DNA from: Brachionus manjavacas | Lineage: Eukaryota > Rotifera > Eurotatoria > Ploima > Brachionidae | DNA length: 64,000 nucleotides | Reading direction: 5' to 3' | NCBI GenBank assembly: GCA_019054805.1 | Contig: JAHQIY010000002.1 | Coordinates: 124,001-188,000 of the forward strand | In this document: piece by piece, positions 1 through 64,000 of the stretch | Layout of the letters: each line of letters starts with the position of its first letter | Position numbering within the stretch: position 1 is the stretch's first letter | The notes under the pieces: generated by a model | The model's database searches: none | Seen by the model: the letters and a program-made list of their open reading frames with translations, nothing else | What the model was told of the DNA's origin: nothing | Translations under genes and position numbers: made by a program

Positions 1-204
1 GCTTAAGTTTACCCGACTAAAGCGGGCAACTAACTGGTTGCGAAATTATAAGCCGGCTAGCTGATCGCGTGCACAAATCCTAACACTATTTATTTAATTG
101 AAAATTTAATTTAAAAAATAATTAATTTATTTTGGCATTGTGAATTTCGTAATAAAAATTTAAAATCAAAGTAATCAACTATAATTTTTATTTAATATAT
201 TTTT

Positions 205-475
205 TATTAGGAAAAAGCTTTAGAGTTCATAGAGAGAGTTTCCCTTCTCAAATTAGAATGGTTTTTGCTGCTGTGGTGAGCTCAAGACATGCTTTTTTCT
301 CAAACAGGGTAGTTGCCAGAAAATTTGGTAATATCACAGGCAAACGTTAGCTTCAAAGCGGCCTTAAATAGATTTAATGGAATCGGCTGCTACAGCTGCA
401 CACTGCCAAATGGTGGTGATGGACTCAGACACTCTACATGTTAGGTGTCTAAGCAAGAACTACTAATAGCGCTGT
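205..475 (+). mobile_element. CR1-like LINE, 3'-end relic (family 1)
   Basis: This is the 3' end of a non-LTR retrotransposon. The plus strand can still be read as the degenerate C-terminus of the reverse transcriptase polyprotein (RESFPSQIR, then FFSNRVV), followed by a 3' UTR ending in AAGAACTACTAATAG. The same 3' UTR, with its phrase CTACATGTTAGGTGTC and a trinucleotide tail, recurs at 8213-8960 (minus) and 22806-23085 (plus). No 5' part is present, as expected for a truncated LINE insertion. Confidence 0.7.
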
Positions 476-3063
476 TAAAAAAATTCAATTTTAAAGCTAA
501 TTTTAATTTTGATATTAATTTTATTATTATTTAAATTAATTGAAGTCTCATAAACATTTAACAAAAATCAATTGATAGAGAGGTAGTCCAAAATACCAAA
601 GAGAAGACATAAAACACATAAAAGCAAGCTTAAATCTACCTAAAAATTGATTAAATTTTGGAATTGTCATATCATTTTTATCATTCAATTTAGTTAATTT
701 AAATATAAAATATCACAATTATTTATTTATTGATTCAATCAAAATCTTTTCTGTTAGCATAGATTTGTACGGAGATTTACATAATTCTCGGTTTATTTGA
801 TAGAATAAAATTTAAATTTTGTTTTTCATTTTTTTATCCGTTTGATATTTTTAAGTTAATTCTGAAAATTAGTCCAAGCCAAATTACTCGAATTTTTAGA
901 ATAGAAATAAAACAAAAAATTGAATTTGAATAAAATTAAAAAAAGAGATAAAATTTTCAAATTAAGAAATTCTGAAAAAATTTCACAAAGGAAAAAAAAT
1001 TTTCTAGATACTTTTTACTGCTAAACTCAGACAATGATTTTTCAATGATTTAAATGGTTATAATAAAGATAAAGTAAATAAACTTAATCTAGAGAAGTGC
1101 TTAATATTTTTTTAATTATTTATTGATTTTTTTTTGGATGCTAGAGGAGATAATTTTTTATTTTTTGTCAATATCAAAATATTATTAACAAATCATGGAG
1201 AGACAATGAGATTAAACTTAAAAAAAAATTTCCCTTTTTATAGTTTTTGTACTTAATCAGAATTTTAGTTTAAATGTAAAATTAATTAGAATCTTTTTTA
1301 AAATATCAAAAAGTACAAAAAGGAACAGGCAAAATATATTTTAATGTAGAAAAAAAAAATTAAAGAAAGGATTTTAATTTTTTTTAAATTCTCATTCTCT
1401 ATACCTTCTAAAAAAATTTTTTTAAAGGTTTTAAATATTTAATTCTTGCACATCACCAATTTTCATATACATAACTTTTAAAAACATGAAACTTTACCTC
1501 TTATTTTGTCTAGTTTTTTTTTTATCTTTTTAATTTTTTAGCTAAATTTATTCTTGGTGAAAAAACAAGTTATGACTATAGTTAGAAAAATTTGAACGTT
1601 TTAAAAGAAAAATTTACAATTATTGCTTTTTTGTTCGGTTTGAAAAAAAATTTAGAATTTAGGTTAAGAAATTTTTATAAATTTTTAAAACGACACTTTT
1701 TATTAAAAAATGAAGATTGACTTGAGTCAGAATACCCAAATTGTTAATCTTTGACACTTTTAATTGATGTAAAAATTATAAAATGAAAAAGTGTATTTAA
1801 TGATACCTCACTGTTCCCTTTTTTATTCAGAACTCATGGTTACTTATTTCAAATTTATATATTTTAATTTTATAATTTAATTTTTTTAACTTTTTAAATA
1901 TGAAGGTATTTATTAGATTATTAGATAGAAACAGATCAAATAATAATTGTTAATAATAAATTTTTAGAATGTCTAGTTGAGTAAGTATTTGAAAAAATAT
2001 TAAATATTGTTATTTTAGTTAATTTATTGTCAATTCAAAAATTAAGCCTTTTTTTTTTGATTTTTATTAAAAAATTTGGATGCTTAGTCTTAAATTTCGC
2101 TCTCATTTTTTAAGAAAATGTGTCAATAAGTAAAAAATATTGTATTTCTATTTGATTTAGTTTTAATTAATTTTTTATCTTAAAAATTGGGAAATTTTAT
2201 TGTAATATTTGGCAATAAAAATAAAAAAGTTGTCATATAAAAATTTTAGAAAATTTTCAGATATTGTTCATTTTTTGGTGTTTGATAATTATAAATTTTA
2301 ATTAAAAAATAAACCTATTTAGTAAATTGAATTTTTTAACGAGGTAATTTTTGACTAATACTCTCGATTCAGGGAAACTTTAAAAAGAGATGTGATGAGT
2401 GTCCTTTAGTGATTTGTGACTTGATAGTCTTTTTTCAAGCATATTCATTTTGTATAATTAAATAACCTTTTTCACATATCTTGAAAAAAAACTAATTATT
2501 ATTTTTTTTCAATTTGCATTCTTAATAAAGTGCTTGCGTAATAAAATATTTTTAAACGCTTTATTTTGATCCATCATTTGATTCTAAATATTTGAATAAT
2601 TTCTTTTTTTGAAAAAACTGCCTTAAATAATAAAAAAATCTCCCCCCCCCCGAAAAAAAATCATTTGTTAACATATTAATTACCACTATTGATTACCATA
2701 GACTTACTTAGCGTGTACACATTATCAATAAATTAGTATAGAATAAATTCAGTACTAATCTCGTAAGTCTAGTTGCATTTCCGCTATCTTAGCCCATTAA
2801 TACAATTTTGTTCATTCATTCAAGTCAAATAAATTGTCTGTATGAACTAGCATTGATTATTAGCTTGAATCGAAAAATACAAAACCAGAATTAATTCAAA
2901 AAAATAAAAATACGCAGCATAATTTTTGATTAATCGCTGCGATATTAAACAAAAAATCAACTCATTTTTTCTCTTTTTTAATTTCCATTTTTCATCCTCT
3001 AATAAAAAAAAAAGTATCTTTATTTGACCATTAGAGATACATTGATGCCAGCAACAATGACAA
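476..3063. other. Intergenic, no gene seen
   Basis: The stretch is very AT-rich, with homopolymer runs and a short C-run near 2643. I see no coding exon, RNA gene or recognisable mobile element. Reading frames antisense to the start of the following gene (about 2850-3160) have no recognisable content. Confidence 0.6.
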
Positions 3064-6000
3064 ATGAACGAGTCTAGCTTTAACACTAATACCCAAAAGT
3101 ACATCCAAATGGCGAACTTGTCCAGTGGTTCGAGCACGAGGAGTTCGTTTCGGTCCAACCTGAGGACAAGCGACCTAAAATTCGAGCAGACTGAGCCATC
3201 AAACGCGGTCTACAACTTGCCATGGGACGTCAAGATGAAAAAAAACCCGCTGCTGTCCCAAATCAGTCAGTCATCGGTGCCGCCACCATTGCCGTCGGTG
3301 CCACCGCCCTCTACCAGCAAAGCGCTTGAAAAAGAGCCTCAGGACGAGACCCAGTACTGTGCGCCATGGGACCTAAAGCTTCAGGAAGAAATGCTCAAAA
3401 TGATGGCCCAAAAAACAACCAAAAAAGAAGAGGACACGTCTGCTAAGGCGGCTGGAAGCGGCGAAGAGCAAAGTTGCGAGTACAGTCCACCCTGGGAGCA
3501 CAAACAGAGCTTGCTGTTTCAGCAAATAGCCAACAGTTCAAAGAGTGGTGCTCAGATGCCCACCCCAATAGCAACATCATCGGCTTCTTCTACTCTGACC
3601 ACGGCCCAAAATTCAACTAGCTTAGGCACCATTTTCAACAAACTCAGTTTGAACAGATTGTCTACCAGATCTAATAACAGCTCAGCATCGTCAACAAGAT
3701 CGTCCACCTCGTCGCTTTCGACCAGTTCACCGCCTTCAATGCCTCCACCACCACTACCCCCGCCGACTCTGCCACCTCTTCCACCACCACCATCATCTCT
3801 GCCCCCTAACCAACAATCGCCTCTCTTGTCACAACGTGTGCCCACACAACCAGCCTCATCTTCGAACTACCTCAATGATAAAAATACGAAAATAGCCACC
3901 AGTCACAATCAGACTAATTTTTTTGACTCAATGGGAAGCAATTCAAGCAGCTCCGGATTTGAAGGTATTTAAAAAATTTTTTACTAATAAATAACTTAAC
4001 TTTTTTGATCATAATTATTTTAACCGGGAAAAAAAATGATATCAATTTTAAATTAAATTTTAGTAAACATTTTTTCAATAATTTGAGAATTAATGAGTCT
4101 ATTCAGACTATGTTGGATAGCAAGTTCACCATATCAAACCTTTATAATTGTCCCTATTCTATCCTAGTGGATAATGGGGAGGCGCTCATCTCCTTTTCAT
4201 GTACCTTTTTGAGCAACGGCTCCGATCTGACACAGAGGCTACTGCATCAATATCAAACCTTTACCATATTTTAATTTTTTTCAATTTATTATATTCTAAA
4301 GTCTGCTTAAAAGACAAATTTAGATCCAAAAAAACACTTTTTTTTGCCAATGAGTCCATTTCCAATAAAACTATTATTTAATACTTCATGATTATAAAGC
4401 TTTAAAAATTAATAAATTAAGATTACCAGACCTAAGTTTAATAGCACATTTTAAAACTGATTAGTATGGCCTATATTTTTTTTCTGCCTTATTCACTCCT
4501 TGTGGAGCATAGGGTCATTACTTTTGATTTCCACTCAAGTCGATCTTTTGCCTTTACCCTTGCTTCTCTATGTTACTGCTGGTCATCCTAGTTTACGTCG
4601 CCCTTGGGGTGTCCATTGAAAGGCTCTTTTTGGTATCCGTGTTTCTTTCATTCTAAATACATGCCCGAGCCATCGCAGTCTTTTGTTCTTAATGCATTGA
4701 ATTAATGGCTCTGAATTTGTTCTTCTGTATAGGTCAGCATTCGACAATGCCTCAGGTCAGTGGGCCCATAATTTACCTCACGGCTAATTTTAATAAAAAT
4801 AAAGGTTTTGTGAAATTCAGTACAAAATGAAAAAAAGAACAGAAAAATGTAAAAAAATTGAAAAACTTTTTTTCTAAAGGTTTAAACTTAGTTCTGTAAA
4901 TGCAATATAGTGCAACTTTCAAAGTTGCATCAAATATCAAAGCCTGCTAAATTTGCAGAGTTATGCAGAAATTAAATTTCAATATAATCGAGCGTGGTGC
5001 TTTTGCAGAGATTCTGCACACCATTAGCAGACTTTTACAGATGATGCAACTTTGAATGTTGCACCATGCTGGATTTACAGAATTTATTTTAAACCTAGAT
5101 AAAAAGTTATTAAATTTTTTAATACTGAACTGAACTTCACAAAACCAAAAGTAAACCCCTAAATTAAAGTTAAGACTAATTTATTAAAAAGCCCCTAACT
5201 TTCTGCTTACGCGAAGCTCTAGACCAGGCACCCGCTTTTAACTTGGATGAGTTTTTTTTTTAAATAGCGGGGCAAAAAAATTATTTGCCGATTAGCAGAA
5301 AAAAATGGCACTAAATTAATTTTATCATAAAAAATTTTTATTTATCAAAAGCATAAATTTTTTTTTTAAATTATAACTGAATCCTTTTATTTTGAAAAAA
5401 CAATACCAGTTAAGGTATTGCAAAATGAGATGATGCTAAGTCAGGCCAAAATATGCCATCCTAATAATATTCTTTAATCATTGGATCAAGTCGTTTCTTA
5501 ATACACTCTCCAAGGTAGACATGTTGATTGACCGCTAAACCCCGAGTTGTTTAAAAGTCCCAAATTTAAGCCCAAGTGCGGAATTTTTTTATTTGTTCAT
5601 TTTCTAAAGTCCAAGTCAAAGACTTGAAAAAGTCTTCTATAATAACCACCTGGGACCGCAAAAATATCATTTCCTGGAACGGAAGAAATTTCATTTGTCC
5701 CTTCGCATTCATTGAATTAAAAGAAAATCTCACGATCATGTTAAGCAATAAAAATGACTGGAAATATGCTTTGACTGTAGTTGAGGATTAGGCGAAAATT
5801 TTCGTGATCTTCCGCCACTGAATAATTACTCTACATGGAAAAGCAGGAAGATTTATTTGAATAATTTGAAATCTTGGAACGTCGAGTCATCAAGATTAAG
5901 ACAATTTGTAATACACCCTACGTATCACTTGATCATCAGCTTCTCAACTGATGCGCAATGATAAGAAAGAATTAATACAATTGTCACGTATCTCAGAAGA

Positions 6001-9000
6001 TAGACGCTTCTAGATGCTGATATAAACATTTATATAATAGCTCACATCTTGTCTTAATTATAAGCCCGTGTTCTTGACACGAACTCATGGGTATAAATAA
6101 TGATTCCATTCTCAGTGCTTAGAGAGATATTTTTAGGGATTACACTAATTATATAAATTGTTAGAGCTCAACAATTATTTAATAAACTATTCAAAAGTAT
6201 ACTTGTTTTATCATTCATTAACCCGCCTTACAAATTTATTATTTTAAAATACTTTTATATAGAATTTTTCTAGTCATTATATTCATCGTGAAAAAAAAAT
6301 AAATAAAAGCATTTGACTCGGACTTTTGAAAAAAAAAGTCCGGACTTGAACTTGACTTGAGACTTTTGACTTTTAAACAACTCTGGCTAATTTTTACAAA
6401 CAACTTATTGAAAATTCAATTTTCTTGTGTTATAATTTTTATTTATTTTAAAGCTAGGATCAGGCTGATTTTAAATTTTGAAAAAAACTGGGCAATGTCT
6501 TGTCCACTCTTATAGCAAAATAAACTAGACTTTTGAGCCATTTTTACCCGTTAATATAGCTTTTTAAGAAGAGATTTTTTTAAGTAGGGCCTTATTATAA
6601 AAAATACACGGGTCTAATCATTTTTTATTAATTCTAAGGCAATTGAGTATTCAAATTTTAAATTTGAAGACTTAAGCTTATTCTGAAGTAATGATCAAAA
6701 ACGTGGAAACACTTGTATGAATGAACATCGGTGAACTTGGAATTTTTTTCTTTTTCTTCATCTTTTTTTAAATCCTTTAATCATGTTTTTTTATCAATTT
6801 TAATTTTAAGTTGCAAAAAAGATTGATATAAAAATGGATTAAGACAATTTTAAAATAAGAGATAGAAAAATATTAGTGATCGATTAAGTAATTTTAGAGA
6901 TCGATTAAATACCTCTCAAAAAATATCAATAGAATATTAATATACAAATTTGTTAAAAATCACATGATATGAAGGGATTATTTAAAAAAAATAAAGCAAT
7001 AAAGTAAAAAAGTAAAACCATAGATTTAGTCACAATTTTGTCTAGATTTAAAAAAAAAATCCCTCGGAGGAGATACGATTTAAACCAGAAAAAACACATT
7101 TTTTTCCTTTTTTAGCCAACAAAACCGCCAAACTTTTTTTTTTTTCTAAATTACATTATTACAGAATAAATATACTTTTTTAGTATATTTAAGTTTAATC
7201 TTTGAGATTTTGAGCCTTAAAGAACAACCACTATTTAAAGGGTTTGCTATTTTTGGAACCCTGGGTGTAAAAATTTTTTTCTAGCCCTAACCAAAAAAAA
7301 AATTTTATGGGGTGTTCGAGGGCGTAGATTACGAATTTTGAGTCAAAAATAAAAAATTCAGATAGCACTAAAGTTTTGAATTTCGTGAACTTTAAATTTT
7401 CTTTTTTTTTCTTTTTTAATTCTGAAGGAGCTCAAGCTCGGAACAGAAAAACAAATAAATAAACTTTTAAACACAAATTTGTGAGAATTTTGTTATGATA
7501 GAAAACAAAGAATTTATTTTTTTAATTTTTCTTTCGTAAAAGAATTGAATTTTATTTAGACTTGAATTAGTACTGAGTTAATTTTTTCAATAAATTAAAT
7601 AATTTAACATTTCGAAGTTCTAAGAATGGAATTCCTATTTATATCTTTATTCTCGTGTCAAGAACACGAGCTAATAATTAATTCAAGATGTGAGCTTAGT
7701 GCTAAATGTATTTGTGAGTATTTCGAATCGTCTAGCTTCTGAGATACGGGACAAGTATAATATTCACTTATCTGTGTGCATCAGTTAACAAGCTGATGAA
7801 TGAGTGATGATTCAGGGTAACAAATGGAACCATCTTACTTTTAATACCTTTATAACGTAAAAGAAATACCCCAAATTTCCTTATTTCATAAATTCCTTTC
7901 TTATAGTTCTTTCCTTTATACAATTTAAAATTTCTGAAAGCATAAAAGAATTAAAATTCTATCAAATTTAAATGTAAGTTTTTCTTTGATTAGATCTTTT
8001 GCAAATTCTACAATCTTATTAATTCATTGTATATTTTTGTAAAGAACATAAAGGATTCTAAGAAACATATTAGAAAATACTACTTGCATGATCTGACCCT
8101 TAACTTGATCAATAAATTATCCCGAACTGAATAAGATATTAGTCAAGACTTGAATAGAATTATTTAAGGAAATCCTCAGAATATCCTGTTTCATATCTTA
8201 TAAAGAATTTTAGTAGTAGTAGTAGTAGTAGTAGTAGTTCTTGCTGCGACACCTAACATGTAGATTGTCTAAGCCCATCACCGCCAAATAGCCGTGTAGA
8301 GCTGTAGCAGCTTATCTAAAGCCATTTTAAAATTAGCGGTTGACTTGGATTTCACCACGTTTTCTGGCAACCTATTCCAATGCGGAACTACTCTGTTTGA
8401 GAAAAATACATGTCTGGCATTTACTGCAGCCGAAAAATCGTTTCTAATTTTAGCTGGGAAACTTTCTCTCTGGACTCTGATGCTATATAAGGATTTATGT
8501 TAAACCAGACAGCTACCATAGCGAGGCTACTTATAGCCTTGCTCCGCAGTTAGTCTGCTGTAGTTTTTTTTTATTATTATTATTATTTCCTCTTAACGCC
8601 CCGGCTGGTCCCTTGTTTTCTGATTTATTCACTAGATTCTTGACCAAGCTTACCTTTTCTATTCAATTCACTAGTTTGTACATTTCAATCAAGTCCCCTC
8701 TCACTCTTCTTTCACTCAGCTTTGTCAGTCCTAATTTTGTCAGCCTCTTTTCATACGGCATGTTTCTTACAGACAAAGGTATTTTTGTTGCCCTCTCTTG
8801 CACCTTTTCCAACTCATTCACGTCCATTTTCATACTTGGATTCCAAACCTGCACTGCGTAATCTAGGTGGGGTCACAATCTGTGGTCGCTAGTATAACAT
8901 TCCTGTTGCTTTTTTGTGTATATTTATGCCTTTCATTTAGCCTGCCGAAATGCATTACTTTACATTTGTTTTAATATAATATTATATTTAATTTCAATTT

Positions 9001-11737
9001 TGAATTTTCACTTAATTTAAAATAAAAATTATTTGAATATACAAAAATATTTTTCATAAGATTTAATGCAAATTTTTGTAATAGCTAATCATTATTATTA
9101 AAACATTTAAAGATAATTAATCTCTACAGAATTTTTTTTACAAAATAAAATATTTAAATTGATTCAAATTATTTTTCTCTGTTCAAATGAAATTATCGAA
9201 AATTTTCCGCATTCAATATTTTTTTTTGAATTTATAAGCGGTCATGTAAATTCAAAAAATAATCAGGCCATCATTTTTCTTGAGGTTATTTTTGGATACA
9301 TCATAGAATGATAAAAAAAGCTTTTGACGAATATAAAAAAATTCTTTGTATATTCTGTGACAAAATTTTATTTATTTTAGTAAAAAAAAAATTTTAAAGC
9401 ATAAACAGTCAATTAAATTTGAACTATAGAATAAAAATATAAGTCTTAGAATACTTTCTTACATTCAGGAATAGAAAATAATTACAAGAGTATTAAAAAA
9501 ATCAATCAAATTCTAAAGTGGTTCTTACCTTAGGTGGACGACCTGGCTTCATTTTTGCTGGTGTTTATTAAACTACCTCATCCTCAACGTTCCTTTTTTT
9601 TGGACGTCCACGACCTCTTTTTCCTTTAGCCTCATTTTCAACACTAATTTCTAGTTGGCATCCGTTACATTTAAGAGTCTGTGAACCAGTAATTAGATTA
9701 GGATATTAAATATTTCCAAACTCATTCAAAAAAATTAAAATTTTATGTTTTATTTTCGGCAAATTGAAGTTCATGATCAAAAGTAAATTTTAAAAGTTTT
9801 TTTTTCAATTTTTTAATAAATGACTAAACTTTATTAAACATTATTTATTTAATCAATTATTAGATAAAAAATTATATGAATTGTTATCTAAAGTAAATTG
9901 AATACTTATTCAATATTTTGAAATTTTACAATACAAAATTTAACTTTGTTTCCCGTAATATAATTTAATTGATATTTAAATATCATTTAAAGCGTTTATT
10001 TGAGCCATAATTTGGATTTTAAATTTTTCTTTAAAGTTTTTAAATAAAGATATTAGAAGAATCCATAATTTATTTACTTTTATGAACACCTTAAAGGCAA
10101 TGTAAAAAAAGCAAAAAGAAAGAAAAAATAAAATTTTATAAATAAGACGAAGTTTTAGTGTTTTCCTAAAAAAAAAAATTGAAATAAATATTTAATATAA
10201 ATGTTAATGTTTTTTAATTTCAATAATTATTATTCATTTTGTGCTCTCTTTTAATTTATTTAATATTTAATTTATTTAATTAAAGGTCAATAAGAGAAAA
10301 TCAATATGTAAAAAACAAAAAGTTTAAGTTTTTTTTTATTTGAGGAAATAAAAATTTTTTGTTTAATTTATTAGAAATTAAAAAATCGATTAAGATTTTA
10401 ATCAATCAAATTTGATTATGATCATGAACTTCAAGTTGCATTATTTTCAAATAAATTCAAATCTAGAAATAATAAAAGATGGTTCATGGCGTTTTTTAAA
10501 TTTATTTTTTTTTATCATACGAAATAATCTAAGGTCCATTAGTTTTTAAACTTTTGGATTTTATTTAAATTTAATTGTTAAGTTAAATTATTATCTGATC
10601 CAGTTCTATCGGTATCAATCTATTAATATTTAGAAAAAAATAATTTCATAAAAGTTGAAAAATAACTGTAAAAAATGAAAGCATTGGATTCTAGGTTTAG
10701 ATAAAAAAGATAGAATGCACATCTAGAATAGTTCTCAATTTTTAAATAGATTTATTTTTAAAATTTTGAGGTGAAATTTTAATGACAGAATTTGTTGATA
10801 TTATTTTTAGTTACAATTAAATTGATAAGTTTTATTCTAATTTAAATGGTTATAAAAACTAATTGGAAAACAATTGATTTTCACATGATTTTTCTTGGTC
10901 AAATTTTTTACCAAAAGTTAGAGCTTGCTTGAAAAATTTATTTTCTGTTTAGTATTTTTGAGTTGTAAAACAAGAAAAAAAGACTAAAATTTGCTTTCTA
11001 GTTTTTGATAAAACAATTGGAAATTTGAAAAAATGTTGACTTGCTAATTTAAGAAACAAAATCTCTAAAACATTATTTTACCAATTTGAATTGAAAAAAA
11101 TCAAAAAAGATGGATTTTCAAAGTTTTTCAAATTGATTGAATATTTTTTGATTTTAAAGATTCAAAACATTTTGTACGGCAAAATCGTGCCGGAAGTAAT
11201 CATCATTTTTCATATCCACAACAATTTCAAACAATATCTGCAGATGGTCTGCCGGTAACGGCACTGGTTTTTTCGCAGACAGGTTCATTGCCGAATAATG
11301 TCCTACCTCTAAGTGTTCATCCACATCAAAGTCAAATAGTGAGTCAAATGCCGTCTCCAAGCCGGTACGACCTCGAGAGACAGCCATGGTTTCATGGGCG
11401 AATTACTCGAAAACATGCCGAGAATATGCTGTTTAATAAGCCCATCGGAAGTTTTTTAGTCAGACAAAGTGAAAGTGGTAATTCAAATGACTACAGTCTT
11501 TCTTTAGTGTAAGCTTTTGTATAAAGATTTTTAACAAGCTTTTGCTAAAATTTAATTAGAAGTGGAAGTGGGTGCGTTCACATGCGAATATGCATGAAAA
11601 ATGGCGAGTTCATACTTGGGCAGTGTAGCCAGCCGTTTAGCTCTATAGTCAAAATGATTGAACACTATGGCAGAGTGGAGGTGCCGATCAAAGGAGCTCA
11701 ACATGTTAAACTTTCCGTTCCGATCACTCCAATTTGA
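3064..11737 (+). CDS. SHB: SHB-family SH2 adaptor protein
   Basis: Three exons, 3064-3964, 11160-11508 and 11560-11737, join in phase (1428 nt, 475 aa). The start ATG at 3064 follows an in-frame TGA at 3058. The N-terminal half is Ser/Pro-rich and carries three spaced tyrosine motifs, YNLPWD (Y50), YCAPWD (Y98) and YSPPWE (Y140). These resemble the YxxPWE-type phosphosites of SHB, SHD, SHE and SHF. A run of short proline stretches follows (about residues 224-250). The C-terminal SH2 domain (about 377-473) has PWFHGRITRKHAENML, the FLVR arginine in GSFLVRQSE, DYSLSLV, EFILGQ and VPIKGAQH, closest in my reading to SHB. SHB proteins dock phosphotyrosine receptors and recruit partners through tyrosine and proline motifs. 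The 7.2-kb first intron is full of repeats, while the second is 51 bp. The family assignment is firm; the exact paralogue is not. Confidence 0.88.
4165..4262 (+). repeat. Interspersed ~85-bp repeat, copy 1
   Basis: The segment containing AATGGGGAGGCGCTCATCTC and CGGCTCCGATCTGACACA recurs almost unchanged at 34372-34450 and in part at 24145-24190. It is much richer in GC than its surroundings, which suggests the conserved end of a retroelement or a SINE. The family is unknown to me. Confidence 0.6.
4480..4790 (-). pseudogene. LINE reverse transcriptase C-terminus, decayed
   Basis: Read on the minus strand, the segment encodes a broken version of the RLRWLGHVFRM...RIPKRAFQW block. That block is typical of the C-terminal region of many animal LINE polyproteins. 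Several stops and frame changes show it is dead. It lies in intron 1 of the SHB-like gene, antisense to it. Confidence 0.6.
5907..6232 (+). repeat. Solo LTR, copy 1
   Basis: The 326-bp unit begins TGTAATACACCC and ends CGCCTTACA. It is flanked by AATT on both sides, which fits a 4-bp target-site duplication. Inside are a small hairpin (CGTGTTCTTGACACG), then TATAAATA and AATAAA, as expected for the promoter and polyadenylation signals of an LTR. Inverted diverged copies lie at 7480-7822 and about 14540-14814. No internal gag-pol lies next to it, so I call it a solo LTR. Confidence 0.6.
7480..7822 (-). repeat. Solo LTR, copy 2
   Basis: On the minus strand this unit starts TGTTACCCTGAATC and ends near CTCACA. 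It shares with copy 1 the phrases CATCAGCTTGTTAACTGATG-like, GTATCTCAGAAG, CTCACATCTTG and CGTGTTCTTGACACG. It lies in the same intron in the opposite orientation, about 1.25 kb from copy 1. Together they could form a long stem-loop in the pre-mRNA. Confidence 0.55.
8213..8960 (-). mobile_element. CR1-like LINE, 5'-truncated (family 1)
   Basis: The minus strand carries the 3' third of a LINE. It has a KVMHFG-type remnant near 8945, then [27 protein letters not shown] and FFSNRVV...WNRLPENVV (all broken by stops), then a 3' UTR and a CTA-repeat tail. The tail is seen on the plus strand as TAG repeats at 8213-8238. This is the longest of three family-1 copies in the window. It sits in intron 1 of the SHB-like gene. 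Confidence 0.8.
9530..9690 (-). pseudogene. AT-hook-like exon fragment
   Basis: The minus strand reads, after a possible acceptor TTCACAG, TLKCNGCQLEISVENEA and then GKRGRGRPKKRN, a textbook AT-hook core. After a stop pair, a second stretch reads MKPGRPPK and ends at a GTAAGA donor-like site. The region is GC-rich compared with the intron around it. It could be a relic of an AT-hook protein gene or part of a transposon protein. I cannot place it in a complete gene. Confidence 0.4.
9759..10439. repeat. 681-bp inverted-repeat element (TTGAAGTTCATGATCA family)
   Basis: The unit is bounded by GCAAATTGAAGTTCATGATC on the left and the inverse complement GATCATGAACTTCAAGTTGC on the right, so it has about 20-bp terminal inverted repeats. 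Its interior, for example CCAAATTATGGCTCAAATAA in inverse orientation, recurs at 58472-58920, 50909-51240 and 13769-14160. There is no coding capacity. It is best read as a non-autonomous DNA element (MITE-like). Confidence 0.65.
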
Positions 11738-13189
11738 AAGTGATCAATGCATTGACTTTAAATTTACTCTATTTTTTTTTTGACTCAAGGGTTTTTAATT
11801 TTTTTTTTATATAAAAGTTAATTTTACATTTTTGTGTACAAATTTTTATATTAATTTTATATCATTTTTGATTTGGAATATTACGAATAAAGAGTATGGT
11901 ATCAAATAAAAGCAATTGTGCTTGATTTTGGCAAAAATAAATAAAATTTACTGCGGTCCAGAAATATTAAATTTCCTGAATATAAATTAAATTTATTTAA
12001 TTTTCATAACTTGTAATACTTATGAAAACATTAAAAATCAAAATTAAATTTTCAGTTTACATCTCACAGTTAATGATCAATTCAAAGATTTTATGTTGAG
12101 ATCAAAAAAAAAGTTGAAATTAATCTAAAAAATTCTATTGTAACATACTTTAAATGTAATGAAAATTTATTTATTAAAAAAACTAAAAAAAGAAGTTTTA
12201 AAATTTTAAAAATCGATTTTTGTATTTAATTATTTTTTGTAAAGTTTATTTTATTTTATTTTAAATCATCTGGCCATGCTTCTTTTAGACGTTTTTGGAC
12301 TAAAAGTTTTTAATTATTGAAACAAAATTTAAGAGGGAATAATTAAGTAGTTAGACTAGGATAGGTAAGTTATCAAATAAAGCTTTCTTTATCCTCTTGA
12401 TTAAAAATGATTTTAATGTATTTCTGTTTGTGTTTCGAAAATCATTTTTCGAGAATGAGAAAATGAAATAAAAAAATTTAAGTGAAAAAAAAGATTTTTA
12501 AAATGCTAATAAAAAGACAATCATTCAAATTTCAAATCACTGCTTACTCTACCTTGTGCCGGTCCCAAGTCTAAATAAGCTTAAGATTAGCGATTTTTTA
12601 TGTAATTTTTTGGCCATAAAATCACTTGAGTCACGTACAAGATATCCTTTCTCCACGGCTTTCTGTTTAGAACTCATACGCACGTTCTCGATTGGGTTCT
12701 TGCTTAGATTTACTTTTTTATGCTCTTTCAATATTTTTCAATAATTTACACAAGGTGCTAAACTATCTCTAGTTCATGTTGCCTTGATACAGTCACTTAA
12801 TTGTAATTCAATTCAAAGCCAGTTAGTTTTTTTATTCATTTCCTGCTATACCAGTTCTAACATCATAAAAATCATCATCAACATTAGGTATGTCAGAATT
12901 ACTTTACATAATGGTATCAGACATCCAAACCGATACTTTAAAAAGTTTTGAAAAAAAAAATTTTATATTCAAAAAATGTTAGTATGTAGTTAATACTAAA
13001 AGTGTCGAAATAATAATTAAAAATAAAATTGCGATTGACTAGCTGAATGTTAAGTCTCTTTTCAAAGTATGAAAAAATATCAAGGTATCTAGTTTGATAC
13101 CTGATTTTAGTTTTGGTATTTTTTTCATAATACCTCCGATACTCGAGTTTTGCCTACCTTGAAAAATATCGATTCGGTAGCTAAGGATA
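11738..13189. other. Intergenic, no gene seen
   Basis: The 3' flank of the SHB-like gene includes AATAAA-like motifs near 11885. Short open frames on both strands at 12549-12744 show no family similarity, and I do not call them. The rest is AT-rich sequence. Confidence 0.5.
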
Positions 13190-13500
13190 AGAACCCTTTT
13201 TACTTACTGGAAAGAAGACTAACCGAGGACTTTTGGGCAATTTTGAAGGCATAAACGTATAAGAAAATATGGTGTGCTCAAAATTTGGATCAATTATCAA
13301 TCGAAAATCTTTTATCTATCGATCTTTGTCAAGTTCATATGTAAGTTTTCTTTTAACAGTTCTTTATTTGGCATTTATGTTTTGATTTTTAGTTAAAGTC
13401 CCCTCCGAATTCTCCTTATTTGAATCCTATTGAAATGGTTTGGAATAAGTTGATGGTAAATTTTTTTTTTTTGATACTCATTCCAAACCATTTAAGCTTT
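13190..13500 (+). pseudogene. Tc1/mariner transposase relic
   Basis: A frame-broken stretch encodes KSPPNSPYLNPIEMVWNKLM. This is the SPDLNPIExxW block around the last catalytic acidic residue of Tc1/mariner transposases (here E in PIE). Upstream remnants around 13200-13340 may belong to it, but a short intron-like or shifted segment separates them. The region also holds a perfect inverted repeat, AATGGTTTGGAAT against ATTCCAAACCATT. Both the transposase and the terminal repeats are decayed. Confidence 0.65.
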
Positions 13501-13768
13501 TTTTTGGAAACCTTTGCGACGTTTCTGTAAAAGGAAGTTGCAATTATCAAACTGTTAATTTATCTAAAAGGAAATAATAGCAAAATACAAGGAAAATTTT
13601 AAGATAAAATAAAAAATAAAAAAAATAGAATAAAAAATTATTATATTTCAAATTTGAAAAGTATATTTAATTAGTGAGGTATTTTGGCATTTAAGAGTTT
13701 TTTACCATTTAAGATTTAAATGGTAAAAATTGGTAAAAAATTTACGTAAAAAAAAGTAAAATTTTGTG

Positions 13769-14160
13769 GCAAATTGAAGTTTATGATCAAATGTAATTCA
13801 ATCAAAATTTTTAGTTTTTGATTTTAAAAAAAGTTATTGTTTATCAATTTTTTAAAAAATAAATTTTTAAACTTGATTAAACATGATTTGTTTAATCTTT
13901 AATTTGGAAGAAAATTATATGTTTTTTTTTCTGAAGTAAAATAAAAAACAATTAAATTTTTTTTAAATTTTGCATTTCAAAATTTAGCTTTGTTTCGCTG
14001 TAATATATTGTAATTAATATTGAAATAACATTTGAAGCTATAATGTGGATGCTTTAATATGGATTTTAAATTTGTCTTTAAAATTTTCAAATAAATATTT
14101 TATAAAAATCAATTAAAGATCAATTGAAAAGATAAGTTTTTTTTTATTAGAAATTCAATT
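13769..14160. repeat. Partial copy of the TTGAAGTTCATGATCA element
   Basis: It begins GCAAATTGAAGTTTATGATC and continues with interior sequence shared with 9759-10439, such as TTTAGCTTTGTTTCGCTGTA. The right terminal repeat is missing, so this copy is truncated. Confidence 0.5.
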
Positions 14161-14539
14161 GTTTTATAAAATTTTTCAAATTTTTTGAAAAATTATGAAA
14201 AATTGGTCGATTTTTAGGCCTTTTTGTTTTTACCTAAAAACACAAATCACTACTGTCAATATAATCAGTAGCAAACTTTGCTTGTTTAAAAACTTTTGAT
14301 AAAAGAACTAATCGAAATAGTGCTTCGAAAGAATTTAAATTTAAAGTAGGTGCAGAAATTATTTTATGTTTGCTTTTTGAAAGCAAACAGAATACTCTAA
14401 TAATTGTAGAATGAGTTGGAAGTCACAATTATGAAAAGCTTGTTACTGGAAGAATAGCAAGGATAGTTTTTTAATAGTTTATTGCAATAATGGATATAAT
14501 ATAAATATAATGTAATGTAATATAATGTCTATTAAAGGA

Positions 14540-14814
14540 TTTATTTATTTATTATTTATTTGTAAATCTGTACCGAGCTAATGGTCCTTCAGAATAGAAT
14601 ATAAATAAAAATATAAAGGATTGGGTTCGTTTCTTATAAATAGCATTGACATCTGTATCTCGTTAGAGATGATGAATATTCTAGAATAGAATTCCATTCT
14701 GATTCCAGAAGTATTGCGAGCCGTGTTAATTAATAACAGAGTCACGTATATAATACATATGATCTAAACACCAGTTGATCACCAAGTAAGTGAGTGCTAA
14801 AAGTGTGGGTAACA
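14540..14814 (-). repeat. Solo LTR, copy 3 (diverged)
   Basis: On the minus strand it starts TGTTACCCACAC. It keeps the order of motifs seen in the two other LTRs (CACTCACTTACTTGGTGATC, an ACGTGACTC-like motif, GGAATTCCATTCT-like sequence). It is the most diverged copy, and I could not fix its far end. Confidence 0.4.
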
Positions 14815-16068
14815 AGCTTTTTAGTCAAATACTCAAATTTTCTCCAAATTAACCAATTTTAATGGAGTGTATAAATTTAATAGCTAAAACTAGAGTTCTA
14901 AAATCATTGTAGAAAAACGCCTTGTTAGTTAGGAATTTAGCTTCTTTGTATAGTATTTTTATTTAGTGTAAAAATTTTTATGCTAGATCTTTTTTATTTT
15001 AATCGTTAGAGTTTTTTTATTCTAAGTTAATAGACTTCAATTTTACGTTTACGTTTTTTTACGTTTAATTCTAAGTTAATGAAGTTGTCTAATTTTTTTC
15101 TGCAATTATCTTATTATTTAAAATAGCTCGAAGTTTAAATTTAAATCCTGAATTCAAAATTATTATCAGGAAATTAAATTAAATTATTAAATTTTAATCT
15201 AAATTTTAAAAAAGAAGATAAGTTAAATTATTTATTTAAAAAGAGTTTGAATGTTAGACTGTTTTGTTTTAAATTTATTTGTGTATCAATTTCGAGCTAG
15301 CGCTGCTTTAGATTAAAAAAATCAAAAATGTGAAAATAAAATAATGAAAAAAATAAATGTTTAAATGCAGTTTAAGAAGGGAAATACATTTTGTAAATTG
15401 AATTCACGTCTTTTTCTTGTTTGTTAAATTAAGTCTTATTTTTTTCCACAATTAACTTTCATAGTCAAATATTCCATTTAATATCGACCGACAAAATTTC
15501 CATAATCTTTGGAAATAGATGGATTTCTCTAATATTCATTTTCCTTTATGTTATCCAATTTAAAATATTAAAATAATCCCTATTAAATAAGGCAAGCCTG
15601 CTCATTGAAGGCACTTAAACTCTCTTTTTAATGTTTTATTTTAATTTACAATTTATTCATTTTTTTCTTTTTCCTCATTTTTTTTTCATTACCCAAGAGG
15701 TGTTTTTTGAAATAAATAAATCTTTGAAGGAATTCGATAAAGTTAACTTTTTTACTTTCAAAAACCTTTTAAATTGCTAGAAAATTCGCCGACTTTATTC
15801 ACACTTGGATTTTTCAAATATTAAGATTAAGATTGCTAATTATTCACCATTTTTACATGATAAAATACCTTTATTTTCAAAAATTACTTTAATAAAACAG
15901 ATTTATTATTAAAATCAAGTTTGATGTTAATTTTCAACTAAATTAAGTTAAAACTAATCTTTTGCCTTACATTGCAAGACATTTTCTTTCTTCTTGATCT
16001 TGGTATACAATCAAATTTTAAACTTTATTATCATTAACGATGTTTTAAGCGATAAATAAAACACAATC
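14815..16068. other. Intergenic, no gene seen
   Basis: AT-rich sequence without coding signal, RNA gene or recognised repeat, up to the long duplication that begins at 16069. Confidence 0.5.
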
Positions 16069-16442
16069 CACACTATGATATGTCAGGTACCAAGAAGCTT
16101 GATGAACATATTACTACGAGTACTCAAATAATTTATTTCTAATGATTCACTCGATTAATCACTAATTACAGGGTAAAGTAATTTTTTTTAAATATTATTT
16201 TGCATCATATAGTAGAGCCAAAACTTCATCAATATATGATTATTTAAAAAAATGGATTTCGAATTTTATTTCAAAAAAAAATTATTTTTTAGAGTTTCTT
16301 TTGGGAAATTTTAATAAAATATTCATCATTTTTTGATAAATTGCTGTGAATTTCCAAAAATTATCTTGCTTAGACTCTTTTGGATATTTTTAAATTTGTT
16401 TCATAAATTCGAAAAAAATTTTTAAACACTCAAAAAAATCTA
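16069..16442. repeat. 374-bp direct repeat, left copy (candidate target-site duplication)
   Basis: The segment starting CACACTATGATATGTCAGGT and ending ACTCAAAAAAATCTA is repeated at 17115-17488. By eye there is a single mismatch (GGGTAAAG against GGCTAAAG) and no indel. The two copies exactly bracket a 5'-truncated LINE (16443-17114). The simplest reading is that this is the target-site duplication of that insertion. Confidence 0.85.
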
Positions 16443-17114
16443 GTAGTAGTAGTAGTAGTAATTATAATTGCTACGCTTTCGCGTTAAGTCCGGTTATATC
16501 CAGACCATAAGCAATAATTTAGTCTTTCAAAAGTATGTCTAAATTAGTTTTAAAAATGTTTGTTGATTTTGATTCTATAACTTTGTTTCCAAGCTGATTC
16601 CAATCATTGACTATTCTGTTGGTGAAAAAGTTGAATCTTGGTGCACAGTTTTTGACAATTTCTCTTCTTAATCTGTAGTTGTTGCCTCTTGTTTTATTTA
16701 CACCAAAAACCTTGTCTGGTTGTTTATACCAGTTGACTTGATCGTAATTATTGAGCAACTTAAACATTTGTATTAAATCACCTCTCTTTCTTCTTGTTTT
16801 AAGTGTTGTAAGTTTTAGCCTTCTAAGTCGTTCTGGATACTCTAGATTCGATAAACCTGAGATAGAACGCGTTGCTCTTCTCTGAACCTTTTCAAGCGCA
16901 TCAATGTCCTTCTTTAGGTATGGGTTCCATGCCGAAACAGCAAACTCTAAATGAGGCCGAACCAGACTCTTATACATCTTACAAATAACGTTCTCACTGC
17001 GATTACTCAAGCCATTTAAGACTAACCCCAAGATTCTATTCGCTCTTGAAGCCGACGTGCTGACCTGCTTACCCCATTTCATATCACTTGTCACCATTAC
17101 GCCCAAATCCCTTA
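16443..17114 (-). mobile_element. CR1-like LINE 3' part, young, 5'-truncated (family 2)
   Basis: The minus strand holds an uninterrupted frame (17106 to 16519, 195 codons) for the C-terminal part of a CR1/Nimbus-type polyprotein. Recognisable blocks are MGVMVTSDMKW, SLVRPHLEFAVSAWNPYLKK, DALEKVQRRATRS, RRKRGDLIQMFKLL and FFTNRIVNDWNQLGNKV. A short 3' UTR and a CTA-repeat tail follow (TAG repeats at 16443-16460 on the plus strand). The frame is intact and the flanking duplication nearly perfect, so the insertion is recent. The reverse transcriptase active site itself is missing. Confidence 0.88.
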
Positions 17115-17488
17115 CACACTATGATATGTCAGGTACCAAGAAGCTTGATGAACATATTACTACGAGTACTCAAATAATTTATTTCTAATGATTCACTCGA
17201 TTAATCACTAATTACAGGCTAAAGTAATTTTTTTTAAATATTATTTTGCATCATATAGTAGAGCCAAAACTTCATCAATATATGATTATTTAAAAAAATG
17301 GATTTCGAATTTTATTTCAAAAAAAAATTATTTTTTAGAGTTTCTTTTGGGAAATTTTAATAAAATATTCATCATTTTTTGATAAATTGCTGTGAATTTC
17401 CAAAAATTATCTTGCTTAGACTCTTTTGGATATTTTTAAATTTGTTTCATAAATTCGAAAAAAATTTTTAAACACTCAAAAAAATCTA
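17115..17488. repeat. 374-bp direct repeat, right copy
   Basis: This matches 16069-16442 at a constant offset of 1046 bp, with one mismatch seen. It is placed directly after the 5'-truncated end of the LINE. Confidence 0.85.
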
Positions 17489-18056
17489 ATTCACTTTTAA
17501 TTAAAAGTCCTTAAAATTTAATTTTAAAAAAATAAAAATAATGCATTTTTTCAAGCTTTTTTATTTTTTTTTCAGATTCTGTGAACTTTTTAATTAAGAA
17601 TAATTTTCAATCTCTTTAAAGAGTTTACAGAATTATTGTCATTGAATCTAGGCTGAAGATGTTTATAATTTTAATATTGATGAATAATTTATTCAATTTA
17701 TAACTCGATTAGCAATCATTCAACCACTTGAAATGAAATTTGGTTTTAAAATTGAAAGTCGAGCTTAGCTCTCATTATTTTTAGAATCTTAAGCTTGAAG
17801 CTGATAATTGTATTTATCTTTAATTCAAATATTCAATTTATTATCTTAAAGGCATACACATCATTCAATTCTTGTCTTTAAGCTGTTTAGTTTTTCATTC
17901 TTCAGGTAAAGTTGTACCAAACAAACACTCTTAAATTAAAATTTTATTATTTTATGATAATTTAAAGACAGAGCTAGACCTGAGAGAGTCTTCAAAAAGT
18001 TTATCTAATTACTTTCTTAAAATTTTCACTTACAACTAGAAATTTGTTTAAATAAA

Positions 18057-18619
18057 ATGAAAAAAATAATTTTACTGATTGTTTGTCTGATTGTCATCCT
18101 AGTGGCATATGTGATAGGTAATTCTGCTGAAAATGGTGACAATAATTATGCCTTTCAAATTTAGAGCCTGTCGATTCGCGTAGATCTGGCGGCCGGAGAA
18201 ATCGAAAAGAAAAGAAAGAAAAAAATGATGAAGACGATGACAATGAAGAGGAAGACATAACCAAAGATCGTATTTTATTTAAAATAATTAGATTTTTTTG
18301 TTTTATTTTATTTTAAGTTAAAAATCTTGAGCCAAACGCAACCATGTCCTGCTACCAGTGTTCATCTCCATCGTGCGCTCAGACTAAAATTGACTGTGAA
18401 CCGAGCCAAATATGCTGGAAGGGCAAAACAATCGAAGGCGAATACAAAGGCTGTGCTTCTCGTCTATGCATACCTGTTGATGATTATTCTAATTCAACCA
18501 TATTCGCATCTAATATTTGCTGTGTGTCAGACTATTGCAACTCAGCAAAGAAAATACACCATTTTTTGTCATTAATACCTTTTTTAAGTTTGTTCATTAA
18601 GTGTTTTTATTTTAAATAA
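18057..18619 (+). CDS. Ly6/uPAR (three-finger) domain protein, probably GPI-anchored
   Basis: Three exons, 18057-18117, 18165-18269 and 18318-18619, join in phase to 155 aa. Exon 1 encodes a signal peptide (MKKIILLIVCLIVILVAYVI). Exon 2 is a charged linker, basic then acidic (RRNRKEKKEKNDEDDDNEEE). Exon 3 has the Ly6/uPAR pattern: CYQC near the domain start, ten cysteines in all, and CCVSDYCN at the end. A hydrophobic C-terminus (FLSLIPFLSLF) suits a GPI-attachment signal. Such proteins act at the cell surface as receptor modulators or adhesion factors; a specific role cannot be read from the sequence. The introns are 47 and 48 bp. The charged linker between signal peptide and domain is unusual for the family. 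Confidence 0.85.
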
Positions 18620-20092
18620 ATTTTTAAAAACTTTTGTAAACACCTTAATCAGTTATATTTTAGCCCATCATTAATTGGTAATTTTCCTACTTAAACCCAT
18701 AGATAAAACATTCATCTATTTGCTCAAATAGGGTACGAAAAATATATATCTAAATATTAAGTGTATATTTGACAAGGATTTAATTTCTGTATGCTTTTTC
18801 TCATTCAATTCAGGTCTTTATGCCTATAGGGGAACTATGAATGAACCTAACATGACTAAAAAAAATTTCCGAAAATGTTTATTTTTGAATTTTATTTTGA
18901 CCGCTATCGGGTTACTGTTTTTTTAAAAAAAACTAGACAAAGAAGTAGGCGACCCAATATTTACACGTTCACATGCACCAAAATTTGATCTCTAATTGTC
19001 CAAAGATTACTAGTAAAATATTTTTTTTTTATAAGAAACGGGCTTAATTTTCTCAAAGTAAACTCATTTATTTTTTGTAAGACCCGATTAATGTCACTTG
19101 AAGTTTGAGCATTTAGTTAGCAGGTGGTCTTGCTTTATATTAGCTAAACAAAAAATAAAGATTTTATCTAAAAAAATCTGGAATTGATATCTAAACTAGA
19201 GAGCAAGTTTTTTTAGTTAAAAATATTTTTTTAATTTAAACAAAAATTAATTAAAAAATAAAAAAAATTAATAAATTAAATTGATAAAATTAATAAATAA
19301 ATAAGCAATGAAAATGTGTCTATTTTTTGTCATTATTTCAAATATTGTGAAAAATTTTGTTCAACATGTCATGATGAACTTTCTAAAATCTAATAATGAT
19401 AATATAAATTTTATGAATATTTAAGTGACTTTTAGTTAATGGGATCTTTCGAAAAATGCAAAATTAGACCCCATTAAATTGGTTCTCAGACTCCGAGGAT
19501 TACGAATCTAACAAAAAAATTTTATGTGAACTTTCATTTTATTAAAAATACGGAAATATCATTATCAACATTTTCTAATGAACTTCCAATCAACTAAAGT
19601 CGCCAAAATGATCTAATAAAATAGTTCTATTTTTTGATTTAATTTTCCTGCATGGTATTAGAAAAAAAATTAAGAGTAAAGTGTATTCATACTCAATCTG
19701 GCATTCTAGACATTCATTTAAGCTCAAAATTTAGAGAGATAAGATATTAAATGGCTTTAAAAGCTTCATTAGCATATTTTTTCTAGGTCCTTTGAAAAAT
19801 TCTTACGTATTTAAATATCAAAAATCCGTAAGCATTTACATTTGGAAAAACACGTAAGAAATCTCTTCGAAATTAAAAAGTGAATAATAGTTGTTAGTAA
19901 TTACAAGTAACCAGATTCAGTTGCTGTCACAAAGCCTCTATTTTCAGTTAACATGAGAAATAGCTCAAATTTACCTTTATCGGTTGATCATAAATATTTC
20001 AAAAATAATTTATTAAAATTTAAAACTGAAAATTGAGATATTACTTTATTAGTATGAAAATAAAATAGAATTAATTTTTCTACATTTTAGAA
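18620..20092. other. Intergenic between Ly6-type gene and myosin
   Basis: No coding signal is seen. Immediately before the myosin start codon is a strong acceptor-like TTTTCTACATTTTAG, ending two bases before the ATG. Either the 5' UTR contains an intron or the transcript is trans-spliced there. Confidence 0.5.
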
Positions 20093-23000
20093 ATGAATTC
20101 GTTCGAAGGACCGGAGTTTGGCGTGGGCGACTTCGTCCTCCTGGACAGCATAAACATAGACGAGTTTATGAAAAACTTAAAGCTAAGGTAGGACTCTGCG
20201 CTAGGCTACTCTGTGACTAGAAATTTTTTTGTCTTAGATATGAAAAGAACAAGATTTATTCTTATATTGGCGAAGTGGTAGTGTCGGTAAATCCGTACAA
20301 ACAATTGGACATTTTTGGCAATGACTATGTGCGACAATACAAGGGCAGGGAAATATTCGAACGGCCACCTCACATTTTTGCCATCGCCGAGTCCGCATAT
20401 AGAGTCATGAAGCGGCAAGTTAAAGACAGCTGTATTGTGATATCAGGCGAATCGGGCAGTGGCAAAACTGAAGCCTCCAAAATTATTCTAAAATACATAT
20501 CCGAGGTTACCAATGCTAGCGGTAAAAAAGACATTGAAAAGTAATAAAATTAAAAAATTTTTTTTTTTTATTAACATTTATTTAAGAGTCAAAAATATTC
20601 TTCTTCAATCAAACAATATCCTAGAGTGTTTCGGCAATGCAAGGACGAACCGAAATGACAACTCAAGCCGATTTGGCAAGTACATGGACATTGCATTTGA
20701 CTTTAAAGGCGATCCGGTGGGAGGAAAATTGGTCAACTATTTACTGGAAAAGTCGCGTGTTGTCTATCAGCAAAAAGGAGAGAGAAATTTTCATTCTTTT
20801 TACAGTCTTTTGTACGGAGCGTCAGACTCAGAGCTGTCCGAGTACAACCTCAAGGCTTCGGACTACAAAAAGTACTCTTATATCAACCAAGGGGGCGACA
20901 ATGCGTCCCAAGGAATGGATGACATACAAAATTATAAATTAGTCACCGAAGCAATGAGAATATCTAATTTTGAAAATGATTTAATAAAGACTATTTGGAG
21001 CATAGTAGCTTCGGTAATTCACCTGGGAAATCTAAAATTTGAATCAAATGAAAGAGATGTGAACAACAATCCGATAAGTGGGAAATTTGCGCACCATTCT
21101 CAGGCCAAAATTAGCAATGAATGCCTCAAAGAAATTCGAATAGTTTCCAAGCTTTTAAAGTTGGATGAGAACGATTTGACCAAAGCCCTGACAACTCGTT
21201 TAATCGCAAGTGGTTCAAGAGATCTGGTCACTACAAATCATTCGGTTTTGGAGGCCAACTATGCCAGAGATGCCTTAGCCAAAGCTGTTTATGAGCAGCT
21301 ATTTTCTTTTATATTCAAAAAAATTAATGAAATATTAGACGTCAAAAATACAGTCAATGCTGACCTAGGCTCTAAGGAAACAGTCATTGGCATTCTTGAT
21401 ATATATGGCTTCGAAATATTCGACACCAATGGGTAAATATCTATTTTTTTTGGTCAGCAATATTTTTTAGTAAATTGACTTTTTTATGGCTTTTAACAAA
21501 AAAAGAAATCTTTTAAAATCATAAAAAAGTTTGTTAGTAAGCATCGAGGTTTTAAAAGTGGCATGATTATAGTTAATCATTTATTGTTAGTTTTGTTTTT
21601 CAAAGTTTTTTTATTTATTTAACTATATTGAGTAAAAATAAAATGCAGACTGGAATGTAAATTCCAAAAATAAATCATTGTTAAATTGAATTTAAAGAGA
21701 TGGAAATTTTGAAATTTTTTTTAAAGCTATTTAATGTTAATATTTTACTGGTATTTTTAATTAGAAAAAATAATGTTTTTTTTTTTATTGCCTTTAAATT
21801 TAGCATAATTAAAAGAAAAAATATAAGTTAATTTTTCATTATCACTGGCCTAGATTTTTAGTATTCAAATTACAGTTGTAAACAAGAATTTTATTTCAAA
21901 AAGCGATTACTTTTACTTTTGTAAAAAGAAAGGAGATTTTAAAAATCAAAATTATTAAAAAAAAACATTTATTTCTTATTTTTTTATTTCTTTTTACCAA
22001 ACATCTCAATTATTCCTAAAAAGAAATTAAATATTCAAAGCAATTAAAATGCTAAAATCAGGGATACTATTGTGTTGATTTAGCTTGAAACTTTAAAAAA
22101 AATCAAAATTAATTATTTTATTGTGGCACATTAATTCAATTCTAATAACCATTTTCATATTTAATCAGAACTTTAAATAACTTATCCCAGGAAATATGAA
22201 CTGGTTAATGTGTTTTGATGAATGAAAATAAAACTTTCGCAATAAAATATTTTATTATTTTAACTAATTTTATTTATTCTTTATTACTGCACTTAAGTTT
22301 ACGAATCTGAACTTAACAAAAGAATAATACAATCATAGTGTCCCGCTTTTTTTTACAACAATTTACGTATAAAGTTAAAATTCTATATATTCAAGGTTAG
22401 CAGGCTATTGCCCTTATCTTTTTCAAGACTGATTAATACTTAATTAATTCAATTATTTTGAAATACAAAATTTTCTTTTTTAAAATAAAATTCAAATTTT
22501 ACTTTAAAAAAATATAAGAAATCTAATTTAAATTAAATTTTTTTCATTTAAATTTAAATTTTTGTAAAATAAATCAAATTTATCGAATAATTTACGTGCT
22601 CTTTTGTAAAATAAGTTAACAGTATTAAATACATACATTTTAAAATGATTTAAAGTTAAATTGATTTTTTCAACTAAAAAATTATTAATTAATTTTGGAA
22701 AAAAATAAGAAAATGTCATTTCGCCAAATTTTTTCTTTTGTATTTACCAAATTTAGCGAATTTCACGTAAAATCTGGTAAATTTATGATATTTTACTTTT
22801 GTAAATGACAAAGCTGAGTGAAAGAAGAGTGAGAGGGGACTTGATTGAAATGTACAAACTAGTGAATGGAATAGAAAAGGTAAGCTTGGTCAAGAATCTA
22901 GTGAATAAATCAGAAAACAAGGGATCAGCCGGGGCGTTAAGAAAAAATAGCATTTAAATGGCTTTAGATAAGTTCAATGGAATCGACTGCTACAGCTCTA

Positions 23001-26000
23001 CACGGCCATTTGGCGGTGATGGGCTTAGACAATCTACATGTTAGGTGTCGCAGCAAGAACTACTACTACTACTACTACTACTAAATAAACATAAATTTAC
23101 TTTAATTTACGAAATTAAAAAAAAAATAAAAAGTGGAACATTACTAAATAATATAAAGATAAACAAACAAAATGTACCATAAAGTATTTAACAAAATTCT
23201 TCAGTCCATAAAAGATATTAATTTAAATTTTTAAAGCCATTTATTATAGACGAACTAAAAGCATATGTGGGTTGTCTTTTCCATTAATTTAAAACTCTAT
23301 TAATATGTTTCTTCAAAAGCTAATTATTTGGCGATTCGATGACCACTTTGTACCAAGTTTTTCAAACCAACCATAATTTTTTAAATATTGAATGACATCA
23401 ATCCGTTTCCATCCCTCTACCAAAGTTGAAAGGTCTTAATATTTCAGACACTTTTAATAACGGCTGTTCAAAAAATAATGTTCTAAATTTAAATTATTCC
23501 CATGGAATAAAAAAAAAAAAATATAAAAACAGATTAAAATGAGCCCCTGATCTGAAAAAAAATTGTTACTCTAATTTTTTTTAATAATTAAACATTGAAG
23601 GTTAAACAGGAATAGATTGTTTACTTTCTAAAAGCATCTTTTAACACGTTTTAATTGAAATATTTAATCGATATAACAGGTTAATTTATTGAGCATTTAA
23701 TCGATTCGGAAGAGTAAAGTGTTATTTTTGAAATATTTTATATAATACTGATATAGCTATTCAAAGAATTTAATAAAGAGGATAAATATTTTTATACCTC
23801 TAATTCTGTAAAAATCTCCACAAATTTAGGAAAAAAAGAACTAATTATAAAAACAAAGAACTTTTTCAGTTGTTATTATTAATTTCAGGAAAAAATACCA
23901 TAATAAAAAAAATTCACAAATTAATCAAAAAAATAACTAATATAAAAAAAATGTAATTAATTTTTTTATGATATAAAATAACTGAACAAAATTTGGTTAA
24001 ATTTAGTCTATTGGAACCAATTTTTTTAAATCTCAAACTTTTGAACATTCTTTTTTGAACACTTGTTAGGATAGTGTATTATTTTGATTGCAAAATTACA
24101 AACTTGACTCAAAAATTTATTTTTTTAAAAAATGGATTCCAGGAATTTATGGCTCCAATCTGACACAGAGATTACTACATCGAGTTTTTAAGGATTTATG
24201 CAATACTTCAAATATCCTTTCACCTTTGAAGTATTGCAAGCATTAAAAATAATTTAAAACATAATTAGAAGCATGTGTGACTAAAATTCGACGTTATAAG
24301 TCAATAAATGTTTTATTTTGATGCTTTATAGATATTAATTTTAATACTTAATACAATGAAAGATGATAAAATATTAAAAAAAAATTCCGAAATTTTTTTT
24401 TTAATATATCTAACTCTTTTTTATCGTTTTTTGCTCTTTCTCAACACATGTCTATGTAATGTGACTTCTTTACCTCCTGCTCATCATAGCATCAGATATT
24501 TTGTCAACCAGAAAAATCGCCAATTTTTTTTTTTAATTCAAGTCTATTATCTAATTTTTAGTAAGATGTGAAATGAAAAACCTGGTCACAAATCACTTTA
24601 ATTAAGCCGAGTATAAATTTTATCCAAGCTTGAATTTAACATACTTTTTAAATCATTAATTAGAAAATTTTTTGACTAAAATTAAAAAATGTATGAATTA
24701 TTTTTTTTTTAATTTTAATTTTTAAGATTTGAACAATTTTGTATTAACTATTGCAATGAAAAGCTACAACAGCTTTTTATCGAGCTTGTTCTCAAGCAAG
24801 AGCAAGAGGAATACCAACGCGAGAACATCAACTGGCAACACATTGATTACTTCAACAACAAAATAATATGCGATTTGGTCGAGTTACCACACAAAGGAAT
24901 TATATCCCTTTTGGACGAAGCCAGTTTTAATGTTGGAAAAGTCGACGATGAGCTCTTATTAGAACACATGAGCAAACAGCTAAAAGAACACAAACATTTT
25001 AGCAGTCGAAGTGTAAGCTAAATTTAAATAATAATGAAAATTTTAATACTTTTCTTTTGAACATTTATAAACATTTTATGTGAATATTTTAAGTTTTTCA
25101 ACTAGGGTAACATAATTTATATTGTAGAGAAAATTATCAAAATAAAAACTTAAGTATTAAAAATCTTAAAAAATTAATTTAAAAAATTTAAAAATATAGT
25201 TTTTAGTATTTTTTTAGATGAGCACACATAAAAACATATAAATGATTAGAAAAATTTTAAAGTAATTCAAGAGAAATAAATAGATCATCTTTATTTTTCT
25301 TAATCTAAAGAGCTTTTATTTTACAAGGTTCTTACAGAAATTTGAGTAATTTTTCGAAAAATTACGTTAAATGATGTAATTTTACGAAATCTTACAAAAT
25401 CTAATGCAAGATAACGTAAAATTACACCACTTTACATAAATTTCTGTAAGATAATTTTAGGTAAATTCGATTTCGGCCAAAAAATTGACAATTTTGCTTT
25501 TTTTTTTTGATTTTTCAAACAACAAATTTTTTGAATTTATCTCAATATTTTTGTAATTTTTTTGGTAATATTTTGCTAAATTATATTAGTTCTTGAAATA
25601 AATGGTAAAATTTCGTAAAAAATTTCATAAATTTAAATTTTAATCCTTTTTATTTAAATTTATTCTAAATGTTTTTTCCAAATTAAAAATCAAAAAAAAA
25701 ATTTCTTTTTGATACCAAATCAGTTTAACTGCCTGACCATCCAATATTTTTTCTAATTTCCACTTCTATTACCATTTTTTCTTTAAATCTAAAAAAAAAT
25801 TAAAAATAAAGTAATAATTTTAATTTACATTTTTTAAGTTTTCTGTAGAATTTTTACACTTTTCAGCTTTAAAAGTTTTTCGAATTCAACTGTTTTTCTA
25901 AAAAATTTTTTCATTTTTCAGAAAAAATTTCTGACAAATTTTTTCAACTCGTTCTCTACTATTTCAATGGTATTTAAATCTGGGGATATTTGTGGAGATC

Positions 26001-28625
26001 GAAGCATGTTTTGTATCGTTGTCTTGATGTAAAATAAAGTCTTTTCCAATATTTACGAACTATAGACAATGAGCTTATTATCATTTAAACATTCTTTTGT
26101 GTAGTTTTGCTTTGATTCTTTTTTGCCTAGTGTGATAAAGCGACATCTTTGTCGATATCACTGGAAAGTTGATTAACTTAACCATGAGCGTTTAAGTTAA
26201 CAAGGAGCATAAAAAGATGCTCCAATACGTCTTACGGGAAGATCGGATAGACGGGCCCAAGGGTACTAATGTAAACATTACACCTAGAATAAAAAGTGTC
26301 TTTTTGTGTCCTTTTGTGTGGATTTGTCAACTTTTCTTGGTGAAGAGAATATTCTGTCGTTTTATGTCTTTTGTAAATAGGTCTATGCATTGTTTCTTGC
26401 TATTAAAACAAATTTAAAGAATTCCTCTTTTATTTGAATAAACCAGATTCCCTAAACCAAAGTTCCGCCCCAGACCCAATTTTTTATGTAACTTATTAGA
26501 GCCAAAAACATAGTTTAGAAAAAAATTTAAATAAAAAAGGATTGAAATTTAAAATTACAAAATTTTTTACCATATCTTACCACTTCTTACATAGAACTAA
26601 TCTAATTTTGCAAAAAATTACCAAAAATTACATCAAAAATTGTAATAAATTAAAAGATTGTGTTAGAAAAAATTCAAAAAATTTGTTGTTTGAATGAAAA
26701 AAATTAATAAATCAAAATTAAAAAAATCACGTAAAATAACACAAATTTATGTAAGAACCATGTAAAATAAAAGCACTGTAAATCAAATTCCTATATAAAA
26801 TTTTTACAAAAAAGGCAAATCTAAGTGATAAAACTTTGGCTCACAAGACAGAGTTTAGAATAAGCCATTACGCTGGAGATGTAAAATACAGCATTAAAGG
26901 ATTCATAGACAAAAACAAGGATTCGTTGTATCAAGACTTTAAGCGGCTATTGTACAACAGCAAGAACCCATATTTGAAGCAAATGTGGCCCGAGGGCGCT
27001 CAAAGTCAGCACGAAATCACCAAAAGACCAATTACAGTAGCCACTCGCTTCAAAAATTCTATAATCGGGCTTGTTCAAAATTTAAGTACCAAAGACCCAT
27101 TCTATGTGCGCTGTATCAAGCCTAATGAGCTTAAATCAGCCCAGAATTTCGATTACGAGAAGGTAAAAACGCAAGTATTCTACCTTGGCTTGATCGAGAA
27201 TGTCAGAGTTCGCCGAGCTGGTTTTGCCTATCGGCTGACCTATGAAAAATTTCTGCAAAGATATAAATGCATTTCGCCAAAAACATGGCCTAATCCCAAA
27301 CACGGCTCTTCAAAGGACAATGTAAATGTGGTCGTCAGAGAACTGAAATTTGAAAATGATGTAAAAAATGGAATCACGAAGATTTTTATCAAATCTCCTA
27401 AAACTGTTTTCGAGCTAGAGACCAAGCGTGCTGAGAAAATACCAAAGATTGTGATTTTTTTGCAAAAAGTAGCATTTTATTAAAAATTTTAAAATTGAAA
27501 AAAAAAATTTTTTATTCTACAAGTTTTGGCGAGGTACCCTCGCTAGGAAATATTTTGCTCGATTAAAAGCAGCAAACAAAATTTGCCAATACTATAAAAA
27601 ATATAAATATAAAAATTACATCAATAATCTAAGTAAAGTTTATGGGTAAGTTTAAAAAAATATTTAAAAAAATCGAATGGAAATTTTTTTGTATTTTTTT
27701 AGAAATGCCAAGTCAAAAAAAGACTATGGAAAATCGATTAAATGGCCTAAGTGTCAAAATTCACTGAAAAAAGTCGATGAAACAATCAAAAAAATTTACA
27801 TCAGATGGCGAAGTTACATGATTCTTAAGCCATATCCACCTCATATTAGATCCGAGATTTATTTGCTATCTCTTTCTTATGAATTGATCAAAAACAGACC
27901 AATATCAAGCAATCAAGCACAAAAATGGAAGGGCGACTATCTAGCAGATGTAAATAAAAAAAATTTGAGATAATTTTTTAAGATTTTTTTTAGGCTAAAG
28001 AAAATTTAAAAGCTATTAGCTATCAAAATTCAATTTCTGAGCTAAAAGAGCGAGATAAATTTGGAAAAGTCGTGTTTTCTTCTTTTATTCACAAGGTAAA
28101 CTTTTTAAAGTCAGATTTGTTGATTTTTTTTTAAATTTAAAAAAGATGAACAGACACATAAAGTGCCAATCTAGAGCAGTTGTCATAACCGACAAGTACA
28201 TGTACCGGCTTAGTCCAGATGATAAATTCAAAGCTAAGAAAGATCCTGTTTTGGTCACAGACATTAGATCAGCGACAATAACTGATGATCCAGAATTTCA
28301 ATTGGTTGTACTTAGCATTGCCAATTTTGGAAGCGATTTAGTCTTTTATTTGCAGTCATCGGATCCAGCAATCGACAAAGTACCTGAGTTATTATCCAAC
28401 ATTTATAGAGCACAAATAAAGTATAACTTTGAAGAAATTTTTTTATCTTTTATTTTTTTAAAATAAAATTTAAGTGATTGCGAAAAGTTGTCAGTGAACG
28501 TTCTCAAGATACCTAGATGTTTAGTTGAGAACAAGTCTAAATCTATAATGATTAGAAAAAATGGAAAAGCTATTAAATTTGAAAAATCGGGTGATTCAAT
28601 AAACCTTTTATTACCAGTTTCGTAA
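20093..28625 (+). CDS. MYO1D: Class I unconventional myosin, Myo1D/Myo31DF type
   Basis: Ten exons (20093-20187, 20238-20540, 20587-21432, 24727-25012, 26815-27468, 27524-27645, 27703-27949, 27994-28095, 28146-28420, 28475-28625) join in phase to 3081 nt, 1026 aa, the usual length for short-tailed myosin I. The motor has the P-loop GESGSGKT (102-109), switch [11 protein letters not shown] (~158) and switch II DIYGFE (~404). A serine stands at the TEDS site before [10 protein letters not shown], so motor activity may be regulated by heavy-chain phosphorylation. The neck follows [13 protein letters not shown] with one or two IQ-like repeats for calmodulin. The basic TH1 tail ends in LLLPVS and has no SH3. 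The closest match by eye is Myo1D/Myo1G, actin motors of membrane traffic and, in flies and vertebrates, left-right asymmetry. Introns 3 (3.3 kb) and 4 (1.8 kb) hold transposon relics; the others are 45-60 bp. Confidence 0.95.
22806..23085 (+). mobile_element. CR1-like LINE, 3'-end relic (family 1)
   Basis: It starts inside the coding part ([20 protein letters not shown]) and runs into a copy of the family-1 3' UTR, ending in ACT repeats before TAAATAAAC. It lacks the block between the [12 protein letters not shown] region and the 3' UTR that is present at 8213-8960, so it is internally deleted. It lies in myosin intron 3, in the sense orientation. Confidence 0.75.
24145..24190 (+). repeat. 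Interspersed ~85-bp repeat, partial copy
   Basis: TGGCTCCAATCTGACACAGA followed by TTACTACATCGAG matches the right half of the repeat at 4165-4262 and 34372-34450. It lies in myosin intron 3. Confidence 0.45.
25311..26790 (-). mobile_element. Tc1/mariner-like element with long inverted arms, dead
   Basis: Long inverted arms bracket the element. The left arm runs about 25311-25680 (GCTTTTATTTTACAAGGTTC), the right about 26500-26790 (the inverse complement of GTGCTTTTATTTTACATGGT). Both arms share interior phrases such as AAACAACAAATTTTTTGAAT. Between them the minus strand holds shifted fragments [13 protein letters not shown] and [14 protein letters not shown], which are the second and third catalytic blocks of Tc1 transposases. 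The right end reads CAGTG next to TA, as in this superfamily. It nearly fills myosin intron 4. Confidence 0.8.
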
Positions 28626-29559
28626 ATCAAATCCAATATTTAAGCATTTTTTTAATGCATTTTTTAAGTTTTTTTACCAATTTAAATTTTTTTGAATTTT
28701 TAGAATATTTTGTATTAATATTTAGCGCGATTTTTATCAATAAAGTAACAATTATGGAATAATTTTTTGAAATTTTTGATGCTAAACACTGTATTTATTT
28801 ATTTATCTCAATGACTGAATTGTTTATTTCTGTCAATCAAGGATCAAAGTTATTTGTTGTAGTTCTCTCAATAACTAAAACACCGACTCTTGCCAACTTA
28901 AATGTCTATAGTTTGACAGTGCAATATTATGATCTCATGCGCTTAGAAAGTTGTAGTATTTAACACTGGGTAAAATATTAGACATATGCGATTTGAAGAA
29001 GAAACTTTGAAATTTTTTACTCTTTTCTTTTCTCCTTTTTTGTCATTTTCTATTTGTTTACGCTAGAAGTTGCCATTTATTAATAAACTCATTATTGTTT
29101 AATTTTCTTTCTTTATTATTTTGTGTTATAACCGCGATCCGGAAAATAATATTCGAAAATTCCAGGTTATATTCATTTATAAATTTACAACTAATTAATT
29201 TCGTCCATTTATAAATTTACAACTAATTAATTTCGTCAGTAAAGTAATTATTTTCAACAAAAAGTAATTATATACAACAGCAAATTAAACGTAAACTAAT
29301 TAATTTCAACATGGAGGTAATATTTTCTCATATTCATTAAACTATTCTTACTTTTATTTCAATTAATTTTAACACTGTGCATTTGATTAGGACTTGGTTG
29401 GAAACGCTAAAAAAGAATCTAGAATTTTCTGATTTTACTAAAGTTTGAATAAATTACAAAAAAATATCAATTTACAAGATTTTACCAGTATTAATTTTAC
29501 CGGTAATTTAAGTAAAATTACTGAAAATCTAAATATCTCAAAGAAATGTGGAAAATTTA
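28626..29559. other. Intergenic, with a 32-bp tandem duplication
   Basis: There is no gene. At 29174-29205 and 29206-29237 the unit CATTTATAAATTTACAACTA plus 12 further bases is repeated head to tail without change. The rest is AT-rich sequence leading into LINE remains. Confidence 0.55.
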
Positions 29560-31620
29560 TAATGGGAGGTGAACTGAATGCGAAGACTAAAAGTATAGGT
29601 TGCTTGAGAGAAAATTATTAACAAGCTCAACCTTTCAATAATTAATGATAAAACACCAACATATTATAGATTTTAGACAGAATATTATGAAATCCTAGAT
29701 TTTTTTAATACCATCCTCAGGGTCAGATATAGTTATTGACTTTTAAGTCCTGATAGATGATGATATGTTAAGCGATCATTTTCCTATTCAAGAATTCATT
29801 CCAATTGAGAATGCTTTTACAGTTAATTGTTCGAACTGTAATTTTAATTTATAAAATACAAATTGGCGACTCTATCAAGATTTGCTCAAGTCTTTAAGTC
29901 AGCATTAGAGTTATACGGAGAATATTGACAAGCTAAATGAACGCATCTAAAAGAATATCATTCATGCTGCACAAAAAGTATACCCCTACACTCTCAGAAG
30001 TTTTTTAAATCTTAAAAAATATTGTAGCATTAATTAAGGAACGAAGAAAAGTAAGAAGACTTTTCCAAAAATCTAGATGTCCTACTCTTAAAGTAGCTTT
30101 TAATAAGCTGACAATCTGAAATCTGAGGGCCTCTTGTTAAAAGCTACCTAAAAATAAAAAAAATAGAATTAACTTGAATTCGAAAGAAAGAAAAAGAATA
30201 CAAAAAAAAGAAAAAAAAAATTTCAGAGATTTTTCAAATTTTATGAGAAATCTAAGATATCATTTTGATCGTTTAAGCACCAGACTGAGTGCCTGAATTT
30301 GTCAAAAGGAGTCCAGTACTTGTCAGTCGGATTGGTGATGTTACGAGAGTCGTTTAGGTCGCTGATGATTTGAACATGAGATTGGCGTTTGGCAACGAAT
30401 TTATCAAATAAGTGATCAGTTCTGGTTGTGATATTATCTAAATTCAACTTTTGGCGGATCGTCGAGATTCTTGTTCTCAAAGGAAAGAATTTTTTGTTTT
30501 TAAAGTTCGATTTTGTAGTTTTTGAAGGTCGTTTGAGAAGATCACTAAAGAAGATCGAAAATAGAGTTAGAAAGTAAACTACCTTGTGGTACGCCAGATT
30601 AAATCTTGAAAAAGTTTGATTTTATACTTTGCATTGCAATAAGAAACTTCCTATCGGTGAAGAAATTTTCGATCCAGTTGTAAAGAAATTTATTACTTTT
30701 GATATTTTTTAATTTATACAAGATAGTTTGGTGATTGATTTTATCGAAGGCTTTTTCTAAGTAAAAGAATACTACTCTGGTTCGCTCGTGATCGTTGAGT
30801 TGGTCCGCAGTAAAAACTTCGGACCAACTAACCTTCATTCATTAAATCATTAAATCAACACTTATGAAAAAAATTCTTTTAAATCAATTTTTAATAAGAA
30901 TTTTTCAATATAATAATAAAATAAATCAATCAATTAAATAATCAAAACTAATTTCATTTTCTTTTATTTTTGTTATTCTGGCAGCGGAGCAACAGGTAAA
31001 ACCTTGTTACAATTAATCTACCTCCTTATCTTATTTATCTAAAGGTCGTTTTTGTATTTAGGTTCTCTTAGAGTAAATTTAAATGGTCATCAAAGTGATC
31101 AGTACCCTATTAGAGTAGGTGTTCCACGAGGGTCAGTAATTAGTCCACTTTTTTTTAGCATTTTTATAAATGAGATACCAAAAAGAAATAAAATAAATAG
31201 CCAATATTCACTTTTTTTTGCAGATGATTTGGCTACTTTCTTATTTTCCAAAAGATAGGAAATCTTGAAAACATGATAAATAACTGTCTTAAAGAAATTG
31301 AAAGGTGGCTATTCAAATGGAAAATGAAAATTTCTGTTGAAAAGTCATGTTACGTGATCTTGGAGAAAAAAACTAAAATTAAAATCAATCTTGATCTCAG
31401 AATTAATTTTTGATAGGAGCAATCTTGGATTATGCTTTTACTTGTAAAAATTCATTCTCAGAAACTAACATCAAAAAAATTCAAGTAACTCAAAATTCAG
31501 CAATTCGAACTATTTTAAAGCTGAAATATGAAACCCCCTTCAATTTTATGCACCAAGAAGCTTTCAATAAACTTAAACTACTAACAGTCTCAAATCGATT
31601 TTTTTAGTTGAGCGAGAGAT
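29560..31620 (+). mobile_element. Jockey-like LINE (family J), decayed and interrupted
   Basis: Plus-strand remnants keep the order of a jockey-type polyprotein. An endonuclease part (about 29560-30120) contains SIINDKTPTYY and DDDMLSDHFPIQ. A reverse transcriptase part (31010-31260) contains HQSDQYPIRVGVPRGSVISP and SLFFADDLATF, with the FADD active site intact. The C-terminal part (31405-31607) contains GAILDYAFTCKN. Frames are broken throughout. The middle is replaced by antisense LINE sequence (30225-30840). It is the same family as the minus-strand copy at 40600-44610. Confidence 0.78.
30225..30840 (-). mobile_element. Antisense LINE fragment nested in family J
   Basis: The minus strand encodes RVVFFYLEKAFDKINHQTIL (reverse transcriptase motif A, with the catalytic D in FDKINH). 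After a gap comes TDHLFDKFVAKRQSHVQI, a typical jockey C-terminus. It lies between the endonuclease and reverse transcriptase parts of a plus-strand LINE, so it is a later insertion or a rearranged piece. Confidence 0.65.
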
Positions 31621-31836
31621 ATGTCAGGAACGGATTGAGCAATTCTGTACCATTGGTCGTCAGACCGGTGGAAAAATAAAGAGAAGGATTTTAGCCAGAG
31701 TATCGAATATCCAACTCCATTAGGCAATTGCTACCTAACAATTTCTTCCTTTTTTCCTGAAGTATCAAATAATTAAACATGTCTAACCTCTGGCTATTTC
31801 AACTTAACGTCTTTATTTTTTTAAATTTTATCTTAT

Positions 31837-34270
31837 TTGACTTTATTTTCTATTTTTTTTTTTATACTTTTATTCTGTTCAGGTTTACAAATAGATAAAA
31901 AATCTCATAAATTTTGGTTTTATTACCAAAAAAATAGAGAGGTGTTAAATGTCGATATGGGCGTCACAGTCCAGAACATGGCTAACGCGATAGCCGAAAT
32001 ACAGAAGCAGATAGCAGTTCTCAGCGAACGAACTACGGCACCGGCCTCATCGAACTTCGCGACGACCTCTACGATAGACTACAAATATGGTTTCCGACCG
32101 AAGGAACCTAAGGTAACCCCCTTTCATACTACAGGGACTCCTAATTACGGAGTGATGGCTGAGGAATTATCTAAAATCCTCAAGTCCCGCAAAAGTAAAA
32201 ATTTTAAGCAGCGGGATTACCATGAACTGGACACACTTAGTTCAGTGTTCGAAGCCGTCCATTACCTCTCCGACCATACTCAAGATAAGGTCAAGAAAAG
32301 GCTACATTTGTTTTACGTAGTCTCTAAAGTAGGTTGGGATAAGGCCATAAAATTTTTCGACGAGAGGGATTTAGTTGACAACGCCAACTACATCCCTCAG
32401 AGAGACAATGTAGTGGTCGTGATAATGATTCCGAGGTCTCGCTCTTTTGTGGTCTTTTCAAGTGTATGACCGCCCAGTATGTACTCGTAGCATCCGTTGT
32501 TTTCCCCAAAATGCATGACCACAAACTTTTTTTCGTTGAATTTCGCTCTCCAGGTGTCGGACCATTCTGCAAGATGGTTGAGGTCAGACTGCAGCCTCCT
32601 AGGGTTCTCCATTCCTAAGGCCGTGTTAAATAAGTTAAAAGACGGGCTTAGGATTTGGACAAAGGAGGGCAGTGCCAGAACACAAGGGTGTCGGCACAAG
32701 ATAAAAGCGAGGGATCCAGAAAGGGATAAAGTACTGGCCTCCCTGCTAAAAGCAGGAATTATTGTCAGACCTTTTTCTTAGTTAGGAGACCTGGCTCCAA
32801 AGTGAGACCAAAAGCCGATTTCTCGGCTCTCACAAAGGTGATTGAAGCGCCTTAGTTCGCTTTGAAATCGCTGTACCAAGTGGCCCAGGACTTTAAATGG
32901 CCAAATCATTTATGGTACAGCAAAATAGATTTCAAACAGGCCTTCTTTAATATCGAACTCCACCCCAGTTCTAAATTCGTAACAACTTTTGGTTATGGGG
33001 GAGAGTTCTTTAACTTCACCAGAATGCCCTTCGGTCTCAGCATAGCACCCGTATATCCAGCAGATGCTCCTGAACTGTGTCCTTAAATTTAAAAGGAAAT
33101 ACACGAAGTTCACTTACGGGCACCTGGACGACCTGATAATTGCACATCCGGATCCTAAAAAGCTCCAGATCTTGTTGGGTGTGCTTAGGGCAAAAGGCTT
33201 AGAACGCAGGTTGGGTGCTTAACACGCTGAAGTCCGTGTTAAAACCGGTTAAGGAACTTAGTTCTCTCGGAGCACAATGGGACGGGCTAGGGATTACCAG
33301 AAGTTAGGAGGCCACCAAATTTGTTAGGTACATGTCTGAATCCCTTTTGTTTTCGGACCCAATAGGAAGGACTCTCATGAGAGTAAGAGGGTACTTAAAT
33401 TACTACCTGGGGTTTGCAGGGAGGGTGGGGCCGATAATAAAAACTTTCCTCCTCATGACAGTTACCACCCGACGGGATTACTGGTGCTACATCGGCCTAA
33501 TCCTAAAATGTGACAGTCTTAAGTTCAGGAGTCCCCCCAGAAGGCAGCGCATCTGGTATACGGATGCAAGTGAGTATCAGCTTGGGGTCGTTGATGGCTA
33601 CTCGGGAAGGGAATTCTCAGTAGCCGCCTCAACGGAAGCTATACTTTTTAACGAAGCGGCTGCATCGATCATACCGGGATTGTTGTGCGATCACCCCGCA
33701 AAATTAAGGCTCTACATCGACAACAGGGCGGTGATCGGACTCTGGAAAAGAGTCAGGGCGAAGTGGTACCGATTCTACATCACTGGGGCTGCTAATATGC
33801 ATCGGTTCCTTTCTCATACTTCTAGTTAACTGGATGCGATCGATGTACGATATAAACGTCTCGTACGTGCCATCCGCCGACAATCCGGCGGATGCGCCTA
33901 CCAGGCGCATTCAACCATCAATGGAGCCTACGCATTGGCACTACAACCGACCTTTATAAATACAAGCTGCTCTACGTCATTCCAGCAGCTTTCTGTGATG
34001 AAGACATCACTGTGCATGTACCCGGTTCGCTGTGCAGTTGCATGCACGCGTATTTCATATTTATATTTTATAGTTATTTATTTTATTTATTTCATTTTTC
34101 CTCATATTTCTTTTATATAATGTGATTTAAATTTCCGCCCGGTGTTAGTCTACGACGACAACCGGGCCCGGTTTTCTTTTTAGATAATAATAAACTTTAA
34201 AACTTTATTAAATAGTCTACTTTATTTTACTTTCGAACTCTTTTTAATTTATTTTAATAAAAACGACTGA
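31837..34270 (+). mobile_element. gag-RT-RNase H retroelement, degenerate
   Basis: A first frame (about 31955-32407) looks gag-like, with AIAEIQKQIAVLSERTT near its start and DYHELDTLSSVFEAVHYLSD later. A reverse transcriptase follows in broken frames (32610-33330): SKIDFKQAFFNIELHPSSKF, then GEFFNFTRMPFGLSIAP, and an active site YGHLDDLIIAHPD, where HLDD replaces YxDD. RNase H begins at 33540 (IWYTDASEYQLG, with YIDNRAV later) and ends in SYVPSADNPADAPTR. Then a GC-rich hairpin (CCCGGTGTT...CAACCGGG, about 34139-34170) and AATAAA-type signals mark the 3' region. I see no integrase or tyrosine recombinase and no clear paired LTRs. The class (LTR or DIRS-like) is uncertain. Confidence 0.7.
32412..32612 (-). 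mobile_element. CR1-like RT fragment inside the gag-pol element
   Basis: The minus strand reads RRLQSDLNHLAEWSDTWRAK, then VVMHFGENN and TTKERDLGIII. This is the stretch just after the reverse transcriptase active site in CR1-type LINEs. It interrupts the plus-strand element between QRD of gag and AVLNKLKDG of pol. Both ends are internal to the LINE, so neither the 5' nor the 3' end was carried along. Confidence 0.75.
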
Positions 34271-34371
34271 CTCGTGGTCTAGCCACCGGTCAGCCAACAT
34301 TTTTTCTGTAGTCTTTTTTCCATGAATAAACATAGAAATAAAATTATATGTTCTTTTTTTTATCCTAGCAG

Positions 34372-34450
34372 ATAATGGGGAGGCGCTCATCTCCTTTGCT
34401 CATCTTTTTGAGCAACGGCTCCGATCTGACACAAAGGTCACTGCATCAAG
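34372..34450 (+). repeat. Interspersed ~85-bp repeat, copy 2
   Basis: AATGGGGAGGCGCTCATCTC and CGGCTCCGATCTGACACA are shared with 4165-4262. The copies differ between these blocks (TTTTCATGTACC against TTTGCTCATC). Confidence 0.6.
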
Positions 34451-34842
34451 TTGATCATCTACATCGCAGTTATACCGGTTCCCCTTTTTTATGATAAAAT
34501 GGTTAGGTTCAAAGATACCCTTAATTATACCGCAATTTTAACTGATGCTTGTTTTAGGCATCCCAAAAAAAATTCGATCTTCAAAAATTTACTAAACGAA
34601 AACCTAATAAACTTCGACTAAAATAAAAGTTTTAAAAACGATTGATTAGAGTCAGTTGTAGATTGAAATTTAAAAAGTGTCTAATGGCTGTTGGACATAC
34701 TGTTTTTTAAAGCAGTATATTACTAATTCAATAAATTTTATTAAAAAATTAATGCTGACAAAGTATATTAATTGTTTTGTGTAGAAATTGCTTTATTTTT
34801 TTAGATTAAAAATATTAATTAATTTAATAAAAAAAATTTTTT

Positions 34843-35307
34843 TTAGAAATTTAATTTTTTTTTTAAATGTTGATATTTACAACATAAAAAAATACTACAG
34901 CTTTCTGCAAAAATTAATAATAATAGTAATAAAATAAGATTAAAAAAATGAAAAGTATACATATCCGATTTGTAAATTTTTTTTAACCAGCAACGAATAT
35001 TCTTTGTTTTTTTACCATCTTCGGAAAACAAGTCAAATACTTCATTTTGCTTTTTTATCTTCTTTTTAATTGATATTAATTTAATTTTGTCTGGATAATA
35101 ATCCTGAATATCTTCCAAAAAAATGCTTACACCAAGGTCACCAATTGTTTTTTGTAATCAGAGCAACATGAATCATTCATTCATCTAGTTGCCCGTGTGA
35201 TGCTTCGGATAGTCTTTTTAGTTCTTCCAAATGATAAACATATTGATATAAATTAGATGCGAAAAAAAATATTTTGACATTATGAAATATTTGCCAATTC
35301 TAAAATT
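34843..35307 (-). pseudogene. Possible broken gene: helical protein with C-terminal membrane anchor
   Basis: I do not recognise this. After an acceptor-like ATTTTAG the minus strand reads a coding-like stretch (35307-35178) containing YQYVYHLEELKRLSEASHGQ and ending in LDE and a stop. In another frame, downstream, comes GVSIFLEDIQDYYPDKIK (about 35125-35070). It continues to FDLFSEDGKK, then a hydrophobic segment FNLILLLLLLIF and a Cys-rich tail (stop at 34843). No intron of normal size joins the two frames. Either a frameshift has killed a tail-anchored protein gene, or the splicing is unusual. Confidence 0.35.
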
Positions 35308-35429
35308 CTAAATATGATGAGAGAGATAGATAAATATTAATATAAAAAAAAAAATACTTAATCACATGAATTTTTATCATTTACAACCAAAAATTTGAAA
35401 ATTTTATTTTATTAATCAAAGAAACTAAA

Positions 35430-35966
35430 ATGAACACGAGTATGAAAAATAAACATATTTGTGATTAATCCTTTTTTAACTTTTTTATAAAAGCCTCTGG
35501 TCAACTATTAAATATTTATTTTGATCATGAAGCAATTCAAAAAGAAATAGAGTCGTTTGTAAAAGCCCATGAAGTTGTTTTTAAAAATTCTTTAAAAAAT
35601 TTGTTCAAAATTTTCAAAATTTAAGGAGAGCCCTGCAAGTTTTGACCTGGAGCCAAGTTTGTCTCACATCGACGATCTCCTGAAGGACTTGAATCGAAAC
35701 CGCGTCCCAGATGTAATCAATCTTTTGTCTAAAAATCAAATTCAATCCAAAATTAGCTCATTAAGTAGCCTATTGCTAACCTAATATGTGTTTATTAAAA
35801 AAAAAATTTTAGCCCAAGATTTCAAGACTTTGGTAGACAAGATTTTAACTGACATTGAACAAAAGGTAATTTTATTAAAACATAGCCTCTATTTTAAATC
35901 AATTTAAAGGAAAAAGAAAACCAAGAGAAAAAATATCAGAGACTAAAATCTAAACTAAAAATTTAA
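35430..35966 (+). CDS. Small helical protein of unknown function
   Basis: Five small exons join in phase: 35430-35439, 35494-35573 (or to 35558 if the more canonical GTAAAA donor is used), 35626-35764, 35813-35865 and 35910-35966. The product is 112 aa (107 aa with the alternative donor). It starts MNTTSGQLLNIYFDHEAIQK and contains SLSHIDDLLKDLNRNRV. It ends in a highly charged helix, TDIEQKEKENQEKKYQRL. Exon 3 has a CTAAC branch-point-like motif after its donor. All introns are 44-67 bp. It looks like a small coiled-coil subunit of some complex, but I cannot assign a family. It is transcribed towards Hv1 gene A, and the two stop codons are only 14 bp apart. Confidence 0.62.
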
Positions 35967-35980
35967 TTGAATAAAATTTA

Positions 35981-36892
35981 TTAATCATGAGCAATTTTAA
36001 AATCCTTTAATAAATCATCTTTTTTGTTCAGTTCCACTTTTAAATTCTCAATCTCTTTTATCAAAGCATTCATTCCTTGTTTGAGCTTATCTATTTTGGC
36101 TTCACACCGTCTCTCAACAGTCATTGTAAAACCTAAACAAAATTTATTTAATAAAAAAGATTAAAAATAAGTATTAGATACCATTGACAATTCTGATAAT
36201 CCTCCAAAAGCGAAAAATGGCGATTAAGCCGACTTAAATTAATAAAAAATTAAATAAATTATCATTTTTTGTTTTCAAAAAGAATTTTTCAAATAAATAC
36301 CTATCGCTGAAATAGCATCATCATGTTTTAGAACCACTATTTCAGCAATGAAACTAATAACTACGACAATGGCATCTAAAATTTCCAGCTTTGAATGTCG
36401 AAACTCATTGAAGACAAAAATTATCTTTAAAGCTATTTCGACCATAAAAATGCACAAAATCACAAATCCAAGATATTTGAAAACTTCTTCAGCAACATGG
36501 AGTGCGTGACTGTTGTTCTTATTTTCTGCTTCAATAATTAACTCAATGGTAACACATAAACTATCCAATATGACCATAACCACAATTGCCACATGCAGAT
36601 AATTAGACAGGAGAACCTTTCGAATTTTTTCTTTTATTGAAATATTTTGGTCATTGAGATGCAATGATGGTCCAAAAATGCTTTCCAAAAATTCTTCTTT
36701 TGACATGTTCAGAATGATGTTCTCTTTGTTCTTCTGAATATTTTCTTCTTCGATGGTATCATTTAAAGATTGCATATTGAAGGAATCTGTTGTCACTGAA
36801 TCCAAATCTGATTTTTTTAGTGCTGAATCGAAAACGTTTACCAGGCTGTCGGTAAATCTACTACGATTTTCGATAGACGATCCTCTGCTCAT
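35981..36892 (-). CDS. HVCN1: Voltage-gated proton channel, Hv1 type (gene A)
   Basis: Three exons (36301-36892, 36182-36232, 35981-36132) join in phase to 264 aa. After a ~95-residue cytosolic N-terminus come four membrane helices of a voltage-sensor domain and a C-terminal coiled coil (ERRCEAKIDKLKQGMNALIK), which in Hv1 makes the dimer. Equivalents of the human residues are D110 in S1 (selectivity, D112), E152 and K156 in S2, D173 and E184 in S3 (human D174, D185), and R205, R208, R211 and N214 in FRFWRIIRIVN of S4. The RxWRxxRxxN signature marks it as a proton channel rather than another voltage sensor. The only change at these sites is D185 to E. The S1-S2 loop (EAENKNNSHALHV) is short. 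A ~500-bp part is almost identical to gene B. Confidence 0.93.
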
Positions 36893-38699
36893 TTAAATAT
36901 TTTTGACAATTTTTAGACGCTGAGAGGTAAATATAATTCATATGACAGGCTTATCTTTTATTATTTTTTAAAATAAAATAAATGCACAAATTTTTCAAAC
37001 AAAAATTTATTTTGGACGGTACAAAAATTAAAATAGAAGGGATTCAAATGAATTTCTTTCGTGAAGAGAACTTTTTGTCAAATTTTAGTAGCCAAATTCA
37101 TTAGAATCCCATTTTTTTCTAATTCTGGTAAATGCAGAAATTTAAAGTGCTAGCAGGTCAAAAAATCACACATCAAGCACTTTTCAATTTTTTTTACTTT
37201 GATATTTATTAAATTAAGAAAATAAATTTTGAATACATACAATGATCTTCTTTGCTTTACAGTCATCAAAAGAAATTATTATTCTTTAATAAACAATTGA
37301 GATGATCATTACATTGATTGAATTCTATGTGCTAAATATCTAATTAAATTAAAGCGCTTTTTCCAAACTAGTATTTTTCATTTTTTTTAATAAATAATCA
37401 TTTTAAAAAATTTAATGAGCAATTCGTTGAATCACACTCTTAATTAAGTTTAAAAATACAAATTAATTAATTTAAGGATTTTTTTCTGCTAAATTTGACA
37501 ATTTTGTTTCAAAAATGGCATCTAAATTTTCTTCAATTTGAAATTTGATTCCATTTAGAAATGATGAGGAGAGAAGCAACTGTCGATGCCACATGATGTA
37601 ACACATACCTTTTCAACAAAAAATTCTTCTTTTTAAATCTTTCATATAAGTAACATGAAGGTTCTTGGTAAAAAAATATCAAAAAAAATAAAAATTAAAT
37701 TTTGAAAAAAGTAAACCATTTAAATTTTTAAAATTTCAATAAAAAATAAAAAAGTCTTACTCTAGTAAGATTTATTTGATAGGATTTTAAGAAGCAACAA
37801 ATCAATCAATTATTACATGAAAAAAGATGAATATATGAAAGATTAAAATAAAAAAAACTTAACCTTTAATTTATTCATCTTTATGATGAATAAATTTTTT
37901 TTTTCAAAAAATCAAATTATTTGTTAAAAAAAAATTTTAATGTTGTTTTATTTTATCACAGTATTAAAAATTATCAATTTCTAATCCTTATTAAATTCTC
38001 AATACTTACTTGATCTTACCAGTTTAAAAACTTAACTTATTATCACTGATTTTACAAATTTTTAACCATTTTTACAACAAAGAAAATAAATGTAAGTTGA
38101 AAAATAAAATCTAAATGAAGATTTGGCCTCTTCAATTAAATAAAAATGACAATGTTATTACTGATCACAAATATCAACCAAGTCAAAACAATTAAAAATA
38201 AAGAATTGTATTTGGATTTGGCAATCAAAACATTTGTAACCCTATTAATGTAAATTCACTTTTTCAGCAGACACCTATACAGTAAATATTTTGATAAATC
38301 GAAATCAATTCGGATAATAAATCGACCATTAAGCCAAAAATCTGAACGTTTTCAATTCATGTATTTATTGAATAAGATTTGGATAATAAATTTTTATTAA
38401 AAAATATTTTTTTTTTAAATTTTGTATTTGAGCTTATTAAAATTTTTAGAAATTCTGAATATTTGAAATTTTTTTTTAATAATGGCTTTTCTAAATTTTA
38501 TATCTATTTTTCTTTAAAAGTAAATTTATAAAATATTAGTCTCAGTTATAAAAAAAATATTGGTAAAGAGATAATTCAATATAATAGATTATTTTTAGTC
38601 ATTTAATTATCTTTAGTTTAATAGTCAATTTTGGAATTTTATCAATCGATCGAAGTCGATTATCAACACCAATTAGCTAGGAGTTAAATATCCTGATGT
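36893..38699. other. Upstream of Hv1 gene A, no gene seen
   Basis: AT-rich sequence with no exon or recognised repeat. It contains the presumed promoter of gene A, but I see no clear core motif. Confidence 0.5.
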
Positions 38700-38943
38700 A
38701 TTATTAGCTCGCCTCTTATTCTTCTTGTGAACAAGTCTGTAATGTTAGATGATTAAGCTTGTGTCCTTATGATCTGTTTTTCAGCTCTGGGACTAGTTTT
38801 GTCGCCCTTCTTTGTACATTTTAGAGTACTTTTTGATCGTCCTATAAGTTTGGGCACCAGACCGGCACTGCAAACTCAAGATGTATTTTTAGAGCACAGT
38901 AATTTCGATCAACGTGTGTAAAAGTCCATCTGATCATATCTAA

Positions 38944-39001
38944 CTTGAGCAAGAGAGGGGTCTAATGAAATTATAATTGCTAGACCCCTCTCTTGCTCAA
39001 G
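38944..39001. repeat. Perfect 21-bp hairpin
   Basis: CTTGAGCAAGAGAGGGGTCT plus A at 38944-38964 is repeated as its exact inverse complement at 38981-39001, with a 16-base loop. It lies within the decayed LINE. It could be a small foldback insertion or a template-switch scar. Confidence 0.8.
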
Positions 39002-39040
39002 AACGTACGTTTGATAGCTCATTGTGTCTTAAATGCCAAA

Positions 39041-39042
<2 letters not shown>

Positions 39043-39081
<39 letters not shown>
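39043..39081. repeat. Trinucleotide microsatellite (TAA)n
   Basis: About thirteen uninterrupted TAA/AAT units lie directly beside the hairpin in the LINE relic. Confidence 0.9.
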
Positions 39082-39085
<4 letters not shown>

Positions 39086-39619
39086 TTTGAGGGGAGCCTC
39101 GGGAAGCACAGAATGGAGCTAAGTCCTTCTATTTGGTCAATCGAATGGAAAAAACGGATAAAAAAATTAAAAAGGAGATTTTTATGAAAAAAGTGAAATT
39201 TAAAGATCATTTAAAAAAGATTCGAATATTTGAATTAGTGAATTGAATTTTGCATTGCAGTTTTTAACTGTGAGTACATTCCAAAATTGATGGGCATACA
39301 TTTTTTTTCGATGGGGACCATGTATTTGCATTTTCATACATTTAACTTTGTACACCACAATTTCGTCCACTTTGACAATTCGTCATGATCTCATTTAAGG
39401 GATGCTATTGAATCTGTAATTGTTGACATTATTTTTGTGTCGTCGGCGTACAGTTTGCCTTTATTCTTTATCCTTTCTGACATGTCATTGATAAATAACA
39501 CGAAGAGTAGTGGTCTAAGGACTGAGCCCTGTGGAACATCACTTACTACTAAAACGCTGCGCTACGCAGTTCAATTCTTGGTTTTCCTCCAGTTAAAAAG
39601 CTATCTATCTATTTTACAG

Positions 39620-40599
39620 TAAGCCTTTAGTTTTCGCAGATGTGGTTTATGAGGGAGAGAACTGGTAGACCGGTTCCCTAATACCGGTTTCAAAATAAAA
39701 CCGGTTTCAAGATTTTAAAGCTGTTTTTTTCGAAAAAAATTTTTTTTAATTAAATAGAGTTATAATTCAAAGAATAAATAAAAAAAAATGTTGAAAAATA
39801 TTATTCTTAATAAAAACAATATTTTGATTATGAATTTTTTGACCAAGAGTTCAAACACATTAGATTTTTTACGCTTTTTGGGTTTAATGATGTCCTTTCA
39901 TTTGTGATTGTTAATCCAGCTGCCGAAAAAGTTTGTTCGCAGGAGACACTAGTAGGACTAAAGCTTAAATAATCTCTAGGGGTTCTTTTTAAATATTTAA
40001 GGTTTGATTTTGACCACCATGCAATTTCATCGAAACCAGGTAGGTTTTCCCCTTTAGGCGAGTTAAGATACTGAATAAGCTCTGATGATAATCAAGTGTT
40101 CGTAACGTAGTTTTTTTATTTAATAAAATCCTTTCAATAATTGTCATTTATTTTTCGTTTAAACAAAAAAATTTAAAAAGCATAAAGATTTTAAAAAATA
40201 ATTTAGTCCCCTTTTTTATTAACATTTTTCTCGTTTGAGTTTGAAGTATCATTAACATTCGGACTGCGTTCCCTCCGCACCTCTCCTGATTTGTTTGTTT
40301 ACCTTGATTTAAGATAAGCGTTGATTTTTTTTATAACTTTTTTATTTAACAGCTAGTACAGAGAGTACAAAAGGATATAAGTATTATTTTCCTTTGTAGG
40401 TTTTTTTGCTATCGTAAAATCAACATTTAAAAATTTGTCGTTTTTGTTTCCGTAATGGGTCTATAGACTAAGGAATGACAAAACTTTAATTGGCCTTGAA
40501 AGGCCTAATAGTTGATTACATTAATTATAGTAATAAAAATAAAACAATTTAAATTTTGAATCACTTGTATTTTTTTAATGTTGGTTTCTGTGAGTGAAT
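39620..40599. other. No gene seen
   Basis: Mixed repeat-like sequence between two LINE relics. I see no coding exon or clear element ends, apart from a CCGGTTTC-type repetition near 39670-39710. Confidence 0.45.
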
Positions 40600-42065
40600 T
40601 TTAACAAGGAAAAGAATAATCGAGAATTGATCCTATTAAGGATTTGTATAGATTTCCTAATGTTTTGGGTTTAAGGCCACATTTTTTATTCGATAGATAT
40701 TTAATAATATTTAGTCTTGAGTTACAGCGCTCTTTTATCTCATCCAGCATTAAACTAAATGTAAGTTTTGAGTCTAATGTAATTCCTAAGAACTTAACTT
40801 TTTCTTTTAGATTTAAACTGTTTTCATATAATTTTAGGTCAATATTAGTTTTTTTTCTAGAGTTTTTTTCAAAGATCGTGTAGCATGAATTTTCAAAAGA
40901 CATTTTCATTTTCCATTCGAAGCCATTTTTAAATTTCTTTTAAGTACTCATTAATTAAGCTCTCGAGATTTCCTTTCTTTTTAAAAATGAAAAAGGTAGC
41001 TAAGTCATCTTCAAAAAGAAGAGAGTATTGGCTATTAGTCTTATTTCTTTTAGGTATGTCATTATTGAAAATGCTGAAAAGAAGCGGACTAATTACTGAT
41101 CCTTGTGAAACCCCTGCTTTAATTAAGTATTGGTCACTCAAATGTCCGTTTACTTTACTATAAAAGATCTGCAATCGAGAAATGATCTGATCCGGTAAAT
41201 AAGATAAGGAGGAAGATTAGTTTTAATTAGCTTGTAAATTAGTCCATCATGCCAAACTCTATCAAAGGCTTAAAGAAATGTCAAAATATAAACAGCAGAC
41301 TTTTTTCTTTCTATTAATAGATTCTACTACTTTTTGTAAAAGAAAATAAAGATTATCCGCTGTGCGCCTATGTTTTCTAAATCCTGATTCCTCATTCATA
41401 AGTAGATTATTTCTTTCAAGAAAATGGTATATTCGTGTATAAATAATACGTTCAAGTAACTTACCAAGGCAACTTGTCATACTAATAGGACGATAGTCAG
41501 AAGGGTCCTCAGTGGGAGGAGATTTCTTTGGGATCATAGTTATACAAGCTTTTTTCCAGGTTTTAGGGACATTACCTTGTTCCAAACTCATGTTAAAAAG
41601 ATGACTTAATTCAACTAAAGACTCATAAGAGAGATTTTTTAAAATTTTGTTGTGGATGTCATCTATACCTGATCCTGAAACTTCTTTTAACTTTTTTAAA
41701 GAGGATGCAATTTCTGAAACAGTAATTGGTTCAATCAGATTATTTAGTACATTATTTTTTTTTAGGAAACCTGAGATTGTATCTTCTATTTCAGTATCAC
41801 TCTCAGATATATCTAAATCTAAATGAAGACTAAAATTTGTCTTTAAGATGTTTCCGAAGATTTCTCCTTTATCTTTATCTGTATTGAACCATTTTCCATC
41901 TTTAATTAAAATGGGAATTTGCCTCGAACATTTCTTTGATCTAAATTTGTTTATTTTTCTCCAAAATGGTCTGCTTGATAATGTGTTTTTTTCCCATTTT
42001 ATTAAAAAACTCTTGCCAGTTTTGGTTCCAAAAATCCTTTAAATTTGAACGTAACTCAGATGTTA

Positions 42066-43937
42066 ACGTAATTGCTCGATTTTAGTGACATGTCACTATA
42101 GTTGGGTATTCGGCTAAAGTGACTATTTATCGAACACTGGTTTTCATTTTAACCTTTTACGACTAATGCGACATGTCACTATAGTCGAAAAAGACCTAAA
42201 AATGACGATTTTTACAAAATTTAGTGTCCAAGTTAGTGACATGTCACTAAAGTCAAAAAAAGGCTTAAAATATCATTTAAAAATTGTAAAGTATGAGTAA
42301 AAGGTTTAGTTTTGATAGATTTGTTTTTTTTTTATATAAATATAACAGCATTAATTAAAATATTTGGATAATAATCCAATCTTGTAATATACAAAAACGG
42401 CCTCAAAAATATCGTTAAAAGGCTTATAAAATGTATTGTATATTAAAAGGATGGATTATATATACCAAAATTATTTTTCCAAAAATATATTATAAAATTT
42501 TTATTCATATGGATTTTTATCTGCTGATTTAGAAAAATATTAATATTAAACTTTATTTAGTTAAAATTAAAAAATAAAATAAGTTAAAATTAAACTTTAT
42601 TTATAGCGGTTCTAATAAAAACGCAGCGCCAACGATCCGGCCGGTCTAAATCTGCCATGTCATGCCGTCCGACAGAACTGTCCGGTCTAGGCGTTCAATA
42701 TTTTATTTTAGAAAAAAATTTATTTATTTTTTATCAAAAATTAAAAAAAAATACTAAATATTTTTCATATGAGGATTTCTTAATGGGAGCTTATTATCCA
42801 AAATGAGTTATCATTTTGAAATCTTAAAGTAAAATTTTGCCCAACTAGGAAATTCTCAGGAAAATATTTATCAATTTATAATAAATAATAAGTATCTTAA
42901 TAAAATTGTATAAAATATTGAACGCCTAGGTCGTCCGGCAATATCTGAAGGTGTGGACGGCTAAGTCAGCCGTGTAAGTCGGTTAGGTCGGATGGGTCGA
43001 CTGGTAACCGAATATGTCGTGCATATTCAATGGAATTCAAAAGAGCCGCAATTAGGCATTACGAAACATTTAAAAATTTTACTTATAGTTTTATCCTTAA
43101 ATTTTATGTATTTGATTGATGTTATAAAAAGGGATTGATTGTAATTGTAACCAAACTAATTTAATTGGTAACTAAACACGCCTTTACATGAGAAACTTAA
43201 ATCAATTAATCAATTAATTTTTTTACTTATATTTTTTCAAGGATTATCTTGGGAATTTATTTTTAATTGTGTGTATGTAATTTCCTGTTCATGGAAAACT
43301 CTGAACATCCTGAACATAATTTAAATAATTTAAATTTTTTTGTCCAAATTAACATGTAGAAATTTCCAAGTCGAATTTATTTTCCAGATCACCAGCTCCA
43401 TCTAAGTCGCATATTTTTTAAAATAGTACTGGACTCAAACGTTTTTTAAAGGAATAGCTATTTTTAAATCTCCGAAAAAGATGCTTGTTTTCATGTGAAA
43501 GATGTAAAAACTGGATTTGTGGAAATTGTTTTCCAAAGAGTTTCAAACAAAATTATTCATTTTATTGACCAAACTGTAAATAACATAAAAATATTTTAGG
43601 ATTATTAGACAATAGCTTTTTTTAATTTTATAGGTCAATTTCTGGTTTTTTATTCTTGCGTAAAATTCGCTAAATAAAATAAAAAATATCTTATTTGTTA
43701 AACACTTTCTTGTTATCCAAACAAAAACTAATAAAAAATAGCTTAATTACTTAAAACATCATTTTAAGCCTTTTTTTGACTATAGTGACATATCACAAAT
43801 TTGGACACTAAATTTTGTAAAAATCGTCATTTTTAGGCCTTTTTCGACTATAGTGGCATGTCGCATTAGTCGAAAAAGGTCAAAATGGAAACCAGTGTTC
43901 GATAAATAGTGACATGTCACTAAAATCGAGCAATTAC
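42066..43937. mobile_element. 1.87-kb DNA element with ~190-bp inverted ends
   Basis: The element is bounded by ACGTAATTGCTCGATTTTAG and its inverse complement, with GTTA on both sides (42062-42065 and 43938-43941) as a likely 4-bp target-site duplication. Each arm contains several copies of the 14-bp palindrome AGTGACATGTCACT or close variants, and CGAAAAAGACCTAAAAATGA. These are likely binding sites for a transposase supplied in trans. I find no transposase frame, so it is non-autonomous. It inserted into the family-J LINE and is therefore younger than it. Confidence 0.8.
42610..43020. repeat. GC-rich inverted arms nested in the DNA element
   Basis: TCTAGGCGTTCAATATTTTA near 42685 is matched by its inverse complement near 42915. 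Outside these arms are GC-rich stretches (CGATCCGGCCGGTCTA, then GTCGTCCGG and GTCGGATGGGTCGACTGG) that stand out in AT-rich surroundings. This may be a second small element inside the first. Confidence 0.5.
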
Positions 43938-44967
43938 GTTAGCTTATTAAATGTCATTTTTAGAGAAGGACATCTTGTTTTCTGAAAAAGTCTTCGAACT
44001 TTCCTACGTTCCTTAATTAATAATTCAATGTTCTTCGGTATACTCGATTTAAAAAATTTCTGAGATTCAAAAGGAATACTTTTTTGAGCCGCATTCATGA
44101 TTTTCAATGAAATTAGTTCATCAAGTTTATCAATATTTGTAAGAGAATTAATGTTTAGGCTTGAGGATCTAAGTAGTTCTTTGAAAAATCCCCAGTTCGC
44201 TTTTTTGAAATCAAAGTTAGAACTTGGTGACTTAACTGCTATATAATGCTCAATTGATATGTATGTCTGGATTGGAAAATGGTCACTTAATATATCATGA
44301 TCCTGCAAGACTTTGAAGTCCAATATTTTATCTGCTAATGAGGATGGTATCAGAAAAAAGATCAAGTATTTCAAAATGTTCAGATTTAAATCTATTAAAT
44401 GTTGGCGTCCTATCATTAATTACAGAGAGGTTTAGTTTGCTAAGTATTTTCTCTAGAATTTGACCATTTTCATTTTCACCGAAACAACCTAAGCTTTTAG
44501 CTTTCGCATTTAGTAATTCCTTGTTAAAATTATCAGGTAAAAAATGGAATCTGAATATCGAGTACTTTTTCGTATTCGGTAATTTGTTCGCATCTTCGAG
44601 TTTGAACATGACTCCATTTACTGATATTGGACGCTCAAAGACACTTTGAACTTGGAAAGCTTGTTGGAATCTAATAATCCATATTTTGTTCGATGAAAAA
44701 TTATAAACAGCTGTAATTTATTTGAATTCTGCTTCGTTGAGTACGCTTCTCAGTTGTTGGAAGATGGTATGATGACTAACAGGTCTTTCCAACTTTTTTA
44801 GATTCAGTTTAACCGAATTCTTAAAAGTCCAACGTTGAAACTCGCCTGGACTTTCGGCCGAACCTTCCATCAGTTTTTTTTTGATCACGTGATGACGCTA
44901 TAAATTTAATTTTCAAATTTACAAAGCCAAACGATTTTTTAAATTAAAAAAATATGTTAAAATAAGT

Positions 44968-45150
44968 TCAAGATTTTTATTTTTATGTGACTTAAAAATC
45001 ATTAATTTGTTGTAAAAATAATTGATTAGTCAATCAAAAAGTATTTTTGTCACTCAAATCATTATTTTATCAGTCAATTAATTTATTTGTCATCAAATGT
45101 AGTTTTTTTGTCAGTCCATTAATTGATGGCTTTAATGAATTAAAAGTTTT
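44968..45150 (-). repeat. TGACAAA-rich interspersed repeat, copy 1
   Basis: The minus strand reads CTGACAAAAAAACTACATTT, then GACAAATAAATTAATTGACT, and so on. This is the same order of phrases as 51255-51478 on the plus strand. Short TGACAAAxAA units recur inside. It lies downstream of Hv1 gene B. Confidence 0.55.
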
Positions 45151-45381
45151 TTATTTTTCAATTATTTATTTAAAGATTTTAAAAAAGTAAAAAATTAACT
45201 TAAAATAGATTGTTTGATATTTAACTTATTTTTGGCTTGTTATTAATAAGAATTAAAAAAAAAGTTTTTTTTTGAAAAAGATTTTTTGATTTAAAACCAT
45301 ATTAGCATACTTCGAAGAATAAAAAATTATTCGTCAGATTTTAACATCTTTTTTTTCGATCTTATTGTTTAAAAAGTCTTT

Positions 45382-46087
45382 TTAGTTGCCAATGTTTCCT
45401 TTGCTTTTCAATTCTTCTTCCAAAACCGCTATGCGATTGTTTAAAATCTCTATATTCTGATTAAGTTTTAAAATTTTTGATTCACATTGATCTTCGACAA
45501 CCAAAACAAAGCCTGGATAAAGTTTTTTTTGTTTTTCGTAATAAATAAATGTAAAATTTACCATTGACAATTCTGATAATCCTCCAAAAGCGAAAAATGG
45601 CGATTAAGCCGACTAAAAATAAAAACAAAATTAAATATATTATCATTTTTTGTTTTCAAAAAGAATTTTTCAAATAAATACCTATCGCAGAAATAGCATC
45701 ATCATGTTTTAGAACCACTATTTCAGCAATGAAACTAATAACTACGACAATGGCGTCTAAAATTTCCAGCTTTGAATGTCGAAACTCATTGAAGACAAAA
45801 ATTATCTTTAAAGCTATTTCGACCATAAAAATGCACAAAATCACAAATCCAAGATATTTGAAAACTTCTTCAGCAACATGGAGTGCGTGACTGTTGTTCT
45901 TATTTTCTGCTTCAATAATTAACTCAATGGTAACACATAAACTATCCAATATGACCATAACCACAATTGCCACATGCAGATAATTAGACAGGAGAACCTT
46001 TCGAATTTTTTCTTTTATTGAAATATTTTGGTCATTGAGATGCAATGATGGTCCAAAAATTCTTAATAAAAAATTTTTTTTGGACAT
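45382..46087 (-). CDS. HVCN1: Voltage-gated proton channel, Hv1 type (gene B)
   Basis: Three exons (45682-46087, 45562-45612, 45382-45512) join in phase to 195 aa. The four-helix domain is practically that of gene A (D48, E90, K94, D111, E122, then R143, R146, R149 and N152 in FRFWRIIRIVN). The N-terminus is reduced to about 33 residues (MSKKNFLLRIFGP) and the C-terminal coiled coil is unrelated in detail (DQCESKILKLNQNIEILNNR). Only exon 2, intron 1 and most of exon 1 match gene A, so the shared block looks recent while the ends are B's own. An in-frame TGA lies just upstream of the ATG. It lies 149 bp downstream of gene C on the same strand. Confidence 0.9.
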
Positions 46088-46236
46088 GTTTTTAAATCAA
46101 AATTAAATCAAATTTATTTAAGGAAATACTCAAAATTTTAGCAAGAAAAAACTTCTTTTATTACTCAAATATTTTAAAGCACCTTTTGAAATTAATTTTG
46201 GACTTTAAAAACAATCTAAGCACAAAGATTAAACAC

Positions 46237-47319
46237 TTAAACTTTTATGCTTTTTAATTGCCTATTTTCTTTATTCAAAATTCCAATTTTCAGTTTCAAA
46301 TCGCAGTTTTCTGTGAGCAACTTGTCTATTCCTTGTGACTCAACTTCATCTTGTTCTCTTTGAATTTTATTTCCATTATGACTTTTAGCCAAAATAGACT
46401 TGATGTCGTCATATTCAGCATTCTTTTGCTCCAGTGCGATCCTCAATCTTCTAAGTTCTCTTTTTTTCTCTTCTATCTCTTCTTCCATCTGCCTATTTTC
46501 ATCCAACAAACATTTTATGTCTTTTTTTAAGCTATCTAATTTTTGAAAAACTCGTTTTTCAACCGTAATTACAATCGCTAAAAAATAATTATTTAATTAT
46601 TTAAAAATAAATAAATCTTTTCTTACCATTCACAATTCTAATTATTCTCCAAAATCTAAAAATAAACTTTTATTCTAAATAGATGCCAAATGGTCTAATA
46701 TTTGCCTGAAAGTGATCACTGCAGCCTCAATTTCTTTCACACTCTCTTTTTCTACGATTGATACAACTTCGAGACAGAAGCTGATCAAAACGATAATAGA
46801 GTCGAAAATTTCCAGTTTACTTTTGAAGAACAACTTAGGAATGAGCACTAAATGTAAAAAAATGGACAACAAAAAAAAAGACAAAATAAAAAGGCTTAAT
46901 ATTTCCACTGCTTTTTCCGCTTTATTAAAATTTTTTGCCCTATTTTCTTTGAACAAGATGTCCAAAACTATTTGCATTATGACACAAACGCAGTCCATTA
47001 CCACAAAGCCAATCAATAAGGCATGATACTTGTTTGATTGTATTACAAGACGAGCTTTTTCCAAAAAATGCATCTTGGAATTAAGACCAATGCTAGACCA
47101 CATCATGTCGTGAACGGTGCTCAAAATCTCCTTGTTTGTGAACTCGTTCTCATCATGAGGAAATGTTTCGATGAAGTTTTGAATTGATAGCCGAGATACG
47201 GTTGAATTGCGGGCCGCCATTCTTTGCATTGGAATTTGCAAGTGTCCTTGTGACTCTTTTCCATTTTTTTCATCAATTGCCCGATTTAGAAGATTTTCTC
47301 TGGCTTTTTGGTCATCCAT
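46237..47319 (-). CDS. HVCN1: Hv1-type proton channel paralogue, altered S2 (gene C)
   Basis: Exons 46706-47319, 46627-46655 (29 nt) and 46237-46577 join in phase to 327 aa. D109 in S1, D173 and E184 in S3, and R205, R208, R211 and N214 in FRFWRIIRIVN are present. The S2 charge pair is lost: human E153 and K157 correspond to S152 and H156 (LLSIFLH). E119 of human S1 is Q. The first intron has a GC donor (TTTCAG followed by GCAAAT) at the position where genes D and E have GT. The C-terminal coiled coil is about 100 residues long (ENRQMEEEIEEKKRELRRLR), twice the usual length. It may have different gating or assemble with the other paralogues. It is upstream of and close to gene B. Confidence 0.9.
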
Positions 47320-50029
47320 TTTAACAGTATAGAAAAATTCGGTTCAAAAGTCTGTCTACATTCGAATAATGTCTTTTATGCTTAGAAATTTTCTAAAAAA
47401 ACTCTAATTAATGCTGCTTTGAAAAGTCAAGATGGTATAGCCTGGCCAAAACACCAACTAAGCTGTTTAAAAAAAATTTATTCTAAAATTAAATCAAGAA
47501 ATAGCTCTTTAAGAATATAAAAATAAAAAAAAAAACAATTGAAATAGTTAAAATTATTGTTGAAGGAAAATGCTTAACATTTTTAGATAAAAGATTAAAA
47601 TTTTTTTCTTCATTTTTTTAATTATCACATTAAATTGATTTTAAATAAATTTTTAAATGATAATAATAATAGGCTACGGCAAGCAAGCTTGCGGAGGGGG
47701 TCTTCTAGGAGATCGCCTATGGCAGCACACTACGCAATAAAAGGAAAATTTCCGAAATAAAAGAAACTGATAAGATTTTATAATCTAATAGACTTATCAG
47801 TTTAAATAAAAAGTCAAAAATTAGAAGAAACTAAAAGGGGTATATAATAAAGAAATTAAGAAGAAATATAAATAAAATTATCATGTGGTAGAAACTTGGT
47901 GGCCAGCTTTAAAAGCATCGTGGCGATTCTTGAATTGATTGACTGTGATTATTATTGAAATGATTATTATTTGTGTGTGGAAGATTTGTTTTCAACTCAT
48001 TTTTTTTCGTACCACTTAAAAATTTAATAAAAAAGTGGCTCAAACATTTCAGATGTAGAATGAGAAAAATTTCATCTAGAAATACTAGGAAATAAATCAC
48101 AAATTTAAATAATTTGAAAAAAACGCATTAATTTTTTAAAAGACAAAATGTCAATAATTAATTCGAATATATTTTTAAATATAATTATTTGAGTGATGGA
48201 TGTTTTATGATGAATCTAGGTTTAACTGAAAGCTTCCTTATAAAAGTAAAAAAGAGTCAAGTATTTGTAAAATTAGATACTCAAATAGCTAATTTCGATT
48301 AGAAAAATAAAATTGCTAATAATTACCAATTAAACAAGATAAAAGATTGTGGTTTTAAATAATTAAAAAAATCAGTAAACATCTAAAATTGTAAATTTTT
48401 TAAAAATTGGTAAAAAAATTTTCAGATTTACAATTTTACAAAACGTTTGACTTAAATTTTTTTTCTATGCCTTTAATGGTAAAAAATTTATATTTTTTGA
48501 ATACAAAAAAACAAATTTTTTAAATAAGCTATATAATTTTAAAATTTCAAAATTTTAAATTATTTTATTTATATTTCATTTTAATTCTTTGATTAAAAAT
48601 GTTAAAAGTAACATTTAAAATATTTTAATGAAATATCAAATACTTTTTAGGGATAATTTAAAAAACGTCCTTAATTAAAATAAAAAAATAATTTTTTATC
48701 TGATTCTGACTAAGTAATGCAATTTTGGCAAAATTGATTTCCTATTTTTCTTTATTTAAAAAATATTCTAAATGCACATAGTGTTCTTAAATTTAAAAAA
48801 ATTACCAATTTAAATTGCCTTAAATAAGCATTCATATTATTCGTTATAATAAGCCTTAATGAAGTTTTTTTTTAGTACAAAAATATGAGGATTTTCTGTA
48901 TTAACAATCAGTTTCAAAATGAAACAAATTAAAAAAATTTCAAAATATATTTGTAGAAAAAAATTCAGTCATTAATTAATAATATTTCCAAAGAGACAGT
49001 TTTGTCAATTAATTCTTAGATTATATTTATTAGATTTTTAGTCATTTTAGATGATTATACAAATAGATTTAGAAACTAAATATTTTATTTAGACAATTTA
49101 AGCAAAGTAAATTAATTATAAAATGATCTTCTATTATTTCTGAAAATCGATATTCACTCAATGATAAAAAATTCAATTTTCCCTAGATGTAAGAAACAAT
49201 ATTCTAAGATACCTTGCAATAAATTCTAAACTTGACATTTTCTTTAAGAAAAATTTGATTGCCTTAATTAAAAATTTAAAAAAAATATTTTTTGAGTGTT
49301 TTTTTTTACTCTTAAAAGAACGATAATCCAAAGTTATTAAAAAAATCAACTTAACTAGTAAAAAAAACAACTTTTCCCATTCTAATAATGTAATTAATAT
49401 CTAATCTTTATTGACTCCAAAAGTACAGAATTCAACTATTAGTCTGATAACAAAATTTATTATACCGATTCTCTGACTGAGATTTTCCAATAATTTGAAA
49501 AAGTAGTGAGCCTTAAGAAATTATTTGAAAAGAAAAATGTTTTTAATCAATATTTAATCGACCAAAAATAAACCCAGATTGACTGATTAATTATTTAAAT
49601 AACCAAAAAATTAATTTTTTTTTAAATTTGAAATGCGTTTTTATAAACCAAATTACCCACTGACTAATGACAACATAATTAAACGAATTCGACGAAAAAA
49701 TAGCTAAACATCAACAAACAAATCACAAATTTTTTTCATTTTGTTAATTGAAGCTCAAAATATAATGTTCAGATAATATTTTTAATTAAAACTTGAGAAA
49801 ATGGATTCTTTGCTTTATTTAACTAATTCAAATATTACAGTGTAATATTAGACTCAAAATAATTGTCTAATCATAAAATTTTGAATTGATTATTTTAATA
49901 AAATGCAACAAAATAAAATAAAAAATCAATTTTATTATCACAATTTATACAAGAATACTTAAAAATTTAGAAAATAGAAAGCTTTTGGAAAAATAAAAAT
50001 TATTTGCTGTTTACACAATTGATACAACT
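47320..50029. other. Between Hv1 genes C and D; one GC-rich island
   Basis: No exon is seen. At about 47674-47745 a GC-rich patch (GGCTACGGCAAGCAAGCTTG, GAGATCGCCTATGGCAGC) stands out. It resembles the conserved end of a retroelement but has no second copy in the window. The rest is AT-rich. Confidence 0.45.
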
Positions 50030-53000
50030 TCAGGAAACAGAATCAAAGTTTTTCTGAGTGTTAGTCATATGTTTTTCTAGAAGTAACTTATTTTGTTCTA
50101 ACTCTTCTCGTAGCTCTTTATTCTCTTTTGCTAAAAATTCAATTCTTTTTGTCAGAGTTACAATTTTTTTGGCAGATTTTTTTTCCAAAGTCACCAGTAT
50201 TCCACTCAGTATTCTAGCAACTCTCCACAATCTAAAAAATATAAATTAATTATCATTTACTAAAAAAAAATTATTAGAAAAAGGCACAATTGACTCAAAA
50301 TTTTATGAAAATAATTGAATTAGCCCATTCGTGAGCCTTTTTCAAATAAAAATGCTTCATCATTAGTTTTCATTTTAGGATTAAAAATTATTTAAGAGAA
50401 AATAAAATTTTCAAATATCCCAAAAATAAGATCATTCTCAGACAAAAGGATTTAGACTTGACAGTTTTCTTTAATGAATCTGAAACATGGTATTTTTTTC
50501 TACCTGAAAAACTTTCTTGCGCTTGAGGTCTTGATAAAACTAAAAAGATTTTCCTAGATTTAATCTTTTCTAGAAAGTTAAGACCTTGAAAATTAGAAAA
50601 ATTCCCTCATGAAGATATATGCGACTAAATTTTATTAATTTAATCTTCTAAGATTAAGCATTTAAAAGGTCTATTCTATTGTAACCTATTTGATCTTTGG
50701 AATATACCGTTTTTTAAATCAAATTTCCGTCAAAACATATATAAAATTACAAATTATACAAAATAGAATTTTATTGGAAAAAAGATGAATCTAAATGAAT
50801 AAAAAGAACATTAACTTGTTAAAATTTTTGAAAATCTTGAATTGTTGAAGAAAAGCTCAGATGTATAGGAGTTTGAAAAAATTAAAAAAATATCAATATT
50901 AACACCAGACAACTTGAAGTTCATGATCATGACCAGATGATCAACTTAATAGATTAGAATCTTAATAAAAATGATGAAATGAGCTTTTTTAAATTTTTTT
51001 TAATTAAACAAAAAAGTTAATTGTTTTGGTTAAAAAAAAACAAATCTTTTTTTTCTGGAAGATCTTTAATTAATTCTTTTTAAATATTTATTTGAAAATT
51101 TTAAACACAAATTTAAAATCCACATTAAGCTTTTCAAATTATGGCTTTAAATAGTATTTTAATATAAATAAAAATATATTACAGAGAAACATAGTTTAAT
51201 TTTGTATCGCAACATTTGAAAATATTGATTAAAATTTAGTTTTACTTCATAAAAAAGGCCATCATTTAATGGAGTGACAAAAAAATTAAATTTTCCTGAC
51301 AAAAAAGACTAAATATAATGAAAAAAATACTACATTTGACGACAAATAAATTAATTTACTGATAAAATAATTATCTGAGTGACAAAAATATTTTTTGATT
51401 GACTAACTAATTATTTTTACAACAAACTAATGATTTTGAGGTGACAATAAAAATCAAAATATTGAACTCTGAATAACTTTGAAAAGATGTTTATGCTATT
51501 GAACAAGATGAGGAGCTTCCACCTTTTGTAGATGAACTTAATGAAAACTGTTCAGAATATATTGACATTGAACCAAATGATATTAGTTATGAAGTGGTTT
51601 ATAATAAATTACAAGACCTAAATCAAAATAAATCATGTGGTGTAGACAAGCTTCATCCGCTATTGCTAAAAAACTGTGCAGAAGCCTTTACTGTTCCTTT
51701 AACTTTAATTTTCAGAAAATCGTTATCTAATTGTCAGCTTCCAAAACAATTCAGATCAGCAAGTATTACTCCGTTGTTTAAAGGTGATAAATCAACGGCC
51801 AGCAATTATCGTCCTGTGTCTTTAACTTCAATTCCGTGGAAAATTATGGAAAGCATTATAAGAACCAAAATGGAAGACTATCTTTATAAGAATAATATTA
51901 TATTTAAAGAACAGCATGGATTTTTCAAGAAAAAGTCATTTACATCTAATCTTCTGGAAACTCTAGATTTCATCTCAATGAGTCTAGACAAAAGTATTCC
52001 TGTTGATGTAATTCTGCTAGATTTTGCGAAAGCATTTGATACTGTTCCCCACAGACGACTAATAGCTAAATTGAAAGCGTATGGCTTTGATGGTCTGACA
52101 CTAAAATGGATTGAAGCTTTCTTGAAAAATAGAAGACAACGAGTTGTTCAAGGTGAAATTTTGTCGGATTGGGTTGAGATTTTTAGCGGTGTACCACAAG
52201 GGTCAGTAATTGGTCCACTATTGTTCGTTTTGTATTAAAAGATCTATTAAAAGGAATAGAGGATGTTGTTAAAATGTATGCAGATGATACAAAAATATTC
52301 TCGCAAACGGTATCAGAAATAAGTTATGCATTACGGTCATAAAAACAAAGAATTCGCTTATTTTATTAATGGTAAACAGTTATCAACGTCAGATACCGAA
52401 AGAGATCTTGTAGTTATCTTCAATAAAAATCTTAAATGGAAAAATCAAGTGATAGAGGCTACAAACAAAGCAAATCAAATGTTGGGTTGCATCAGGAAAT
52501 CATTCGCTCTTTTTGATTGTAAGTTATTTAGATCATTTTATTTAACTTTTGTTCGTCCTTTTTTGGAATTTGCTGTGCCTGTATAGTTTCCATTTCTTAA
52601 GTCGAACTTTGAGAATTTTGAGAGGATTCAACGCATTGCTACGAAGTTTGTTTCTTCAATTAAAAAGCAAACCGTATGAAAGCAGATTAAGGGCTTTGAA
52701 CATTCCAAATCTGGTGGAAAAAAGAAAAAGAGGTGATCTAATTCAATTATACAAGTTCATGCATGGAATAGAATTGATTGAAAAAAGCAACAATTTTTTT
52801 GTCACCAAAATCCAAGGAAGAGGTCACTGCTTCAAATATCACAAGGAAATTTCGAGGCTCTAACATAGAGATAACTTTTTCTTCAACAGAACCGCTAACA
52901 TATGGAACTCACTGCCAAATCAATTAGTTGAAGCCCCCAATGCTAACAGCTTTAAAGCAGGCATTGATTGCTGGATAAGCAGCAATCAATCCCTTGCAAT

Positions 53001-56000
53001 GAAAATTTTTATTACTTATTATTTAGTAAAATTTTGAAGTTTATGATCAATTTTTTATTTTTTACAAAAAAAATGCAGAGGATTTTTTTTTCGATTTAAT
53101 ATACTTTTTCAAATCTATAGGAAATCTCTGCCAAAGTCTGCAAAATATTACTCACTTAAAATTTTATTATTTAGATGGTGTGCACTCTGCTATGTGCATT
53201 GTGATATTGTAGAGTCTCCCTTTTTATTTAAGATAAATCCAAAAATGTACCTCTGCACTTATTATTGTAAATAGTCACAATTAATTTAATAATTAAAACT
53301 TAATTTTGATTATTTTGAGCATCAAAAATTGATCATTAATTTCAAAATGCCTAAAATTGTTAGGTTCAAGAAAATTTATTTTAATGATTTTGCAAATTTT
53401 AGGCGAGTGATTCTATTTAGATATTTTTTTGAAAACAATGCCTAATCAAGTTCTTTATCAGCTTGTTTTGCTTTTAATTCACTTTTTTAGTTTTTTTTCC
53501 TCATTAAAATATCTTAGTTCGTTCCTCAAATTATAGAAAAATATTTTTTAATAAAATTCTATTCTGTTAAATTTTGAATTTTTTTGTTCTTTTTGACAAA
53601 AATTGTTTCATTTTTAGCGTAAAATTCAGCATCCTGATGATCGATTCATAATAATTTCAATTCGAAGAGTTTACCTTAAGATATTAAAATTAATCTCTGC
53701 GAACTTAAATAATTTTAATGTAACAAAAAATATTTTCTCAATTTTTAAAAAATAAAATCGATTTTTAAATTTAAATTTTTAAACTCATTTTTTGTAAAGT
53801 TTATTTTGAGGAAACAAAAAAAGCTGATAAGAAACATCGGTCTTTTCATTTTATTAATTTAGAATTTAATATTTGAATCTTATTTTCAAATTTTATTTTT
53901 TAATGTTAGATATTTTTGAAGTACAAAATTTCAAAATTATTTTTATGTATGTTTTGTTTTGCAAAAATATTTTTAAATAAATTTTTTCAAACCTTCAATT
54001 TCCCAAAGAACGTTTTCCCACTTTATTTCATACTCAATGAACATTTTCTCCGCCTAACTTTTTTCTAATTTTTAAGGCTGATAAGAAATAAAAAAATTCT
54101 TCTTATTATAATGGTTTATTGATTAATGATTAATTGAATTTGTTGAAAAAATATTCAGAAATAAAAAAAATTTAATTTAATTTTTTTATGGATCATTTTA
54201 AATAAAAAAAATAAACTATTTAAAAGAAAAGTGATATTTTACAACATAGTCAATTTTGCGATTTTTAAACATGACCAAGCATTTTCACATTCTGCAAGAT
54301 CAAAAAAAAAAATAAAAATAAAAAAAAATAATTGATTATTTTAGTTAAATATAAATAAATTTTTTTAAAAATTTAAATTACTTTTTTTAAAAAATTTTTT
54401 ACAACAAAAAAACAAAAATTTACTTTTAAAAGTTGAAATTTTTTTGTTTTATACACAGATTAATTTACTTAATTTTCGAATTTATTTATATCTTACTTAG
54501 TAAAAGTCGAGACAATTGAACAATTGTCAAAATGGAATTTGTAGTTATTTATTAGTTTTTTGTTTAAGAATTATGACTTTTGGATAGAAAAATTTTTCAT
54601 TCTGCAAAAATTATAGTAAATTCATGAATTTTGGTCCAAATTATTTTGCTTTCTAACTTTCATGCCTTTTTCTATTTTCGAACTAATGTTCCTTTTTTAT
54701 TTTTAGGTAATAATTTTTTCATTTTTAAAAAAAAACACAAAACACAAAAAATTTTATTTTTTTTTTGTCTCTTCTTTATTTTTTTTACTTCTCCATAAAG
54801 GAGGTTAATTCAATTCAATAAATAAATAAATAGTAAACTAAGTTTGGATAAAAAATACATATTGGTATTTTAAACTACAGTCTTAAAACCTTGGTGGTTT
54901 TAATTGATCATATCTTTAGAACATATTAATTAATTCACAATTCTGAATGGAGACTTTTCATAGTATTTTAAACTTTTTAAATATTTAAGATGTTTTTTAA
55001 ATTGATAAAATTAAAAATTTTTTTTTTTTATAAAGAGTTAAGTTAAAATGTTTAAAGAGGTAAAAAAATTTAAACCAAAAATGATACAAACTGTAATCAA
55101 TTGACCGACCTTTTTTTTCATTAGAAAAGAAACATACCAAAAAATTTTATTTTAAAAATATTATTTTTATAATAAAGTTTCTTAGTTGACATATCTTAAA
55201 GGGTGAGTTTAAATTGCTACAATTTATATTATTAATTTGATTAAAACTTCAAATTAATAATTATTTCGAATTTTACCCCTTAAGTAAAAATCAATCTTTT
55301 AACTAAAATATTATGCTTTTGATCTTATTTTTACTGAGAATAATTCCTGATAGGAAATCCTTGGTTTTTTAACTATCAGAAAGCTTTTGATTTTTGGATC
55401 CTGAAGAAGAAAATCGATTAAAAGGCTTAATCTTTTAAAATTTGCAACTACTGGAACAATTTAAAGCTTAATCTCATCTTACTTTATTTAATCAAAAAAC
55501 ACCACACAAATAAATTTTGTTTATTTTATTTTAGTGAGATTTAGTTTACCTTTAATTAGTAAAAAAATAATAAATACTCATTGAATAGAGGGAATAGTAA
55601 ACTTGACGCAATATTATTATTATCAAGCTTCCTAAAAATCCTCTTATTAAGGGTCAATTTTCTAATATATTAGGATACATTAGAAATAAAGATCCTAATA
55701 TTAGATATTGACTCCTAATATTTGAATGATATCAAAAATTGAGAAAAAAGGGTAAAATTAAACGGGTGCCCAAAAATGGTTGTCCAAAATTTCGATCAAA
55801 AACTTACGTTTTTAAAAATATTTGAAAGTTATAAAATTCTTCATTATTTTAGATAGCTTTTGATAAAGTTTATATATTCACTTGAAATTCTGTATACTTA
55901 TCAAATAAAATATAATCTTTTGATTTAGTGGCATTTTAAATTTAAAAATTTTTCAATTAAAATTAAAAGCTATTTTGGATTAGCTTTTTTTAAAGAAAAA

Positions 56001-57603
56001 TATTGAAGAATTTAAATTATCTATAAAAAATAAGTATTTAAGTAAGTATTCAAAGCTAAATACACAATATTTGTTAGTTGTACAAGGTTAGTTTAAGTCC
56101 ATTTAGATTCCTAATTTTCTGTAAATCCCTTTGTTAGTTATTAACTGTTTTTTGAATTTTATTCCAATAAAATTCGCTTAGCACCATCTTTACTTCTTCA
56201 ATTAATTCCAAAATGTCTCCAAGCATGTTGAATATATTCAATGATTGAGAAATTCAACAAAAAACCTATAGCTTATTAAAATCAGGATAAAATTCTCTAC
56301 AAAATGATATACAGTACATCCTAAAACTAACTTCATCGATTTCTTTCCTTTCCTCTTCCTTTCCTCTTCCTTTCCTCTTCCTTTCCTCTTCCTTTCCTCT
56401 TCCTTTCCTCTTCCTTTCCTCTTCCTTTCCTCTTCCTTTCCTCTTCCTTTCCTCTTCCTTTCCTCTTCCTTTCCTCTTCCTTTCCTCTTCCTTTCCTCTT
56501 CCTTTCCTCTTCCTTTCCTCTTCCTTCTTTTTCCTTCTTTTTCCTTCTTTTTTCTTAGAGTAAAGAAGAGTAAAGAAGAGGAAAGGAAGAAGAAAGGAAG
56601 AGGAAGAGGAAGAAGAGAGGAAGAAGAGAGGAAGAGGAAAGGAAAGAAATCGATAAAGTTAGTTTTAGGATGTAAAAGTTCGCATTTTCATTACCACTGA
56701 GTACGAGAAGGCTTTAGGGTACTGGTCATTCATAAGGCAAAAAAATATTCTTTAAAAGAGCTTATTATTTTTGAAAAATAAATAAAATTCACATTGTTAA
56801 ATTTCATCATCTTATCTATATGAACCGCAATTTTTTTCTTTTTAAAATTTCGGACAACCATTTTTGACCACTAGTTAAAACTTTTACCAAAAAAAAATTT
56901 TTTTTTTCTTTAAAATCTACATCCAGTTTTTTTAACAACTTTTTTTGAATATCCTCATTTTTATGAGTCAAAAGACCTATTAGATAAAATTAAAAAAGAA
57001 TTACCTGAATAATGTCAATAGACCAGTTACTGTGTGAAGAATTTGTTTATTTTTTAGCAATATAATATCGAGTATAAAGCTCACAAAAACAACAATTGCA
57101 TCGAGCATTGCCCAAATTGATTTAATCAAATGATAAGGTATAAATATAAGCTTAAGAACAATTTCGAGGACAAAAAATGTAAGGATGCCAATGCTGACAA
57201 AACGAAGCGTGTGTTCTATTGAGGATAAAATTGAAATATCCTTTGTATTCAATCCTTTTAAGACATGGAATAAGTCTAGTTCTGAAGAAGAACTTTTATT
57301 GTTGATGGTGACTGAATTCCAGTGTTCTCGGTTATAGCTTATGATAAATTCAAGCATTAACTCAACAGAAATGCACGTACAGTCCATTATGACAAGCAAA
57401 ATTACCAATATGTGAAGTTTGTTTGAGTTAAGTATTTTTCTGATGCCATCTTTGGTAAAAAAATGCTGTTTTAGATTCATGTATAAGCTAGAGATTTTGC
57501 GATTGGATTCAAGCTCGCTGGTGCAGTCAGTCGAAAAGTCGTCTTGATTCAGACATGATTCAAGTTCGTCACTCTGTCTGCTGGCGTTGCTTTCTTTGGT
57601 CAT
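50030..57603 (-). CDS. HVCN1: Voltage-gated proton channel, Hv1 type, near-canonical (gene D)
   Basis: Two exons, 57005-57603 and 50030-50231, join in phase (801 nt, 266 aa) across a 6.8-kb intron that splits the first S4 arginine codon. D74 (S1), E147 and K151 (S2), D168 and D179 (S3), and R200, R203 and R206 in FRLWRVARILSG (S4) match all the key human residues. Only N214 is replaced, by S209. The S1-S2 loop is long (about 45 residues, including NNKSSSSELD). The C-terminal coiled coil starts directly after S4 (TLTKRIEFLAKENKELREEL) without the intron used by A, B and C. This is the best candidate for the ancestral, conducting proton channel of the cluster. The large intron contains an antisense-oriented LINE, an inverted-repeat element and a foldback element. 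Confidence 0.93.
50909..51240. repeat. Partial copy of the TTGAAGTTCATGATCA element
   Basis: It starts ACAACTTGAAGTTCATGATC and keeps interior phrases (CAAATTATGGCTTTAAATAG, AAAATATTGATTAAAATTTA) of the element at 9759-10439. The far terminal repeat is missing. It is directly followed by the TGACAAA-rich repeat. Confidence 0.55.
51255..51478 (+). repeat. TGACAAA-rich interspersed repeat, copy 2
   Basis: It contains GGAGTGACAAAAAAATTAAA, GACGACAAATAAATTAATTT, GAGTGACAAAAATATTTTTT and GATTGACTAACTAATTATTT. These are in the same order as the inverse complement of 44968-45150. Confidence 0.55.
51480..53000 (+). mobile_element. CR1-like LINE, 5'-truncated, fairly young
   Basis: An open stretch (51540-52238) encodes fingers and palm of a reverse transcriptase: NKSCGVDKLHPLLLKN, STASNYRPVSLTSI, motif A LLDFAKAFDTVPHRRL, motif B GVPQGSVIGPLLFVLY. 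Motif C (VVKMYADDTKIF) follows after a one-frame shift near 52238. Later blocks are TERDLVVIFNKNLKWK, FVRPFLEF and KRKRGDLIQLYKFMHG. The 3' UTR ends near CAATCCCTTGCAATGAAAAT. A few shifts break it, but the decay is mild. It lies in the large intron of Hv1 gene D, opposite to the gene's direction. Confidence 0.85.
53001..56311. other. Hv1 gene D intron, no further gene seen
   Basis: Very AT-rich sequence with homopolymer runs. A fragment GAAGTTTATGATCAA at 53036 recalls the terminal repeat of the 9759-10439 family. I see no exon. Confidence 0.5.
56312..56674. mobile_element. Foldback element with polypyrimidine satellite core, copy 1
   Basis: The left end CAGTACATCCTAAAACTAAC plus TTCATCGATTTCTTTCC is mirrored at the right by GGAAAGAAATCGATAAAGTT and AGTTTTAGGATGTA. 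The core has about 16 head-to-tail copies of the 11-mer CCTTTCCTCTT, followed by a shorter complementary purine arm (GAAGAGGAAAGGAAG). A TA precedes CAGT, as in Tc1/mariner-type insertions. It lies in the large intron of Hv1 gene D. The last bases of the right end have mutated. Confidence 0.85.
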
Positions 57604-59311
57604 CTTTCAATATTTTTTTATCATTTTTTTGAAGACAATATTCTGGCCTTTAATTCAATTTTAGATAGAAATTAATTAAGAATATTTGATCCCAATTTCT
57701 AAGATTCCAATCTTTGAAGATATCTCTGCATCTAAGCTTTTAATTAGATTTTAAGCATCGAGCGAAATAACAAGCTAGAGGATTTCAGATCCAAATAATT
57801 CCAATTATTTGCCAAATAAGAATTCAATTAGTGAACAAAACCAAGGTTTTATTATTCATAAAATTTATCAATAATTTTGGCGCCTGTTTTTTTTTCTAGT
57901 TTAATTATTTTATAAATTGAACCATCTAGCAAATACATTGAGAGATAAGAAGCATCGAAAATAATGCAAAATTTTTGTATTTTTGAGTAACATTTTTATA
58001 TTCCAATAAGCTTCTGTCTTATTATTATCATTTATTTTTGTTAAAGGTTATAGGATTACTCAATTATTTTTTTTATTAATAAATCTGTATCGATCTCTTT
58101 TTTATTTTATTGTGTTTATTTTTTCTTAACAAAATAAAGTTTTTAAATAAAGTCTTTTAAAAAGAATATTCGAATTATTTAAGATTAACTTAGCTTCTAA
58201 CATAAATTAATTAATTAATTAAAAACTAACTTGAATGCTACTTATTTTCTTAATAAAGCCAATAACATTGCCTGTGACCTTTACACAAAAAAGTCCCCGA
58301 CACAATGCTTTTTTAAAATTTAGTTTAATATGAGGTTTAATTTTTTGTGTTTGAATTAAAAAATGTATCCAATGTTGAAATAACATTGAAAAAGTGCGAT
58401 GTTTCAAATATTATTTTCAGTTTCAAAGTTTTTCGGGTCTATTCGATTAAGTAAACTATGGTTCACTTGCGGCAACTTGAAGTTCATGATCATAATCAAA
58501 TGATCAAAATTTAATTGATTAAAATTTTAATAAAAATGATAAAATTAAATTTTTTAATTTTTTAATTTTAAACATAAGATGTTTATTATTTTAATTTAAA
58601 AAAAAACAATTTTTTTTTCTCTAATTGACCTTTAATTGATTCTTCCAAAATCTTTATTAGAAAACTTTGAAGACAAAATCGACATTTAGGTATCCAAATT
58701 ATGGCTCAAATAAACGCTTTAAATGATATTTAAATATCAATTAAATTATATTACGACGAAATAAAGTTAAATTTTTGTTTTGTAAATTTTCAAAATATTG
58801 ATTAAGTATTCAATTTACTGCAGACAAAAATTCATATAATTTTTTATCTAATAATTGATTAAACAAATAATGTTTAGTAAAGTTTAGTCATTTATTTTAA
58901 AAAAATATCTTTTTTAAAATAATTATTAAATGAATTATTTTACTTTATTTATCATTTTATTCATTTTTTTTTAATTTATATTATTTAACTTTATTTTTAG
59001 TTTTTTCATACGTTTTTATTCTAAAGGAGCATTTGCTCGATAGAAAATAAATAAATGAATTGTTTTTAAGTTAAAAAAGAATTTTCAATATTTTTTCAAA
59101 TTTCCAAACAAAAATTAAACTCATTCTATTTTCCAGGTTTGGACTTGGAATTTTTTTTAATGACTTGGGCTTTAATTTACTATTAAACTTAGGTCTGCTA
59201 ATCTAGATTTATTAATTAATAAACCTAAATAATCATGCAGAATTGAATTATGGTATTTTTATTTTAAAAGTCAAATACAGTAAGTTCCATCAGCTTGTTC
59301 TACTTTACTTA
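57604..59311. other. Between Hv1 genes D and E; repeats only
   Basis: Apart from the inverted-repeat element at 58472-58920 I see no coding exon. A 62-codon frame on the minus strand at 58219-58407 has no recognisable content. Confidence 0.45.
58472..58920. repeat. Copy of the TTGAAGTTCATGATCA element
   Basis: It starts GCAACTTGAAGTTCATGATC and runs through CCAAATTATGGCTCAAATAA, ACGCTTTAAATGATATTTAA and TCTAATAATTGATTAAACAA. This is the inverse orientation of 9759-10439, and similarity is high over about 430 bp. The right terminal repeat is not seen. Confidence 0.65.
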
Positions 59312-59661
59312 CAGTACATCCTAAAACTAACTTCATCGATTTCTTTCCTTTCCTCTTCCTTTCCTCTTCCTTTCCTCTTCCTTTCCTCTTCCTTTCCTCT
59401 TCCTTTCCTCTTCCTTTCCTCTTCCTTTCCTCTTCCTTTCCTCTTCCTTCTTTTTTCTTAGAGGAAAGAAGAGGAAAGGAAGAGGAAGAGGAAAGGAAGA
59501 GAAAAGGAAGAGGAAAGGAAGAGGAAAGGAAGAGGAAAGGAAGAGGAAAGGAATAAGTGAGGAAGAAGAGAGGAAGAGGAAAGGAAAGGAAAGGAAAGGA
59601 AAGGAAAGGAAGAGGAAGAGGAGAGGAAAGAAATCGATGAAGTTAGTTTTAGGATGTACTG
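59312..59661. mobile_element. Foldback element with polypyrimidine satellite core, copy 2
   Basis: The 350-bp unit has perfect 37-bp ends, CAGTACATCCTAAAACTAAC plus TTCATCGATTTCTTTCC, flanked by TA on both sides. About nine units of CCTTTCCTCTT make one arm and purine-rich GGAAAGGAAGAG units the other. It can fold into a near-complete hairpin. It lies about 600 bp downstream of Hv1 gene E. Confidence 0.88.
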
Positions 59662-60256
59662 TACCTTGTCGAAAAACAGAAACAGAAAAAAAGTAACATT
59701 CAAGTTAGCTAATATTTAATAAATTAACGTTAGAAACTAAATTATTATGTATAAAATTTCATAGACCTTTAATAAGAAGAACATATCTTTTACAATTTAA
59801 GAAAAAATTAACTTTTCGAACGCCCGTTATAAGATTAATTCCACCAAAAAAAAATTCACTTCTTTTTACAGACAATCTGGTTTCTTTCTTCATCGAAGTA
59901 AAATTAAATATAAAAAAGAAGTTGCCTTATTTATTGGTTTAAAAGTAATGGAGAAGAGACTGTCCGAGAAAAATATAATAAAAAATTTAATAGAAATAAA
60001 TTATTTTTAGAAAAAAATAATCTCAATTATTTAAATAACTAAAATAATGAAGTGACCACGATAACTTAGTTTTAATCAAAATTTTTAGTTTATTAAATTT
60101 ATTCAAGTAAAGAAAAACGTCAATATTTTATTATGCTATTGACTTGCTAAAAATTTTAATTTTAAAAATTTTATATCATTATTTATTTTCAGCTTCCGAA
60201 TAGTTTCGTTTTACAGTTTTCAGTTTGAGAATTTTAATTTTTTAAGCTTTTAAAAT

Positions 60257-61020
60257 TTAAATTGTTGTCTGTTTTGTGTTGAGGTTGAGTTTGCTTCGAA
60301 GTTTTTCAATCTCATCGACTATGTAGTTGTTTTTATTTTCCAATTGAACAATCTCCCGTTTTACAATGGCATGCTCTTCTTTGTAGAGGACTAGAATTAT
60401 TCATGGTTTTATAAGCTAGTTTTTTTTTAAATTAGAAAATTCATCATACTTTTTGCAACAATTCCGATCCTCCATAGTCTAAAAAAGTTAAATTTTTTAA
60501 AAAATTAAAATTTATTTAACTCTTTTAAAAATAAAAACCTTATCAATGTAATTAAACTTATTACAGAGAGAACTTGTGATTTTTCGAATAAAAGACTTAG
60601 GTTGAGTATAAAACTGATGAGCACTGTTAGAGCTTCAACAATCTCGAATTGACGCTGTGCGAAAAGTTTAGGCACAAATATGATTTTTAAAATTATTTCG
60701 ATCATGAAAATTCCAAGAATTGACAAAATGAGAATCGAAAGTGTCTTATAGGCAATTCCAAAGTCAATTAGTTTTGGATGCTTCATTTCAAAATACATGA
60801 TTATGTTTTCGATTTTTAGGTGTTTTTTTTCTTCTAAAAATTCTTCTGATAATCTGACAAATTCACGATCTACAATCGAAAGTTCTGTGAGTTCTATGAC
60901 CAAAATGACCAATATAGCGACACAATTAATTATGGTCAAAATATTAACCACATGATTGAAAAAATTTGACTCGAAAAAATGTTTGGCATAGTCCGAGACT
61001 TTTTTGTAGCTATAATTCAT
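60257..61020 (-). CDS. HVCN1: Hv1-like voltage-sensor protein with altered selectivity and S4 residues (gene E)
   Basis: Exons 60539-61020, 60450-60478 (29 nt) and 60257-60390 join in phase to 214 aa. The four-helix plan and the coiled-coil end (REIVQLENKNNYIVDEIEKL) are those of Hv1. The key positions diverge: human D112 corresponds to N32 (TIINCVAILV), D174 to E129, D185 to N140, R211 to I167 and N214 to K170 (S4 reads RLWRIGIVAK). E108 and K112 in S2 are kept. In human HVCN1, loss of D112 abolishes or changes proton selectivity, so this may be non-conducting, regulatory or differently selective. A TTTATTAATTTTAG acceptor-like site lies 14 bp before the ATG. It starts 135 bp after the stop of gene F on the same strand. 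Confidence 0.88.
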
Positions 61021-61155
61021 TTTTAACTCAAACTAAAATTAATAAAGACTTTATGGTAGTAAAATAAATAAAAAAAATGTTTATTTTTAGATAAAAATAA
61101 TCTTCTGCCAAGTAATGGAATAAATTTTAAAAAATCTAATTTTATTTTTTTGCGT

Positions 61156-63749
61156 TTAATTTAAATGCTGTGCATGTTGGGTGTTAAATTCAGGCTGAAG
61201 ATATTCTTTTTGCTTGGTTTTGATTATTTTTCGAGCAAGTTTATCATTTTCATGGTCCAAAAACTTTATTGTTTTGTACAAATTTTCTACTTTGTTTTCA
61301 TTATGGGTCTCTATCATGACTACAATTGCTAAAAATTTTTAAATAAATTAATATTATTTTAAAAAAAAAAGTAATTTTTAATAAATAAAAGAGATTAAAA
61401 ATAAAGTATAAAAAAATAAGTGAATAATTTTCTTTATTTACTGGCTCCAAAAAAAATTAGAAATTTTTTGAAAATTTTCCTTAATCTGGCGCTTTAATAA
61501 TTTAAAAAATTATAAAAAAAACAAAATAATTATTTAAATAAAATAAAAATTCGTGTGTTTATTAACATAAAAATTAATTTTTTATTTTTTCTGTCTATTT
61601 CAGACAATAAATTTTAGAACTGATAAAAAAGATTTCTTGTGACATTTTGAAAATTTGATTGCTAAGTTTTTTTTTCTAGACTTAAATTATATAAAATCTG
61701 CTTTTCTCTATCAATAAGATCTTATTCCGATATTAAGTAAAGGCAACAAAAACGTCAAAAATTTTAATGTCAAAACTTGTGACATAAACAAAAATCACTC
61801 ACAATCTTATACAAATCGTCAACGATCTTAAAGACCTGGAATATCTGGAATATTAGAGTCAACAAACTTATTTTGTGACAAAAAATAGCAATTCTCCATC
61901 CATGTTCTTACACAACATTAGAGAAAAATAATTTGAAGAGCAAAAGAAACTTAAATAGATGTTTCAAGTTATAAAAAGATGATAAAGAGCTCTAAAAATA
62001 AGAAAAAGGTTTTGACTCAATTTAAAATTATTTAGAAATGTTAAACTGGGAAGGATAGTGTTCAGTAACGAAATGAAAATCGAACAAGACATTTAAAAAA
62101 GAAATTTTATGAAAAAAAATTACATCTGTAAATTTAAATAAGTTTTTTTAATTTTGTAACTTAATTTTACGCTATATTTTTCTTTCCGTAAGAATTCATT
62201 AATTTGGTAAAATTCACCTGTCAAGTTATTAATGTACAGCTTTATTCTCAGAAACCAAAAAAAAAGGGCAATAACTATTGAATGCTGAACTTGTGGTGAA
62301 TTTATGAAAAAATTACCCCAAATTTTTTTTTTTTTTTTTTTTTAAAGCCTTTGGGCTATCGCCCCTTCAGGGTTATGTTTATTAAAATTAAAAAAAAAAA
62401 ATTAAAAATTAAAAAAAAAAAGTTAATTATTACAAGTAAATTAAAGAAAACATAGTTTCAGATTCTAATTTTTGAGAATTTAATTTTACTAATAAAGAGT
62501 TTTTAAAAGATATGAGAAAAGGATAATAGTTGTGGCTCACAATCAATGTTAAATGTATCACTTAGATTAAGATCTGATTTAAAAATTGCCTCAATCCTTA
62601 AATAATAATCGATTTACTTTAAAAACCAACTTTTTTTCAAAACCGATTCTATATCTATAATTTTTAAATAAATGATTTTAGTAAAATTATTAGTAACAAT
62701 TAAAATAATAAATTTAATTAATTATTATTCTTAAAATGTGTTACAAATTACCATTTACAAAATAATTCATCTAATTTGGATTTAGTTTGAAATAGATTGT
62801 GAAATTTGAGTTCATTTTCTTCAAATTTTTTTTATTCTTTTGTGAAAATTATTTTGCATTTTTAAAAATTTCCTACTTAATCCAAGCTCTATACCACTAA
62901 TCCCTCTTGAAAATCTTGAAAATGTGAAAACCTTTATAGTTTATTATTTTTTATTTTTCACAAAATTTTAATAATAAAGCCAAATTTTTTCTTGTAATGC
63001 TTACCATTTATTATTTCAGTAATACGCCACAGTCTCAAGAGAGTGATTAGTCCGAGTATGGAATGAACAGTATGCTTTCGTTGGAATAAATAAATGTTCA
63101 AAATAAAGCTAAAGATCACTATAATGGCATCAATAAATTCCCATACCTTGACAAAAAAATTCATAGGTATAAAAATTGCCTTGAAAAAAAAATCTATAAT
63201 GAAGATTCCGAGTATAAAAGTTCCCAGAAATTTGAAAATTGTCTCAAGATAAATCAGATGGATTCTCAAATTAGATTCTTCAAATAAATGAGTCATAAAA
63301 GACGAATTTTGTTTGATCAATAAATGTGACTCATTCAATTGTACGGCATCACGGAACAATTCTTCTTTGGTCAAATGAAATTCTTTGTATACCAGAGACA
63401 ATTCAAAAAACTGAATCAACAATTCAATACTAATGCAGAAGCAATCTAGTGCTACCAAAAAAATTATCATCCAATGGTACTTCGCATTCAATTGCATCTT
63501 TTCCAACTCATATTTTATTTTTTGATAAGTGGTTCTATGCTTTTTATTATCGAGAAATTTTCTAAGTCCAAACTGAATTTTGGAGTTGCGTTTGGACTTT
63601 TTTGACCGCTTGATGCAATCTTCAATGACTCTTTGCTCATAATTAGTTTTTAATCGACAAGTGTCGGTCACTTGGTCCGCTTCACTTTGAATAGTATCTA
63701 TTTGATCGATTAAAATTTTGATATCTGATACTTGATTATTTGTGTTCAT
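61156..63749 (-). CDS. HVCN1: Hv1-type paralogue with an S4 glutamate (gene F)
   Basis: Two exons, 63005-63749 and 61156-61328, join in phase to 305 aa across a 1.68-kb intron after the S4 asparagine codon. D102 in S1, K190 in S2 and D207 in S3 are kept. The S2 counter-charge is D186 (human E153), human D185 is N218, and S4 reads LRLWRITEIING, so the third arginine (human R211) is E245. That replaces a gating charge with its opposite. The S1-S2 loop is very long (about 55 residues, including LTKEELFRDAVQL). The N-terminus is basic (IKRSKKSKRNSK), and the C-terminal helix begins with VVMIETHNENKVENLYKTIK. Unlike D and E there is no intron within S4. Confidence 0.9.
62310..62400. repeat. Poly-T run with a short GC-rich retroelement-like end
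   Basis: A run of T is followed by AAAGCCTTTGGGCTATCGCC and CCTTCAGGGTT, then A-rich sequence. In the minus-strand sense this looks like the 3' end of a short retroelement with its A-tail. It lies in the intron of Hv1 gene F. Confidence 0.4.
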
Positions 63750-64000
63750 GATTGAAATAATTAAATAAATAAATATTTTTTAAATAATAAAAAATAATAA
63801 GGATCCATTTAAGTGCTCTAACATTTGCTGGTTTTTATTTTAATTAATTTTTCATATTTTTAATTCTGCTTAATTAAAAAATATTGTTATCTAATCAGTC
63901 GTTATCAAAGCGAGTTAATTTTGTCTATTCTTAAAAAAATGTGTTCACCAAATACATTTTTGAGCATGTTTCAATCATGAGCTTTTAATTACAGGTGAAA
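63750..64000. other. Upstream of Hv1 gene F, window end
   Basis: AT-rich sequence with no exon. The cluster may continue beyond the window, because F is its most upstream member seen here. Confidence 0.4.

What the first reader, a model, noticed from the sequence alone, without database searches (positions are those of the whole stretch)
35981..63749. Tandem family of six Hv1 proton-channel genes on one strand
Six complete genes with the S4 RxW-R core and C-terminal coiled coils lie head to tail in 28 kb. HVCN1 is single-copy in vertebrates and present in one to a few copies in other animals I know of. A dense cluster of six points to local expansion and specialisation of proton extrusion or acid signalling.
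Basis: partly seen in the sequence, partly recalled or inferred. Interest (0 to 1): 0.9.

Follow-up and report, generated by a model that had tools for sequence, protein, structure and literature searches.

The report
Rotifer cluster of diversified proton-channel genes
A rotifer genome carries six neighbouring genes related to the voltage-gated proton channel, plus a seventh elsewhere; four keep the usual key residues, while three have changed residues thought to sense voltage or select protons, which makes them natural test cases for how such channels work.

Summary
Six Hv1-type genes lie head to tail on the minus strand at exactly 35981-63749. All models splice in frame, and all have R-x-W-R in S4 and a heptad-patterned tail. 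The genome is a Brachionus rotifer, probably of the B. plicatilis complex.

In a tree, the cluster groups with Brachionus and unnamed metagenome sequences and apart from vertebrate, sponge and bryozoan Hv1, so it looks like an old lineage-level expansion. "One to a few copies in other animals" is wrong: a review lists up to eleven Hv genes in a scallop and seven in Aplysia.

- A seventh gene (G) lies on another contig.
- Gene A has Glu in place of the third S4 arginine. Nine database proteins share this, and all nine Glu rows of the tree also have Asp185 changed to Asn.
- Gene B has lost the selectivity-filter Asp (now Asn) and the third arginine. Its B. plicatilis ortholog shares both changes.
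- Genes E and F share an almost identical voltage-sensor domain next to old, different coiled coils, which points to gene conversion.

Function is untested. C, D, E and F are probably proton channels. A probably has altered gating. B is unlikely to be proton-selective.

The parts
61156..63749 (-). Gene A (305 aa): exon 1 63749-63005 (whole voltage-sensor domain), exon 2 61328-61156 (coiled coil). S4 LLRLWRITEIIN: third arginine is Glu; human D185 position is Asn; S1 Asp kept; long S1-S2 loop
   Evidence: model; residues; PDB best hit Hv1
60257..61020 (-). Gene B (214 aa): exons 61020-60539, 60478-60450, 60390-60257. S1 selectivity-filter Asp replaced by Asn; S4 IRLWRIGIVAK (third arginine is Ile); no N-terminal extension
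   Evidence: ortholog P0018 in B. plicatilis has the same residues
50030..57603 (-). Gene C (266 aa): exon 1 57603-57005, exon 2 50231-50030 (S4 and coiled coil). S4 FRLWRVARILSG, conventional; the 6773-base intron holds a reverse-transcriptase ORF
   Evidence: the join across the long intron is inferred from phase and from the absence of any other S4 exon there
46237..47319 (-). Gene D (327 aa): exons 47319-46706, 46655-46627, 46577-46237. S4 FRFWRIIRIVN conventional; human E119 position is Gln; GC-AG first intron; longest tail (113 aa)
45382..46087 (-). Gene E (195 aa): exons 46087-45682, 45612-45562, 45512-45382. Conventional S1 Asp and S4 FRFWRIIRIVNG; starts 149 bases after D stops
35981..36892 (-). 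Gene F (264 aa): exons 36892-36301, 36232-36182, 36132-35981. Conventional; voltage-sensor domain identical to E
45559..46090 (-). Near-identical tract in E: with the F copy 517 of 532 aligned bases equal, a 305-base run without a difference, stopping at the exon 2/intron 2 boundary
36179..36709 (-). Matching tract in F
51483..52235 (+). Reverse-transcriptase ORF (RVT_1) inside the long intron of C, opposite strand
   Evidence: PF00078, 1.9e-19
41265..42038 (-). Reverse-transcriptase ORF (RVT_1) between E and F
   Evidence: PF00078, 9.8e-10

Best explanation
This is an old Hv1 (voltage-gated proton channel) family of Brachionus rotifers, expanded mainly in tandem, with at least seven genes in this genome: six here and one on contig C7. 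[quoted passage not shown] Three sorts are present. (1) C, D, E and F keep S1 Asp and RxWRxxR and probably open on depolarisation and let protons out. (2) A belongs to a recurring type whose third S4 charge is reversed (RxWRxxE) together with loss of an S3 charge (D185N). It probably still conducts protons, with fewer gating charges and altered voltage/pH gating. (3) B and its sister G have a neutral third position, and B has also lost the selectivity-filter Asp. B is probably not proton-selective and may act as a voltage-sensing partner subunit or conduct something else. E and F are kept alike in the voltage-sensor domain by gene conversion, while their coiled coils, and so perhaps their partners, stay different. 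Shown: gene structure, relationships, residue changes and their recurrence in relatives, and the near-identical tract. Inferred: conversion as its cause, all channel behaviour, pairing and physiology.
Confidence: 0.72

Rival explanations
1. All seven are ordinary proton channels; the changes in A, B and G are tolerated drift at a position of minor importance, and the family does what mollusc Hv families do.
For: Natural variation at the third arginine is known (Lys in fungi and mollusc Hv4, Gln in one fungus), and R3A in NpHv1 stayed proton-selective (PMC10377628 section 19). R1, W and R2 are kept in 7 of 7 genes here.
Against: Glu reverses the charge, recurs in 9 tree rows and goes with Asn at 185 in 9 of 9. 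B also lost the selectivity-filter Asp; replacing it with Ala or His made human Hv1 anion-selective (PMC4429351, passages).
Confidence: 0.35
2. B, and perhaps G, are non-conducting or non-selective voltage-sensing subunits that pair through the coiled coil with neighbouring gene products and modulate them.
For: Filter Asp to Asn and third arginine to Ile in both B and P0018, with 88% identity; intact frame and heptads in B; the same coiled-coil register as the other five cluster genes.
Against: No pairing evidence. G keeps the S1 Asp, and its heptad score is weak (68 of 500 shuffles reach it).
Confidence: 0.3
3. D and E form one gene for a protein with two voltage sensors (a natural linked dimer).
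For: A B. plicatilis gene model, P0002 (440 aa), joins D and E, and a donor at 46399 and an acceptor at 46061 in this window give the same in-frame join, 461 codons with the stop.
Against: P0002 lacks the S2 helix of D and has odd inserts at both S4 junctions, as a mistaken gene model would. In this window D has its own stop and E its own ATG.
Confidence: 0.08
4. E and F are an assembly duplicate or a very recent whole-gene copy rather than converted old paralogs.
For: 97% identity over 532 bases.
Against: Their third exons, 5' parts and flanks differ. The same two coil types exist in B. plicatilis (37/42 and 38/44 identical to their counterparts here), and within each species the VSDs resemble each other.
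Confidence: 0.05

Closest known systems
Hv1/HVCN1 voltage-gated proton channel (human, mouse, Ciona)
   Same: Four-helix sensor without a pore; S1 Asp in A, C, D, E, F and G; RxWR in all seven; coiled-coil tail; E and F are 46% identical to camel Hv1 over the VSD (54/118)
   Different: Third arginine Glu in A, Ile in B, Leu in G; filter Asn in B; position H140 is His in 0 of the 32 rows that group with the cluster (one is a gap) but in 11 of 11 outgroup rows
Mollusc Hv families (scallop 11, Aplysia 7; AcHv1-3, CgHv4)
   Same: Large expansion with unconventional members; natural changes in the S4 motif (PMC10377628 sections 11 and 19)
   Different: Mollusc changes described there are Leu and Pro in the first half of the motif (AcHv3) or Lys at the third arginine (Hv4); here the third position is Glu, Ile or Leu, and six genes sit in one 28 kb array
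Linked Hv pairs of Trichoplax and Schistosoma haematobium
   Same: Two Hv genes on one scaffold, <10 kb and about 270 kb apart (PMC10377628 passage)
   Different: Two genes, not six; no conversion tract reported in the passage seen
Saccoglossus Hv-like protein with Gln at the selectivity filter
   Same: Natural loss of the acidic filter residue, like B (PMC10377628 section 16)
   Different: That protein also lacks the S4 Trp; B keeps R-L-W-R

Membership tests
Hv1 voltage-gated proton channel | Isolated S1-S4 voltage-sensor domain, no S5-S6 pore | tested here: met
   Models of A-F and G; AlphaFold of A exon 1 and P0018; PDB sequence hits for A, B, C, D, F
Hv1 voltage-gated proton channel | Acidic selectivity filter in S1 (human D112) - genes A, C, D, E, F, G | tested here: met
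   Asp in 6 of 7 genes
Hv1 voltage-gated proton channel | Acidic selectivity filter in S1 - gene B | tested here: not met
   Asn in B and in P0018; B is Hv1-derived but is not filed as a proton channel
Hv1 voltage-gated proton channel | S4 motif RxWRxxR - genes C, D, E, F | tested here: met
Hv1 voltage-gated proton channel | S4 motif RxWRxxR - genes A, B, G | tested here: not met
   Third position Glu, Ile, Leu; RxW and the second Arg kept. These are relatives by descent; whether they are proton channels is open
Hv1 voltage-gated proton channel | C-terminal coiled coil - genes A to F | tested here: met
   Heptad score above most shuffles in A-F, weakest in C with 20 of 500 reaching it; a simple score, not a structure
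Hv1 voltage-gated proton channel | C-terminal coiled coil - gene G | tested here: inconclusive
   68 of 500 shuffles reach the score
Hv1 voltage-gated proton channel | Voltage- and pH-gated proton-selective current | not testable with these tools
   Needs electrophysiology
Mollusc Hv3 type | Proline before the S4 Trp (xPWRxxR) | tested here: not met
   No Pro in the S4 motif of A-G
Voltage-sensing phosphatase (VSP/TPTE) | Phosphatase domain after the voltage sensor | tested here: not met
   Pfam scan of A-F finds only Ion_trans or nothing; Hv1 chains outrank VSP chains by sequence for A, B, C, D, F

The most novel reading that the evidence does not exclude
The RxWRxxE type (gene A and nine database proteins) is a Hv1 whose third gating charge has been reversed, with D185N in S3 as its matching change. 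The Glu sits where internal pH can titrate it, so the sensor's net charge depends on cytosolic pH. The channel would then open mainly in response to pH rather than to voltage, beside a B-type partner that no longer selects protons.
Probability: 0.25. Interest if true: 0.75.

Novelty: new variant of a known kind. Interest (0 to 1): 0.5.

Why it matters
Whether the third S4 arginine moves to the selectivity filter when Hv1 opens is disputed (one-click versus two-click models, PMC10377628 section 19). A natural, recurring charge reversal there, paired with a lost S3 charge, is a ready-made test, as is a natural Asp-to-Asn filter. The E/F pair separates sensor from assembly domain: the same sensor, apparently kept by conversion, with different coiled coils. 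Brachionus manjavacas can be edited with CRISPR (PMC10395877, abstract start and passages), so roles could be tested in the animal.

Tried and rejected
Operon idea: A-B and D-E are 135 and 149 bases apart, which suggested polycistronic transcripts. An EST study of B. plicatilis found no trans-spliced leader (PMC1925144, abstract and passages), and G also sits about 150 bases after an upstream frame (read by eye), so close spacing is taken as normal compactness. This is not settled: that paper itself could not exclude trans-splicing of a small subset.

A natural two-sensor D+E protein was considered and judged unlikely.

More copies beside the window: none in C2:104001-124000 or 188001-228000 at E<=1 except one weak coiled-coil match, E 0.062.

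Foldseek gave no significant match for either model. The VIA-align second look showed voltage-sensor proteins in nearly all of its 50 rows for each model, led by Ci-VSP; it shows the fold but not the family, and Hv1 itself is not among the 50 rows shown for either. The bacterial-type promoter scan was uninformative here.

Literature: 'rotifer' + 'proton channel' gave 8 papers, none on this by title. 'Brachionus/HVCN1/voltage-gated hydrogen channel/rotifer' gave 1,598 with any two terms; the 10 listed have 0 occurrences of HVCN1 and of voltage-gated hydrogen channel. 'Hv1/third arginine/glutamate/natural variation/voltage sensor motif', any three, gave 7 papers; of the two on Hv diversity I saw sections and passages only. 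'RxWRxxE' gave 0 papers. PMC10377628 has 0 occurrences of 'rotifer' in its main text; its supplements were not seen. That is the whole basis for calling it undescribed, and most subscription papers were not searchable.

The last protein search returned 257 hits, of which the best 120 were listed, so the tally of S4 motifs covers the 140 proteins fetched in all, not every relative.
Full report
OBSERVATION. The window is bases 124001-188000 of contig C2 of a 114.2 Mb, 61-contig genome. Gene F is 95% identical to a B. plicatilis protein named voltage-gated hydrogen channel 1, so the source is a Brachionus rotifer, probably of the B. plicatilis complex; the species is not settled. Six genes, here A to F from high to low coordinate, were rebuilt exon by exon on the minus strand. 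All read in frame from ATG to stop; nine introns are GT-AG and one (D, first) is GC-AG. Gene C is joined across 6773 bases that contain a reverse-transcriptase frame. No other S4 exon was found there, but the join is inferred.

EXTENT. Searching the genome with A, B, C, D and F found one more gene, G, at C7:2317637 onward on the plus strand (model). It is 40% identical to B over the VSD (64/159). Flanks of 20 kb on the low side and 40 kb on the high side hold no further copy. Candidates per search are limited, so seven is a lower bound.

RELATIONSHIPS. A tree of 43 rows (41 different) and 136 columns, with the positions of D112, D185 and R3 masked, separates 32 rows (7 from this genome, 4 B. 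plicatilis, 3 B. calyciflorus, 18 unnamed) from 11 outgroup rows (4 vertebrate, 2 sponge, 1 bryozoan, 4 unnamed) at 100/99. I call the 32 rotifer-type; that the 18 unnamed rows are rotifers is inferred from their place in the tree. B+P0018+G, A+P0015+two metagenome rows, and D+P0002n are starred groups. The tool warned of long branches (C, P0024) and the outgroup lacks molluscs and annelids, so the claim is lineage-level expansion relative to the rows at hand. In B. calyciflorus, P0015 (A type) and P0005 (F type) are both reported from a contig of 26,845 bases. Equal length suggests one contig, and so a conserved cluster, but that is inference. At the H140 position the 32 rows have Lys in 24, other residues in 7, a gap in 1 and His in none; the outgroup has His in 11 of 11. 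H140 is, from recall, part of the zinc site of human Hv1.

CHANGED RESIDUES. It is Arg in C, D, E and F, Glu in A, Ile in B and Leu in G. Of 140 database proteins fetched, 129 have a scorable S4: 118 Arg, 9 Glu, 1 Ile (P0018) and 1 Phe (a bird model, P0123); 11 could not be scored. Of 43 tree rows, 35 could be scored at both R3 and D185 (8 are cut short): Arg/Asp 14, Arg/Glu 9, Glu/Asn 9, Ile/Asn 2, Leu/Asp 1. So each of 9 Glu rows (A and 8 database proteins) has Asn at 185 and none of 23 Arg rows has. The ninth Glu protein, P0025, was not in the tree; its sequence also shows Asn there by eye. This is one or a few events, not nine independent ones. In the best tree B and G fall within the Glu rows (12 rows together, 93/85); a tree with the Glu rows alone together is not rejected (p 0.564). 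B also has Asn for the filter Asp, shared with P0018, and the two are 88% identical over the VSD (140/159), which suggests that B is maintained rather than decaying; no dN/dS was computed.

CONVERSION. E and F agree in 517 of 532 aligned bases. A 305-base run has no difference, and no shuffle of 20,000 reached it. The two exonic differences inside the tract, read from that alignment, are synonymous. The tract stops at the exon 2/intron 2 boundary, after which the coil exons share 16 of 42 residues. B. plicatilis has the same two coil types (37/42 and 38/44 identical to E and F here), yet its E and F sensors agree in 124 of 126 residues and share two residues that differ from this genome; the other two variable sites do not follow that pattern. 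Repeated conversion of the sensor exons with divergent coiled coils explains this; a recent whole-gene copy does not. The B. plicatilis E sequence comes from the doubtful model P0002.

HOW IT WORKS. Established for Hv1 (PMC10377628 sections 11, 16 and 19 read): depolarisation drives S4 outward, the S1 Asp with an S4 Arg selects protons, and the coiled coil holds two subunits. Neutral replacement of D112 makes human Hv1 anion-selective (PMC4429351, passages, for Ala and His; that Asn behaves likewise is recalled). R3A in NpHv1 stayed proton-selective, and mouse Hv1 truncated between R2 and R3 kept voltage dependence. I infer that C, D, E and F are proton channels, that A conducts with altered gating, and that B is not proton-selective. 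Nothing here tests currents, pairing, expression or tissue.

NOVELTY. Hv expansions are known (scallop 11, Aplysia 7), as are linked pairs in Trichoplax and Schistosoma and third-position Lys or Gln. The passages, sections and searches listed under Tried and rejected mention no rotifer Hv family and no Glu at this position. I rate it a new variant of a known kind.

Noticed in passing
56310-56674 and 59310-59663: Two GGAAGA-rich minisatellite blocks about 3 kb apart that match in both orientations, with ends carrying the same sequence inverted (ATCGATGAAGTTAGTTTTAGGATGTA and its near complement): they look like a hairpin-shaped mobile or satellite unit (self-BLAST; ends read by eye).
   Followed up: partly
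16069-16442 and 17115-17488: Direct repeats of 374 bases, 99.7% identical, either side of an open frame of 199 codons on the minus strand; no Pfam match in that frame.
   Followed up: partly
20221-28466: A myosin motor gene on the plus strand (PF00063 in the two exons tested; outer limits from the ORF list).
   Followed up: partly
11141-11509: An exon with the start of an SH2 domain on the plus strand.
   Followed up: no
G000 C1:7.195-7.207 Mb, C16:447-456 kb, C23:223-236 kb, C3:7.56-7.58 Mb, C2:2.617-2.625 Mb: Ion_trans matches occur in several other dense clusters, so tandem ion-channel families may be common in this genome.
   Followed up: no
61020-61156, 46087-46237, L035 4488-4637: Neighbouring same-strand frames are only about 135-150 bases apart in three places; this may be normal compactness or shared transcription.
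   Followed up: partly
46061-46399: Splice-like sites that would join D to E in frame, matching a fused B. plicatilis gene model.
   Followed up: partly
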